Of a stretch of 64,000 nucleotides of DNA, positions 1-64,000 are shown in pieces. The position numbers and the translations under genes were made by a program. Every line of letters starts with the position of its first letter. Position 1 is the first letter of the stretch. Where the stretch lies: NCBI GenBank assembly GCA_021234155.1, contig JAJEKV010000588.1, positions 1 to 64,000 of the forward strand, read 5' to 3'. This DNA is from Isoetes taiwanensis. Taxonomy: Eukaryota > Streptophyta > Lycopodiopsida > Isoetales > Isoetaceae. The notes beneath the pieces are model-generated. The model was not told the origin of the DNA. It did no database searches and worked only from the letters and a program-made list of their open reading frames with translations.

Positions 1-599
1 GCAAACACATAAAACAAAATAAGAAAATTACCTTTAAATGATGAATCCGTGATTTACGCCCACCTTCGTGCATCAGAAGAAAGCTTTTCCTACCTGAAAA
101 AGAGGCTAGAACTTGCATATGACACCGCCTTTTAGAAAGAACAGAGGAAAGTTCAAAGAAGAAATCATTAAGGCGTTCCATCCCCACCTCCACACTAAAA
201 TGAGTAAAACATCCAAAACCACGAAATTCTTTACGAGCTTTAGAGCCAATCTGCAAAAGAAAAGAAAAATAATGCAACTTAGCACAAAAATCATGCCGTA
301 AGGAACATTCGTGATATAGAAGATGCCACGGCCCGACCTTAAAGCCGAAGGCTATCATCGTTCGTGCTTACTCGAATGTAATTTAAATAGAACTGCGGAA
401 AAGAGAAGGAACGTACCGACAAAAAAATATTTATACCCGCACGCCGACTTCACCAACCTAAAATCCATTTGCTTAAGCATCAAACTTTTACAGATATTCG
501 CGTGTCAGCCACGATCTCGCGCGCTTCTGGATGGCTTCTGCGTTTTTCTACGCCATCCCCGGTAAAAGGACATTCTTATATACGAACCCTAAAATGGCA

Positions 600-783
600 C
601 ATCAAATGGCATATATATTCTATTAACTCCATCACTTCGCAAGGGTTAGGGCAACCCAAAATTGTAGGATCTGACTATGCATGTCACCTATTGCGAAGTC
701 TAATGGGGAGCCTGCGATCAACCATCCCTCGACAGACCTTGAACTCGAGGGCCAAGGTTTTTCAACAGTCTCTGTGAGCCAGA
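600..783 (+). promoter_or_regulatory. Candidate promoter and 5' leader of the FIS1 homologue
   Basis: An AT-rich TATA-like run (ATATATATT at 611-619) lies about 165 bp before the FIS1 start codon at 784, a plausible plant TATA-to-ATG distance. The bases between would form the 5' UTR. The 600 bp further upstream show no recognisable gene; small open frames there look random. The transcription start is inferred, not seen. Confidence 0.35.
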
Positions 784-3700
784 ATGGACAGGTTTTCTGG
801 ACAAACTGTCTTCAGTTTTCGGCGCGACGGCGACAATTTGCCTTGGACGGATCCAGAAATGACGATCGAGGCAAGTATGCTTCTCTAATCTCATTAATAG
901 GTTTGCATCACTCTTGAATTTTATCAACCCATTTCCATAGATATCTGGAATTTGCAGATCGAGGCAATGGAATCCGTTTGCTGCAAATTTATAAAATGCC
1001 CTAAAACACAACTTTCTTATTCTTCTTCAATTTTTGTATGATCTAGCGGTTCCGTGCAATTTTCCATCATTCTGAGTAGGAAACTTGTTTGCAGAGTTGC
1101 CAACGGAAGCTGCGGGAGAAGGTGCAGGTTATCAGAAGCTACAGATCAGAGCGAAAGCATTTATGAGGTTTGCATGGGCTCTTGTGCATTCTCGTCAACC
1201 TGCAGACGTCAGCGGGGAATTGCAATGTTAGAAGGTCTGTGGCTGCTTTGACTGTATGTAGCTATTTCCATCTTCACTAGATTTGTAATCTGCACTTTGA
1301 ATAGTGGTTCTCATGGGCTTTCTCCAAGCTCTGGATGCATTTTGTATCCCATTTTGTATTTATGTGTTAAAATGCAAAAGCAAATTTGATTCTTCATTTT
1401 TTTTTAATCTTTGAAATAGGTCAGTGGATATAGAATACCTGCTTGCATTCCCAGACATAAATGTGTTTCTTGATCTTTCCATTCGGCACTCACACCCTGG
1501 AATCTCCGTGGTTGGACATACCCTCAGAGTTTTGTTGTCAGCAAGACTTTTCAGTTTCCACATCAGTCACTACTTTATCTTGTAACCAAACAATACGACA
1601 TGCTGTTCTGTCAGCTATTAACAATATTGATTTGTAGATCCAGGTCGATTGTTTTTTGGTAAGATTATAATTCACTTTTACATATCTTATTTGTAGGACA
1701 GCTGAATAAAACCCATGCTAGCCATAAAGCAGATCTACATGTCTCGGCACAAAGCAAAGGCCCTATTCCGGCTTTTTGTGCTTCACAAATCTGACTCTTC
1801 CTACTAAATGGGTGCAGTTCTACTGTTTTCTAGCTTGTGAAGGCACCTAAAATGATCCCACATTTGGCGCCTTCTATGGATCACTAGCCATGAGTGTTCC
1901 TGGATTTACCGCATATAGCCTATTAAAACAGCTTCCCACTAGTGCCCTAATCTATACTTTATGATCAAGGAAACCCCAAAGCTTCATAGTATTCAAAGTG
2001 GACTATATATGGCTAGAACACTCAAGTAGGTGAAATCACCTCATTGCTCCTCCTTCCAACCACGCCTTTGAAAAAGAATGCAGCCTGCTATACAATGCCT
2101 TAAATCTGTCCTTGTATATTTGTCTCTAAGGACCACTTCATGGGATGAAGGAAACCCAAAATCCCACATATAGGTGTATACATAGTTAGGCTTTAAGGTT
2201 GCTTTTAGTTCTAAATCAACCAAGACTAAGAATCATTATGTGTGAGGACTATGGATGTAAATTTACCTCACTGATTCCAATTATGTGATAGGAACTCAAA
2301 TGCATTTGTTGGCAGGAGCCTAAATTGTATCCATGGGAGATTTACTGCCGTTGACAATTGACAGAAAGCTTCGATGATAGAAAACTAGCATTGTCAATTT
2401 CATATATCGCATGAACAACAAAGCCCAATATTTCAAATTTCGCGACAAGAGATTCAGATCCCTGCACATGGCAACAACTAAATGAAATCTCAAAGATTTC
2501 ATCTGGCTCTGAAAGGTCGTTTATCACGAAGCGAGAGGCTTTAATAACCCGTGACGAATACAGCATGCTTAGCAAATCAGGGCTGAATCAGCCATATTTC
2601 TATGCCGTGAATCAGCCTGATTTCGCAGCAATTTTCGTAATTGCCTTTAAAGTTAATATCAAGTGGGGAAGCATAGTCTTGCTATAATCTTTCTTTCTGC
2701 CTATTCGATTCCCATTTTTACGGTTTTGTAGCATATCTAGGTGTATATGTCTGCATAAAGTCTAGATGGGAAAAGGTTGTGTGTATTACCCTGAAGATTG
2801 TCTGATCCTGGTAAATCCATTACATTTCTCCAATGGCCCCATGCTGTATTTGGGAAGCAGTTCTGCTCTTATACATTTGCGCCCATGATCAGTTAATCTT
2901 TGAAATGAAAATTAAATGGTATGTTCATCTCCCCTTAGATTGCATATTTTGTTTAATATAGCCTTGATGACCTGTTATTTTGGAGATTCTGGTTCTTTGC
3001 CTTTCTCTGATCCCAGATCTAATCTCAGCTTGAAAGATGGAATAATAAAGTGGTTAAGGTGTATTATGGCCTTCTCCAATACAAGATCACTTTTCAATGT
3101 TGACTTAATTCAAACCATCATTTGTTCCTTAGCATATCACAGCAATGGAAAGAGATGCATTTGTCAATTCCTGGCTAGTTTGTCCAAAATTTGTAATTGT
3201 GAATATTGTGCAATTATCATTTATACACTAAAGGAGTAATATAATGTCCTCCAACTTATCAGTATCTTAGCAACAGAGGTGGACCTCTTCAGAAGCTTAG
3301 AGATATTGTATTCTTTGGCAGTTGACATTTCAGGGCCAAAAAGATTATTCAAGGAGCAGGCGTTGGTAGAACAAGCCCTTGAAGTAAGTTTGCTTATTGC
3401 AGTATAAACTTCATGTAATCATAGTTCTAATCATAACCTGAAGTAAGTTTGCTGATTGAGATGCAGACTTCGTGCAATCATAACCATAGTCTTAGTCATA
3501 GTCTCTTTTTTTTTTCTTTTCTATTGAAGACCGGTATGTATCAGTGTGGACAAAGAGACTTTTTGAAGGGAAGTTTAACCTGTAAAAACAGCGAGGGTTC
3601 TCTTTGAAAACTGATGGAGAGGATATTATGAAGACACGAGACTTATTCTTATTCATATTCATAGTCATAGTCATAGTCATAGTCATAGTCATAGTCATGG

Positions 3701-3977
3701 TCATGGTCTCATGGTCGTCTTCTTCTCTTTCTCTCCAGAGATAGCTCCAGACTTCCATGCTTGGTGGATGAGGAAGATGGTAGAAGATAAAGATTGCAAA
3801 AGGTAATAGATTCAGATCTGTGCTGCTACTGGTGAAATAAAAATTGTTCAAATTGCTTATTTGTTGTGGCAGATGGGCTCATTGGGTGGGCTTAGCTGCA
3901 GCAGCAGTGGGTCTTGTGGCAAATGGAGAGTTGCTGCAGCACTCATAAAGAAGAAAATGACAATTGTTTCTAAATGA
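784..3977 (+). CDS. FIS1: Mitochondrial fission 1 protein homologue (five exons, frame broken by single-base indels)
   Basis: FIS1 is a tail-anchored outer-membrane protein of mitochondria and peroxisomes with a TPR-like cytosolic bundle; it acts in organelle division with dynamin-type GTPases. Exons seen: 784-874 (start MDRFSG, then GDNLPWTD, matching the plant N-terminus GDxxPWxD), 1095-1234 (RFAWALVHSRQPADV, then QRGIAMLE one frame over), 3271-3383 (EILYSLAV ... LVEQALE), 3741-3802 (IAPDFHAWW ... VEDK) and 3873-3977 (DGLIG, an Ala/Val/Leu-rich membrane segment, then a KKK tail). Every intron begins GT and ends AG, and exons 1-2 and 2-3 join in phase. The frame shifts at about 1210 (GTCAGCGG) and at two or three points in exon 5, each needing one base. 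The order and spacing of motifs match full-length plant FIS1. It is either a recent pseudogene or a real gene with consensus errors; I favour the latter slightly because splice sites are intact. Confidence 0.75.
3652..3714. repeat. TCATAG hexanucleotide microsatellite
   Basis: About seven tandem TCATAG units grade into TCATGG units. The array lies inside the third intron of the FIS1 homologue, just before the exon 4 acceptor. A looser run of the same motif occurs at 3480-3503. A minus-strand open frame with Met-Thr repeats is only a translation of this array. Confidence 0.9.
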
Positions 3978-6900
3978 CATGTCATACACACACATGTTTT
4001 CTGCGGGAAGCAGACTTTTTGTATATATTTGGCATCATAGACTATTCTATTCTGTTTCTCCTATGGTAGTAACAAAGTCCAGTGAGAATCTCCTTTTTAC
4101 CAGTTTTAAATGCAAATATCCATTCACCAAATGTTTAGTGCTTTGGGATCCTGCTGAATTCTGCATTTTTATATGGTTTTCCAGCGTCTCAAGAAAGTTA
4201 TCTTTAAAAAGTTTGCGATCCTATGAATTTCGCATTTTATGGTTTTGACGTCTCTCGAAAGTTCTGCAAAAGTTTGAATGATTACTATTGCAAAATAAAA
4301 CACTGAGGAGCTGACAAAGTATTATGGCTTTTTGGCCATTGGATTGCAGCACATGTGGGACATATTCCCTCCCAAATCCGAGGGTACAAACCGAATCATA
4401 AAGTCAAACTACGCCATGTTACGACCGACCATGAAGAAGAAAAGGAAGGAAGGAAGGTTCTTTTTATGTCGTGGAGGCTTAATCTACTTATCGACTAAAT
4501 CTACACTAAAAGTGTAAGCCCATTGCTAATTCTGGGTTGAAAACCCCCTTAGGAGGGGGAAAACCGCTGCGACAACAAACTAAAACGGTTGTCTGGCTCT
4601 CCCCTTATAAATATTCATATACTGGAAATGCACCCGCTAAACATGTTATATGCGGGGTGGCATGGTTTTATGTTAGAATTATTCCATTTTGTTAATAATA
4701 AAATTAGTTTTGTAACTTTGTATTTTCAAAGTTGGTGTGTGAAATGTGGATTTAAAGAGATTTGGGTGGATGGCAACTGCTTTCTGCGCTGGGAATGTGC
4801 ATGGCAAATTAGGAGTATGCACTATAGAGGGTTGCAGTATCTTAATAAAGTGAATTCGAGCACAAGCATATTTTGTGAAATGGAGTTTAGTTGCTATAAG
4901 ATTAGGGGTTGAATTTAGTTTACATCCATCTATACCAATGATTCATAAATTAAAGTGTAATCTTTATGTAACATGGGGCTTGCCATGGAGTCCATTGATT
5001 ATGGATTGAACATTCACCGATTGCAATTTGATGGGACAAAGGTTTGGGAGTTGAGTCCACACATGTTCGTGTCGGAACAATGCTCTTGAGTGCGAATTTC
5101 CAGAGCAAAAGGTACTGAGGTTTTCTGCTGTTAGTTATGTCATTTTCTATGGTGCATTTTCCGTGGTTGGCCAGCCGGGGAGATGGGATCGATAGTCGAC
5201 ATAAAAGGATGTTTACGTTTTTTTTTTCTTCCTATGTGTTTTGTTATTTTTAATTATTTTAATTTTCTGTTGTTGCAGACATTCCAGGGCAGCACAAAAC
5301 TATAGGACTGCTTGGAATGATTCATAAAAAAGAAGCATCCAATTGGTACACAGGATATTTTTTATGTTAAATCCGATGAGATTTGTCTTTACCCATGAAT
5401 AATGTCGCGATAAACTTCTGCGATTTTGGTTTCTGGTATTTGTGAAGGGGTTTTTCTCGCATGGTTGGGCTAAGATTCCTGTGGCGTATTGTATAGAAAA
5501 CAATGTTGAGCTTACCGTCATTTAGAGGTCGGGTTGCTTTGGGCTTAGGCTTTCGAAAAAGAAGAGTAAAAAAATTTGGAGGCCTTTTAGGGCGATGAAA
5601 GAAGGGATGCCCTTTTTTGGCAACGGCAGCGGAGCAGAGGCAGAGGCTTTTGATGCAGCAAAATGCATCAACGGAGGCAGAGAGGGGCGGCAGGCTTGTG
5701 GCGATAACATGCATTACAGGCTTTATCATAGAATGCAAGGATGTGTAATACCCTGGATAACAACCCTGCTTCTGAAGCGATGAAAGTGAGAAAGCATTGA
5801 ATATGGAAGTCGTATCAAGATCTTATGGTTTAATCAAAAACGCGGGCGCAACTCGGATGCTAGAACAGAGGCCCGGATTTGGATATATGGCGAAAAAGAA
5901 GAGTGGCAAAGCTCTGGGGTATCCATCCACTCATCCACTCATCCAGATGTTGAATGTTACTTTTGTTGCTTTTGTTCCTCCTCTGCTCTCTGCTTTGTTA
6001 CTTTTGAATGGAGGCTTATTGGCGAAGGCGGCTTTTCTGCCCTTGCAAGATTTTCCAGGTGTATCAATCTGCTTGCAGTTTGCTTACAAGATAGCCTACG
6101 ATTTTGACGTGCAAAAACCACCTTTTGTTTTCTGATCTGAGATTTAGCAAGAAAAATTATGAGCAACGCTAATTCTGTGGCATGTGCATTTATGCCGCTG
6201 CTATAGGTAAAAATGGAATTTTTGGTCCCGGTTCGAATCCTGCAACCATATCTGGAGGTTCGAATCCTGCAGCCATGTGTATGTTGTACAGGATCCACTG
6301 AGGCAGTTAGAGAGAGCATGGTTTTTGTAGAAATTGTTAATGCTATGGTTTATTATGCTGATACTATTTTCAATGGACAACACCATAGGAAATGGCATGG
6401 TGATTTTTAATGGTAGAATGTTAATGGTAGATCTGCACAATACCAAAGAATATGCTACAATCAATGGCCCCAATCAACGTTGAGCAAAAAACCCATAATA
6501 CTTGATAAATGTTGAGTTGTCCTAACCATGAATAAATGTTAAGTTGTCGTGACAATGAATAGATGTCAAGCATCTCCTATATTTATGCATAGGCAATAAA
6601 GAACATAAAAGTGCACTTATAAACCAAATTGTACCCTAAAACACTATTTGCTACAATCTGGGTTTGTAGATCACGAATAAAAAGTCTAGGTTTATGGCAC
6701 TACAACAAAAATTGACTTTGCAAATTGGCATGTGCAGAATAGAGACAAATAGATTTGAGTGCATTTAAACAAAGAAACGAGATAGCGTCATACCAAAAAT
6801 GTAAAACGAGTCAACATTTGCATTTGCCATTGCCTTGAAATTTTTAGCGGCCCTATTTACCTGCCCACAGCCAGCATTTGCTCTAAAATGTCAAATGCTG

Positions 6901-8173
6901 AATCAAATAATCACCTATCCTGTTAATCAAACAGGCATAAGCTCCATTTAAAGCTTACATTTGGCATACGACACCACTACGAATAATTGTGCATCATCTT
7001 GTAGAATGACCCTGCTCTACATCAACTAAGCCCATGGTTTCCATCTATGCTCCTTTGCAAAAGTGCCATAATTTGCAATATCCCTGCTTACATTGCCACT
7101 ATGTCCATTGCCATTCACATTAAAGATCTGCACCTCAATGAATGTGATAGTTATCACTATAGCAAACGACCCGTTCCATAAGTGAGGCCCTCCTCGAAAG
7201 CACACCCTGTCAATCAAATGTTCAACAAAATCAGTCTGTAACAACTTATAAATCAAAGAACATGCCTATTGAAGTCGGTTATACGCTACATTGACTATTG
7301 AGTTGGTTATATCACTGTATGCAAACAACTAGACATGCGCATTTTAAGATGAGATCAAGGGGGATAAATGGAAATACTAAATGGGAAGTATAAAAATGCC
7401 TCTAGATGGCAATGTTGAAGCTTGGTTTCACCAACCGTAAGCCCTTGCTATCTTAGACACGTATATGTAGTTTGCATGGGGTGGCAAGATCGCGCACTAC
7501 AGCAAGCATAAGCTTCGATCAGAGTTGGAAATCCACATCCACGAATTTCTGTCCAGAACCCAAACCGAGGCTAGATATAGCCATGTAAGGTCTATAATAT
7601 CAATTCACACCATTTAGAACTCCACAAACAATGCCATTTGAAACAGAATGGGAGAATGTATCCAATATCGTGATTTTCTACCCACTTGTCGTTGAATGTG
7701 TTGTCATATGTCCTTGACCAAAATGAGAAAATAAATTACAGAGCATTTAGAAATTTGAAGGTTTTTCTATCAGAATACCACCTAAACTCCAAGCTTACCT
7801 ATGTGGTTTGACAAATCCTCTACAAATAACAAATCCATAACAATTATCTGCAGAAAAGTGCAAAAAAAGTTCATGAATATCATGAAAATGATGAAAGCCT
7901 GAACAATTACATAGTAAAGGTGCAGAGAATACAGTTCATTACAATATGCAGCTTCATCAAAAGGGGATCAGACAATCCAAATATAAAATCTTCTACAGAT
8001 TTAAATTTTTCTGAAAAATTGAATTAAGACAAAAACATCAAGAATACATATAGAAGGCCAGATTTCATACCATTTCTCAGATCGTTTGCAACTCAATCTT
8101 CAAGCATAGACCCAACATATATATAATCAAATTCTGAACTGAACTTCTATTTCCAGATTTTTTAAAAGGAGCT
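3978..8173. other. Intergenic stretch with no gene I can support
   Basis: AT-rich sequence with scattered short open frames and no convincing exon chain. A short palindrome (CCCCCTTAGGAGGGGG) lies near 4545-4560. An exon-like fragment at 5055-5111 ends at a GT donor but has no partner I can find. Open frames of 60-120 codons at 5367-5738 and 5797-6319 exist on both strands and resemble no family I know. Confidence 0.4.
6230..6270 (+). repeat. Two tRNA-type B-box motifs in tandem (SINE-like remnant)
   Basis: GGTTCGAATCCTGC occurs twice, starting at 6230 and 6257. This is the internal RNA polymerase III B-box/T-arm sequence. No clear A box or paired acceptor stem lies upstream, so this is a tRNA-derived fragment rather than a tRNA gene. 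Confidence 0.4.
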
Positions 8174-9065
8174 TCACCATAGCTCCCTATCAAATGCTAC
8201 ATCAGTCCATTCGTGCACATAATACTCCCATTTGAACTGTTAAAACAACATCAACATATTTCAGTTTACTTCCTTGTTTTAATCGAATATGAAAACATAA
8301 TACCTACCGGTTTTTTCGCTGAAGAGGGCTGGGCGAAGAAGAAGTGCTTTGACGGATCTGTCTTCTTCTGTTACTAGGATTTGAGAGGACTTTCGCCCTT
8401 AGGACAAAGGACCAGCTTCTGCCACAATGGTCGTGCCCCAAGATCATTCCAAGGTGCGGCCATCGTAACGATTTGTTGCCTTTGGCCGCCCCAACGCCTC
8501 TTTCCTGATTGAAGAACCAAAAAAATAAATTAAAAAAATCCTACTTACATCTGCAATGCAAATCGGCAAACTTTCAAAGGCATTTCTAAGATATAAACCG
8601 ATGTGCAGATGCCACTTATATCTTGTTGCTTCAAACTCTTCATCCTTGCTTTCATATAATTTCTTCTGTAGGCAGCATCGTAATGAAACAGAAGAAAAGT
8701 AATGGAAACAACCGGACTCAACATGTACAGATATGGCCACATAGGCAAGATTTGGGAGGCAACAGACCATAACAAAACCAGGCATATAAAAAAAACATGT
8801 CGGTCATGGACTCTAATGGCGGATCAGGCCGGTTAAGAAACCATACTGGAGTATTCTAAATAGCCATAGCCATGCCCACCTGCGGGCAGGACTTGGAGAA
8901 ATGAAATGTCTCAGAGATAGGTTACGCTTGTAAACTGGAGAGTAAATCATAACTGAAGCTGCCATCGGACTTCTAAACTGAAGAACAACTCATAATGCAC
9001 AGCATAATCACAGCATACCTCTCAAAACCACTCTTGTATCCGGGAAGATTCTGAAGAATATCCAT
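8174..9065 (-). CDS. Candidate multi-exon gene of unknown function
   Basis: Reading leftwards, an ATG at 9065 in a strong context (GGCCATGG) opens MDILQNLPGYKSGFE and meets a GT donor at 9018. Later exon-like blocks have good borders: 8665-8549 (acceptor CTACAG, donor GTAAGT), 8504 to about 8308 (acceptor ATCAG, open for 65 codons in one frame) and 8236-8174 (acceptor TAACAG, reading FKWEYYVHEWTDVAFDREL, then W and a TGA). A TATA box lies upstream. I do not recognise the family. Phases do not all agree between exons, so an exon may be missing or the frame damaged. Overlapping frames are both open in 8549-8665, so the reading there is undecided. Confidence 0.35.
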
Positions 9066-9211
9066 GGCCGGCCCGAGGCCAGTCTGTCACGGCGCTATGC
9101 CTATCCGACGCTCTGCGATGCATCTCACCGTCAATATACCACGTCAGCATAAACAAATGGCCAAGACAATCCTTGGACGGCCACGATTCAAACCAGATAG
9201 CCCTCTGTAGA

Positions 9212-9223
9212 ATATATATATAA
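9212..9223 (-). promoter_or_regulatory. TATA-box candidate for the minus-strand gene at 8.2-9.1 kb
   Basis: A TATATATATA-type run lies about 150 bp upstream of the ATG at 9065 on the minus strand. A similar run occurs in the same arrangement before the minus-strand gene at 20.2-21.6 kb. Position and composition are the only evidence. Confidence 0.35.
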
Positions 9224-9259
9224 GGTAGATAAGTTACGCATCGATCCATATGGTGCATG

Positions 9260-9998
9260 TTCTATTATGTTTTAGAATTCTTCTAGATTTTTAAAAATTA
9301 TTTTAAGAATGCTTTAAATTTTGTTCTATTTTGTTCATGTTCAGTTTTGTGTATGTTCATGAAGATTCTCCCTTAGATTTTTTAGATTTTATGAGATTCT
9401 CTCGGCTTCCATCCAAAAATTACTATTTCAACTTCTATTTTAAATTGGGGGTGCTTATCCAGTGCTTTTACTAGTCAAAGTTCATCCTAGAACTTAAATT
9501 CTAAGATTCATTTAGGGTTTATGAGGTTCCCTCGGATTTTATGAAAGATTCCCTTACATTCTATTACATTCCACCCAAAAAAATTACTATTTTTATGGAC
9601 TTTTTATTATTTACTATTCTTAGCAACTTCTATTTTAGGTCGAGATGCTTACTATCTTTAGTTGACTAGTCAAAACTCATTTTAGGACTTTCTAGAATAA
9701 TCTCTTTAGATTTTATGATATTCCATTAGATTCCTTTAGATTCCAAACAAAAAATATTATTTTAGAAACTTTTCACAATATATTATTCTTAGTAACTTCT
9801 ATTTTGGGGGTGAGGTGCTTATTCATGCTAGTTGACCAATCAAAGCTCACTCTAGAACTTTCTAGAACATTCCCTTAGATTTTATGACATTCCCTTAGAT
9901 TCTAGCAAAAAGTTACTAGTTTAGAAACTTTTCAAATTTTACTATTCTAGCAACAGTTTAGAATATTTAGAGCTTTCTAGAAATTTTGTCGCCTCAAG
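9260..9998 (+). repeat. Degenerate AGATTCCC-type minisatellite, copy 1
   Basis: Imperfect repeats of TTCCCTTAGATT / TTTTATGA / GATTC words, mixed with longer shared phrases such as GAGGTGCTTA and ACTTTCTAGAAC. The same family occurs on this strand at 37.9-38.7 kb and inverted at 34.9-35.9 kb. No coding potential is seen. Confidence 0.7.
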
Positions 9999-10029
9999 GA
10001 TATAAAAAAAAAACAATATATGACATGAT

Positions 10030-10100
10030 CGATGCCTCCCCCTTAGTGAACCTTATGGGGCAGGGGTTTGATTCTTTTTAAGAGGACAACGTCAATGATT
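10030..10100 (+). repeat. Weak tRNA-like block after the AGATTCCC repeat
   Basis: GGGGTTTGATTC at about 10063-10074 resembles a decayed B box, preceded by a GATGCCTCCCCCTTAG block. Its place directly after an AGATTCCC repeat mirrors the clearer tRNA-like head at 38.73 kb. Alone the motif is too weak to be sure. Confidence 0.25.
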
Positions 10101-12780
10101 TAACTTCTCTTTTTCTTGCTCATCTATGGGGTGTGTTTACTTTTTTAAAAGCTTTTTATTATAGGACATTATTATACAACATCTACAACTTTTTATTATA
10201 AAAGACATTCTAGGGCATTCTAGAATGATGTATAAGACATGTATATTACACATTACGGTCTCCTTTAAATGTACTCCTATGGGATTTGGTATAATGCTTA
10301 TATAGCCCCATTATTTGTGTCGTGCTTATCATATATCGTGGGTAAGTTCACGCTAGAGCAATCTATTGCATGACATGTCCAATATAATTCAGCATGTTTT
10401 TTATTGCGACACACTGAATTTTTGTTCAATCAATATGACACCATAACCGTTTTGTATTCAACTTACCAAGTAATTATACTTAGCAAAGATCAATGCTTGG
10501 ACTAATGGTTCACCTAAGAAAACATTTACAATGGTTGTTTTAACATTTGGATTAGATGCTTACAATTGCATTTAAACTTCCTAAAGTACTTGCTCTCTCT
10601 TGTTGCATTATGATACAATATAAGACCATTTTTTAACATTAGAAGGACCATGGCTTGGTCATGTTCTAGAAAGCATGAATCTCTTTTGCAATGAAGACAT
10701 CCTAGCACAAATAAGCTCAAGAAGTGGGCAATCAATAATTGCATTAAAACACATCAATATATTGCAAAGAAGACAATAGTAAATAGAAAACCAAAGAAAT
10801 CCTCCTAGTGTAGCATATTGTCCAAAAAGGTGAATATAGTGTAAATTTGGAACATCACATCTATATCATTTTGACATCCCTCAACTCAGCATTGGGCAAA
10901 AACGTACCTAACATCTTTTATACATTAGTCATTTTTCCTATTGCTACCTTCATTATGAAATTAGAGATGCATTTAGAAGCAATCATGATCTCAGTTCTAC
11001 TATAAATCAAGTCTATACATTTAGGTAACAAAACCATTGTGATATAAGAAACGTACGTCTATCTCCATTATGATGATGTTATCAATACATTCGTACTTGG
11101 CATAATACATATTATGATCCGACTCAAACTCTGGCTCAATGCCATGGTTTTATTGCATCACAAAGTAGCTTCGTTGGAATCCACATATCCTTGAGAGTAG
11201 ACATGCAAGATGATACCTTCTTTGACTTGGCAACGTCCCGAGCGCTATTTTTGAGAAGTCTCAATTAAATAACCAATAGATAGGTAAGACCCTATGTTTA
11301 AGATGCAAATGAAATTAGATAAACAAAATGGCAGTGTTAGAAGTTCCTTGCCATTCCTTGGACTCAAACATGTCAAACGTTATCTTCAAGTATTATTGCT
11401 ATAAACAATAGGCACTAATGTCCCTTTCTATACTAATGCCTAGGCTCTCTACAATATGGAACACAAACTTGACAAAACTGATAATTTGCAAGTATATCAT
11501 TAGATAAATAAGACGTAATATGTTGGAGAAGCAAAATAAGGTAATAAGATCGCTAGGACACAATTGCAAAAGATGTCCAAACACAAAAGGTGTATAAAAG
11601 ATTGAGGTTTAGCAAATGTGATCGCACATTTGCCTCTAGGATCCTTAGAGATTGGTTAGCTAGAATTGTACAAATTATTCCAAAATTGCCCAACTTTACA
11701 ACGGTAGCACTAAATGACTAATCTCTTATAACTTAAATAAATTAACTATGATTCATGCACAAGCTAATGATTTAATTACTTAACATACTCTGCGGAATGT
11801 TAAGAAAAGAGTGCATATAGTTTCCATGAGCATGTTGTAGTCACGGCAAGCGTGGGGTGCCGGCTTAGCTGTGAAGAGTTGGCATCTAAAACAGAGGCTT
11901 CTCTATCAGACAACATTGCAGGAAAGAGGTAATGCCAGTTGTTAACAACGATTATACTTCTACTAGAAAAAACGATTATAACATCGAGAAAAAGGAAATG
12001 CGGGATATAAATCTTCCTATGAACAAAAACTGGGTCATATACCCCTCCATGCAACTAGGCTAGCATCTGACCAATCCTAAAGCTGAAACCTCAAAATTCA
12101 ATGAAACAACAAAGAATCGCCCGATATACTTATAATAAGGATCACGGAATGATATAAGCGGTGAAGAGGGAGCTTATCTTTGATGATCTAGTTCTCGATA
12201 CACCAAGAGGGATGCCATGGAATCCCATGAATAGATCGACATTGCTTTATATCTTAATTCTTACTCGAATGATGTAGAATTTATCGTCATTTAAGTGCAA
12301 GCTACATTCCATATGAGAGGCATCCATTTAAAAGCTTAAGAAAAGACCTAAAAAAAAAATCCTAGGCACCACGGTTCTCAAATTCCTAGTCTAAATATGT
12401 CAAATATGACAAATTGCATTATTTGCTCTAGTTTTCTGTGAGTAGTAATAGAATTAAGTAACTTTAAGAAAAAGCTCCATTTCCTAAACATGAGCATGCA
12501 TTGGAAAGCTCGAGGGAACAACCTATAAAAGATGCTAGGTATATGTTTTCAAATTCATAGTACAAATGGGTGAAATAAATCAAAGTATATGAGCGGTCCA
12601 AAAAGCTCAATTACCACAGGGATATGCCCTCAAAAGCGGGTTCACTTCATGTGGGATTCTAAATGGTAGCAAAATGGCTACACTTGCCGTTATTACGGAC
12701 GGACAAAAATGATCTTCAAGGGTGCTTTTTGCTTAACCTACCCAACTTTTGAAGTTATAGCACCTTACCGGCACCTAAAT
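10101..12780. other. AT-rich region without supportable genes
   Basis: Long AT-rich sequence with short open frames only (the longest, 84 codons on minus at 11800-12054, resembles no family). A loosely duplicated phrase containing CTAGG and TTCTCAAATTC/TTTTCAAATTC occurs around 12320-12420 and again at 12500-12580. I see no exon chain. Confidence 0.4.
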
Positions 12781-13120
12781 TAACGCGGGGCGGGCTCGGG
12801 CGGGCTCATGATGGGCTCGTGGCGTGTTTGAAGTGGCCGGTTGGCGGGTTCGGCGGCTTCAATTCCGGCCGGTTATACTCGGCGGCCATCATCATAGAAT
12901 TCAGCCAGCGACCATTTTACCTTGCATTCGAGCTCTTGAACAAACTTATCTCCCAAGCTTTGTGTATTTGTACTCTGTTTTTCTTCCTTTGCAATTCCGT
13001 GACTCTTTTTGCAACTATACCATGAGTTCTCCCAGCGCCCGGAGGTATCGCATTTTTGCTATCTTTTTTTAGAAAATATTTGTGCTTGACAAATTTATAA
13101 TGCAAAGTACTCAAATGTAA

Positions 13121-14565
13121 GTGGTTTTCTTGTTTTATTATATTTCCAAATTTGAAGCCGGTGAGTTTGAGTTTGGAAAGTGGAGTCGTGCGGAAGAAAG
13201 CCAAGCCAAATCAAGGCAAAAGAAGTATCAAATGTTGAATTTTTATCGTTTTTTTGAAGTTCCTTTGAGGTCGGGGAAGATCAACATCAAAGGAAATCAA
13301 GCACGCATTGGCGAAGTTCAATGAACTCCTTGAAAAGTATACGAATGGCCCTACCAACAATGAAGTGAGGACTCGTTTTGCAAGAGCATTTGTATGGCGA
13401 GAACACCCCTAAGGCTTTGGTGACCCAGAAAATTACAAGGTAAATTGGGCATCTTTAGCGGAGACTCCCGCAGATTTTTACGTAGTTCATAAGAGTAAAG
13501 ATCATGAAGCAAATTGTTTTGAAGCTAACCTCAATGTGATTATCAATCACATTAGAAGCTTGTCGGACATGCAAAAAGAAAATTTGAAGAAGAAATTAAA
13601 AGGAAAAAAGGCAGCTTTGTTGAAGAAGGTAGGTGCGATTACAATGTCTTTGATGCTACTTGCACTTTATTGTACAAGCAAATTTCGAGAGAAGAGAGAA
13701 TCTATCAAACTTTCTGGTCAGATTTGCCTAACAACCAAGCTTTGGTTGCATACTTGAAGAAAGAAGAAGCAAGTTTAATGGATTTACTTTACGAAACTAT
13801 TGGGAGTGCTAATGTTCTTTGATGCAAAAAGTTGAAGGAAGAAATCAAATCCTTGGAAGTGAATATTGAAGCATATGGCCATAGGATGGAGTTTTGGAAT
13901 GCAAAGTCAAACACATATCTCTGCTATCTTGATTTCAATAAAGGTAGAGAAGGAACTCAAAGTTCACATGGGTGTTTATGATCTGCCTCGAGATCAATTT
14001 CTTTGAAAAAGATGTGAAGGTTGTGGTTTGAGTTTTAGCTCGATTCACAGTTTTCTTATCAAGTTATCATGTGATCATAAATTTCATGTTTCTTTGCTTT
14101 GGTTACTGTCTTGGATACTATGCATTGTCTGGTGGCGGGTTGTGGGGTAGAAGTGCGACAAGCTTGAGCAAGAACTTGGTTACTTTAAAAGCGGATGAAG
14201 ATGAAGTAACCGAGGGTATGAAGAGTCTTCGATGAAGATGTGAAGGTGACAAAGGTCACAAAGGTGAAAGGAAAAGGTAAAGACATGGGTGAGGATTCCA
14301 ACTCTGTTACTGGCCGAAAGTATGACAAACCTATTTCCAAAGATTTTGTTGCTAAGAGGAAAGGCAAGAAGAAGATTCTTAGGGGCGACAACAACAAAGC
14401 TTCTCTGTTACATGCTTCTCTGTTACACTGCTTCTCGATTCTGGCTCAACACATGAAGAGCCTACTCCTTCAAAGTCACCATTCTGGATATCAATCGATG
14501 AGGAAGACCTCACTCTTGCGAGAGAAGTTTATAAGGAAATTTGGATAAGCAGATTGCTAACTGCG
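13121..14565 (+). pseudogene. Broken ORF of unknown function within the transposon remnant
   Basis: Coding-like frames follow each other on + with shifts between them. They read SKFEAGEFEFGKWSRAEE, then FNELLEKYTNGPTNNEVRT, ADFYVVHKSKDHEANCFEA, RIYQTFWSDLPNNQALVAYL and, near the end, SPFWISIDEEDLTLAREVY. The middle is lysine-rich (KKKLKGKKAALLKK), with another basic run near 14240-14380 that could be a nuclear signal. In-frame stops and at least three frameshifts interrupt it. I recognise no family. It converges on the transposase-like pseudogene and may be its accessory ORF. Confidence 0.35.
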
Positions 14566-15873
14566 AGGTTAAAGTTGAAGTTTGGTTTTGAAACAATCTT
14601 AAGTTTTCAATGTTAGCTACTTTCTGTCGGGTAAATTTTGAGTATGATCCGCAATTTTGTGAATATATGGCCAGGTCTCTAAGTTATTGAATATGTAAAC
14701 TACATGTTGAATATGTGGCAGTGCGCAATTTTTGAATGTGACCATGTACGTAACCACTTGAATATATGAACTTTGTGCTTCTTTTAAAATTTTTGTATAT
14801 TTTTTTTTTTTTTTTTCTTCATTGGTTCGAGTTCTCTTGTTTATGCAAAGTGTTTTGTACACGTAACCAATTCTTACAATTCAAGCGATATTACGCAATA
14901 CCACGGAAGAATTAAAACAATTCAAATGATATTCAAACAATTCAATTGATATTCGCAATACCCGAAGTATTACGCAATACAATTCAAACATGCATACAAC
15001 TCAAATTCTATTTGCCCTTTCCCATGGTTTATGGCTTGCACACAATCTTAAAGATCATCGAGACAATTCCAAGTGATTATACTACTAAAGAAACTTTGAA
15101 CACTCTTTTGCAAATCTTAGCTCCTTTGCCCGGGTCATTGACCAATTTTTGACCTGGTCAATGGCGATCTTTTGAAATAGCTAAGTGCATCGACTTGAGA
15201 GAAAGTTTTATATCTACTTAAGTACATCTCTCAAGCATATAAACCCAAATTTGGATTCAACACGAAATACATTAAGGCACTGCTAGCATTTGGCATTTGA
15301 AGTACCACGATCTTTTTTCGGAATTGGGAAATCGGTGCAAAAAGTGTATGAGCTTCATTCTTGCAAGATCAAGGTATAGATTGGTTGCCATGTGCAACTT
15401 TGGAGGTCTACACCAACTCAATTGAGGGATTACCGGGATGCGCAACCAAATCTTACATTTCAAAATAAACACTGCAACTAGTTCTTACTATTCAAACTAG
15501 ATTACGCAATAGCAAAAAGAATGAAACTTTTCTTTATTACTTGAATATGAATGTTACAATTGAATACAATTTGGTTAGCACTAGCAATGCTTGTATGATA
15601 GTAAAGAATCATTTGGTTCCATTTCTCATTGAAGAACTTCGGTGCGAGGCTCATCCTCATCTACTAAGCTATACGCATAAAGACTACTCTTGTGCTCCAA
15701 AACTTCGATCTAAAAGATGATCATGAACATCCTTTGGAAGTTTGTATATGTTTTCACTTACAGCCACCATATCAAAGCAACACGACATGACCAAGTGGCT
15801 GTATGCATTGCACTCTGGTGCATCTTCAAGCAATTCAAATTCACTACCTCCTAAAACTTATAATACTTACACG

Positions 15874-17885
15874 AGAGGACCACTTCTCTTCTAGCAAATT
15901 TAGCACCCATGCATCTTTAAAGGCCCTCTCTACAATGTGTTTAGGCTTAGTGCATTTGATGATGTAGAAGTCTACCTGTTCCTTGTTGTTGGCCTCAGAT
16001 GGTACTGCAAAATTATCCCCAACATCAACTACATCAGAAACCCATTCATGATCCCCTTCATAGATAGGACCCTGTAATGTTTCCAGCTCGTCTTCAGCAC
16101 CTGGAATTAGTTCAGAATAAACCCAAGATCCTATTCTGCTTTTGTTTATGCACTTCCCAAACTTTCCTACCCAACAGTAATTACAGAAGCAACTGAAATC
16201 CATATGAGCAACCTGAGTAGGGTCATTGGAATGCACAGGTCTGATACAATGCAACTTTCTGGAACATGTTAATGTCTTACAATCATGACTGTCACTTCTA
16301 TCAACCTCATTGATAGCTATCTCCCAAAAATATCTGCAAAAGGAATCATGTAAAATAACATGCAATGCAAACAACATGTAAAACCTGAACTACTGTGTAC
16401 CTGCAAGGATGATCTCCTTCATTATCAATCGACTTAAAATGTGCTCACGCAAAACACAAGCTGCATCATCGCATTCCTTAGTGGTCTTGAATTCCTCTTC
16501 AACATCTCATGTGTGAGGGGCTCTTTTTATTCTGACACCGGCACCATCATGCTCTGCAAGGATTGATTCTGAGAATTTTAAAGAAATGCCAATTAAAAAG
16601 AACCAATAGACTAAAATAAAAGTAATTACCTTTGCCATGATATGATGCAAAAGAAATTCCGGTGTATTGGTTTTCGGTGCTTTGAAAGAACACGCCTAGG
16701 AAGTAGAACATCCTTGCTCCTTTAAATTGATGGGAACATCCATGGACCACATGACATGATTCTTGTAATGGACACCCTTGTCGACAAAGGAAAACTACAT
16801 GTTTTTGCAAACAATGTTGAGCGAAGATTACATCATGTTCTCTATCATCACTTATGTAAAAATGTGTTTCCTTAATGATCTTTCTATTATACATTACGTA
16901 GAAGGTGGAGCATGCCTATATGTGATGTGCACCAAAAATGGTGCATTGGTCATTCCTCAATGCAAGCTTTGTATTTCTTGTTGGATTTTGAAGGTGTAGT
17001 TCTACGCAAAGTCAATCCTTTGAAACTATAGTGTCCTTTGGAAAAGGCTGCCAAACACTCCCTAAAGCTGTTTTGCTTGCCATCGGCTTCATAATTATAA
17101 GGGATGAATGGAATGAGGAAGGTATCGACAAATTGGAACAACTCACGCTTTCTTTGGTGTCGTCTTGTAAACAAGCTTGGTGGCGGGTTTGGGAGCTTCC
17201 TACAAAAGAAGCAAAAACATATATCGATTACCACCTTTTTGGATTTAACATTTCAAGTTACTTGTAATACCTTCTTCTTAGCCCGGATCTTCTTTCGACC
17301 TGAATTCTCATCAAGCGGTCTTACCCGGCACCACCTTTCTTACGTCACGAATTCTCGGCGGTGATCTTGCCCGGCACCACCTTTCTTCGACCGGCCTTTG
17401 TTCTTCCCTGCCGGTCTTCTCGGGCAGCTCCTTTCTTCTTAACAAGTTTTTCCTTCTCGGCAAATGTTACCTTGTCCTCCTCATAAAACTGTTATGTTCA
17501 AAAGAAGAGTTTGAGGCAAAAAGAATATCTCATTTAAGAATAACAATTTGAATTACCTTATCAAATGTCTTCCAATCTACTTGATGGTTCAACTTGTAAT
17601 CTCTTTCTTTTGGACAAGTTGGCACTTTGTTTTTCCACAAGCCTTGCATTTAAGCGTGAGACAATTATGTTGATGCCACTCTTACGATTCATCCTTAGGA
17701 CATACCAAAGATCTCCAAAGCTCAGAGGTTGAAGCATATGTAGCTTTAGATGCATTGCGGGTTGGTCCTATACCACATACATCACAATTGCATGTGCAAT
17801 TTGGACCATGGAGGTCCGATCTAATCTTACTTTGTTTATGGCTTTGTCTCACAAAGTCAACTCTCAAATGGTAGATCTGTGACAA
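15874..17885 (-). pseudogene. Transposase-like protein pseudogene (DFAENY / DGC-QFK / HGKG family)
   Basis: Read leftwards, blocks appear in the order of a widespread uncharacterised family found in plants and invertebrates. First comes a Cys-rich region (CPKDE, then WHQxxCLxxxxCxxCG; 17.7-17.6 kb). A basic stretch follows (FYEEDKVTFAEKEKLVKKKG, starting 17488), then DFA-stop-NYTFKIQQEIQ at about 17013-16970. VHITYRHAPPS and HFYISDDREHDVIFAQHC come next, then GCSHQFKGARMFYF with SYHGKG. Last is a Cys motif (CFCNYC, then CINKSRIGSW). Introns with GT/AG ends are visible at 17489-17556, 16554-16629 and 16334-16400, the second joining HGKG to EHDGAG in frame. Stops replace the Glu of DFAENY (17002-17004) and a following Trp, and the expected Asp before GCSHQFK reads His. 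Several one-base shifts add to the decay. It was probably a transposon-borne gene; it cannot be active as written. Confidence 0.6.
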
Positions 17886-20214
17886 GTCTCTCTATCTTTT
17901 ACCTTCGACATATGGAGGCTTTAGAGCATGGAATCTTTGTAAATGATATTTGAAAGTATGGATATTGCCTTTCAAATCGTTGGAAGAAAACTTCTGCTGC
18001 GAAGCGGCAACAACATATCAACAACCTTAAGTTGAAAATCTTAAACCTTAACAATTTGAAAACAAATTGCTTTAAAATTACAATGTCTCTTCAAGAAAGT
18101 GTAGTGCATGCAATATCTTCTTTTCTGAAGTTGCTTTTATCTTGATGACATGTTTCTTACATGGGGAAACTCTTGTATTGTGTCTCCAAAAATCCACCAC
18201 TAGTTTTTCTCGTCATAAGAGAGTTTGTCACATCTAATCTTATTTTTGAACATGGACCATGGACCCTCACCAAGTTCAGCATCTACTCTTCTTCTTCAAT
18301 GATTTGTGACAATCTTTTACGTTCATGCATAGAGTTACGGAGAAATTTGATTTGTTAATATTGGTATTGGCGGCATAAACCATGGCGACAATTCTTGCCC
18401 TCTTAATATCTGTTTTCTTCTCATTCTTATGATGCAAAGAGTTCTTTAAATTCTCCACAATTTTCTTCATTCTGATTCATCCTTGGAGTTAGGAACAACA
18501 AGTTGGGGTAGCCACTTCGTGAGACTTAATTATCTCTTTCCTATCCCTACAACTTGCATTAACAAGAACCTTTTTCACCTTCACTTTTGCAACCTTTTTG
18601 ATAGCATTCTCTTCTTCCATGTGCTTAGATCACCTTGGAGCAATGCTTCTTCATCTCTTTGCAATTTCCCTTTCCCTCTTAAGCTCTCTCTTTTCTCCTT
18701 AACTTCGACTCTATACCTTCTAAAAGCATGACAATCTGCTAGAAAAAAAGAATCTGAAGTGAAAAAAGTCAAAGAAACCTTTGTAGAGTTGTTAAATCAT
18801 GCAAACCTTGCTTACCTTGAAAATGAGGTTGATCATGACATTGGGTTCCTTGTGTATTATCTTGGTGACACCCTTCATAACAAGAAAAAGACAACAAAGA
18901 TTAGCAAAAGAAAAGTTCAAAAGTAAATTCAAGGAATCAATTCCTTGAAATCGACTTAAAAAGAAGGTTGCACACCTTCTTCACTTTGGACATCTTGAGT
19001 TCCCTGTTGGCGCCACCCTTCAGACTCTTGGAAATCACCTTCATGGTAAGAAGGTTGCAAATCTTCATGAAATGCAGACTCTTCATTGTCTCCATAAGGT
19101 TCGGGATTGTGGACGATAAACATTTTTTAGAATTAAAGCAAACATCAACAAATAAGGAAAGAAATCAACAACAAATATGTAAGTTCAAAATTACGAATCT
19201 ATAGGAATTGATGTAGCCATATGTAGCGATCTTGTCGGCTTCTTTCGGTTCAAAGCAAACTCATAGATTAATATGCATTTAAGCATACATGAAAATGAAA
19301 TGCATCATGATCCTCAATTACCATGGTAAATATCTAGCACAAATTCGCTTGCATTGGCTGAAACTTGTTGCCTCTGTTCTTGAATACGCACTTGCGGCGG
19401 ATTCGACAAATTGCATCAACAATTGGGAACAAGCGCCAAAAATTTTCGGTCGACTCACGGAAAACTTGGAGGCTAGATAGCGGTTTTGCAACATCAAAAT
19501 TAACTTGATTCTTGCACACATATGCGAAAAGCTTCTCTCCATTCCGCCATAGACAGAATTGGAGAAATCTAGCAGCAAAGAAATTCATGGTATTTATACT
19601 CTGAAGAACTTCAAAACCGCCAAATTTACTTTCAAATTGCTTGTCGAATATGGCGTCATCACCTCGCATCAGCAGCACGGATCAACAACCCGCACGGATT
19701 GCTGAAGTGGCAATTTCTGGGCCGGATCGGATCGACCAAGCGAATTTGGCGCCCGGGGAGGAAATGGCGGGTGAAGTGCTATGGCGAAGCGAAAAAATTT
19801 CACTTGCGGGTCCGGCGCACCGAGCCCGGCCAAGCGTCGCCCACATAAAAAGTTGAGTACCTTAAAAAAAACACACCCTCAAGCTCTTCAAATCAAAAGG
19901 CATATTTCAACACTCCAAAATGTGTCCAGCAGGCTCAAGTACTCAATATATATGTTATGACTTGCAGATAAAGACATGCCTTTTGTTTATCCTCAGCATT
20001 CAACAGTATAGCTGTCACAATTGAATAACTCAAAATGTATAACTTACCTTCATGCATGACTGAATAGTTGTTTATGTGCTTTATTTCCCATCTATAAGCA
20101 ATGCCAACATGAGAATGAACTAAACCAGTCAACATCAGGCCTGCATAACATCCAGGCATGCAAGTTAGATAGGCAGAATGGAACTTCGAGTACCCATCTG
20201 TATAGTTGCTTATC

Positions 20215-21593
20215 TCAAAGATTCAAGTCGGACGGATGGATTATCTCTTGCTTTTGCTTAGCACCCAAGTAATTCTCAACCTGCACAAATAATTAAAACA
20301 TTATCAGGATAGGGCCTCAGCTCTTTCTCATTCTCTTAAAAAGTTCTCTGATCAATCTTGGGCAACAACCAACATGTTCGTTGCCATCAAAATGGATTTT
20401 TTGTTAGCTTGGAAAAATAGGATGCTCGGACAGTTCTCATTACAACACAAGGTGCAGCCTGCCATGAAGATTTGCTATGGCTTTGGCCATAGCTCCTCCT
20501 TTCTTCCAACTATCAATTTTGGGACTCTGTATACCTCTGCATTCCGCGGCTAAGAATCCTGGCATAAATCGATCAGCATCAACCTCAAAATCCAGAAACA
20601 ATGGGCCTGTAAAGATCTGCATCTCTGATGAATACTTGTCATATTCAAGAAAGCAATGTACCTTGCTTTACCATGACGGCATCCTAGATCATACAAAAAT
20701 TATAACTGACATCCAATTCTATAGAATCATAGGAGAGCACTAGCAAATTGTTGCCTACAGCATACAGCAGTCCAACTATTCCACAAGCATCTGCACAACC
20801 TGCATTATGATAGTAATGACACTTTAATAATATGGATAAAACACCATGTGTTTAGGCAAATATACCAGAGAAACAGTCTCGAAGGCTGTCCCTTCTTGCC
20901 ATGCTAGAAAATAGCCAAACACATCATTCTCAAGTAACGACCAATTTTGTTTAATAAGCTCTGCCTTTAGACTTATGCATATAGCATGCCGCAGGTCAGG
21001 CAATGATATAGATTCTTCGTCTTCAGTTTTTACAGCGAAGTTCTGCAGTCCGGTGCTGGCCCCTGCTACTTCGAAATTGATTCTTACCTGCTTGCCCTCC
21101 TTTCACAAATTTCGGCAGTCTGCAAGCTTGTTCTGGCCCACTATAACCACTGCAGCTTGCCCTCCTTTAATGAACTCCGGCAGTCTGCAAACCCTTCCGG
21201 CCCACTGTCCGGCGGCCCATGGGATAGCGAAAAACAAAACCAGGAGGTGGACAAATTTAGTCGAAGTTCATCTGCTGCTCCTGCCAGAAGAAAAAACCTA
21301 AGCTCCATAATGTGGCAAAGTTACAGACACGATTCAGCAAAATCACAAGTAGCATACCTCTTCTGACCCATAATTCAAAGACAGCCAAGCTTCGCAATCT
21401 CTGCTGCTTACCCCTTCCCACCCTTCCACACAATCGCTCCCGTCCTCAAAATAAACCGATCCCTGGCTCCTCCACCCACACACAACCGATCAGCCACGCT
21501 TCCCCAAGAACGCACGCATACGATGACCTTCCCCATCCTCCCAAGCAACTCCAGCCGTACATCCTGCCACGTGCCAAAATCAACGGCCCACAA
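20215..21593 (-). CDS. Multi-exon gene of unknown function, probably damaged
   Basis: Coherent exons on minus: a first exon ending at a GT donor at 21411; one from 21280 (acceptor TGGCAG) reading DELRLNLSTSWFCF; a long open block about 21100-20866 containing INFEVAGASTGLQNFAVK and LKAELIKQNWSLLENDVFGY before a GT donor at 20865; a block near 20800-20715 (CGIVGLLYAVGNNLLVLSYD); one near 20690-20440 (MQIFTGPLFLDFEVDADRF ... AMAKAIANLHG); and a last exon 20280-20215 (acceptor GTGCAG) with VENYLGAKQKQEIIHPSDLN, then L and a stop. A further exon-like block (20141-20039, donor GTAAGT) may be an alternative end. I do not recognise the protein. A 65-bp tandem duplication interrupts the frame at 21.1-21.2 kb. 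Confidence 0.45.
21091..21220 (-). repeat. 65-bp tandem duplication inside the gene at 20.2-21.6 kb
   Basis: CTTGCCCTCCTTT begins at 21091 and again at 21156, each followed by a GGCAGTCTGCAA block and GGCCCACT. The two copies have diverged slightly. On the minus strand both encode DCRxxLKEGK-like residues, and the second brings a stop codon, so removing one copy would restore a simple open frame. Confidence 0.65.
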
Positions 21594-21640
21594 TGCCCTA
21601 ACCTCAAACGATCGTCCATCCAGACAGCGCCCTATGAGAA

Positions 21641-21653
21641 TATATATATATAC
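21641..21653 (-). promoter_or_regulatory. TATA-box candidate for the minus-strand gene at 20.2-21.6 kb
   Basis: TATATATATATA lies just upstream (minus strand) of the first coding-like exon. GGCCCA motifs, typical of plant site II promoter elements, follow at about 21587. This supports transcription leftwards from here. Confidence 0.4.
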
Positions 21654-21980
21654 AAGAAATTAATTGATTTTCTGGACACTCATGAGTAGAGAGGATCACA
21701 TGCTGTAATATTGCTGAATGTTAGAATGAAATTGAGTACCCAGAAAAGGGAACACTCAAGTTGAGTCAGAGTTCTGATCAAATGCATGCATCTATTTAAC
21801 TCTGCTTCATTCATTTCACGTATCTCCAATGTCTTTTTATCTCAGGTTACTATGAGGTATATTACATAGCTTGCTTTAAAGTCGTATTTAATTAAAGTGG
21901 GACAAATCTCGAATTTTGGGACTCAGACTGAAAATGGGACTCATACAGACAAATTTTTTTTCATTGAATCGTTGTTAGAT

Positions 21981-22292
21981 CGGGGGGGGGAGGGGAAGGG
22001 GAAAGGAAGGGGAGAAGTTGGGGAGAAGTTGAGAGAAGTAAGGAAGGGGTTAAGTTAGAAGAAGGGGAGGGAGGAAGTTGAAAAGGGGGATGAGAAGAGG
22101 GGGCAAGGGGAGGTGAGAGGAGGGTGCAAGGGAGGTGAGTTCGAAGGGGTGGGGGGGAGAAGAGGGGCAAGGGGAGGTGAGAGGAGGTGCAAGGGAGGTG
22201 AGTTCGGAAGGGGGTGAGAAGAGGGGGCAAGGGGAGGGAAGGGGCAAGGGAGGGAGAGCAAGGGGAGGGAGGGAAGTGGCAAGGGAGGGAGT
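21981..22292 (+). repeat. Polypurine tract with GGGGAGG/GGGGCAAGG minisatellite
   Basis: Roughly 310 bp with almost no pyrimidines on the + strand, built from repeats such as GGGGCAAGGGGAGGTGAGAG and AAGGGAGGTGAGTTCG. It is flanked by AT-rich DNA. Long Pro/Ser/Leu frames on the minus strand are artefacts of this tract. Mirror-repeat purine tracts of this kind can form triplex DNA and are hard to sequence. Confidence 0.85.
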
Positions 22293-22690
22293 CTCCCCAC
22301 CCCTCAAAATAAAAAAATAAATAATACAATATTCATAATATAAATAAATAAATAAATTACAAATTAATTAATTAGAGTTGTCAATGTAATTATAATTAAA
22401 TATATAAATTAGAGAAACATTCTGAGTTAATATATACAATTAATTAATTTAGCCTAGACATTAATTTAGCCTTAGACCATTTTCTGCCTAAAGGAAGGCG
22501 AGAATGTACTTTTAGAGGCGTCCCCGGCAAACATCACGGCGAACTTGAAAAAAAAATAAAAGCTCTCAAAGCAGGATATGAAACTTTTAGACTACTTGAG
22601 CGTTGTTGGCTCATATTAAAACAGAGAAGCTATAAAAAGGCACTAAAAGATAGTCTCGGTTTGATTTTGTGATGCAATCTTGCCTTAGCA

Positions 22691-22864
22691 ATGCCTCTGC
22701 CGGATCCTTTCACGGAAGGAAGTCGTATTTCGGGTGCCAAAAATCCCGCTTACGACCAGCCGCCTCTTAGCGAACCCCCTTTTCCTCTACTTGCCCGAAC
22801 AGGCTTTGGAACTCTGCTTGCTCTTAACTATAAGGTCGTCCAACGACATATCCAGAGCGCTTGA
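22691..22864 (+). CDS. Small open frame, 57 codons, unknown
   Basis: ATG at 22691 opens MPLPDPFTEGSRISGAK, continues PAYDQPPLSEPPFPLLAR and stops at TGA 22862-22864. The composition is protein-like (Pro-rich, then a hydrophobic stretch GFGTLLALNYKVV), but I know no match and see no splice partner. It could be an exon remnant or chance. Confidence 0.2.
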   Translation: MPLPDPFTEGSRISGAKNPAYDQPPLSEPPFPLLARTGFGTLLALNYKVVQRHIQSA

Positions 22865-23534
22865 CATGATTCTTGTACTGATTCAACTTCCCTTAAATAG
22901 TAATCCTTGGCATGCCCAAATACACAACTAAGCCCAAATACAACACAACACACAACACAAGTGCCTCCATTCTCGACTCGGTAGTCGAGAATGAAGCATC
23001 CCTTCATCAATAGGAAGAAATGGTCATGCGGTTGCTCGGGTTTTTGAAACAAAGACCCAATTTGGTGAAAAGTGAGAGCATTCAGAAGCTTGTATGCTAC
23101 CATGGCTCTGCTACCATGCAAGAAAGGCGATTCTTCATCTGCTACCATGCAAGAAAGGCAAGAAAGGCGATTTGCTGGCCAAAATCTGCGTCAAATATTC
23201 ATATTCAAAGCCACATCTTCCACATCAAACACAAATAGAAACCCAAATCCAAAACCGGAAGCACATTTAAGCTCCATACCGAGCTCAAAACTGGAGGCCG
23301 CTGCTTATCTCTAAATCCTTTCATTCCATAGCTTCCTCTGCTGTAGTGTCTTGCGCCCATCTTAGCCAATTACCCTTGTGCTCTGGTTTGGGCAGCACCA
23401 GGGTTGAATCGAATTCAAAGTCGGCTTTTCTGCAGTGATAAGGAGTAAGAAGAGGAAGATGCAGAGGAGCATGTAAATCGGCTTCCCCTATGTGCCGGCT
23501 CGGCCCCTAACAATGGCCTTGAGGGGCCGCCTCC

Positions 23535-23900
23535 TTTCTCTAAATCCTTCTCTAAATCCTTCCTTCCATTCTCTAAATCCTTCCATTCCGGTGCCTCATT
23601 AACTTCTGCTCTGTGCTTCTTTATTTATTTTTTTCCATTCTTTTCTTTGCCTCTCCCGGCATCGGCAACAAGGCGTAGGGGCTCCGCCTCCATACAAGCA
23701 CATTTGAGCGCCATACCCAAGCTCCGTTCCTTGGCTTTGATCCAAGCGGGGAAGAAGCGGGTTTTTGCCTCTATCGCCTTTCATAGTCTCCTTTCTCTAA
23801 ATCCTTCCATTTAGGTGCCTCTCTAAATTACGCTCACTCGTGCTTCTTTTTTTTTTTTCCATTCTTTTCTTTGCCTCTCGGCCCGGCAACAAAGCAAATG
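23535..23900 (+). repeat. Local direct duplication containing CTCTAAATCCTTCC
   Basis: A block running from CTCTAAATCCTTCCATT through GTGCCTC, GTGCTTCTTT and TTCCATTCTTTTCTTTGCCT occurs at about 23570-23665 and again at 23793-23890. Extra copies of TCTAAATCCTT occur at 23310, 23536 and 23548. Upstream, GCTACCATGCAAGAAAGGC is repeated at 23096-23165. Confidence 0.6.
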
Positions 23901-24870
23901 AAGGCGCAAAGCGCCGGAAGAAACAGCATGAATGACGACTAGCAAAAGAAATGACGGCCATACCTTATAAAAAGATCTGCCATAGCCTTCTTGCTCCCGA
24001 TCTTTCCTATTCTTTTTACTGCATGTATGCCCGTTTCTTGCTCCAACTCTTTCAGATTCTTTTTTTTGCATAGCCACGATTTTTAAGTGTTGATTAAGTG
24101 TTGGTTAAGTGTTGGTTAAGCCATGGCGAAATTGATTAAGCCGATTGGGAGCTATGGCGTTGGGAGCTTCTTCCAAGTGGTACAAAAGAACTTACGTCTC
24201 AAAGGTATGTACCAAAGTTTAAAATTCAACCATGGCGGGAAAAAGGCGGGGTATTTGAAATTCAACCATGGGAAAGGGAAAAAGCGGGGGGTAAAATAAT
24301 ACGTTGAAAGCGAAAGTGTAAAATAAATGCTAATAATATAGGATTATATTTTGGCGTGTCCCCAATTTCCTCTTTTCATGTGTGTGCTACTATGTTCACC
24401 GTTAAACATTACGTTGCCATGGTGCGTTTTCTAGGCATATATTCTTATTCTAAGGTAAAAAATTTAACTGCGAAGATCATGATATAATTTACACCTTGTT
24501 TAACCCATTTTGAAGGTTCAAGACACAAAATGGGGACAATGCTATAGGTCTAATAGGCTCCCGTAGGTTATAATGTGCATTATAGGTGCATATCTTTTGC
24601 TATTTACATGTGCATTAGGCATTACTCTTTACATAGCTAAATATGAGCCCAATGGTCCCCTCTTCATATAGCTATATGGTATGGTCCATTAGAAGGGGAG
24701 GGTCCATTGGATATGTGTCCATTAGATAATACATGGGGAAAATACGTAGGAAATTTATGGGAGGGTATTTTTTCATAGCAAATACATAGGATGTTTGAAG
24801 GTTATTCATTTTCGACCTTCTCGGACTACGAGCTTTGAAATTGCCCTTTTTTACTCTGTTTGCCTTTTAG

Positions 24871-25330
24871 GACTTTCGCGAGTCGAGAAAGGCCCTCAAA
24901 CTTTTGCATCTTTTTTTGGTACGCCTTTCTCCTTTCGCGAGTCGAGAAAGGCCTTCGACCCTAAAATCTGCGTTTCGGCTTGAGGCGCCTTTCGACTTCA
25001 GTCGAGAAATGACTTCGACAAAAACTGCGTTTACGGCTTTGAGCGCCTTTCGACTTTTCGAGTCGAGAAAAGGCCTTCTGACTTCCCTAAAACCTGCGTT
25101 TACGGCTTTGACGCCTTTCTCGACTCGCGAGTCGAAAGGCCAATCCCTAAAACTTGCATTTTTTGGCTTTGGTGCCTTTTCGATTTCGCGAGTCGAAAAC
25201 CTCGGCCCTAAAACCTGCGTTTTTGGCTTTTGTTGCCTTTCGACTGTGAGTCGAGAAAGGCCGATTCCCTAAAACTGCGTTTTTGGCTTTGGGCTGCCTT
25301 TCGACTCGCTTGAGTCGAAAGGCTCTTTTT
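24871..25330. repeat. Tandem repeat built on a CGACTCGCGAGTCG palindrome
   Basis: Seven or eight degenerate units of about 60 bp. Each has a palindromic core (TTTCGACTCGCGAGTCGAAA or a variant) followed by CCTAAAACTGCG and TTTTGGCTTTG. The core can form a hairpin in each unit. The overlapping + strand frame (24904-25272, Phe/Thr/Ala-rich) is an artefact of the repeat. Confidence 0.8.
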
Positions 25331-26280
25331 GTATTTTCAAAAATGGCCCTAAGAACTGTGTTTTATTTTAATTTTTTGCTTGTAGCATCACTTGACTAAC
25401 TTGATTTTGTCTTTTGCGGTCCTTATCTCGACCCGGATAGTACATGCTTGGGAGCAATAGAAAAGACCCAGTTCATTGAAAGAAAGATGAGAAAGAGGGT
25501 GGTGACATCGGTTGGACATACAAGCACGTGGCCTATGAAGGAACTCCTCATACAAATTTCTATCGTCGTAAGTTGCTCAAGTGACTTGGACGGAATGAGC
25601 TCCACCCGCCGTTTGCACTAGGTGGTTCATGTGTGAAGAGGGTGTAATCATTGTGATATCGACCACTATGGTTGCTTCACCCTTGTAATATATATTGTAA
25701 TGAGCCCATTTATAAATATAAGGTATCTCAAAACTAGTATTTTTGGTAATTAAGTAAACAATTTGCTTATTTTTTGTTGGAATTTGTGATCTCTTGTCTA
25801 CCCACCTAAGAAAATAGAGCCAAAATGTCATGGTAAAGAATTCACCCTCACTTTGAAAAACTCTTATTTTGGATGACAAATAAGCCCCAAAGCGAGGGAC
25901 TCGACTCGTTATCCAGACAAAAGCTGGGAGAAAGCTTGGATGCCTGATGAATGATCAAAAATCGAATTAAGGGCGGTTTTTGAATTGGGGTGCTCCTCCT
26001 TGTGTAAAATAACAGAGTTCCGCAAAAAAGTGGGAATGGAATGAGTCCCACTTTAATTAAATACGACTTTTTATAGATGTTGTCAAGCAAAACAACAGAA
26101 ACCCCCAGTCGCTTCAACTGCGTATGTGCCAAACAACATGTAGAAAAGCAATAGCAACAGCAACACGGCATTTGGCAAAAAAGCAATAGCAACACGGCAT
26201 TTGGCAAACTATACTGATCTTAGTTTTGTGATGTCTTTCACTTGCTGTTCCTTTTATTGCAAAAAAAAATTCTTATTTGG

Positions 26281-27400
26281 GAAGATTGACAAAAAGAATA
26301 CCTCTGTTGAGCTTGCCGATCTAAATAGTGATTCTGATCCTACATTCCTGCAAACAGGATCCTACATTCCTGCAAACAGAGATTTTTAAAGACTATGCCA
26401 TCTTCAAAGATTAAATCCATTATAGTAAAGACTTAAAGCGTTGCTAGTTGCCAAAGGGCATAAGGATGCAAATCTCAAAAAAGAAGCACTTGCATTTTCA
26501 CCATAGACTTGCATCGTGGACTTGCTAGAACCCAAAAGACAAATATTCAAAACATGACAATTCAAGAAAGAGATGCTTCTATATCTGAGGTTTCTAAAAT
26601 TCCTTACTTCTAAAATTTACTGTGCATTGAAATCAAACTTTGTAGATTCTTATCGGTTCCAAACAAAAATTAGCAAGCCTAAACAAAGACTCACCATTCT
26701 CCCTGTTGCATCAGTCTGTGTACCCATTTTTGCACCTGCAGATGCTGGCCCTGACTGATAGGAAGCAAATGAGAAAAATGAGAAGAATGGAAGCAAATGA
26801 GAATCATAATGGAAGATTGAGAAAAAAAATTACCTCTGTTGAGCTTGCCCGCTGTTGCCGGCGGGAAACTGATAGTGAGATGAGGTTAGAGAAGATTTTT
26901 TGGGGTCTATTCGGCTTGCAGATTCAGAGGTGGAATTGGTAAGTCGAATACTCCCTATTGAAATCCAAACACAACAGACAGAACTTGCAGTATTCGACTT
27001 AGTTTCGGAGCAGTATTCGACCTGAAGTTTCGGCTGCAGATTCGTATTCGACTTGAAGTTTCGGCTACTGGGCTGGGATGTATCCGACTTCAGGATTTCC
27101 TTGGTGGTATTATTTCGAAATTCTAAGTAGTGTATTAAAACTTCTGAGTTTAGGACAGGTCGATTAGGCAGGTCGAATACCCCCTCTGCCTTTTTTTTTT
27201 TTTGCCGGCGAACAACACACAACATGCAGGCCGAATACCACGCTAGGGTATTCGGCTCAAAGTTTATTGGAATCGAGGCCAGAATCGGGTGCCAATATTT
27301 CCTTCGAATTGGTAAGTCTGTTGGACACCATATTTTCATTTGACACATTATTGTGAACAGGACCATGTTTGACAAATGGTTCTATTTGGCAACCACTAAA
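26281..27400. other. Non-coding stretch with short dispersed repeats
   Basis: ACCTCTGTTGAGCTTGCC occurs at about 26299 and 26831, and GTATTCGAC / AAGTTTCGGCT words recur at 26985-27070, with a mirrored set at 27170-27260. A 181-codon minus-strand frame here (26830-27375) looks like chance: no motif is seen and its composition follows the repeats. Confidence 0.4.
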
Positions 27401-27564
27401 TTCCTTTTATATATAGAATTGCTCTAACTTTCACTATCTTTGGATCAAGTACATGGAGTGTATGTCCATGAAGGTTTTCACTAAATGGAGACCACACTAA
27501 GGGTATTATGCTACTGTCTTCCTTTCTTCAATTCTAACTTTAGATGGAACCAAAGAAAGTTTAT

Positions 27565-27900
27565 GGATTGAAGTTTATATATATGATATGTATGAGATAT
27601 GTCATATATATGTTACAAATGTCATATATTTTTAATATATGAGATATATCATAATATATATCATATGTCATATATCTCCTATATATGGAATACGTCATAA
27701 CATATATCATATGTCATATATCTATTGCATATATGACATATATAATATGTCACATATCTGTTGTATATATAACATATATTATATGTCATATGAGATATAT
27801 CATAATATATATCATATGTCATATATCTCCTATATATGAGATACGTCATAACATATATCATATGTCACATATCTATTGCATATATCAGTTATATATATAA
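27565..27900. repeat. AT-rich CATATATCATATGTC satellite, copy 1
   Basis: Interlocking ATATGTCATATATC / ATATATGACATAT words with local dyads. The part at 27731-27852 is almost identical to 35971-36096. Within this copy, the phrase ATATCTCCTATATATG is also duplicated (about 27673 and 27823). Confidence 0.85.
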
Positions 27901-28009
27901 AGGTATATCATAAAACTTTGGTATATAATGTGTTTGATTCTTACATGCCTGGATGCCGTCCGTTTAAGGTGGGGCCAGTGAGGTGGCAGCATCAGAGCCA
28001 TCCATTCCT

Positions 28010-28240
28010 TATGGGCATGCATGGAGGCATGCATGGGTCATGCATGGGGGCATGCACCACATCCCTGGACCGTTGGATCAAAAGGGAAGGATAAATCCTA
28101 GCCCTTGATTTTTTGTGAGGAAGGTGCAAGGAAGGTCCCTTAAAGTAGATTTGGTGTAAAAGATCTTAGCCGTTAGATTAAAAGGTGAGCATAAATCCTA
28201 GCCATTAACTTTTTAATATTAAATTGATTTTTTTTTTAAA
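28010..28240. repeat. GCATGC cluster and a diverged direct repeat
   Basis: Five CATGCATG/GCATGC words occur at 28013-28055. They are followed by two related phrases, CCGTTGGATCAAAAGG (28071) and CCGTTAGATTAAAAGG (28170), each leading to ATAAATCCTAGCC. This is the remnant of a short duplicated non-coding unit. Confidence 0.6.
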
Positions 28241-28379
28241 GGAGGTGAGGTGGCACCCTCATTAATAAAAAGGTAATGAGGTGGCAAAACATTTATGATT
28301 AGACTTTATAGGAAGCTTCCTTTTGTTTAATCGCCTTCAAAGGCACATAGCTTGCAGTAGAGGGGTCGGATGAAGGTGG

Positions 28380-28660
28380 GACCCACGCCATTCGCCCACT
28401 TTATTGGCTCCCGAAACCAAGTTCGCGAACCAAGTGGGTTCGGCGGAGAACCGGAAAATTCGCTTAGGCGAACCAAAAGTTCGCTGGGCGGATGGCGTGG
28501 CGTGTCCGGGGGCATGGCGGAATCAGCGTGCCTCCCTGACGGGGTTCGCTGGAGCGAACCCGAACGGAGGTTAGTTGCGGGCTTGGCGGTCACGGCCGGG
28601 CTTGGCGGCCTTCTGGCGAATGCACCCCGGGACCGACTCTGGGGTTCGCTGGGGCCATTC
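28380..28660. repeat. Cluster of TTCGC...GCGAA palindromes, left copy
   Basis: Short hairpin-forming words such as TTCGCTTAGGCGAACC and GTTCGCTGGAGCGAACC recur within GC-rich DNA. A matching cluster lies at 34.24-34.74 kb. The 149-codon + strand frame across this block is a by-product of the repeat composition. Confidence 0.65.
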
Positions 28661-29395
28661 CGGCTAATGCAACAGCTGCCGCGCGAGTGCAGCCTTCGGC
28701 CGGGTGGGGGGGGGGCTCTCAGGGTTAAGCAGAACCAGAGTCTGGGTCTCTGGCCCGTCTGTGCCCGATGCGAGGCCGGGCCAGCCAGTGGCCCGTCACC
28801 GGGTTCAAATGAGCCGTGAGCATCGAGCCCATGGAATCGTGCCCTCGGCCCTAGATCCCGACCGGATTATAACAATGGTAGGCAAATTTTTTTCTAGAAA
28901 TTTTTAACCGGCTCGGGCGCTCCTTGTCGCGACTCTAGAGCGAGCTCACGAGCAAGAAGAAGCTCGAAGCAACTCCGGTAGTTGGATCGATTGAAGCGTG
29001 GCTCCTTGCTTTATTAAAAACAAATTATTTAGCCTTCCTTTTTTCTTTGTTTGGAGCGATTTTGAGATGCATTGGCGATTTTGAGTCTTGTTTTGAGCTC
29101 CATTGACAAAATTATAAAGTGTGCTCATTACAAGTGCATCTAGGTTCCCTATTGCCATCCCTATTGCTACGGTTGGTGAGAGTTGCCCATCATAATAAAG
29201 TTTGTTTCCTTAAGTGGGCTTATTTATATTTGTTGAAGCTTATTTTTTATTTCTTTGAGCGTTGAACTTATTTTTATTTGTTGAAGCTTCTTTTTATTTG
29301 TTGAAGCTTCTTTTTTTTCTTAAAGCTTCTCTTCGTCTGACTCATAATCACGGAATTCAGATATCTATTTGAGCAATCTACATTTATCCGCCAGA

Positions 29396-32300
29396 GACCA
29401 TGTCTCGCCGGAGGCGATTCCCGGTCGGCATGGATGGCGTCCCTTGCCATTTGGCTGCAGGTGGGTGATGTCCCCGGACGACGGTAGCATTGTTGAATGG
29501 TACCCCAACCGCACCGCATCTTATCCCGCTAGGTATGTTTTGTGTGCTTGTTAGAGTATTTGTTTTGTGACGAGAATACCATGGCATTTGGTGCCTAATG
29601 CGAGAGTCCGCGTCTGTTGAAAGCGGTCGGGCCCCCACCGTTGGCGGTGGATTTACCGCAACACACAGGTGTACACTTTGTGGATAGAAGTCGCCGCGAC
29701 CCCGGTTTGGGGATTGACCCTTGATAGACTTGGGGCCACCATGAGCCACCATGCGGATCAATGGTGGCCTGACCGGACATTAGGGCCAAGGGGTGCAACC
29801 ATGAATTCTGAGAAGAGTGGTGTCCGGCGGAGAGAAGTACAAAGCGTCGAGAAAGATCCTGCAAAAGGCTGCCGCATTATGATGGAGGCAGCGAGACATA
29901 GAAGGCGAGGAGACAAGGAGCAACAACGATGCGCCCTCTGACGTATCCTTACGAGGCGACCCTAGATGCCTTCCACGGGTAGGGCGCCATGTTTTATGAG
30001 CGGGAGCCGGCCACCGGCCCGGCGGGGCCTTGAGAGGATGCGACCCTATCATGAAGGTCGCATTAGAGTAAGAGCTAGTGGCAGTGGCGTGGGAAGGCCT
30101 GGGCCGCACATGCTATGCTTTCAATGCCCAGGCCATTGCCTGAGGATCGGTGGCCATTTGCCCCAGGGAGGAGGAGTTGCTATTTGAGCTCCACGGGGAT
30201 CACGGGGAGTCTCGGCCGAGGGGTTCTGGTGAGTCATCTTTGCCACGGTTTCTTTGGATATGAGCATCCACACTCCAACCGTCCCTCCATTGCAGGGAGG
30301 TGAGTGGCTTAGAGGCGGCGAGGGGAAGAGTTCCGGTGAGGTAGGGACCCGCGTCGAGATCCGCTCCCCAGTCATGAGACACGTCATTGCCGACCCGTCT
30401 CGTACATGGCCACCCCTCCTTCCATAGAGGCGCTGCCCAGCGGCGGTGAGGTGACCCGTAGAGGGTCGCCGGGGTCCTGCGATGATATCATGAGGGCGGC
30501 GATGGCGGCACGGGGCATAGCACACATTGACTTCCCCATTTACGCTTTGTCGCAATGTATGGGGAGGCGAGGCATGGATAAGAGATCGAGCAGCGGTTTT
30601 TCATGTACCCGCGGGAGAGTTCGGCGGGCACACCATCCGGAGCTACGGTGTGTGTACCCATTCGAGGATGGTCACCGGCCCGCAGGGCGAAAGACACGGT
30701 TCGGAGCACTTACGGATCCATTTGGGTTACATCTTGATCCCCTTTTCGGGAAGAGGTTAGGGTGTTCCGCGACTTTACGGCCCGGCCGAGATCATAGAAC
30801 ACCTTGCCATGGTTTGCGGCGGGGCGTCCGGATGAATCTTGGCGACTTGGATATTGCAAGAGGCCCGGCCGGCTATCGGCGGCGTCTGACTAATATCGAC
30901 CTCCTCGGCGTCTGGGCGATGGGCGGTGGGAGGAGGGGCACATTGAGTGTTGATGAGATGCGATGTCGGGTTTATGTTTAGTTTGTATGGATCGACAAAA
31001 TCGATATTTGGCGTGTGCTTATATGTGGCGTGTTCGCGGCGGATGCTTGGAGAGGGCGAAAGGTGGCTATTGATGATAGACCCGTTACTATCGCGACTAT
31101 GTTCGGTCATTGTCGAGGAAACGCCCCCCCGAGGAGTGCGTCTCCCACCTTCTTCCCAGCGAGCATCCCGGGGTGCACTAAATGCGGTGCTCGGCCCATC
31201 GTCACAAGGTAAGTATTTTCGATTCTTTGCTTTACTTTCAATTCCGAGGCAATCCCTCGACTTAAGGGAACCAAAGTCATACATCTTTGGCGTGTGGTGG
31301 TCATTGGATGCTTGTTGCTCTCATACGATCGCCGCGCAGGCGCACCCCGCCCTAGGCTACCGGAGATGACGATCCGCATTACGTTTGGTGGTGGTGCCGA
31401 CAACATGCCTTCACGGTAGGGGTTTTGAGAGTGCGCATCCACCTACCAGCGCTTGGCTTCGTGGGTGTCTCTAGTCCCCCCGTCTTTCCCCTTGTGCCGC
31501 CACTAGTGATCTCACTGCACTCTCTTTATGCAGTAGCGGTACGCTTGGGTCTTGGCGCGGGGGCACCGGCGGGTTACATCCGATGGGGTGCGGCCTCAAA
31601 TGTGCGGGCTCGCATTGTGCCGCAGTCGACAACAATACATGTGGCATGCATTGGTTTCATCATGCGCCACCTCGTGCGGGCGTGTGGCAAACCCGGCCGA
31701 TTATCTGGAATAAACCGATAAGCCGGTACGGTACAGGCGATGTCTGCGATTGTTTAGGAGTGAGTGGCCCGTAGTAGTGGGCCGCTTTATTGTAGGGGTA
31801 TCTTGGTACCAACGAGACTCGAGTGGTCTTTGTTAGTCTTTGTTTGGGATCTATCTAGCTAGAAGCTTTTTCCGTAATCATGTAATCATGTATGTAACAT
31901 TATATGCGACATTATTTATGTGATAATGCTATGAGTGATGGCATATCGGTTCTTTGTGTGGCCTCTCATTCGTCTTGCGAGGTCGTGGTGGTTGGTCCCT
32001 CATTGCGGTCGGCCTTGCCAGACGCCATCTGTGGACTCCCTTGCGGGCATGTTCTTAACTGGTCTATCGTAACCGCCATGAAAGGCGTGAACCGGGGCCT
32101 GGCCGTCCTCTATAGAATCGTGATTATCGCTGCGAACCCTGCTGCGAATCGTATCTCTATAGAATCGTATTTGCAAAACCGAGGCTATTGTTACCAATGT
32201 GTTGATACAATCAATGCGGTCGGCATACACCGCCGCCATCTTCCCAACAATGTTCGTCTTCAGGACACAACCTTGGTGATAGGCCGTCTCTCACGGTACC

Positions 32301-33400
32301 GGCCCATGTCAATGGTGATTGACCTCGATGCGATTGTGCCCATTCGCTCAAGAGAAGGCGAGCGCTATCTTCGGGGCATGTCGTTGGTGCCCTCGTAGGC
32401 CTTCACGCCGCATAGCATGTAAAACACTGGGTACCCCACACCCGGCAAACGGTACAACCGCTCGCATGGGAAACTTCCACGATTTGTACGAGGAAGGTTG
32501 AATCCATGGCCCAACCATCCCGCCGGCTCCATCTCACGCGACCTCCAACATCCTCGTCATCTTGGATGACTAGGATCCATGGTCGATCCAACGGCTCTAA
32601 GAACATCGCGGATTCAAAGGTGGTGAAAAATCACCTTCGGGAGGCTTTCCAATCGTCAATCCCGCTCTCGAGGCTTTCGGTCCATTGTACCCAAACTCCG
32701 CCACGATGCATAAAATGATAAAATATTTCGGTGCATATCGAGAATGACAAAGTTCTTGCGAGAACTTCAAATTCATTACTATTCCAAAACTCAAGTGGCC
32801 CATGGCAACCAAGCGGCTCCAAAACTCCACGTAAGGGACTAACTTATGAGGCCCGATTAGCATACGGTACAACCAACCCGTTGGAGTCATGTCCAAGCTG
32901 CAAACTCCTCACAATATGCGACCCATCGGTACATCAACCCGACATGGTGCTCGATGGGTGGCCTCCCGCTCAAGCGAGGCCCAGGGGCAAGAGGGGATCA
33001 GCGGCACTTATTTTGGCGGGGGGGGGAACATAGTGTTCACTGGCAGGCGCGGCCTCATCAACCCATAAAGACTTCGTTGAGGGCATAACCACCACAGGGG
33101 GCAACAACGGAGCCATTGAACCGGGTCAGGGTAGACACAAACCACTTCATGTACAAGCGGTTCTTGGGAATTTTGGTGGGAGTAACTTGTGGAGCAACGA
33201 CCGAAAGGGTTCCACCCGTCATCTACATTATCCCGGTGTCCTCCTCCAACATTGTGTCATCCTCGTTGTCATGAAGGTCATACTCACTATCATTTTCATC
33301 GACATCTCTCGACCGAGTCGCCGGTGACTACCTCAAAACCATTCTCCTCGCTATAGCAAGCTGCGCTTTGCTAGCAACCGAGCGATCTCGAATAGATATC
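29396..33400. other. GC-rich block with coding-like fragments, no gene named
   Basis: About 4 kb is clearly richer in CG and CCGG than its surroundings. Short coding-like pieces occur on both strands, for example SPDDGSIVEWYPNRTASYP on + at about 29470-29530. On minus at 33.3-33.1 kb an acidic DENDSEYDLHDNEDDTMLEE is followed by TPTKIPKNRLYMKWFVSTL, and EFWNSNEFEVLARTLSF occurs at 32.8 kb. The pieces are broken by shifts and stops, and I can assemble no family. The block may be a decayed element or a gene degraded by consensus errors. Open frames of up to 191 codons here lack motifs. Confidence 0.3.
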
Positions 33401-33724
33401 TGAGGTACAGTCGAACATGAACACAAGCCTGAGTACAAACCTATAGATACATTGGGGTCTTCACAAAACACAAATATGAATTATAAAGCAACACATTATA
33501 CTACTTGTTTCCCATTCATAAAAATATTATACATTGTTTTTGTCCATTCTGAGGACTTGACAATTGGATGCAACGACTTGCATCATTATCTGCACATCCA
33601 ACATTGTTTCATCCTTATTTGGCTCGGTGAGCCATTCTACCCGTCGTTCCCTCAGCAGGGGGGACGATTAAAAGCAATCGAAGCTCCCCTTTCACTCATC
33701 GTTGCAACGACGGTGAAAGGAGCG

Positions 33725-33830
33725 GGAGGAGGAGTAGGGGACCGATGTCCTTAGAGGAGGAGGAGGAGGAGGAAGCGGGGGATTCTTTGGAGATGTCCCC
33801 GGGAGGAAGAGGAGGAGGAGCATTTCGCTA
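33725..33830 (+). repeat. GGA-rich simple repeat
   Basis: Runs of GGAGGAGGAGGA and GAGGAAGAGGAGGAGGA, separated by GATTCTTTGGAGATGTCC. Simple-sequence DNA. Confidence 0.8.
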
Positions 33831-34239
33831 GAAGGGACACAACGTATGCGAAGAGCGGTCTTCAACTGGCGGACCATTGTAACAAGATGGGCAAGAAGAA
33901 TGGCAATGATTTTCCACGTAAAATGACAATATCAAGCAATTTCCCCGCCATTTTTAGAATAAAACATTTTAACAAAATATGGACGAGAACAAGACAAAAA
34001 TTGCCCACCAAGCGGATAGAAACTCACTTGAGCGGATAGACGTTGCGCTGGAGATTGGCTTCAAGATCGGGTGAACTTGAAATCCGCCGGCCACCGGCTT
34101 CACATACAAACTCAAGCACCAATCAAGGTATGAATATATACGGAGACGCTACACTCAAAGTTCATAGATTCCTTTTTTTCGAATTGCAAAGACGAAAGTT
34201 GGATTCAAAGAAGACGAAAGTTGGATTTCCTCCACCAAA

Positions 34240-34740
34240 GCGGTCCGTCTGGGCAGGCTCGGATTCGCACTGGGCGAACCCTTAGGGGTGCGGTGCAGCC
34301 CGCCACCGAAGTTCGCCGACCATAATAGGGCTTGTACGGGCTGCCACCTCGATTCGCTGGGGCGAACCTAGGGTGGCGAGCATCTACCCGGCCAGTGGTA
34401 GCCGCCAATAATGGCCGTCGCCAGACGCCACCGAGGATTCGCTGGCGAACCCGAGGGTGGTCGGCACCCACCGACGCACACGACGGCAACTCTGCCATCA
34501 TGCTCGCCACCCGGGATTCGCCTGGGCGACCGTTAGGGTGGCTGTGCACCACCGACGCTCCATCGACGCTCCCGCCAATCTTTGCAGAGGTAACCCGGGT
34601 TAGGGGGTTCGCAGAGGCGAACCCTAGAAGAAGAATGCCAAGTAAGCCGGCCGCCATAGCCACGCCTCTGCGACCCGCTGGTTCGGGGGTTCGCTTTGGC
34701 GATTCGTGGTTCGGCCAGGCGAACCAGGTTTGATGGCCAA
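34240..34740. repeat. Tandem GC-rich repeat with GATTCGC...GCGAACC hairpins, right copy
   Basis: Four to five diverged units of about 90-110 bp. Each carries ATTCGCTGGGGCGAACC or a variant, then TAGGGTGG and a CACCGACG-type tail. The palindromes pair as short hairpins. It is the counterpart of the cluster at 28.4 kb. Frames of 130-190 codons on both strands come from this repeat. Confidence 0.75.
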
Positions 34741-34869
34741 CTTCCTTTCGGGTGCCATTCGAAGCATCGCACGCCATTGGATTCCTCTCGTCGAGAGCTT
34801 TCCAATGAGTGGTGCTTTGGCACTATTTCGTTGCAGTTGCAGCCAACGTGATCGAACACTAAGAGTCTT

Positions 34870-35895
34870 TTTAGAATCTTGGAATTTTACGGAATTCATG
34901 GTAATTTATAAGAATCTGGGGAATCGCCAGAGATCTTAGAGAATCTAGAGGAATTCCAAGAGAATCTTAGGGAATCTAAAGGGTATCCATATGAATCTCA
35001 GGGAATCTAAAGTAATCTTCATAAATACGTAGAGAATCTAGAGGAATCTTGATGCAACCTTGGAGAATCTAGAGTAATCTTTATAGAATCTATGGAAATC
35101 TCAAGAGAATCTTTGGGAATCAAAGGGAATCTCAAGAGAATCTTTGGAAAATCAAAGGGAATGTATAGGAATCACGAGAAAATCTTTGAGAAATTAAGGG
35201 AATCCAAGGAAATCTCCATAGATTCTTTAAGAATCTAGAGGAATCTTGATGGAATCATGTAAGTAAGGGAATCTTCATAGGATCTTAGAGAATCTAGAGG
35301 AATCTTAAGAGAATCTTTGGGAATCTAAGGGAATCTTTCTAAAAGTTTTGAGAATCTAGTGAAATCATGATAGAATCTTGGAGAATCATGGAGAATTTTC
35401 CTATAATCTAAAGGAATCTAGGAGAATCTTCATCAAATCTTGGAGAATTCAATAGAACCACATAAAATCTTGGGGAATCTAGAGGAGTCTTGGGATAATC
35501 TTTGGGAATCTAGATGAATATCAAGAGAATCTTTGGGAACCTAGGGGAATTAAGGGAATGTTCATAAAATCTTTAAGAATCTTGATAGAATCTTAGAGAA
35601 TCTAGGGAAATCTTCATAGAATCTAGGGGAATCTTTATAGAATCTTGGAGAATCTAGGGGAACCTTTGTACAATCTTAAGGAATCTCAAGAGAATCTTAG
35701 AGAATCTATGAGAATATCAAGAGAACTTCTCTGAATCTAGGGAAATATAAGGAAATTTAGAGGAATCTTCATAAAATCTTGGAGAATCTGCATAGGGGGG
35801 AATCTTCATAAAATCTTTCAGAATCTAGGGGAATCTTCATAGAATCATAAAGAATCTAGGGGAATGCTTATAGAATCTTCATTGAATGACTTTGC
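34870..35895 (-). repeat. GAATCTAGAGGAATC minisatellite (inverted copy of the AGATTCCC family)
   Basis: More than 1 kb of imperfect repeats of about 20 bp: AGAATCTAGAGGAATCTT, CATAAAATCTTGGAGAATCT and similar. Its complement, AGATTCCCTTAGATTCT, is the motif at 9.3-10.0 and 37.9-38.7 kb. No genes are visible. Confidence 0.85.
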
Positions 35896-35944
35896 ATTGG
35901 AATCCAGTCGAATTTGTACAGTCCCTCATAGCATAACCACTTGT

Positions 35945-36096
35945 AATATATATAAAATAATATGTCATATATATGACATATATATATAATATGTCACATA
36001 TCTGTTGTATATATGACATATATTATATGTCATATGAGATATATCATAATATATGTCATATGTCATATATCTCCTATATATGAGATACGTCATAAC
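35945..36096. repeat. AT-rich CATATATCATATGTC satellite, copy 2
   Basis: Nearly the same as 27731-27852 and in the same orientation, including CACATATCTGTTGTATATAT, ATATCTCCTATATATGAG and GATACGTCATAAC. It ends abruptly at 36096, where unrelated unique sequence begins. Confidence 0.85.
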
Positions 36097-36368
36097 TGCA
36101 AAGATCAATGTGGCAATGTCAATGTGCATGCAATGTCTCTTAAGAAAAATAGAAAAGCAAGCATGCAGAACTCAAACAATTATCAACTTGAACAAAAGTT
36201 CCAATACTTCATATAATAGATGGATGAGTGGCTAATTACCACATGAACATTCATGCAACAGAATATGTATTATTAAACCTATCTATAGAAGATAACAACA
36301 TTAGGGACATAGTCATTCCAGCGGCTAGGTTCTAGGACAAAGAGAGCTTTTAACATTTGTTCATGCAC

Positions 36369-37610
36369 CTGGAATTTGGAGGATTTTATTGCCCTCTTTA
36401 ATGGTTCGCTGCTCCTGATTTGCATTCAAATCCACTATTGATTGTGCCTTACTTTGGCCAGGAATTTCTGCACGTAGACTTCTAAAACAAACAACCTGCT
36501 CATATGTGTTCTACAAAACTGTTGATGACATGAATATGAGTATGAGTACTTAATAGTATAACTTAATTTGAAAAATAAAACTCAAGAATTAACTTACATG
36601 CTTTTTGATAAAACTCTTTATGAGAAGAAAGCCCAATGGAAGAATAATGTTGTAGTCACTTCCAAAATCTCCATGCTTATACTTTTTCTTCAAGTCTTCA
36701 AGAAGGAGACACCGTATTCCCAAAGATAAGATGCTAAAGGAAGGAACACACTTGGATGGAAAACTTGCTTCCAAATTTTGCTTACTAAGAGGAAGATTGT
36801 ATTCCTCCCAATAAAGTCCATCTTTGTTATCAAGAATAGATGTGTAGTCAATTTGATCCCTTTCTCCTCCCTCCCATAACCTTCAAGGTTGTTGTAGCAA
36901 ATAATTTGCTGCCTAATACTCTTTGCTACAACCTCTAACGACTCTAAAATTTTAACATCACAACTCACAAGCACATCTTCTATAAATTTTTTCTCAATCT
37001 CTTCTAGCAAGTTCATGCATTTTTCAATATATCTTTCACCCTCCACCTTACCTTTGTCTTTTCTCTTTTGATTCTCTTTGTCCTCCAACTCCTCCCTTTC
37101 TTCTTTTCTCATGTAACCTATGAACTTGATCAAAGTGATGTATTTTAAGCCCGCTCCATGTGTGGTTGAGAAAGGTTTTCCATACTTTTTCTCTCCTTCC
37201 CTAAGAATGAAATCTCTGCTGAAATTAGTTTTGCTTCTAGCTATATGCTTTAGACTGTGGTCCAAGAGGCCTATCATAAAATTCAACACATCCGCCATAG
37301 CAACTCGAGGATTGATCCCTAAAATTTAATGATAAAAGTAGAGCTCGTCCATGGCTAATTGATATTTTTGGTTGGTGTCTTCCCCTTTTGGGGATAAAGA
37401 AGGAATAAAATCATTAATTAGAGGAATATTATCAACCTCAAATTCTTTCAGTGAGGTCAATCTTAATGTATATGCTTCTGCATTATCCCTTTTCAATTCC
37501 ATTAGAACATCTGATGCTAACTTCTTTGGGGAAAGATAATACCTTAACCCCTTATTATCAAAATCCAATTTCCGCCTCTTTGGCGACGCCCCATCGGCCG
37601 TCGCAGCCAT
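36369..37610 (-). CDS. Spliced gene or pseudogene of unknown function
   Basis: From an ATG at 37610 the frame reads MAATADGASPKRRKLDFDN (PKRRK could be a nuclear signal), then a Leu/Lys-rich stretch including SPKKLASDVLMELKRDNAEA, to a TAA at 37326-37328. The same frame continues past this single stop through GINPRVAMADVLNFMIGLL, a charged coiled-coil-like part (REELEDKENQKRKDKGKVEG) and LLEEIEKKFIEDV to about 36.72 kb. There it shifts into LEDLKKKYKHGDFGSDYN and meets a GTAAGT donor at 36597. A further exon (36481-36369; acceptor TTTTAG, donor GTGCAT) encodes SLRAEIPGQSKAQSIVDLN. I recognise no family. One stop and one shift in some 380 codons suggest a recent pseudogene or consensus error. 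An upstream ATG at 37763 is possible but runs through palindromic repeats. Confidence 0.45.
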
Positions 37611-37741
37611 AGAACTGGTCCGAACCTTTCTGACTGCAAATCCGCCTTCTCGGACTGGATTCACGGCATGCCCTTGTAATATTCCATGACCGGGTAAAAT
37701 ATTCGCAAACATTCGAAACCAGTAGTTAGTAGTTAGTAGTA

Positions 37742-37862
37742 TATCGACTTCGATATACGGCATATATCGAGTTCGATATACGTCGTCCTACATATATCGA
37801 GTTCGATATATAATTATTTGGCGGGTGCGCCGAAAAAAAGGCGGCATCTATCGAGCACGATA
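37742..37862. repeat. Four TATCGA(N2)TCGATA palindromes
   Basis: Perfect or near-perfect 14-bp dyads start at 37742, 37765, 37795 and 37849 (the last reads TATCGAGCACGATA). They lie just upstream of the minus-strand gene at 36.4-37.6 kb. They could be protein-binding sites in its promoter or simply a small satellite. Confidence 0.7.
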
Positions 37863-37934
37863 TACGTTAATTTTAAGTATATAGTCATACAAGAAATTTA
37901 ACACGTCCTACGGTGCATGTTCCAACAGTGCAAA

Positions 37935-38690
37935 TTCCAATTTTAGCATTCCTTTATATTCTTCAACTTTAGCATTCATGAAGATTCCCTTAGATTCTCT
38001 TAGAATTTTCTATTTTGATTGAAGTGCTTACCCATGAGCATTTAAAACCTTCCAAAATAATCTATCTTGGATCTGTGCGACATGTCTAAAACACTTTCTA
38101 TTTTTAGACTGAGGCGCTTACCCTGAGCATCTAGAACATTTTTTTTCCAAGATTTATATTGTATACCTTTATTATGAAACATTTTAGAACATTCTATTGT
38201 GGCTCTTTGCAAAATCTTAAAAAAACTCTAAGATTTCATCGAGATCTTTCTAGATTCCCTTAGATATTATGAAGATTCCCCTAGATTTTAAGAGATTCCT
38301 TTAGACTTGTAAATATCTTCCTACATTCTCTTATAATTTATGAGATTACCTTAGATTCCCTTTAATTCTCCTGGATTCCCTTACATTTTACAAATTTCTA
38401 AAATATTCTAGAACTTTCTGGAACATTCTGAAACTTTCAAAACATCCCAGAACTTTCTGGAAGTATTTCCCTATTTCCTTACGTTCCCAAAGATTCCCTT
38501 ACATTTGGAAGGATTCTCTTAGATTTCCCCTAGATTCTCTTATATTCCAAAACATTTTAGAATTCTAGAACTTTCTAGAACATTCTAGAAGATTTTAGAA
38601 CTTTCTAGGGCCTCCAGAACTTTCTAGAACTTTCTTGAATTATCTAGAATGTTGTATTCTATTTTATCTTAATTAGAACATTACCTTTAA
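37935..38690 (+). repeat. Degenerate AGATTCCC-type minisatellite, copy 3
   Basis: Words such as TTCATGAAGATTCCCTTAG, TTCTAGAACATTCTAGAA and GAGGCGCTTACC match copy 1 at 9.3-10.0 kb in order and orientation. It is followed 40 bp later by a tRNA-like head, as in copy 1. Confidence 0.7.
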
Positions 38691-38725
38691 GTATATTTGA
38701 AATATAAATTATTCATAGAATTAAT

Positions 38726-38795
38726 GCCTGGTCTAGTGGTTAGAATGGGGGGGCTGGGGGGTTAATGATCAGGGTTCGAATCCCTCCAATAACAT
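38726..38795 (+). repeat. tRNA-derived SINE head
   Basis: An A-box-like block (TGGTCTAGTGGTTAGAATG at about 38729) is followed by a B box (GGGTTCGAATCCC at 38772-38784), then CTCC and an A-rich stretch. Spacing fits an RNA polymerase III internal promoter. The acceptor stem cannot pair and there is a run of G in the anticodon region, so this is not a working tRNA gene. A short SINE of the plant tRNA-derived type is the best reading. Confidence 0.65.
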
Positions 38796-38849
38796 AAAAA
38801 AATTTATAAGCCTTTCCTTAAGATTTGTTGAAAATACCAAGGCCCGAGC

Positions 38850-39330
38850 ATGCAATGTGAGCCGTACAATCTTGGACCAAGGATTATGATCAATCTGGAC
38901 CGTAGGATCATGTAGGATATATCTAAAGCAATGTGAGCCGTAGGATCTCGGACCAACGGCCAGGATCAGATCCACCTGGACCGTAGGATCGCTTACATAT
39001 AATCGGTCACAAACTCCCAAGCCATCTGGGCCATAGGATACGTCCCAAAGCCATGTGAGCTACTCAGTACGCCATCAGTTAGATCCCTTGGCTCCTACCT
39101 CCAGGAGGTTTTGGATCTGCGGACTCACCTCTGCCCCCGGGCGCCTACCTGAGGTGCCAGGAATTCATGTATATCTTCCTTATCATAACATATATATGTT
39201 CTTATGTTTGTCCTCCTGAATCCGTCCTACGGCTCACGTTGGGACGTATCCTATGGCCCAGATGGCTTGGGAGTTTGTGACCGATTTCGGATCAACGACC
39301 GGATTCAGGAGGACAAACATAAGAACATAT
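38850..39330. mobile_element. Foldback (MITE-like) element with two nested inverted repeats
   Basis: Forty-five bases at 39003-39047 are the exact reverse complement of 39240-39284. A second pair, 31 bp at 39194-39224 and 39300-39330, is also perfect. Phrases like GACCGTAGGATC are repeated between 38870 and 38995. No ORF is present. The outer arm ends exactly where the Helitron array begins. Confidence 0.65.
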
Positions 39331-42201
39331 CTACTTACTTAAATTGTGTTTGGAGGGGTGTGTCCTCCTTTTTCCGGCCGCCGGTGGACATCGAAATCCG
39401 GCCAAAAAGCGAAATTTTGTGATCAGAAATTTGAAATCCGGCATGTGAAATTTTTAGGGCAAGGGTTGAGTGACATACGTTTTTTTCTCGGCTTTAACGG
39501 ATGGAATAATTTTTTGGGCTGGCTCCCCGCCATAGCCGGGAGTCACTGAAGCAGAGGAATCGCAATAAAGAGGAGTCGCTGAAGCAGATATTTTGAGCGG
39601 CCATTTTGGAATGACTATTCTTCCCTTTGCTTTCTTCTCTGCATCGAAATGGTTCTTGCTTGCAAGGATATCTAAGCGGTGATTTCTTACCGATTATTAG
39701 ACATGTTTTTTTATTAAACACCGTGGAGGCGTATTTTCCCACTATCCTCCATTCCGCTCGAAGAAGGCTCTAACGGATGGGATAGCGGGAAATTTGGATA
39801 GCGAGTTGGACTTCACATTCAACATCGGGTAGGCGATTGGTTTCTTTTAGGGTGGATTTTTGCAGTAAATTTCTTTGCTTCTCTTAACATATGCTCTTTC
39901 TTGAGGCAAAACCGAGAATACATAAGAAACAGGGTTTACAAACGACCCAATCTTTGGTCTGCAGTGGATCTCAAAATTTGCTTTACAGATTATTCCATTT
40001 CTTCTTATTTTATATTTGGCGACTGGGCAAGGAAGTCTCCGCGATTAGTTTCAGCTCCGGTAAGGTATGAGCGGTTGAAACTAAACCCCTAAGTCAAGGT
40101 ACATAATTGTTCTTTGAAAAGAAGATTAAGTAGGAATTATAAAGATGAAGTAGGTGGCGAGGTTTGGGTGTGGCAATCAATGTCACATTGTTCTGAAGTT
40201 ATGGCATATCAAGTTTTTAGGCGATATAGTAGAACATGCATGAAGTATGTGTGTTTGTACAATAAAAGTTTGCACTACATGAACTTTTTACCATCAATGT
40301 GTCACGATATATCGATTTAGCGAATATGAAAATTGCACAAAGATTGTGACTAGGTTCTTTTGTATGTACATTTTCTATTCTTGGAGATGGCGAGGCCAAT
40401 TTTAGGCCGCGGTAGTCTTCAAGGTCCGCATTCTTCATATTATGTTTTGCGACTTGCAATTTGAGCTATGGCACGGATGCCTTGCAACACCGCCTGTTTT
40501 GAGATTTGGTGCTATTAAGTCGTATCCATTTTTGCGGGGTTCATGCATCATATTGAGGTCAAAATCGTGATCCGGGGCCATTTTTTCTGGCGCTTACCCA
40601 ATGCTATATTACGATGTTGTATTATTAGAATCTAATTTTTTGAAAGGTTGCTTTGCCTTGAATTACGGAAAGCATCTACATATTACGATTTGATTAGCTA
40701 CATCTTCGAACTGTCTTGCTTTTCTTCAATACAAAATAGTTACTATTTTCTTACGCTATTGCATTTGTTGCCATTCTATGCCGTCTTATACGATTGTCTT
40801 ATATTTTGTTAACGAGATTTAAAGGCTTAAATTTCTTTGGTAAATGTAAGGTACGTCTGTCTATCGCATCATGTTGGAATATTGATTGATCTTCTACCAT
40901 TTTCAGAAATATAGATGCATCTAAAGGTTCGATACCTCAATATTAGTAAGACATGCCATGGCAAACTTGAAGGGCGGATGTCAGCGGTTTGGCCTTCACG
41001 CACGAAGTGCCACGCCACATGTTCTATCATAGAGGTATATCTCTACATCTATGCATTAATTGTTGAAAGATCTACGGGCCGATTGGATTAGATTGCGCCA
41101 TTCATCGGTTTATTCTTTGCAAAGCCCGACATGTTGTTATTTCATTATTACAATAGTAATTTCATGTTTGGTTTTGCGAGTCAAAGATGCCACACTTGGA
41201 TTTTATATCTTTGTAAGCAAAAGGATTGCTAAGGTACAATCTTTTCCTTTTTTTGGGGGTTAACAGTTGTGGCAAGAAAAGCCCGGGCCGGTAGTGGCAA
41301 GAAAAAGACCTACATGCTTGATTCATACCTTTCAAACAACTTAACATCTGTTTGTGTGCCCGCACATCCTCGACATAGTTTGACAACAAATATGATGCTC
41401 TTCAAGCTTGCTTTCAACAATCGGGCACATCCACGGCCGGGATCAAAATACAATGCTTGGATGCTAGAGATTGTTATCGAGCTATAGAGATTTTTTTGTA
41501 AATTTTTGTGATGAATGTGTTGCAACCTTTATAAGTCGTTGATTGAAGATGTTTGAAGATTGGAGATCATTTGGTGGCCTTAAAATAAAGATGGAGATCA
41601 AGGAAATATCGAAAATATATTATGATTGGTAATTCGAAACACATCAACAGCGCACATCAACAAAGCGATTCTATGACCATGATGCAATGCAAAAATGTAA
41701 TGAGAGGTTATGCAATGCAATACGTAATGAGAATTTATTTATGAGAATTTATTTATGAGAGGTTATTTTGAGAGATATTACCACAACTTCTTTGGCATGA
41801 ACCCCATTAAGAATACAACCCTGTCCCAAGTAAGGTCCATATTAACACACACACCACACACTTATGCAGCATCATGGCAACACAAGTGCATGTAGATTTG
41901 AGATGGACATTGATAAGGATCAATCTTACATTGAAGCCCTATATGAACATTGTCACGTATTTATGAGCAACGACATCGGGCACACATTTTGAGCATTGTT
42001 TTCTCTACTGAAATCCATGAACAAAGATGATACTGTCATTAGGGAATTTCAATAAAAAAAAATAATTACAAAAGCAAATAATGCCCATTCTTTCGAATAT
42101 CAACATGCGTCGTTGTCTAATTTGCATATATAGATGTTAAAAGGGCAAGTAAAGACTATCTCAGGACATTAGCCCGGCAACGCCGGGCACCCATTTACTA
42201 G
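39330..42201 (+). mobile_element. Helitron unit 1 (2.87 kb, different cargo)
   Basis: Begins TCTACTTACTTAAATTGTG directly after an A and shares the 5' 150 bp of the longer units (GGCCGCCGGTGGACATC, GCGAAATTTTGTGATCAG). The 3' end carries the hairpin GCCCGGC-AAC-GCCGGGC (42172-42188), then nine bases, then CTAG (42198-42201). These are hallmarks of a Helitron, which moves by rolling-circle replication and inserts between A and T. The interior differs from later units. One exon-like frame (39905-40092, with YKRPNLWSAVDLKICFTDYS and a GT donor near its end) has a faint F-box-protein look. No Rep or helicase motif is seen, so the unit is probably non-autonomous. Confidence 0.8.
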
Positions 42202-45200
42202 TCTACTTACTTAAAATCTACTTACTTAAAATGTGTCTTGGGGGGTGTGTCCTCTTTTTTCCGGCCGCCGGTGGACATCGGAATCCGGCAAAAAAGCGAA
42301 ATTTTGTGATCAGAAATTTGAAAATCCGGTGGGAGATAATTTTGGGCGTTAATTTTATTAATATCATTTTATTTAACTATATCCGCGGGTTACGCTAAAC
42401 CAGCTAATCATTCGGATCGATTCCCTTCCGACTTTCCATCATTATTCCCGAAGGAATGGCGTTATGTGCGACACCTTTCTCCATTGAGCGAGCTCATCTC
42501 ATCCGGCGACAAGCGGGTGATTCCTTAACCTATAGCGAAATTTTTGGGGCGGAGTTTTTGTTAGGGTTCTTTTTCTGTTTTGAGCCCACCATCCGGTGGT
42601 TTCGATCGGCCTTTGAAATGGTAAGAGGATTGGACAACCCAATATACCTCGAGAAGCGGCAAGCCAATTATCTCGAGGCGCAAAGAAAGATCGATGCCGT
42701 GTACAAGGCGTTCTCTCGCGAATCTTCATTTCCTGTAGGTTTAGGAGTGCATCGCCTAGAGGCAACTTAGAGGCGGCGACGGTAGATTACGAGTTTAGGG
42801 TTATTTCGGTGAGGGTTTTTCGGGCTTCTTACGTTTCTTTATCTACGTTTTTGCGAAGTCAATACTATTTTTGGATGATCCACCGGGCTTACCGGTCATC
42901 CACCTTCCATCATTGTTTGCCGTGGAAAATCTCAGAGCAAGTTGAGCGGTCGCATGAGCATAGCCGGCCAAGGCGATCTTTGAAGCTATTAACCCATTGG
43001 CACAATCTAGAGGAATCATTTGGTGGGCAAATAGAACCCTAACATCCCGAATACTATTTTATTTGTCTTGCATTTCTGTAAAAGCGCAAGATTTTTATTT
43101 GCTTGAAGCCCGGCGGTGTGGACTCCATCAATGGAGTTGGATCATTGTGGCTATACAACGTTTACTAGAAGAGATTATTCCAAAATAGATTGGACGAAAA
43201 GACTTTGAGCGAGATGGAGAAGTTGAAGCATGGGCAGCGACCTGGCGACATTGAGGTGGTATATCCTTGCTATGTTTGAAGGCGGCTCTATTTTATTGGA
43301 GGCACAAAATTTTAAAACACGGGATCTTTCTTTGCATAGAAGAGGAGGTGCATTCTTTTTTCCCAGTTGAAATCAAAATCGATTCTTTGCCTATCTAACA
43401 CTAAGCGATGTAGGGTTTTTTACAGCGTAATTTGAAAAATAAATGGACCAATTTGGCTTCAATCCACCTTTCATCGTTTTTTTTCTTCCAAATGTATGCT
43501 TCGAGATTGTTACCGCCTAGGTTTTTAGCGCCTAGATGGCGGGTTTTACGTTGGTTCTTGCAAGTTTATTGCCTTTGCCTTCTCTTAGTGTGCTTTTATA
43601 GGCACGAAGCGAAGGAACACATTTTCTCTCAAAACCGCAGAGCGTTAAGAAGAAAGCGACTAGGTGCGAGACAAGGTCATTAGTTGATTTTCCTTTTGAA
43701 AACATAAAAGGATAAGCGAAAAACGTGGTAGCGAGGGGTGGGTATTGCTATGTTCTTTCCTTTTTAACAATATGGGTCGTGAGATCTGGACTAAAACAAA
43801 GTTTGTTTGTGTGGCAATACACATTTTGCAATTTGAACATTTTGCTCATTCAAGGGCACCATGATGAGCCCAATATTGTAATACTTTACGGAACACCCAC
43901 TTCAAATGCCTCTTTATCGATAATTAGGGAACAACGTGCATTAGATGTTTTTATACCTAGATGTGCTAGGCATAGAGCAAGAATTTGCAGGGCCTGCCAA
44001 GCTCAAGTTTATATTCTAATCTACTTGCAAATGTTACACGGATCCTCTCCTATTGCGAAAGACAACGTATTGAGCAAGGTGTTTGGTATGCTTCCTTCAT
44101 CTTCCTTTTTCCAAAGAAGAGTCTCCCTTTCTAAACAAACAAGTTGTCTCTTCCATGTGCCAAGAACAAAAGTCGTATATGTTGTCATACAAGCAATGTC
44201 GTCTTTTATATTTTGATTCAATAAAAAGCGTGTTCGATTCTTTGTATCCAATCATCATTCAGAATGAGTTGCGATTTTCGAAATACAGGTTGTATGACAT
44301 ATTACAGCCAAGTTCGAGGAGGAATGCCAAGGATGCCAAGAACGATTATCATCGACGAGCAAAAAGCCTGAGAACTTCTATGTCCGACTCTTTCATTCTT
44401 TCTTTGCCAAGAGCGGTATATAGAAAAAGGGCATACTTTTGAAGGAGCATATTATATGGGCACTTTTAACGTAACATATAATCTTAATTGATGCCGTGGT
44501 TGTGAAGCACGTGATATACGTGTCTATATGGTATTTGCAAAATCATACACCTACATAAACGGCAATATCACGAAACGAAGGAGTTAAAACCTCTTTGAGG
44601 TCTTTTGGTGCAAAGACAGTCCCATATGTCTTCCCTGTTCAAATATGGTAAGAGTCTTAAGCATAACTTTGAGGAAGGAAGCGGAATTTAAGTGAACAGT
44701 TAGCATCGGTAGGAAAAAATACATGAATGAATAGAAGATCAGCGAGCAAAACGCACTAATTTCCAAACTCTTTAACACGTGATGATGATGCAGTACGTTA
44801 ACCGAAGAACCTTTCCTAAATGCACATTGCCATAAGAAGACAAGAGAAAGCAGAAAGGGAGGGTTCATGAAATCAAGTAAACACAATGTTTACCTTCAAG
44901 GGCGGTGTGAACCTCCTAATTATTCGATTCGTTTGCAAAAGAAATCTATTGCAAAAGAAGTTATTTTTATTTTGCTTTAAAATCTTCTACTCTTTGGAAT
45001 TATTAAGTATTTTGCACACGTTCCATTGATTTAAAAGACAAAACTTGCATAACTTTCATGGCACATATTGTATGTCTTAGGCAATAAAAAGAGGATCTTG
45101 AAATTAGATATATGCATGAAGAATGGGCCAAAAAGGTTGCTCACATAGGCATAAAGGTATCACTTAAGACAATTTGGACGAGGAGCACAAAGGGTAATAA

Positions 45201-46403
45201 TCTCTAGCATATAATGAACAAGCATAAGCATTTGAAGATTTTGTCAATGTTGTGACAAGACATACATAAGCACTCCATGTAGTTAGTTAATGCAAGTGCA
45301 TCTATTCCAATTACAAGCATTGGAAAGAAAATACACAATACATGCCCGACAAAACCAAACGCAGGTAATGTTAACCAAAAGGAAAACACACAAGCTCATT
45401 TAGGTCCAAGATTGTCAAGCACATATGTGGCAAATAATTGCAATTAGTTTATTGTCGTCTTTAACATTTTAATACCATTATTATATCATTTAAAAATATT
45501 GAGAGTATGTTTAAGAACATTTTGTGTAACATAAGTTTTCGCCATAGGGAATTCTTTGTAGTGGACAACACACAATGATATGTAGTCATGTTGGAAAGGG
45601 CTAACTTATTTCAAACAATAATGTTCACACAACAAATATTGGCATTTGTGACATGGTCAACAACTTTTTGAATTATACACTATTTAGTCTTAGCGATCAT
45701 ATGTGAGATCTTGAGCACGAGGTTTTGGGTTCACTTCCCATATTTTCACTTTAAGGAGCGGGTACATTAAGCCCCCCATGTTCTTCTTTAACATTGTTTT
45801 CTCTACTAAAATCCATCCTTTAAATGCAAAGTTAATACATTGATGATACTCTTAGTAGAAAACTTCAACCGACAACAAAAACAATTAGAAAAGCACATAA
45901 TGCTTACTCTTGCAAACATGTTTTTAGTGACATTTTTGGATTTACAGTAATTTTTCCACCGTTTCATATAGTTTTGAAAGATTACGGACATTTTGGATAA
46001 TGGCATTTTGATGAGCATGAAGTATACCTAGAGTGATATCTCAATAGAGATAGAGGTAAGATAGAGGTAATGGAGAAACCTTTACATTATGTAACTCAAA
46101 TTGCTTACTGATTTTAACAGGTGTGGTTTTATGATTGTTGATAGAGCACTTTGTGGCGTGATGTCATGTCGATTATTTGGGGAACTCATTGTTGTTTTGG
46201 AAGGAGATTTTTACTTCCTTGAAGTACACTTATATATAGAATCATGTTGGGGTCATTATAAATATGCAAGTGATGAAACATATCCATTCTTGCAAGCATC
46301 AACTTTGTAGTGTTATTGGAAGTTGCACAACTAGGCGTTAAATGCCAAGTAAGAATACAAGCCACGACATTTGGCCCGGCAGCGCTTGGCACCACGTTAC
46401 TAG
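42202..46403 (+). mobile_element. Helitron unit 2 (4.2 kb)
   Basis: Starts immediately after the CTAG of unit 1 and ends CTAG at 46400-46403. The first 15 bases (TCTACTTACTTAAAA) are present twice, at 42202 and 42217. The terminal hairpin at 46374-46390 is degraded (GCCCGGCAGCGCTTGGC). It carries the captured gene (ATG at 42618), but CAG/CTG sites are widely altered and its frames are broken. The last 1.4 kb is almost identical to the other units. Confidence 0.85.
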
Positions 46404-49400
46404 TCTACTTACTTAAAATGTGTCTTGGGGGGTGTGTCCTCTTTTCGGCCGCCGGTGGACATCGAATCAGGCAAAAAGCGAAATTTTGTGATCGAGAATT
46501 TGAAAATCCGGTGGGAGATAATTTTGGCGTTAATTTTATTAATATCATTTTATTTAACTATATCCATGGGTTACGCTTAAACCAGCTAATCATTCGGATC
46601 GATTCCCTTCCCAGCTTTCCATCATTATTCCCCTGGGAATGAGGCGTTATGTGCAGCACCTTTCTCCATTGAGCAGAGCTCATCTCATCCGGCAAAGCGG
46701 GGTGATTCCTTAACCTATAGCGAAATTTTGGGGGGCGGAGTTTTTTTTTGTTAGGGTTCTTTTTCTGGTTTCAGAGCCCACCATCCAGTGGTTTCTGATC
46801 AGCCTTTGAAATGGCAGAGGATTGGACAACCCAATATACCTCAGGAAACGGCAAGCCAATTATCTCGTGAAGCGCCCAAGATCATCGATGCCGGTACAAG
46901 AGGCGTTCTCTCGCGAATCTTCATTTCTGTAGGTTTAGGAGTGCATCGCCTAGAGGCAACTTAGAGCGGGGGCGTGATTACGGGTTTAGGGTTATTTCAG
47001 CTGAGGGTTTTTTCAGGCTTCTTACGTTTCTTTATCTCTGTTTTGCAGAAGTCCAATACTATTTTGCAGATGATCCACCAGGCTTACCAGTCATCCACCT
47101 TCCATCATTGTTTGCCGTGGAAAATCTCGAGAGCAAGTTGAGCGGTCGCATGAGCATAGCCGCCAAGGCGATCTTTGAAGCTATTAACCCATTGGCACAA
47201 TCTAGAGGAATCATTTGGTGGGCAAATAGAACCCTAACATCTGAATACTATTTTATTTGTCTTGCATTTTACAGAAACTGCAAGATTTTTATTTGCTTGA
47301 AGCCGAGCAGTGTGGACTCCATCAATGGAGTTGGATCATTGTGGCTATACAACGTTTACTAGAAGAGATTATTCCAAAAAATAGATTGGACCCGAAAGAC
47401 TTTGAGCGAGATGGAGAAGTTGAAGCATGGGCAGCGATCTGCGGCATTGAGGTGGTATATCCTTGCTATGTTTGAAGGCGCTCTATTTTATTGGAGGCAC
47501 AAAAATTTTAAAACACGGGATCTTTGCATAGAAGAGGAGGTGCATTCTTTTTTCCCAGTTGAAATCAAAATCGATTCTTTGCCTATCTAACACTAACTGA
47601 TGTAGGGTTTTCTGGTGCGAGAATTTGAAAAATAAATGGACCAATTTGGCTTCAATCCACCTTTCATCGCTTTTTTTTTCTTCCAAATGTATGCTTCCGA
47701 GATTGTTACCGCCTAGGTTTTAGCGCCTAGATGGCGGTTTTACGTTGGTTCTTGCAAGTTTATTGCCTTTGCCTTCTCTCTTAACCGTGTGCTTTTATAG
47801 GCACGGCGGAAGGAACACATTTTCTCTCAAAACCGCAGAAGGCGTAAGAAGAAAAGCGGCTAGGTGCGAGACAAGGTCATTAGTTGATTTTCCTTTTTGA
47901 AAACATAAAAAGGATAGAGCGTAAACGTGGTAGCGGGGTGGGTATTGCTATGTTCTTTCCTTTTTTAACAATATGGTGCAGAGATCGGACTAAAACAAAG
48001 TTTGTTTTGTGTGGCAACACATTTTTTGCAATTTGAACATTTTGCTCATTCAAGGGCACCATGATGAGCCCAATATTGTAATACTTTACGGAACACCCAC
48101 TTCAAATGCCTCTTTATCGATAATTAGGGGAACAAGCGTGCATTAGATGTTTTTATACCTAGATGTGCTAGGCATAGAGCAAGAATTTGCGGGCCCCGCC
48201 AAGCTCAAGTTTATATTCTAATCTACTTGCAAATGTTACACGGATCCTCTCTATTATTGCAAAGACAACGTATTGAGCAAGGTGTTTGGTATGCTTCCTT
48301 CATCTTCCTTTTTTTCACAAAGAAGAGTCTCCTTTCTAAACAAACAAGTTGTCTCTTCCATGTGCCAAGAACAAGTTTGTATATGTTGTCATACAAGCAA
48401 GAATCGTCTTTTATATTTTGATTCAATAAAAACGTGTTCGATTCTTTGTATCCAATCATCATTGAGAATGAGTTGCGATTTGAGTATACGGTTGTATGAC
48501 ATATTTCGCCAAGTTCGAGGAGGAATGCCAAGGATGCCAAGAACATTATCATACGAGCAAAAAGCCTGTAACTTCTATGTCCGGCTCTTTCATTCTTTCT
48601 TTGCCAAGAGCGTTATATAGAAAAGGGCATACTTTTGAAGGAGCATATTATATGGGCACTTTTAACGTAACATATAATCTTAATTGATGCCGTGGTTGTG
48701 AAGCTCGTGATATACGTGGTCTATATGGTATTTGCAAAATCATACACCTACATAAACGGCAATATCCGAAGCGAAGGAGTTAAAACTTCTTTGAGGTCTT
48801 TTTTGGTGCAAAGACAGGTCCCATATGTCTTCCCCTGTTCAAATATGGTAAGAGTCTTAAGCATAACTTTGAGGAAGGAAGCGGAATTTAAGTGAAGCAG
48901 TTAGCATCGTGGAAAAAAATACATGAATAGAGAAGATCACCGAGCAAAACGCACTAATTTCCAAACTCTTTAACACGCGTGTGATGATGTCCGGTACGTC
49001 AACCAAGAACCTTTCCCTAAATGCACATTGCCATAAGAAGACAAAGAGAAAAAAAGCGAGAAAGGGAGGGTTCATGAAATCAAGTAAACACAATGTTTAC
49101 CTTCAAGGACGGTGTGAACCTCCTAATTATTCGATTCGTTTGCAAAAGAAATCTATTGCAAAAAGTTATTTTATTTTTGCTTTAAAATCTTCTACTCTTT
49201 GGAGTTGTTCGTATTTTGCACATATTCTATTGAGTTAAACGGCAAAAACTTGCATAACTGTCATGGCACATATTGTACGTCTTAAGCAATAAAAAGAGGA
49301 TCTTGAAATTAGATATATGCATGAAGAATGGGCCAAAGGTTGTTCACATAGGTGTAAAAGTATCACTTAAGACAATTGGATGAGGAGCACAAAGGATAAT

Positions 49401-50605
49401 AATCTCTAGCATATTATTATGAACAAGCATAAGCATTTGAGGTTTTTGTCAATGTTGTGACAAGACATTCATAAGCACTCCATGTAGTTAGTTAATGCAA
49501 GTGCATCTATTCCAATTATAACCATTAGAAATAAAATACACAATACATGCCTGACAAACCAAGCGTGGTAATGTTAACCAAAAGGAAAACACACAAGCTC
49601 ATTTAGGTCCAAGATTGTCAAGCACATATGTGGCAAATAATTGCAATTAGTTTATTGTCGTCTTTAACATTTTAATACCATTATTATATCATTTAAAAAT
49701 ATTGAGAGTATGTTTAAGAACATTTTGTGTAACATAAGTTTTAAGCCATAGGGAATTCTTTGTAGTGGACAACACACAATGATATGTAGTCATGTTGGAA
49801 AGGGCTAACTTATTTCAAACAATAATGTTCACACAACAAATATTGGCATTTGTGACATGGTCAACAACTTTTGAATTATACACTATTTAGTCACGCGATC
49901 ATATGTGAGATCTTGAGCCACAGGTTTTGGATTGCTTCCCATATTTTCACTTTAAGGAGCGGGTACATTCGCCCCCATGTTCTTAATAAAGAACATTGTT
50001 TTCTCTACTAAAATCCATCCTTTAAATGCAAAGTTAATACATTGATGATACTCTTAGTAGAAAACTTCAACCAGCAACAAAAACAATTAGAAAAGCACAT
50101 AATGCTTACTCTTGCAAACATGTTTTTAGCTGACATTTTTGGATTTACAGTAATTTTTCCACTTCGTTCATATAGTTTTGAAAGATTACGGACATTTTGG
50201 ATAATGGCATTTTGATGAGCATGAAGTATACCTAGAGTGATATCTCAATAGAGATAGAGGTAAGATAGAGGTAATGGAGAAACCTTTACATTATGTAACT
50301 CAAATTGCTTACAGATTTTAACAGGTGGTTTTATGATTGTTGATAGAGCACTTTGTGACGTGATGTCATGTGCAGATTATTTGGGGAACTCATTGTTGTT
50401 TTGGAAGGAGATTTTTACTTCCTTGAAGTACACTTATATATAGAATCATGTTGGGGTCATTATAAATATGCAAGTGATGAAACATATCCATTCTTGCAAG
50501 CATCAACCTGTAGTGTTATTGGAAGTTGCACAACTAGACGTTAAATGCCAAGTAAGAATACAAGCCACGACATTAGCCCGGCAACGCCGGGCACACGTTT
50601 ACTAG
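46404..50605 (+). mobile_element. Helitron unit 3 (4,202 bp)
   Basis: Abuts unit 2 with TC directly after CTAG; ends with the intact hairpin at 50576-50592 and CTAG at 50602-50605. The captured gene starts at ATG 46811. A frame unique to this copy (47108-47362, with IFEAINPLAQSRGIIWWANR) is open because of local indels relative to the other units. Confidence 0.85.
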
Positions 50606-53600
50606 TCTACTTACTTAAAATGTGTCTTGGGGGGGTGTGTCCTCTTTTTCGACGGTAGGTGGACATCGAATCCGCAAAAAGCGAAATTTTGTGATCGAAA
50701 TTTGAAAATCCGATTGGGGAGATAATTTTGGGCGTTAATTTTATTAATATCATTTTATTTAACTATATCCCGCGGTTTCGCTAAACCGGCTAATCATTCG
50801 GATCGATTCCCTTCCCAGCTTTCCATCATTATTCCCCTGGGAATGAGGCGTTATGTGCAGCACCTTTCTCCATTGAGCAGAGCTCATCTCATCCGGCAGC
50901 AAGCAGGTGATTCCTTAACCTATAGCGAAATTTTGGGGCGGAGTTTTTGTTAGGGTTCTTTTTACTTTTTTGAGCCCACCATCCGGTGGTTTCCGATCCA
51001 GCCCTTTGAAATGGGCGAGGATTGGACAACCCAATATACCTCAGGAAGCGGCAAACCAATTATCTGGGAAGCGCCCGGAAAGATCGATGCCGGTACAAGG
51101 CGTTCTCTCATGAATCTTCATTTTCAGAGGTTTAGGAGTGCATCGCCTAGAGGCAACTTAGAGCGAGGCGGCACGCAGAGATTACGAGTTTAGGGTTATT
51201 TCAGGCGAGGGGTTTTTCGGGCTTCTTACGTTTCTTTATCTCCGTTTTTCGCGAAGTCCAATACTATTTTGCGGATGATCCACCGGGCTTACGGTCATCC
51301 ACCTTCCATCATTGTTTGCCATTGGAAAATCTCGTGAGCAAGTTGAGCAGATCGCATGAGCATAGCCGGCCAAGACGATCTTTGAAGCTATTAACCCATT
51401 GGCACAATCTAGAGGAATCGCTGGTGGGCAAATAGAACCCTAACATCTGAATACTATTTTATTTGTCTTGCATTTTACAGAAACTGCAAGATTTTTATTT
51501 GCTTGAAGCCGAGCAGTGTGGACTCCATCAATGGAGTTGGATCATTGTGGCTATACAACGTTTACTAGAAGAGATTATTCCAAAAATAGATTGGACGAAA
51601 GACTTTGAGCGAGATGGAGAAGTTGAAGCATGGGCACTGATCTGCGGCATTGAGGTGGTATATCCTTGCTATGTTTGAAGACGCTCTATTTTATTGGAGG
51701 CACAAAAATTTTAAAACCTGGGATGCTGCTGCATAGAAGAGGAGGTGCATTCTTTTTTTCCCAGTTGAAATCAAAATCGATTCTTTGCCTATCTAACACT
51801 AACTGATGTAGGGTTTTTACAGGTGCAGAATTTGAAAAATAAATGGACCAATTTGGCTTCAATCCACCTTTCATCGTTTTTTTTCTTCCAAATGTATGCT
51901 TCCCGAGATTGTTACCGCCTAGGTTTTTAGCGCCTAGATGGCAGGTTTTACGTTGGTTCTTGCAAGTTTATTGCCTTTGCCTTCTCTTAACCGTGTGCTT
52001 TTATAGGCACGAAGCAGAAGGAACACATTTTCTCTCAAAACCGCAGAGCGTTAAGAAGAAAGCAGCTAGGTCTGAGACAAGGTCATTAGTTGATTTTCCT
52101 TTTGAAAACATAAAAAGGATAGAGCAGAAACGTGGTAAGCAGGGGTGGGTATTGCTATGTTCTTTCCTTTTTAACAATATGGCTGACAGATCTGGACTAA
52201 AACAAAGTTTGTTTGTGTGGCAATACACATTTTTGCAGCTGAACATTTTGCTCATTCAAGGGCACCATGATGAGCCCAATATTGTAATACTTTCTGGAAC
52301 ACCCACTTCAAATGCCTCTTTATCTGATAATTAGGGAACAACGTGCATTAGATGTTTTTTTATACCTAGATGTGCTAGGCATAGAGCAAGAATTTGCGTG
52401 CCCCGCCAAGCTCAAGTTTATATTCTAATCTACTTGCAAATGTTACACCAGATCCTCTCCTATTGCAGCACAACGTATTGAGCAAGGTGTTTGGTATGCT
52501 TCCTTCATCTTCCTTTTTTCACAGCAAGAGTCTCCCTTTCTAAACAAACAAGTTGTCTCTTCCATGTGCCAAGAACAAGCTGTATATGTTGTCATACAAA
52601 CAGAAGTACGTCTTTTATATTTTGATTCAATAAAAAACGTGTTCGATTTTTTTGTATCCAATCATCATTAGAATGAGTTGCGTTTCGAAATACGGTTGTA
52701 TGACATATTCGCCAAGTTCGGAGGAATGCCAAGGATGCCAAGAAAAAGATTATCACGAGCAAAAAGCACGAACTTCTATGTCCAGCTCTTTTCATTCTTT
52801 CTTTGCCAAGAGCAATTATATAGAAAAAGGGCATACTTTTTGAAGGAGCATATTATATGGGCACTTTTAACGTAACATATAATCTTAATTGATGCCGTGG
52901 GTTGTGAAGCCCTGTGATATCCGTGGTCTATATGGTATTTGCAAAATCATACACCTACATAAACGGCAATATCTCGAAACGAAGGAGTTAAAACCCGCTT
53001 TGAGGTCTTTTGGTGCAAAAAGCAGGTCCCATATGTCTTCCCCTGTTCAAATATGGTAAGAGTCTTAAGCATAACTTTGAGGAAGGAAGGAATTTAAGTG
53101 AAAGTTAGCATCGGTTGGAAAAAATACATGAATAGAGAAGATCATCGAAAAAAAAAACGCACTAATTTCCAAACTCTTTAACACGTGTGATGATGTCCGG
53201 GTCATCCAACTGAAGAACCTTTCCCTAAATGCACATTGCCATAAGAAGACAAGAGAGAAAACAGTAAAGGAGGGTTCATGAAATCAAGTAAACACAATGT
53301 TTACCTTCAAGGACGGTGTGAACCTCCTAATTATTCGATTCGTTTGCAAAAGAAATCTATTGCAAAAGAAGTTATTTTATTTTTGCTTTAAAATCTTCTA
53401 CTCTTTGGAATTATTCAGTATTTTGCACATCACGTTCCATTGATTTAAAAGACAAAACTTGCATAACTTTCATGGCACATACTGTACGTCTTAGGCAATA
53501 AAAAAAGGATCTTGAAATTAGATATATGCATGAAGAATGGGCCAAAGGTTGCTCACATAGGCATAAAAGTATCACTTAAGACAACTGGACGAGGAGCACA

Positions 53601-54809
53601 AAGGGTAATAATCTCTAGCATATAATGAACAAGCATAAGCATTTGAAGATTTTGTCAATGTTGTGACAAGACATACATAAGCACTCCATGTAGTTAGTTA
53701 ATGCAAGTGCATCTATTCCAATTACAAGCATTGGAAAGAAAATACACAATACATGCCTGACAAACCAAACGTGGTAATGTTAACCAAAAGGAAAACACAC
53801 AAGCTCATTTAGGTCCAAGATTGTCAAGCACATATGTGGCAAATAATTGCAATTAGTTTATTGTCGTCTTTAACATTTTAATACCATTATTATATCATTT
53901 AAAAATATTGAGAGTATGTTTAAGAACATTTTGTGTAACATAAGTTTTCGCCATAGGGAATTCTTTGTAGTGGACAACACACAATGATATGTAGTCATGT
54001 TGGAAAGGGCTAACTTATTTCAAACAATAATGTTCACACAACAAATATTGGCATTTGTGACATGGTCAACAACTTTTTGAATTATACACTATTTAGTCAC
54101 GCGATCATATGTGAGATCTTGAGCACAGGTTTTGGGTCTGCTTCCCATATTTTCACTTTAAGGAACGGGTACATTCGCCCCCCCATGTTCTTACGCAACA
54201 TTGTTTTCTCTACTAAAATCCATCCTTTAAATGCAAAGTTAATACATTGATGATACTCTTAGTAGAAAACTTCAACCAGCAACAAAAACAATTAGAAAAG
54301 CACATAATGCTTACTCTTGCAAACATGTTTTTAGCTGACATTTTTGGATTTACCGTAATTTTTCCACTTCGTTCATATAGTTTTGAAAGATTACGGACAT
54401 TTTGGATAATGGCATTTTGATGAGCATGAAGTATACCTAGAGTGATATCTCAATAGAGATAGAGGTAAGATAGAGGTAATGGAGAAACCTTTACATTATG
54501 TAACTCAAATTGCTTACAGATTTTAACAGGTGGTTTTATGATTGTTGATAGAGCACTTTGTGACGTGATGTCATGTGCAGATTATTTGGGGAACTCATTG
54601 TTGTTTTGGAAGGAGATTTTTACTTCCTTGAAGTACACTTATATATAGAATCATGTTGGGGTCATTATAAATATGCAAGTGATGAAACATATCCATTCTT
54701 GCAAGCATCAACCTGTAGTGTTATTGGAAGTTGCACAACTAGACGTTAAATGCCAAGTAAGAATACAAGCCACGACATTAGCCGGCAACGCCGGGCACAC
54801 GTTTACTAG
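50606..54809 (+). mobile_element. Helitron unit 4 (4,204 bp)
   Basis: Abuts unit 3; ends CTAG at 54806-54809 with a hairpin lacking one C (54781-54796). The captured gene's first exon is cleanest here: ATG 51011, MGEDWTTQYTSGSGKPIIWE, GT donor at 51093. The middle part (about 51.43-52.64 kb) matches unit 6 almost base for base, including a 163-codon frame. Confidence 0.87.
51843..52334 (+). CDS. 163-codon frame of the captured gene, unit 4 copy
   Basis: Opens at ATG 51843 with MDQFGFNPPFIVFFLPNVCF, passes a hydrophobic segment (RWFLQVYCLCLLLTVCFYRH), a basic part (KKKAARSETRSLVDFPFENI) and ends LNILLIQGHHDEPNIVILSG ... LSDN, stop. An acceptor (TTTTTACAG) lies just upstream, so the true start may be an earlier exon in another frame. 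Units 2, 3 and 5 break this frame by indels. The function is unknown; the hydrophobic segment may be intron or UTR translated by chance, whereas the C-terminal half looks coding. Confidence 0.35.
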   Translation: MDQFGFNPPFIVFFLPNVCFPRLLPPRFLAPRWQVLRWFLQVYCLCLLLTVCFYRHEAEGTHFLSKPQSVKKKAARSETRSLVDFPFENIKRIEQKRGKQGWVLLCSFLFNNMADRSGLKQSLFVWQYTFLQLNILLIQGHHDEPNIVILSGTPTSNASLSDN

Positions 54810-57800
54810 TCTACTTACTTAAAATGTGTCTTGGGGGTGTGTCCTCTTTTTCCTACCACGGTGGACATCGAATCCCAAAAAAAGCGAAATTTTGTGATCA
54901 GAAATTTGAAAATCCGGTGGGAGATAATTTTGGGCGTTAATTTTATTAATATCATTTTATTTAACTATATCCGCGGGTTACGCTAAACCAGCTAATCATT
55001 CGGATCTATTCCCTTCCCAGCTTTCCATCATTATTCCCCTGGGAATGAGGCGTTATGTGCAGCACCTTTCTCCATTGAGCAGAGCTCATCTCATCCGGCG
55101 CAAAGAAGGGTGATTCCTTAACCTATAGCGAAATTTTGGGGCCGGAGTTTTTTTGTTAGGGTTCTTTTTCTGTTTTCAGAGCCCACCATCCAGTGGTTTC
55201 TGATCAGCCTTTGAAATGGCAGAGGATTGGACAACCCAATATACCTCAGGAAACGGCAAGCCAATTATCTCAGGAAGCGCCAGCAGCATCTGATGCCAGG
55301 TACAAGACGTTCTCTCCGCGAATCTTCATTTCCTGTAGGTTTAGGAGTGCATCGCCTAGAGGCAACTTAGAGCAGGGGCAGACAGCAGATTACCAGGTTT
55401 AGGGTTATTTCAGCTGAGGGTTTTTTCAGGCTTCTTACGTTTCTTTATCTCTGTTTTGCAGAAGTCCAATACTATTTTGCAGATGATCCACCAGGCTTAC
55501 CAGTCATCCACCTTCCATCATTGTTTGCCGTGGAAAATCTCAGGAGCAAGTTGAGCAGATCGCATGAGCATAGCCGGCCAAGACGATCTTTGAAGCTATT
55601 AACCCATTGGCACAATCTAGAGGAATCGCTGGTGGGCAAATAGAACCCTAACATCTGAATACTATTTTATTTGTCTTGCATTTTACAGAAACTGCAAGAT
55701 TTTTATTTGCTTGAAGCCGAGCAGTGTGGACTCCATCAATGGAGTTGGATCATTGTGGCTATACAACGTTTACTAGAAGAGATTATTCCAAAAATAGATT
55801 GGACGAAAGACTTTGAGCGAGATGGAGAAGTTGAAGCATGGGCACCGACCGCGGCATTGAGGTGGTATATCCTTGCTATGTTTGAAGACGCTCTATTTTA
55901 TTGGAGGCACAAAAATTTTAAAACCTGGGATGCTGCTGCATAGAAGAGGAGGTGCATTCTTTTTTTCCCAGTTGAAATCAAAATCGATTCTTTGCCTATC
56001 TAACACTAACGATGTAGGGTTTTACAGTGCGTGTAATTTGAAAAATAAATGGACCAATTTGGCTTCAATCCACCTTTCATCGCTTTTTTTCTTCCAAATG
56101 TATGCTTCCCGAGATTGTTACCGCTTAGGTTTTTTAGCCTAGATGGCGTGTTTTACGTTGGTTCTTGCAAGTTTATTGCCTTTGCCTTCTCTTAACCGTG
56201 TGCTTTTATAGGCACGCGGCGTAAGGAACACATTTTCTCTCAAAACCGCAGAGCGTTAAGAAGAAAGCAGCTAGGTCTGAGACAAGGTCATTAGTTGATT
56301 TTCCTTTTGAAAACATAAAAAGGATAGAGCGTAAACGTGGTAGCGTGGGTGGGTATTGCTATGTTCTTTCCTTTTTAACAATATGGTGGACGATGATCCG
56401 GACTAAAACAAAGTTTGTTTGTGTGGCAATACACATTTTTGCAGCTGAACATTTTGCTCATTCAAGGGCACCATGATGAGCCCAATATTGTAATACTTTC
56501 TGGAACACCCACTTCAAATGCCTCTTTATCTGATAATTAGGGAACAACGTGCATTAGATGTTTTTTTATACCTAGATGTGCTAGGCATAGAGCAAGAATT
56601 TGCAGGCCTGCCAAGCTCAAGTTTATATTCTAATCTACTTGCAAATGTTACACCAGATCCTCTCCTATTGCAGCACAACGTATTGAGCAAGGTGTTTGGT
56701 ATGCTTCCTTCATCTTCCTTTTTTCACAGCAAGAGTCTCCCTTTCTAAACAAACAAGTTGTCTCTTCCATGTGCCAAGAACAAGCTGTATATGTTGTCAT
56801 ACAAACAGAAGTACGTCTTTTATATTTTGATTCAATAAAAAACGTGTTCGATTCTTTGTATCCAATCATCATTCAGAATGAGTTGCAGTTTCAGAAGTAC
56901 AGTTGTATGACATATTCTGGCCAAGTTCAGAGGAATGCCAAGGATGCCAAGAACAGTATCATACGAGCAAAAAGCACAGAACTTCTATGTCCAGCTCTTT
57001 CATTCTTTCTTTGCCAAGAGCAGTATATAGAAAAGGGCATACTTTTGAAGGAGCATATTATATGGGCACTTTTAACGTAACATATAATCTTAATTGATGC
57101 CGTGGTTGTGAAGCCTGTGATATCTGTGTCTATATGGTATTTGCAAAATCATACACCTACATAAACTGGCAATATCTGAAACGAAGGAGTTAAAACCTGC
57201 TGAGGTCTTTTGGTGCAAAGACAGTCCCATATGTCTTCCCTGTTCAAATATGGTAAGAGTCTTAAGCATAACTTTGAGGAAGGAAGCGGAATTTAAGTGA
57301 ACAGTTAGCATCAGCGGAAAAAATACATGAATAGAGAAGATCACTGAGCAAAAACGCACTAATTTCCAAACTCTTTAACACGTGTGATGATGTCTGGTCT
57401 GTCAACTGAAGAACCTTTCCCTAAATGCACATTGCCATAAGAAGACAAGAGAGAAAACAGAAAGGGAGGGTTCATGAAATCAAGTAAACACAATGTTTAC
57501 CTTCAAGGACGGTGTGAACCTCCTAATTATTCGATTCGTTTGCAAAAGAAATCTATTGCAAAAGAAGTTATTTTATTTTTGCTTTAAAATCTTCTACTCT
57601 TTGGAATTATTCGTATTTTGCACACGTTCCATTGATTTAAAAGACAAAAACTTGCATAACTTTCATGGCACATATTGTATGTCTTAGGCAATAAAAAGAG
57701 GATCTTGAAATTAGATATATGCATGAAGAATGGGCCAAAGGTTGCTCACATAGGCATAAAGGTATCACTTAAGACAACTGGACGAGGAGCACAAAGGGTA

Positions 57801-58999
57801 ATAATCTCTAGCATATAATGAACAAGCATAAGCATTTGAAGATTTTGTCAATGTTGTGACAAGACATACATAAGCACTCCATGTAGTTAGTTAATGCAAG
57901 TGCATCTATTCCAATTACAAGCATTGGAAAGAAAATACACAATACATGCCTGACAAACCAAACGTGGTAATGTTAACCAAAAGGAAAACACACAAGCTCA
58001 TTTAGGTCCAAGATTGTCAAGCACATATGTGGCAAATAATTGCAATTAGTTTATTGTCGTCTTTAACATTTTAATACCATTATTATATCATTTAAAAATA
58101 TTGAGAGTATGTTTAAGAACATTTTGTGTAACATAAGTTTTCGCCATAGGGAATTCTTTGTAGTGGACAACACACAATGATATGTAGTCATGTTGGAAAG
58201 GGCTAACTTATTTCAAACAATAATGTTCACACAACAAATATTGGCATTTGTGACATGGTCAACAACTTTTTGAATTATACACTATTTAGTCACGCGATCA
58301 TATGTGAGATCTTGAGCAATGTGTTTTGGGTCCGCTTCCCATATTTTCACTTTAAGGAACGGGTACATTCGCCCCCATGTTCTTACGCAACATTGTTTTT
58401 CTACTAAAATCCATCCTTTAAATGCAAAGTTAATACATTGATGATACTCTTAGTAGAAAACTTCAACAAAGAACAAAAACAATTAGAAAAGCACATAATG
58501 CTTACTCTTGCAAACATGTTTTTAGTCGACATTTTGGATTTATCAGTAATTTTTCCACTTCGCTCATATAGTTTTGAAAGATTACGGACATTTTGATAAT
58601 GGCATTTTGATGAGCATGAAGTATACCTAGAGTGATATCTCAATAGAGATAGAGGTAAGATAGAGGTAATGGAGAAACCTTTACATTATGTAACTCAAAT
58701 TGCTTACTGATTTTAATGTGTGGTTTTATGATTGTTGATAGAGCACTTTGTGACGGATGTCATGTGCGCATTATTTGGGGAACTCATTGTTGTTTTGGAA
58801 GGAGATTTTTACTTCCTTGAAGTACACTTATATATAGAATCATGTTGGGGTCATTATAAATATGCAAGTGATGAAACATATCCATTCTTGCAAGCATCAA
58901 CCTGTAGTGTTATTGGAAGTTGCACAACTAGACGTTAAATGCCAAGTAAGAATACAAGCCACGACATTAGCCCGGCAACGCCGGGCACACGTTTACTAG
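54810..58999 (+). mobile_element. Helitron unit 5 (4,190 bp)
   Basis: Abuts unit 4; hairpin at 58970-58986, CTAG at 58996-58999. The 5' 500 bp match unit 6 closely. Splice signals of the captured gene are well kept here (acceptors TTTTGCAG at 55461 and TTTTACAG before 55689). No replication protein is found. Confidence 0.87.
55216..55943 (+). pseudogene. Captured host gene, 5' exons (example in unit 5; same in units 2-7)
   Basis: A start codon at 55216 (equivalents at 42618, 46811, 51011, 59411 and 63614) opens AEDWTTQYTSG and leads to a GTAC donor. After acceptor TTTTGCAG, an exon from 55462 reads VQYYFADDPPGLPVIHLPSL to a GT donor at 55632. After acceptor TTTTACAG the next exon begins KLQDFYLLEAEQCGLHQWSW, then LLEEIIPKIDWTKDFERDGE and LRWYILAMFEDALFYWRHKN, stopping at 55941. 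The last two exons join in phase. Unit 4 has the cleaner first exon. Intact introns show capture as genomic DNA. The protein is unknown to me. Because units differ by indels, no single copy gives an unbroken frame from ATG to stop. Confidence 0.55.
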
Positions 59000-60243
59000 T
59001 CTACTTACTTAAAATGTGTCTTGGGGGGGTGTGTCCTCTTTTTTCCGGCCGCCGGTGGACATCGGAATCCGGCAAAAAAGCGAAATTTTGTGATCAGAAA
59101 TTTGAAAATCCGGTGGGAGATAATTTTGGGCGTTAATTTTATTAATATCATTTTATTTAACTATATCCGCGGGTTACGCTAAACCAGCTAATCATTCGGA
59201 TCTATTCCCTTCCCAGCTTTCCATCATTATTCCCCTGGGAATGAGGCGTTATGTGCAGCACCTTTCTCCATTGAGCAGAGCTCATCTCATCCGGCAGCAA
59301 GCAGGTGATTCCTTAACCTATAGCGAAATTTTGGGGCCGGAGTTTTTTTGTTAGGGTTCTTTTTCTGTTTTCAGAGCCCACCATCCAGTGGTTTCTGATC
59401 AGCCTTTGAAATGGCAGAGGATTGGACAACCCAATATACCTCAGGAAACGGCAAGCCAATTATCTCAGGAAGCGCCAGCAGCATCTGATGCCAGGTACAA
59501 GACGTTCTCTCCGCGAATCTTCATTTCCTGTAGGTTTAGGAGTGCATCGCCTAGAGGCAACTTAGAAGGGGGCGCATGCAGCCATTACTGTGTTTAGGGT
59601 TATTTCACCGAGGGTTTTTTCGGGCTTCTACGTTTCTTTATCTCTGCTTTTGCGAAGTCCAATACTATTTTGCGAGATGATCCACCAGCTTACCTACCAT
59701 CCACCTTCCATCATTGTTTGCCGTGGAAAATCTCAGAGCAAGTTGAGCGATCGCATGAGCATAGCCCGCCAAGACGATCTTTGAAGCTATTAACCCATTG
59801 GCACAATCTAGAGGAATCATTTGGTGGGCAAATAGAACCCTAACATCTCGAATACTATTTTATTTGTCTTGCATTTTCTGTAAAACGCAAGATTTTTATT
59901 TGCTTGAAGCCGAGCAGTGTGGACTCCATCAATGGAGTTGGATCATTGTGGCTATACAACGTTTACTAGAAGAGATTATTCCAAAAATAGATTGGACGAA
60001 AGACTTTGAGCGAGATGGAGAAGTTGAAGCATGGGCACTGATCTGCGGCATTGAGGTGGTATATCCTTGCTATGTTTGAAGACGCTCTATTTTATTGGAG
60101 GCACAAAAATTTTAAAACCTGGGATGCTGCTGCATAGAAGAGGAGGTGCATTCTTTTTTTCCCAGTTGAAATCAAAATCGATTCTTTGCCTATCTAACAC
60201 TAACTGATGTAGGGTTTTTACAGGTGCAGAATTTGAAAAATAA

Positions 60244-60735
60244 ATGGACCAATTTGGCTTCAATCCACCTTTCATCGTTTTTTTTCTTCCAAATGTATGC
60301 TTCCCGAGATTGTTACCGCCTAGGTTTTTAGCGCCTAGATGGCAGGTTTTACGTTGGTTCTTGCAAGTTTATTGCCTTTGCCTTCTCTTAACCGTGTGCT
60401 TTTATAGGCACGAAGCAGAAGGAACACATTTTCTCTCAAAACCGCAGAGCGTTAAGAAGAAAGCAGCTAGGTCTGAGACAAGGTCATTAGTTGATTTTCC
60501 TTTTGAAAACATAAAAAGGATAGAGCAGAAACGTGGTAAGCAGGGGTGGGTATTGCTATGTTCTTTCCTTTTTAACAATATGGCTGACAGATCTGGACTA
60601 AAACAAAGTTTGTTTGTGTGGCAATACACATTTTTGCAGCTGAACATTTTGCTCATTCAAGGGCACCATGATGAGCCCAATATTGTAATACTTTCTGGAA
60701 CACCCACTTCAAATGCCTCTTTATCTGATAATTAG
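60244..60735 (+). CDS. 163-codon frame of the captured gene, unit 6 copy
   Basis: Identical in protein sequence to the frame at 51843-52334, 8.4 kb away and two units earlier. Its C-terminal half (from KPQSVKKKAARSE to LSDN) is the most protein-like part. Directly downstream the next frames of the same gene follow in order. Same reservations as for the unit 4 copy. Confidence 0.35.
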   Translation: MDQFGFNPPFIVFFLPNVCFPRLLPPRFLAPRWQVLRWFLQVYCLCLLLTVCFYRHEAEGTHFLSKPQSVKKKAARSETRSLVDFPFENIKRIEQKRGKQGWVLLCSFLFNNMADRSGLKQSLFVWQYTFLQLNILLIQGHHDEPNIVILSGTPTSNASLSDN

Positions 60736-61227
60736 GGAACAACGTGCATTAGATGTTTTTTTATACCTAGATGTGCTAGGCATAGAGCAAGAATTTGCAG
60801 GCCTGCCAAGCTCAAGTTTATATTCTAATCTACTTGCAAATGTTACACCAGATCCTCTCCTATTGCAGCACAACGTATTGAGCAAGGTGTTTGGTATGCT
60901 TCCTTCATCTTCCTTTTTTCACAGCAAGAGTCTCCCTTTCTAAACAAACAAGTTGTCTCTTCCATGTGCCAAGAACAAGCTGTATATGTTGTCATACAAA
61001 CAGAAGTACGTCTTTTATATTTTGATTCAATAAAAAACGTGTTCGATTCTTTGTATCCAATCATCATTCAGAATGAGTTGCAGTTTCAGAAGTACAGTTG
61101 TATGACATATTCTGGCCAAGTTCAGAGGAATGCCAAGGATGCCAAGAACGATTATCATCACGAGCAAAAAGCCTGGAACTTCTATGTCCGGCTCTTTCAT
61201 TCTTTCTTTGCCAAGAGCGTTATATAG
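60713..61227 (+). pseudogene. Captured gene, 3' exons or shifted frames (unit 6)
   Basis: Two consecutive frames: 60713-60943, with REQRALDVFLYLDVLGIEQE and LLLQHNVLSKVFGMLPSSSF, then 60964-61227, with VRLLYFDSIKNVFDSLYPII, RNAKDAKNDYHHEQKAWNF and FFAKSVI, stop. Unit 5 has the first frame unchanged. The frames overlap the preceding 163-codon frame at its end, so these are either exons with tiny introns or one frame broken by indels. No catalytic motif is recognised. Confidence 0.4.
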
Positions 61228-63208
61228 AAAAGGGCATACTTTTGAAGGAGCATATTATATGGGCACTTTTAGCGTAACATATAATCTTAATTGATGCCGA
61301 GTGGTTGTGAAGCCCTGTGATATCGGTGTGTCTATATGGTATTTGCAAAATCATACACCTACATAAAGCGGCAATATCCGGAAACGAAGGAGTTAAAACC
61401 TGCTTTGAGGTCTTTTGGTGCAAAGGCAGGTCCCATATGTCTTCCCCTGTTCAAATATGGTAAGAGTCTTAAGCATAACTTTGAGGAAGGAAGCGGAATT
61501 TAAGTGAACAGTTAGCATCAGTGGAAAAAATACATGAATAGAAGATCACTGAGCAAAAACGCACTAATTTCCAAACTCTTTAACACGTGTGATGATGTCT
61601 GGTCTGTCAACTGAAGAACCTTTCCCTAAATGCACATTGCCATAAGAAGACAAGAGAGAAAACAGAAAGGGAGGGTTCATGAAATCAAGTAAACACAATG
61701 TTTACCTTCAAGGACGGTGTGAACCTCCTAATTATTCGATTCGTTTGCAAAAGAAATCTATTGCAAAAGAAGTTATTTTATTTTTGCTTTAAAATCTTCT
61801 ACTCTTTGGAATTATTCGTATTTTGCACACGTTCCATTGATTTAAAAGACAAAAACTTGCATAACTTTCATGGCACATATTGTATGTCTTAGGCAATAAA
61901 AAGAGGATCTTGAAATTAGATATATGCATGAAGAATGGGCCAAAGGTTGCTCACATAGGCATAAAGGTATCACTTAAGACAACTGGACGAGGAGCACAAA
62001 GGGTAATAATCTCTAGCATATAATGAACAAGCATAAGCATTTGAAGATTTTGTCAATGTTGTGACAAGACATACATAAGCACTCCATGTAGTTAGTTAAT
62101 GCAAGTGCATCTATTCCAATTACAAGCATTGGAAAGAAAATACACAATACATGCACGAAAACCAAGCGTGGTAATGTTAACCAAAAGGAAAACACACAAG
62201 CTCATTTAGGTCCAAGATTGTCAAGCACATATGTGGCAAATAATTGCAATTAGTTTATTGTCGTCTTTAACATTTTAATACCATTATTATATCATTTAAA
62301 AATATTGAGAGTATGTTTAAGAACATTTTGTGTAACATAAGTTTTAAGCCATAGGGAATTCTTTGTAGTGGACAACACACAATGATATGTAGTCATGTTG
62401 GAAAGGGCTAACTTATTTCAAACAATAATGTTCACACAACAAATATTGGCATTTGTGACATGGTCAACAACTTTTTGAATTATACACTATTTAGTCAGCG
62501 ATCATATGTGAGATCTTGAGCATGAGGTTTTGGGTCCGCTTCCCATATTTTCACTTTAAGGAGCGGGTACATTAAGCCCCCATGTTCTTCACGCCAACAT
62601 TGTTTTCTCTACTAAAATCCATCCTTTAAATGCAAAGTTAATACATTGATGATACTCTTAGTAGAAAACTTCAACCAGACAACAAAAACAATTAGAAAAG
62701 CACATAATGCTTACTCTTGCAAACATGTTTTAGGTGACATTTTTGGATTCATCAGTAATTTTTCCACCGTTCATATAGTTTTGAAAGATTACGGACATTT
62801 TGGATAATGGCATTTTGATGAGCATGAAGTATACCTAGAGTGATATCTCAATAGAGATAGAGGTAAGATAGAGGTAATGGAGAAACCTTTACATTATGTA
62901 ACTCAAATTGCTTACAGATTTTAACAGGTGGTTTTATGATTGTTGATAGAGCACTTTGTGACGTGATGTCATGTGCAGATTATTTGGGGAACTCATTGTT
63001 GTTTTGGAAGGAGATTTTTACTTCCTTGAAGTACACTTATATATAGAATCATGTTGGGGTCATTATAAATATGCAAGTGATGAAACATATCCATTCTTGC
63101 AAGCATCAACCTGTAGTGTTATTGGAAGTTGCACAACTAGACGTTAAATGCCAAGTAAGAATACAAGCCACGACATTAGCCCGGCAACGCCGGGCACACG
63201 TTTACTAG

Positions 63209-64000
63209 TCTACTTACTTAAAATGTGTCTTGGGGGGGTGTGTCCTCTTTTTTCCGGCCGCCGGTGGACATCGGAATCCGGCAAAAAAGCGAAATTTTGT
63301 GATCAGAAATTTGAAAATCCGGTGGGAGATAATTTTGGGCGTTAATTTTATTAATATCATTTTATTTAACTATATCCGCGGGTTACGCTAAACCAGCTAA
63401 TCATTCGGATCTATTCCCTTCCCAGCTTTCCATCATTATTCCCCTGGGAATGGCGTTATGTCGCGACACCTTTCTCCATTGAGCGAGCTCATCTCATCCG
63501 GCGACAAGCGGGTGATTCCTTAACCTATAAGCGAAATTTTGGGGCGGAGTTTTTGTTAGGGTTCTTTTTACGTTTTTGAGCCCACCATCCGGTGGTTTCG
63601 ATCGGCCTTTGAAATGGCGGAGGATTGGACAACCCAATATACCTCGAGGGAAGCGGCAAGCCAATTATCTCGGGAAGCGCCGGCGTATCGATGCGGTACA
63701 AGACGTTCTCTCCGCGAATCTTCATTTCCTGTAGGTTTAGGAGTGCATCGCCTAGAGGCAACTTAGAGCAGGGGCAGACAGCAGATTACCAGGTTTAGGG
63801 TTATTTCAGCTGAGGGTTTTTTCAGGCTTCTTACGTTTCTTTATCTCTGTTTTGCAGAAGTCCAATACTATTTTGCAGATGATCCACCAGGCTTACCAGT
63901 CATCCACCTTCCATCATTGTTTGCCGTGGAAAATCTCAGGAGCAAGTTGAGCAGATCGCATGAGCATAGCCGGCCAAGACGATCTTTGAAGCTATTAACC
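63209..64000 (+). mobile_element. Helitron unit 7 (5' end only; continues beyond the window)
   Basis: Begins TC directly after the CTAG of unit 6 and follows the other units to the window edge. Its first 500 bp carry CAG/CTG changes and the rest does not (clean from about 63.76 kb). The array therefore has no right-hand end in this window. Confidence 0.85.

Follow-up and report, generated by a model that had tools for sequence, protein, structure and literature searches.

How do Helitrons come to stand head to tail, with the 3' CTAG of one element running directly into the 5' TC of the next? Known Helitrons begin with TC, end in CTRR after a short GC hairpin and insert between A and T. A row of such elements in Isoetes taiwanensis (contig JAJEKV010000588.1, assembly GCA_021234155.1, hereafter C317) raises the question of whether a row of this kind is copied as a unit, grows by recombination or is built by successive insertions. 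The window that was analysed, probably a piece of plant chromosome, spans bases 1-64,000 of this contig (138,939 bp) in a genome of 1.66 Gb. As a separate observation, the genome contains the plant-type telomere repeat TTTAGGG (402 exact matches of 28 bases, including those that overlap).

A preliminary description of the window had proposed six exact CTAG/TC joints (the slash marks the boundary), at 42201/42202, 46403/46404, 50605/50606, 54809/54810, 58999/59000 and 63208/63209. All six were confirmed: each reads TTACTAG followed directly by TCTACTTACTTAAAA, with zero intervening bases. The A that it had placed at the outer left edge is present at 39329, directly before 39330, and its size range of 4,190-4,209 bp for units U2 to U6 agrees with our measurements of 4202, 4202, 4204, 4190 and 4209 bp, respectively. 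It had counted five full 4.2-kb copies; their tandem arrangement stands, and their number becomes six (U2-U7) once the contig is read beyond the window. The right-hand end of the array, for which it had recommended a search, is CTAG/T, with the last array base at contig position 67412. The full row of about 28 kb is made up of U1, an element of 2,872 bp, and the six 4.2-kb units. In BLASTN comparisons U1 matches the 4.2-kb units only in its terminal stretches, of about 112 bp (5') and about 120 bp (3'), and on sequence grounds it is a different Helitron from U2-U7. U2 is preceded by 15 additional bases that repeat its 5' end, so that the body proper begins at 42217, where the base before it is A. 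The features in the window are the following:

39058-39224, minus strand: intact target-site copy in inverted orientation, matching the joined flanks at 166/167 positions
39329, plus strand: host A of the A/T target, its partner host T being contig base 67413, beyond the window
39330-42201, plus strand: U1, the different Helitron of 2,872 bp (BLASTN), with three solo copies elsewhere in the genome
42172-42188, plus strand: 3' hairpin of U1 from folding, a 7-bp stem with a 3-base loop, 9 bases before CTAG
42202-42216, plus strand: additional 15 bp that repeat the 5' end, ahead of the U2 body, from reading of the sequence
42202-46403, plus strand: U2, 4.2-kb Helitron unit (body from 42217)
46404-50605, plus strand: U3, 4.2-kb Helitron unit
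50606-54809, plus strand: U4, 4.2-kb Helitron unit
54810-58999, plus strand: U5, 4.2-kb Helitron unit
59000-63208, plus strand: U6, 4.2-kb Helitron unit with a patchwork of U4-like and U5-like tracts
63179-63195, plus strand: 3' hairpin of U6 from folding, a 7-bp stem with a 3-base loop, 9 bases before CTAG
63209-64000, plus strand: U7, the sixth 4.2-kb unit, of which the window holds only the beginning; it ends at contig base 67412

The array stands in one arm of an inverted repeat formed by the local host DNA. When the two flanks are joined (A at 39329 to T at 67413), they equal the inverted stretch 39058-39224 over 167 bases with one difference, and judged against this intact copy beside the array, the A/T of the target has gained or lost zero bases. 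Therefore, the 28-kb row behaves as one canonical A/T Helitron insertion site. A second row lies 1.9 kb from the array on the minus strand (contig 69282-79865) and includes a further 4.2-kb unit, U8r. It has joints at 73496/73497, where the 3' end of another element meets the 5' end of U8r, and at 76593/76594, and its outer 5' end (79865) follows A; the two outer elements of this row are delimited by their ends only. In the genome-wide list, C317 accounts for eight exact joints, five between 4.2-kb units and three between different elements.

The eight elements U1-U7 and U8r all begin with TCTACTTACTTAAA and end in CTAG. The short GC hairpin known from Helitron 3' ends was recovered as a 7-bp stem in the two 3' ends that were folded (z scores of -4.6 for U1 and -3.7 for U6), and its stem is changed in U2 and U4. 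None of ten open reading frames from the units (4 + 6, with some frames represented by more than one unit) matched Pfam at E <= 0.1, and the earlier epithet 'cargo-bearing' therefore has to be dropped: there is no recognised gene cargo, and its presence inside the 4.2-kb unit is rejected as far as these ten frames compared with Pfam show. Likewise, no RepHel was found encoded by the unit itself, a sign of autonomy that is not required of every Helitron, and scoring 150 of 1,813 candidates revealed no PF14214 match on C317. Because the ten frames gave no protein family, we take the units to be non-autonomous, and the array units do look like non-autonomous Helitrons. Pieces of the 4.2-kb interior recur elsewhere at 70-98% identity, with lengths of about 0.06-1.1 kb among the matches listed, and two of four fetched loci with such interior pieces (L026 and L028) have matching 3' ends; the 4.2-kb unit seems to have a patchwork interior in common with other elements.

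A candidate for the autonomous partner is a stretch of 13,441 bp (C1018:33456295-33469735) with an open frame of 1,979 amino acids that combines the Helitron_like_N (PF14214, E 1.5e-57) and PIF1 (PF05970, E 2.8e-78) domains of a RepHel protein. Its ends resemble those of U6 (96% over the first 50 bp, 89% over the last 72 bp), no further exact 5' end was found inside it, which makes it putatively a single element, and it is itself flanked on both sides by CTAG/TC joints. Its right neighbour of 3,536 bp has the first 810 bp in common with it at 97%, plus the last 39 bp. The RepHel of this candidate may be what moves the array units. The TC start, the hairpin with CTAG, the empty A/T site and the RepHel element with matching ends together bear out the identification of a head-to-tail Helitron array.

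The search for solo copies with A/T flanks, proposed with the preliminary description, succeeded for one of the two elements. U1 has three near-full-length copies on other contigs, 4.7-5.2% from U1 (40 scored of 956 candidates), all with A/TC...CTAG/T edges, with no Helitron joint at either edge and with flanks that differ over the 30 bases compared; like the empty-site copy, they point to A/T insertion without target duplication. For the 4.2-kb unit, no full-length copy was found outside C317 among 40 scored of 916 candidates, and the block therefore probably grew locally.

How common the joint is can be gauged from exact counts of the ends, which miss diverged ones. The 13-base 5' end TCTACTTACTTAA occurs 1,008 times genome-wide, 694 times after A and 273 times after CTAG, leaving by subtraction 19 after another G and 22 after C or T. 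With random bases in the four preceding positions, about 4 occurrences after CTAG would be expected (1008/256). From the opposite side, the 16-base 3' end GGCACACGTTTACTAG occurs 1,143 times, followed by T in 1,082 cases and by TCTAC in 215, against about 4 expected with random neighbours (1082/256). Reversed control patterns gave 0 for the CTAG joint and 0 for all three 3' patterns. For the bare 13-mer they gave 232, with A 87 and with G 38; these controls overstate the background, because no more than 41 sites have a context other than A or CTAG, and part of the count of 1,008 may be due to chance. Roughly one in four of these 5' ends (273/1,008) is joined to another Helitron; a preference for such borders is read here from standing copies, and selection against insertions elsewhere could have raised the share. 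Outside the CTAG contexts, A precedes 694/735 of the 5' ends and G 19/735.

Which elements meet at these joints was examined in a sample of 18, every fifth of the 92 joints listed outside C317 (100 of the 273 were listed), except that one joint close to a contig end (C783) gave way to the following one (C890). We compared 4 kb on each side, a span that would not reveal homotypic pairs of more than about 8 kb. In 17/18 joints the left and right arms have no match of at least 500 bp, the longest being 420 bp at 80% (L011); at the one exception, L022, the arms have 1,249 bp in common at 95%. Among pairs of non-adjacent arms, 305/306 have no match of at least 500 bp. Matches of at least 100 bp were seen in 4/18 adjacent against 14/306 non-adjacent pairs, of at least 300 bp in 2/18 against 2/306, and of 1,000 bp in 1/18 against 0/306. 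Partners at joints are thus not wholly independent and there is some excess of kin, yet most sampled joints link different insides. The different partners indicate that joints arise mostly from insertion beside a resident Helitron and not from read-through of one element.

The homotypic block U2-U7 has a history of its own. Together with U8r its units differ pairwise by 2.9-6.5% in substitutions, U8r being 3.8% from U5 and U6 and 6.0% from U2 and U7. The differences comprise 243 transitions and 159 transversions, and of the 135 single-base gaps 28 fall within homopolymers of at least 4 bases; homopolymer error as their chief source is rejected on these figures. In the seven-unit alignment, U2-U7 have 52, 49, 27, 18, 6 and 72 private substitutions, respectively, and U8r has 39; the unevenness among U2-U7 is strong (chi-square 80.8, p 6e-16). 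There are 139 informative sites among the seven aligned units, and 5,218/9,591 pairs of these sites are incompatible with one tree. Neighbouring sites are incompatible in 42 cases against a shuffled mean of 75 (0/2,000 shuffles as low), and U6 alternates between U4-like and U5-like states in long tracts, with 69 runs where shuffling gives a mean of 136 (0/5,000 as low); both tests use a single alignment and treat sites as independent. The compatibility of neighbouring sites and the tracts of U6 are signatures left by unequal exchange or conversion among the units. To judge by the alignment, the block grew in steps and was reshuffled by recombination, and tandem amplification of the 4.2-kb unit at the array site is supported. 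Helitron-derived satellites are tandem arrays homogenised by exchange, with large copy numbers and long arrays. The patchwork tracts bespeak such homogenisation by exchange between units; the copy number is small, at six plus one inverted, with no other full-length copy among the 40 candidates scored.

The account that we favour, and hold to be somewhat on the probable side, sees the array as non-autonomous Helitrons lined up in one A/T site, through integration at resident borders combined with local, stepwise growth of the block. New copies of this Helitron group would often integrate precisely where a resident Helitron adjoins its flank. The simplest site to assume would be the A/TC at the resident 5' end, where the incoming TC would meet the host A and the incoming CTAG the resident TC. 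Such insertion would produce exact CTAG/TC joints, make the row grow leftward and keep the A at the far left; U1, at the left edge, would then be the last arrival. A likely reason would be that the RepHel transposase binds or nicks the resident 5' end and that the nick serves as target. At the array site one 4.2-kb element would have become six by local, stepwise unequal exchange, perhaps from a first rolling-circle dimer. The preference for A before TC outside the joints favours A/TC over G/T as the site, and a row growing on the 5' side of the resident obeys the target rule, which a row growing behind CTAG would break. The preliminary description had taken the missing A at internal joints as fitting read-through or repeated insertion at an existing 3' end. 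By itself this argument fails: canonical insertion at a resident A/TC gives A/TC...CTAG/TC..., and the missing A is rejected as proof of read-through, since the same letters result. Canonical A/TC insertion and insertion at G/T leave identical junction letters. Observed directly are the exact joints, the single A/T site, the different partners at 17/18 sampled joints, the strong preference for A outside the joints and the patchwork units; we infer the order of insertion, the nick and the step to the first homotypic dimer.

The origin of U2-U7 by unequal crossing-over alone, in which a chance 4.2-kb dimer expanded and no further transposition took place, has a substantial though less than even chance, and is compatible with the preferred account. 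The patchwork units speak for it, as does the distribution of private changes, which are most numerous in U7, U2 and U3 and fewest in U6 and U5. Crossing-over alone does not account for U8r, which is inverted, 1.9 kb away in the other row and within the same variation; its place within the variation of U2-U7 indicates that transposition or conversion also touched the 4.2-kb unit nearby. The 273 genome-wide joints would likewise be left unexplained.

A special insertion at G/T right behind a resident CTAG, giving rightward rows, was the second suggestion of the preliminary description, and we regard it as unlikely. It would yield the identical junction letters, and there is a possible precedent for it in maize, where Du et al. 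(2008) described an adjacent pair with a CTAG/TC joint and two readings of it, insertion at A/TC or at the GT behind the first element (PMC2267711). Maize lines with the left element alone exist, so that either the right one came later at G/T, which is the simpler reading, or it was cleanly lost (PMC2267711); these genotypes, from the single published case that has them, lean toward G/T insertion and against the A/TC reading. In the Isoetes genome, however, G precedes only 19/735 of the 5' ends outside CTAG contexts, and G/T is thus no normal target here; the CTAG end would need to be recognised.

Rolling-circle read-through, the other earlier suggestion, is less probable again as the source of the block. 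On this explanation a circle with joined ends, or a failed stop at CTAG, gave a linear multimer, which entered the site in a single insertion and is now seen as U2-U7. The six copies with exact ends and the failure to find a full-length copy outside the contig among the candidates scored would suit it, and Helraiser circles with precise end joints are known (PMC5876387). Copies inserted together should, however, be equally old, and their private substitutions range from 6 to 72; the incompatible site pairs tell against it as well, and it leaves unexplained both the U1/U2 joint and the different partners at the sampled joints. A one-step concatemer without later exchange does not fit, but read-through may have made a first dimer that was expanded afterwards, and this much of the earlier suggestion is retained. 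An assembly artefact, to which the shortness of C317 might lend colour, is scarcely credible given the divergence of the units, the nature of their differences described above and the 273 occurrences of the joint, also in contigs of 22-53 Mb.

Head-to-tail Helitrons are already known from bats, maize, other plants and a fungus. The maize pair resembles the present joints in its exact CTAG/TC, in the G/T in place of A/T, in the differing contents of the partners and in that both orders are discussed; it is one pair, whereas here there are 273 joints genome-wide and a row of seven elements with six 4.2-kb copies (PMC2267711). Tandem Helitrons of the bat Myotis lucifugus (Pritham and Feschotte 2007, cited in PMC2267711 and PMC5876387) also have perfect head-to-tail junctions and were interpreted as tandem repeats; the host differs, and here nearly all sampled joints link different insides. 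The bat and maize reports did not decide between read-through and insertion beside a resident (PMC2267711). The system described in PMC4778049 (2016), unlike the present one, is reported as one source of new 3' ends. In Metarhizium acridum there are three tandem Helitron copies, for which the authors offer repeated 5'-end insertion or rolling-circle replication, and in plant centromeres truncated Helitrons are inserted in tandem (PMC5148889 and its reference 24); both cases are alike in having several Helitrons in tandem, but they concern other hosts, and the units here possess both ends. Helitrons have also been proposed as makers of the tandem KCS array of Populus, which unlike the present row carries genes and has no CTAG/TC joints in the parts examined (PMC13253262). 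In wheat, inverse PCR is reported to have given no genomic tandem of one active Helitron, so that the tandem habit is not general (PMC13286980). What is unusual here is the genome-wide frequency of the joint together with six 4.2-kb copies in succession; the literature searched, with incomplete coverage of the key papers, yielded no genome-wide joint count comparable to the present one.

With 273 exact joints and one homotypic block in the same genome, joint counts and insertion polymorphism can tell read-through from insertion beside a resident. Should resident ends prove to be a preferred target, clusters of Helitrons would reflect target choice and not replication errors alone. More specifically, though as a tentative proposal that we think rather unlikely as it stands, the transposase of this Helitron family might prefer resident 5' ends as its site, the incoming element capturing the A/TC nick that starts the transposition of the resident. 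If true, self-targeting would be a regular pathway in this genome, given the share of 5' ends that lie at joints, and composite rows could later move together.

The array, a head-to-tail row of Helitrons at 39330-67412 of contig C317, is inserted in host DNA that forms an inverted repeat (window 39058-39329), and it occupies one arm of this repeat. Further to the left, GC content is elevated across 28001-36000 of the window (0.53 and 0.47 in two successive 4-kb steps, versus 0.38 on both sides), and open frames overlap on both strands of this stretch. A degenerate, GAATCT-rich tandem repeat with several periods, including those of about 21 and 31 bp, lies at 34933-35879. Within the array, the 15-bp 5' end of U2, the first of the 4.2-kb units, is doubled at the front of that unit (42202-42232); among the matches listed, a comparable pair of 5' ends, 14 bp apart and each preceded by A, is seen on contig C907 (40978893 and 40978907).

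Another head-to-tail row, comprising one 4.2-kb unit and two different elements, is located 1.9 kb past the array in inverted orientation (C317:69282-79865, minus strand; loci L001 and L002). Elsewhere in the genome (G000), a 13.4-kb stretch of contig C1018 (33456295-33469735; loci L023 and L024) contains the open RepHel frame of 1,979 aa from the candidate autonomous Helitron, and is itself flanked by two CTAG|TC joints, the direct 3'-to-5' junctions between adjacent Helitrons.
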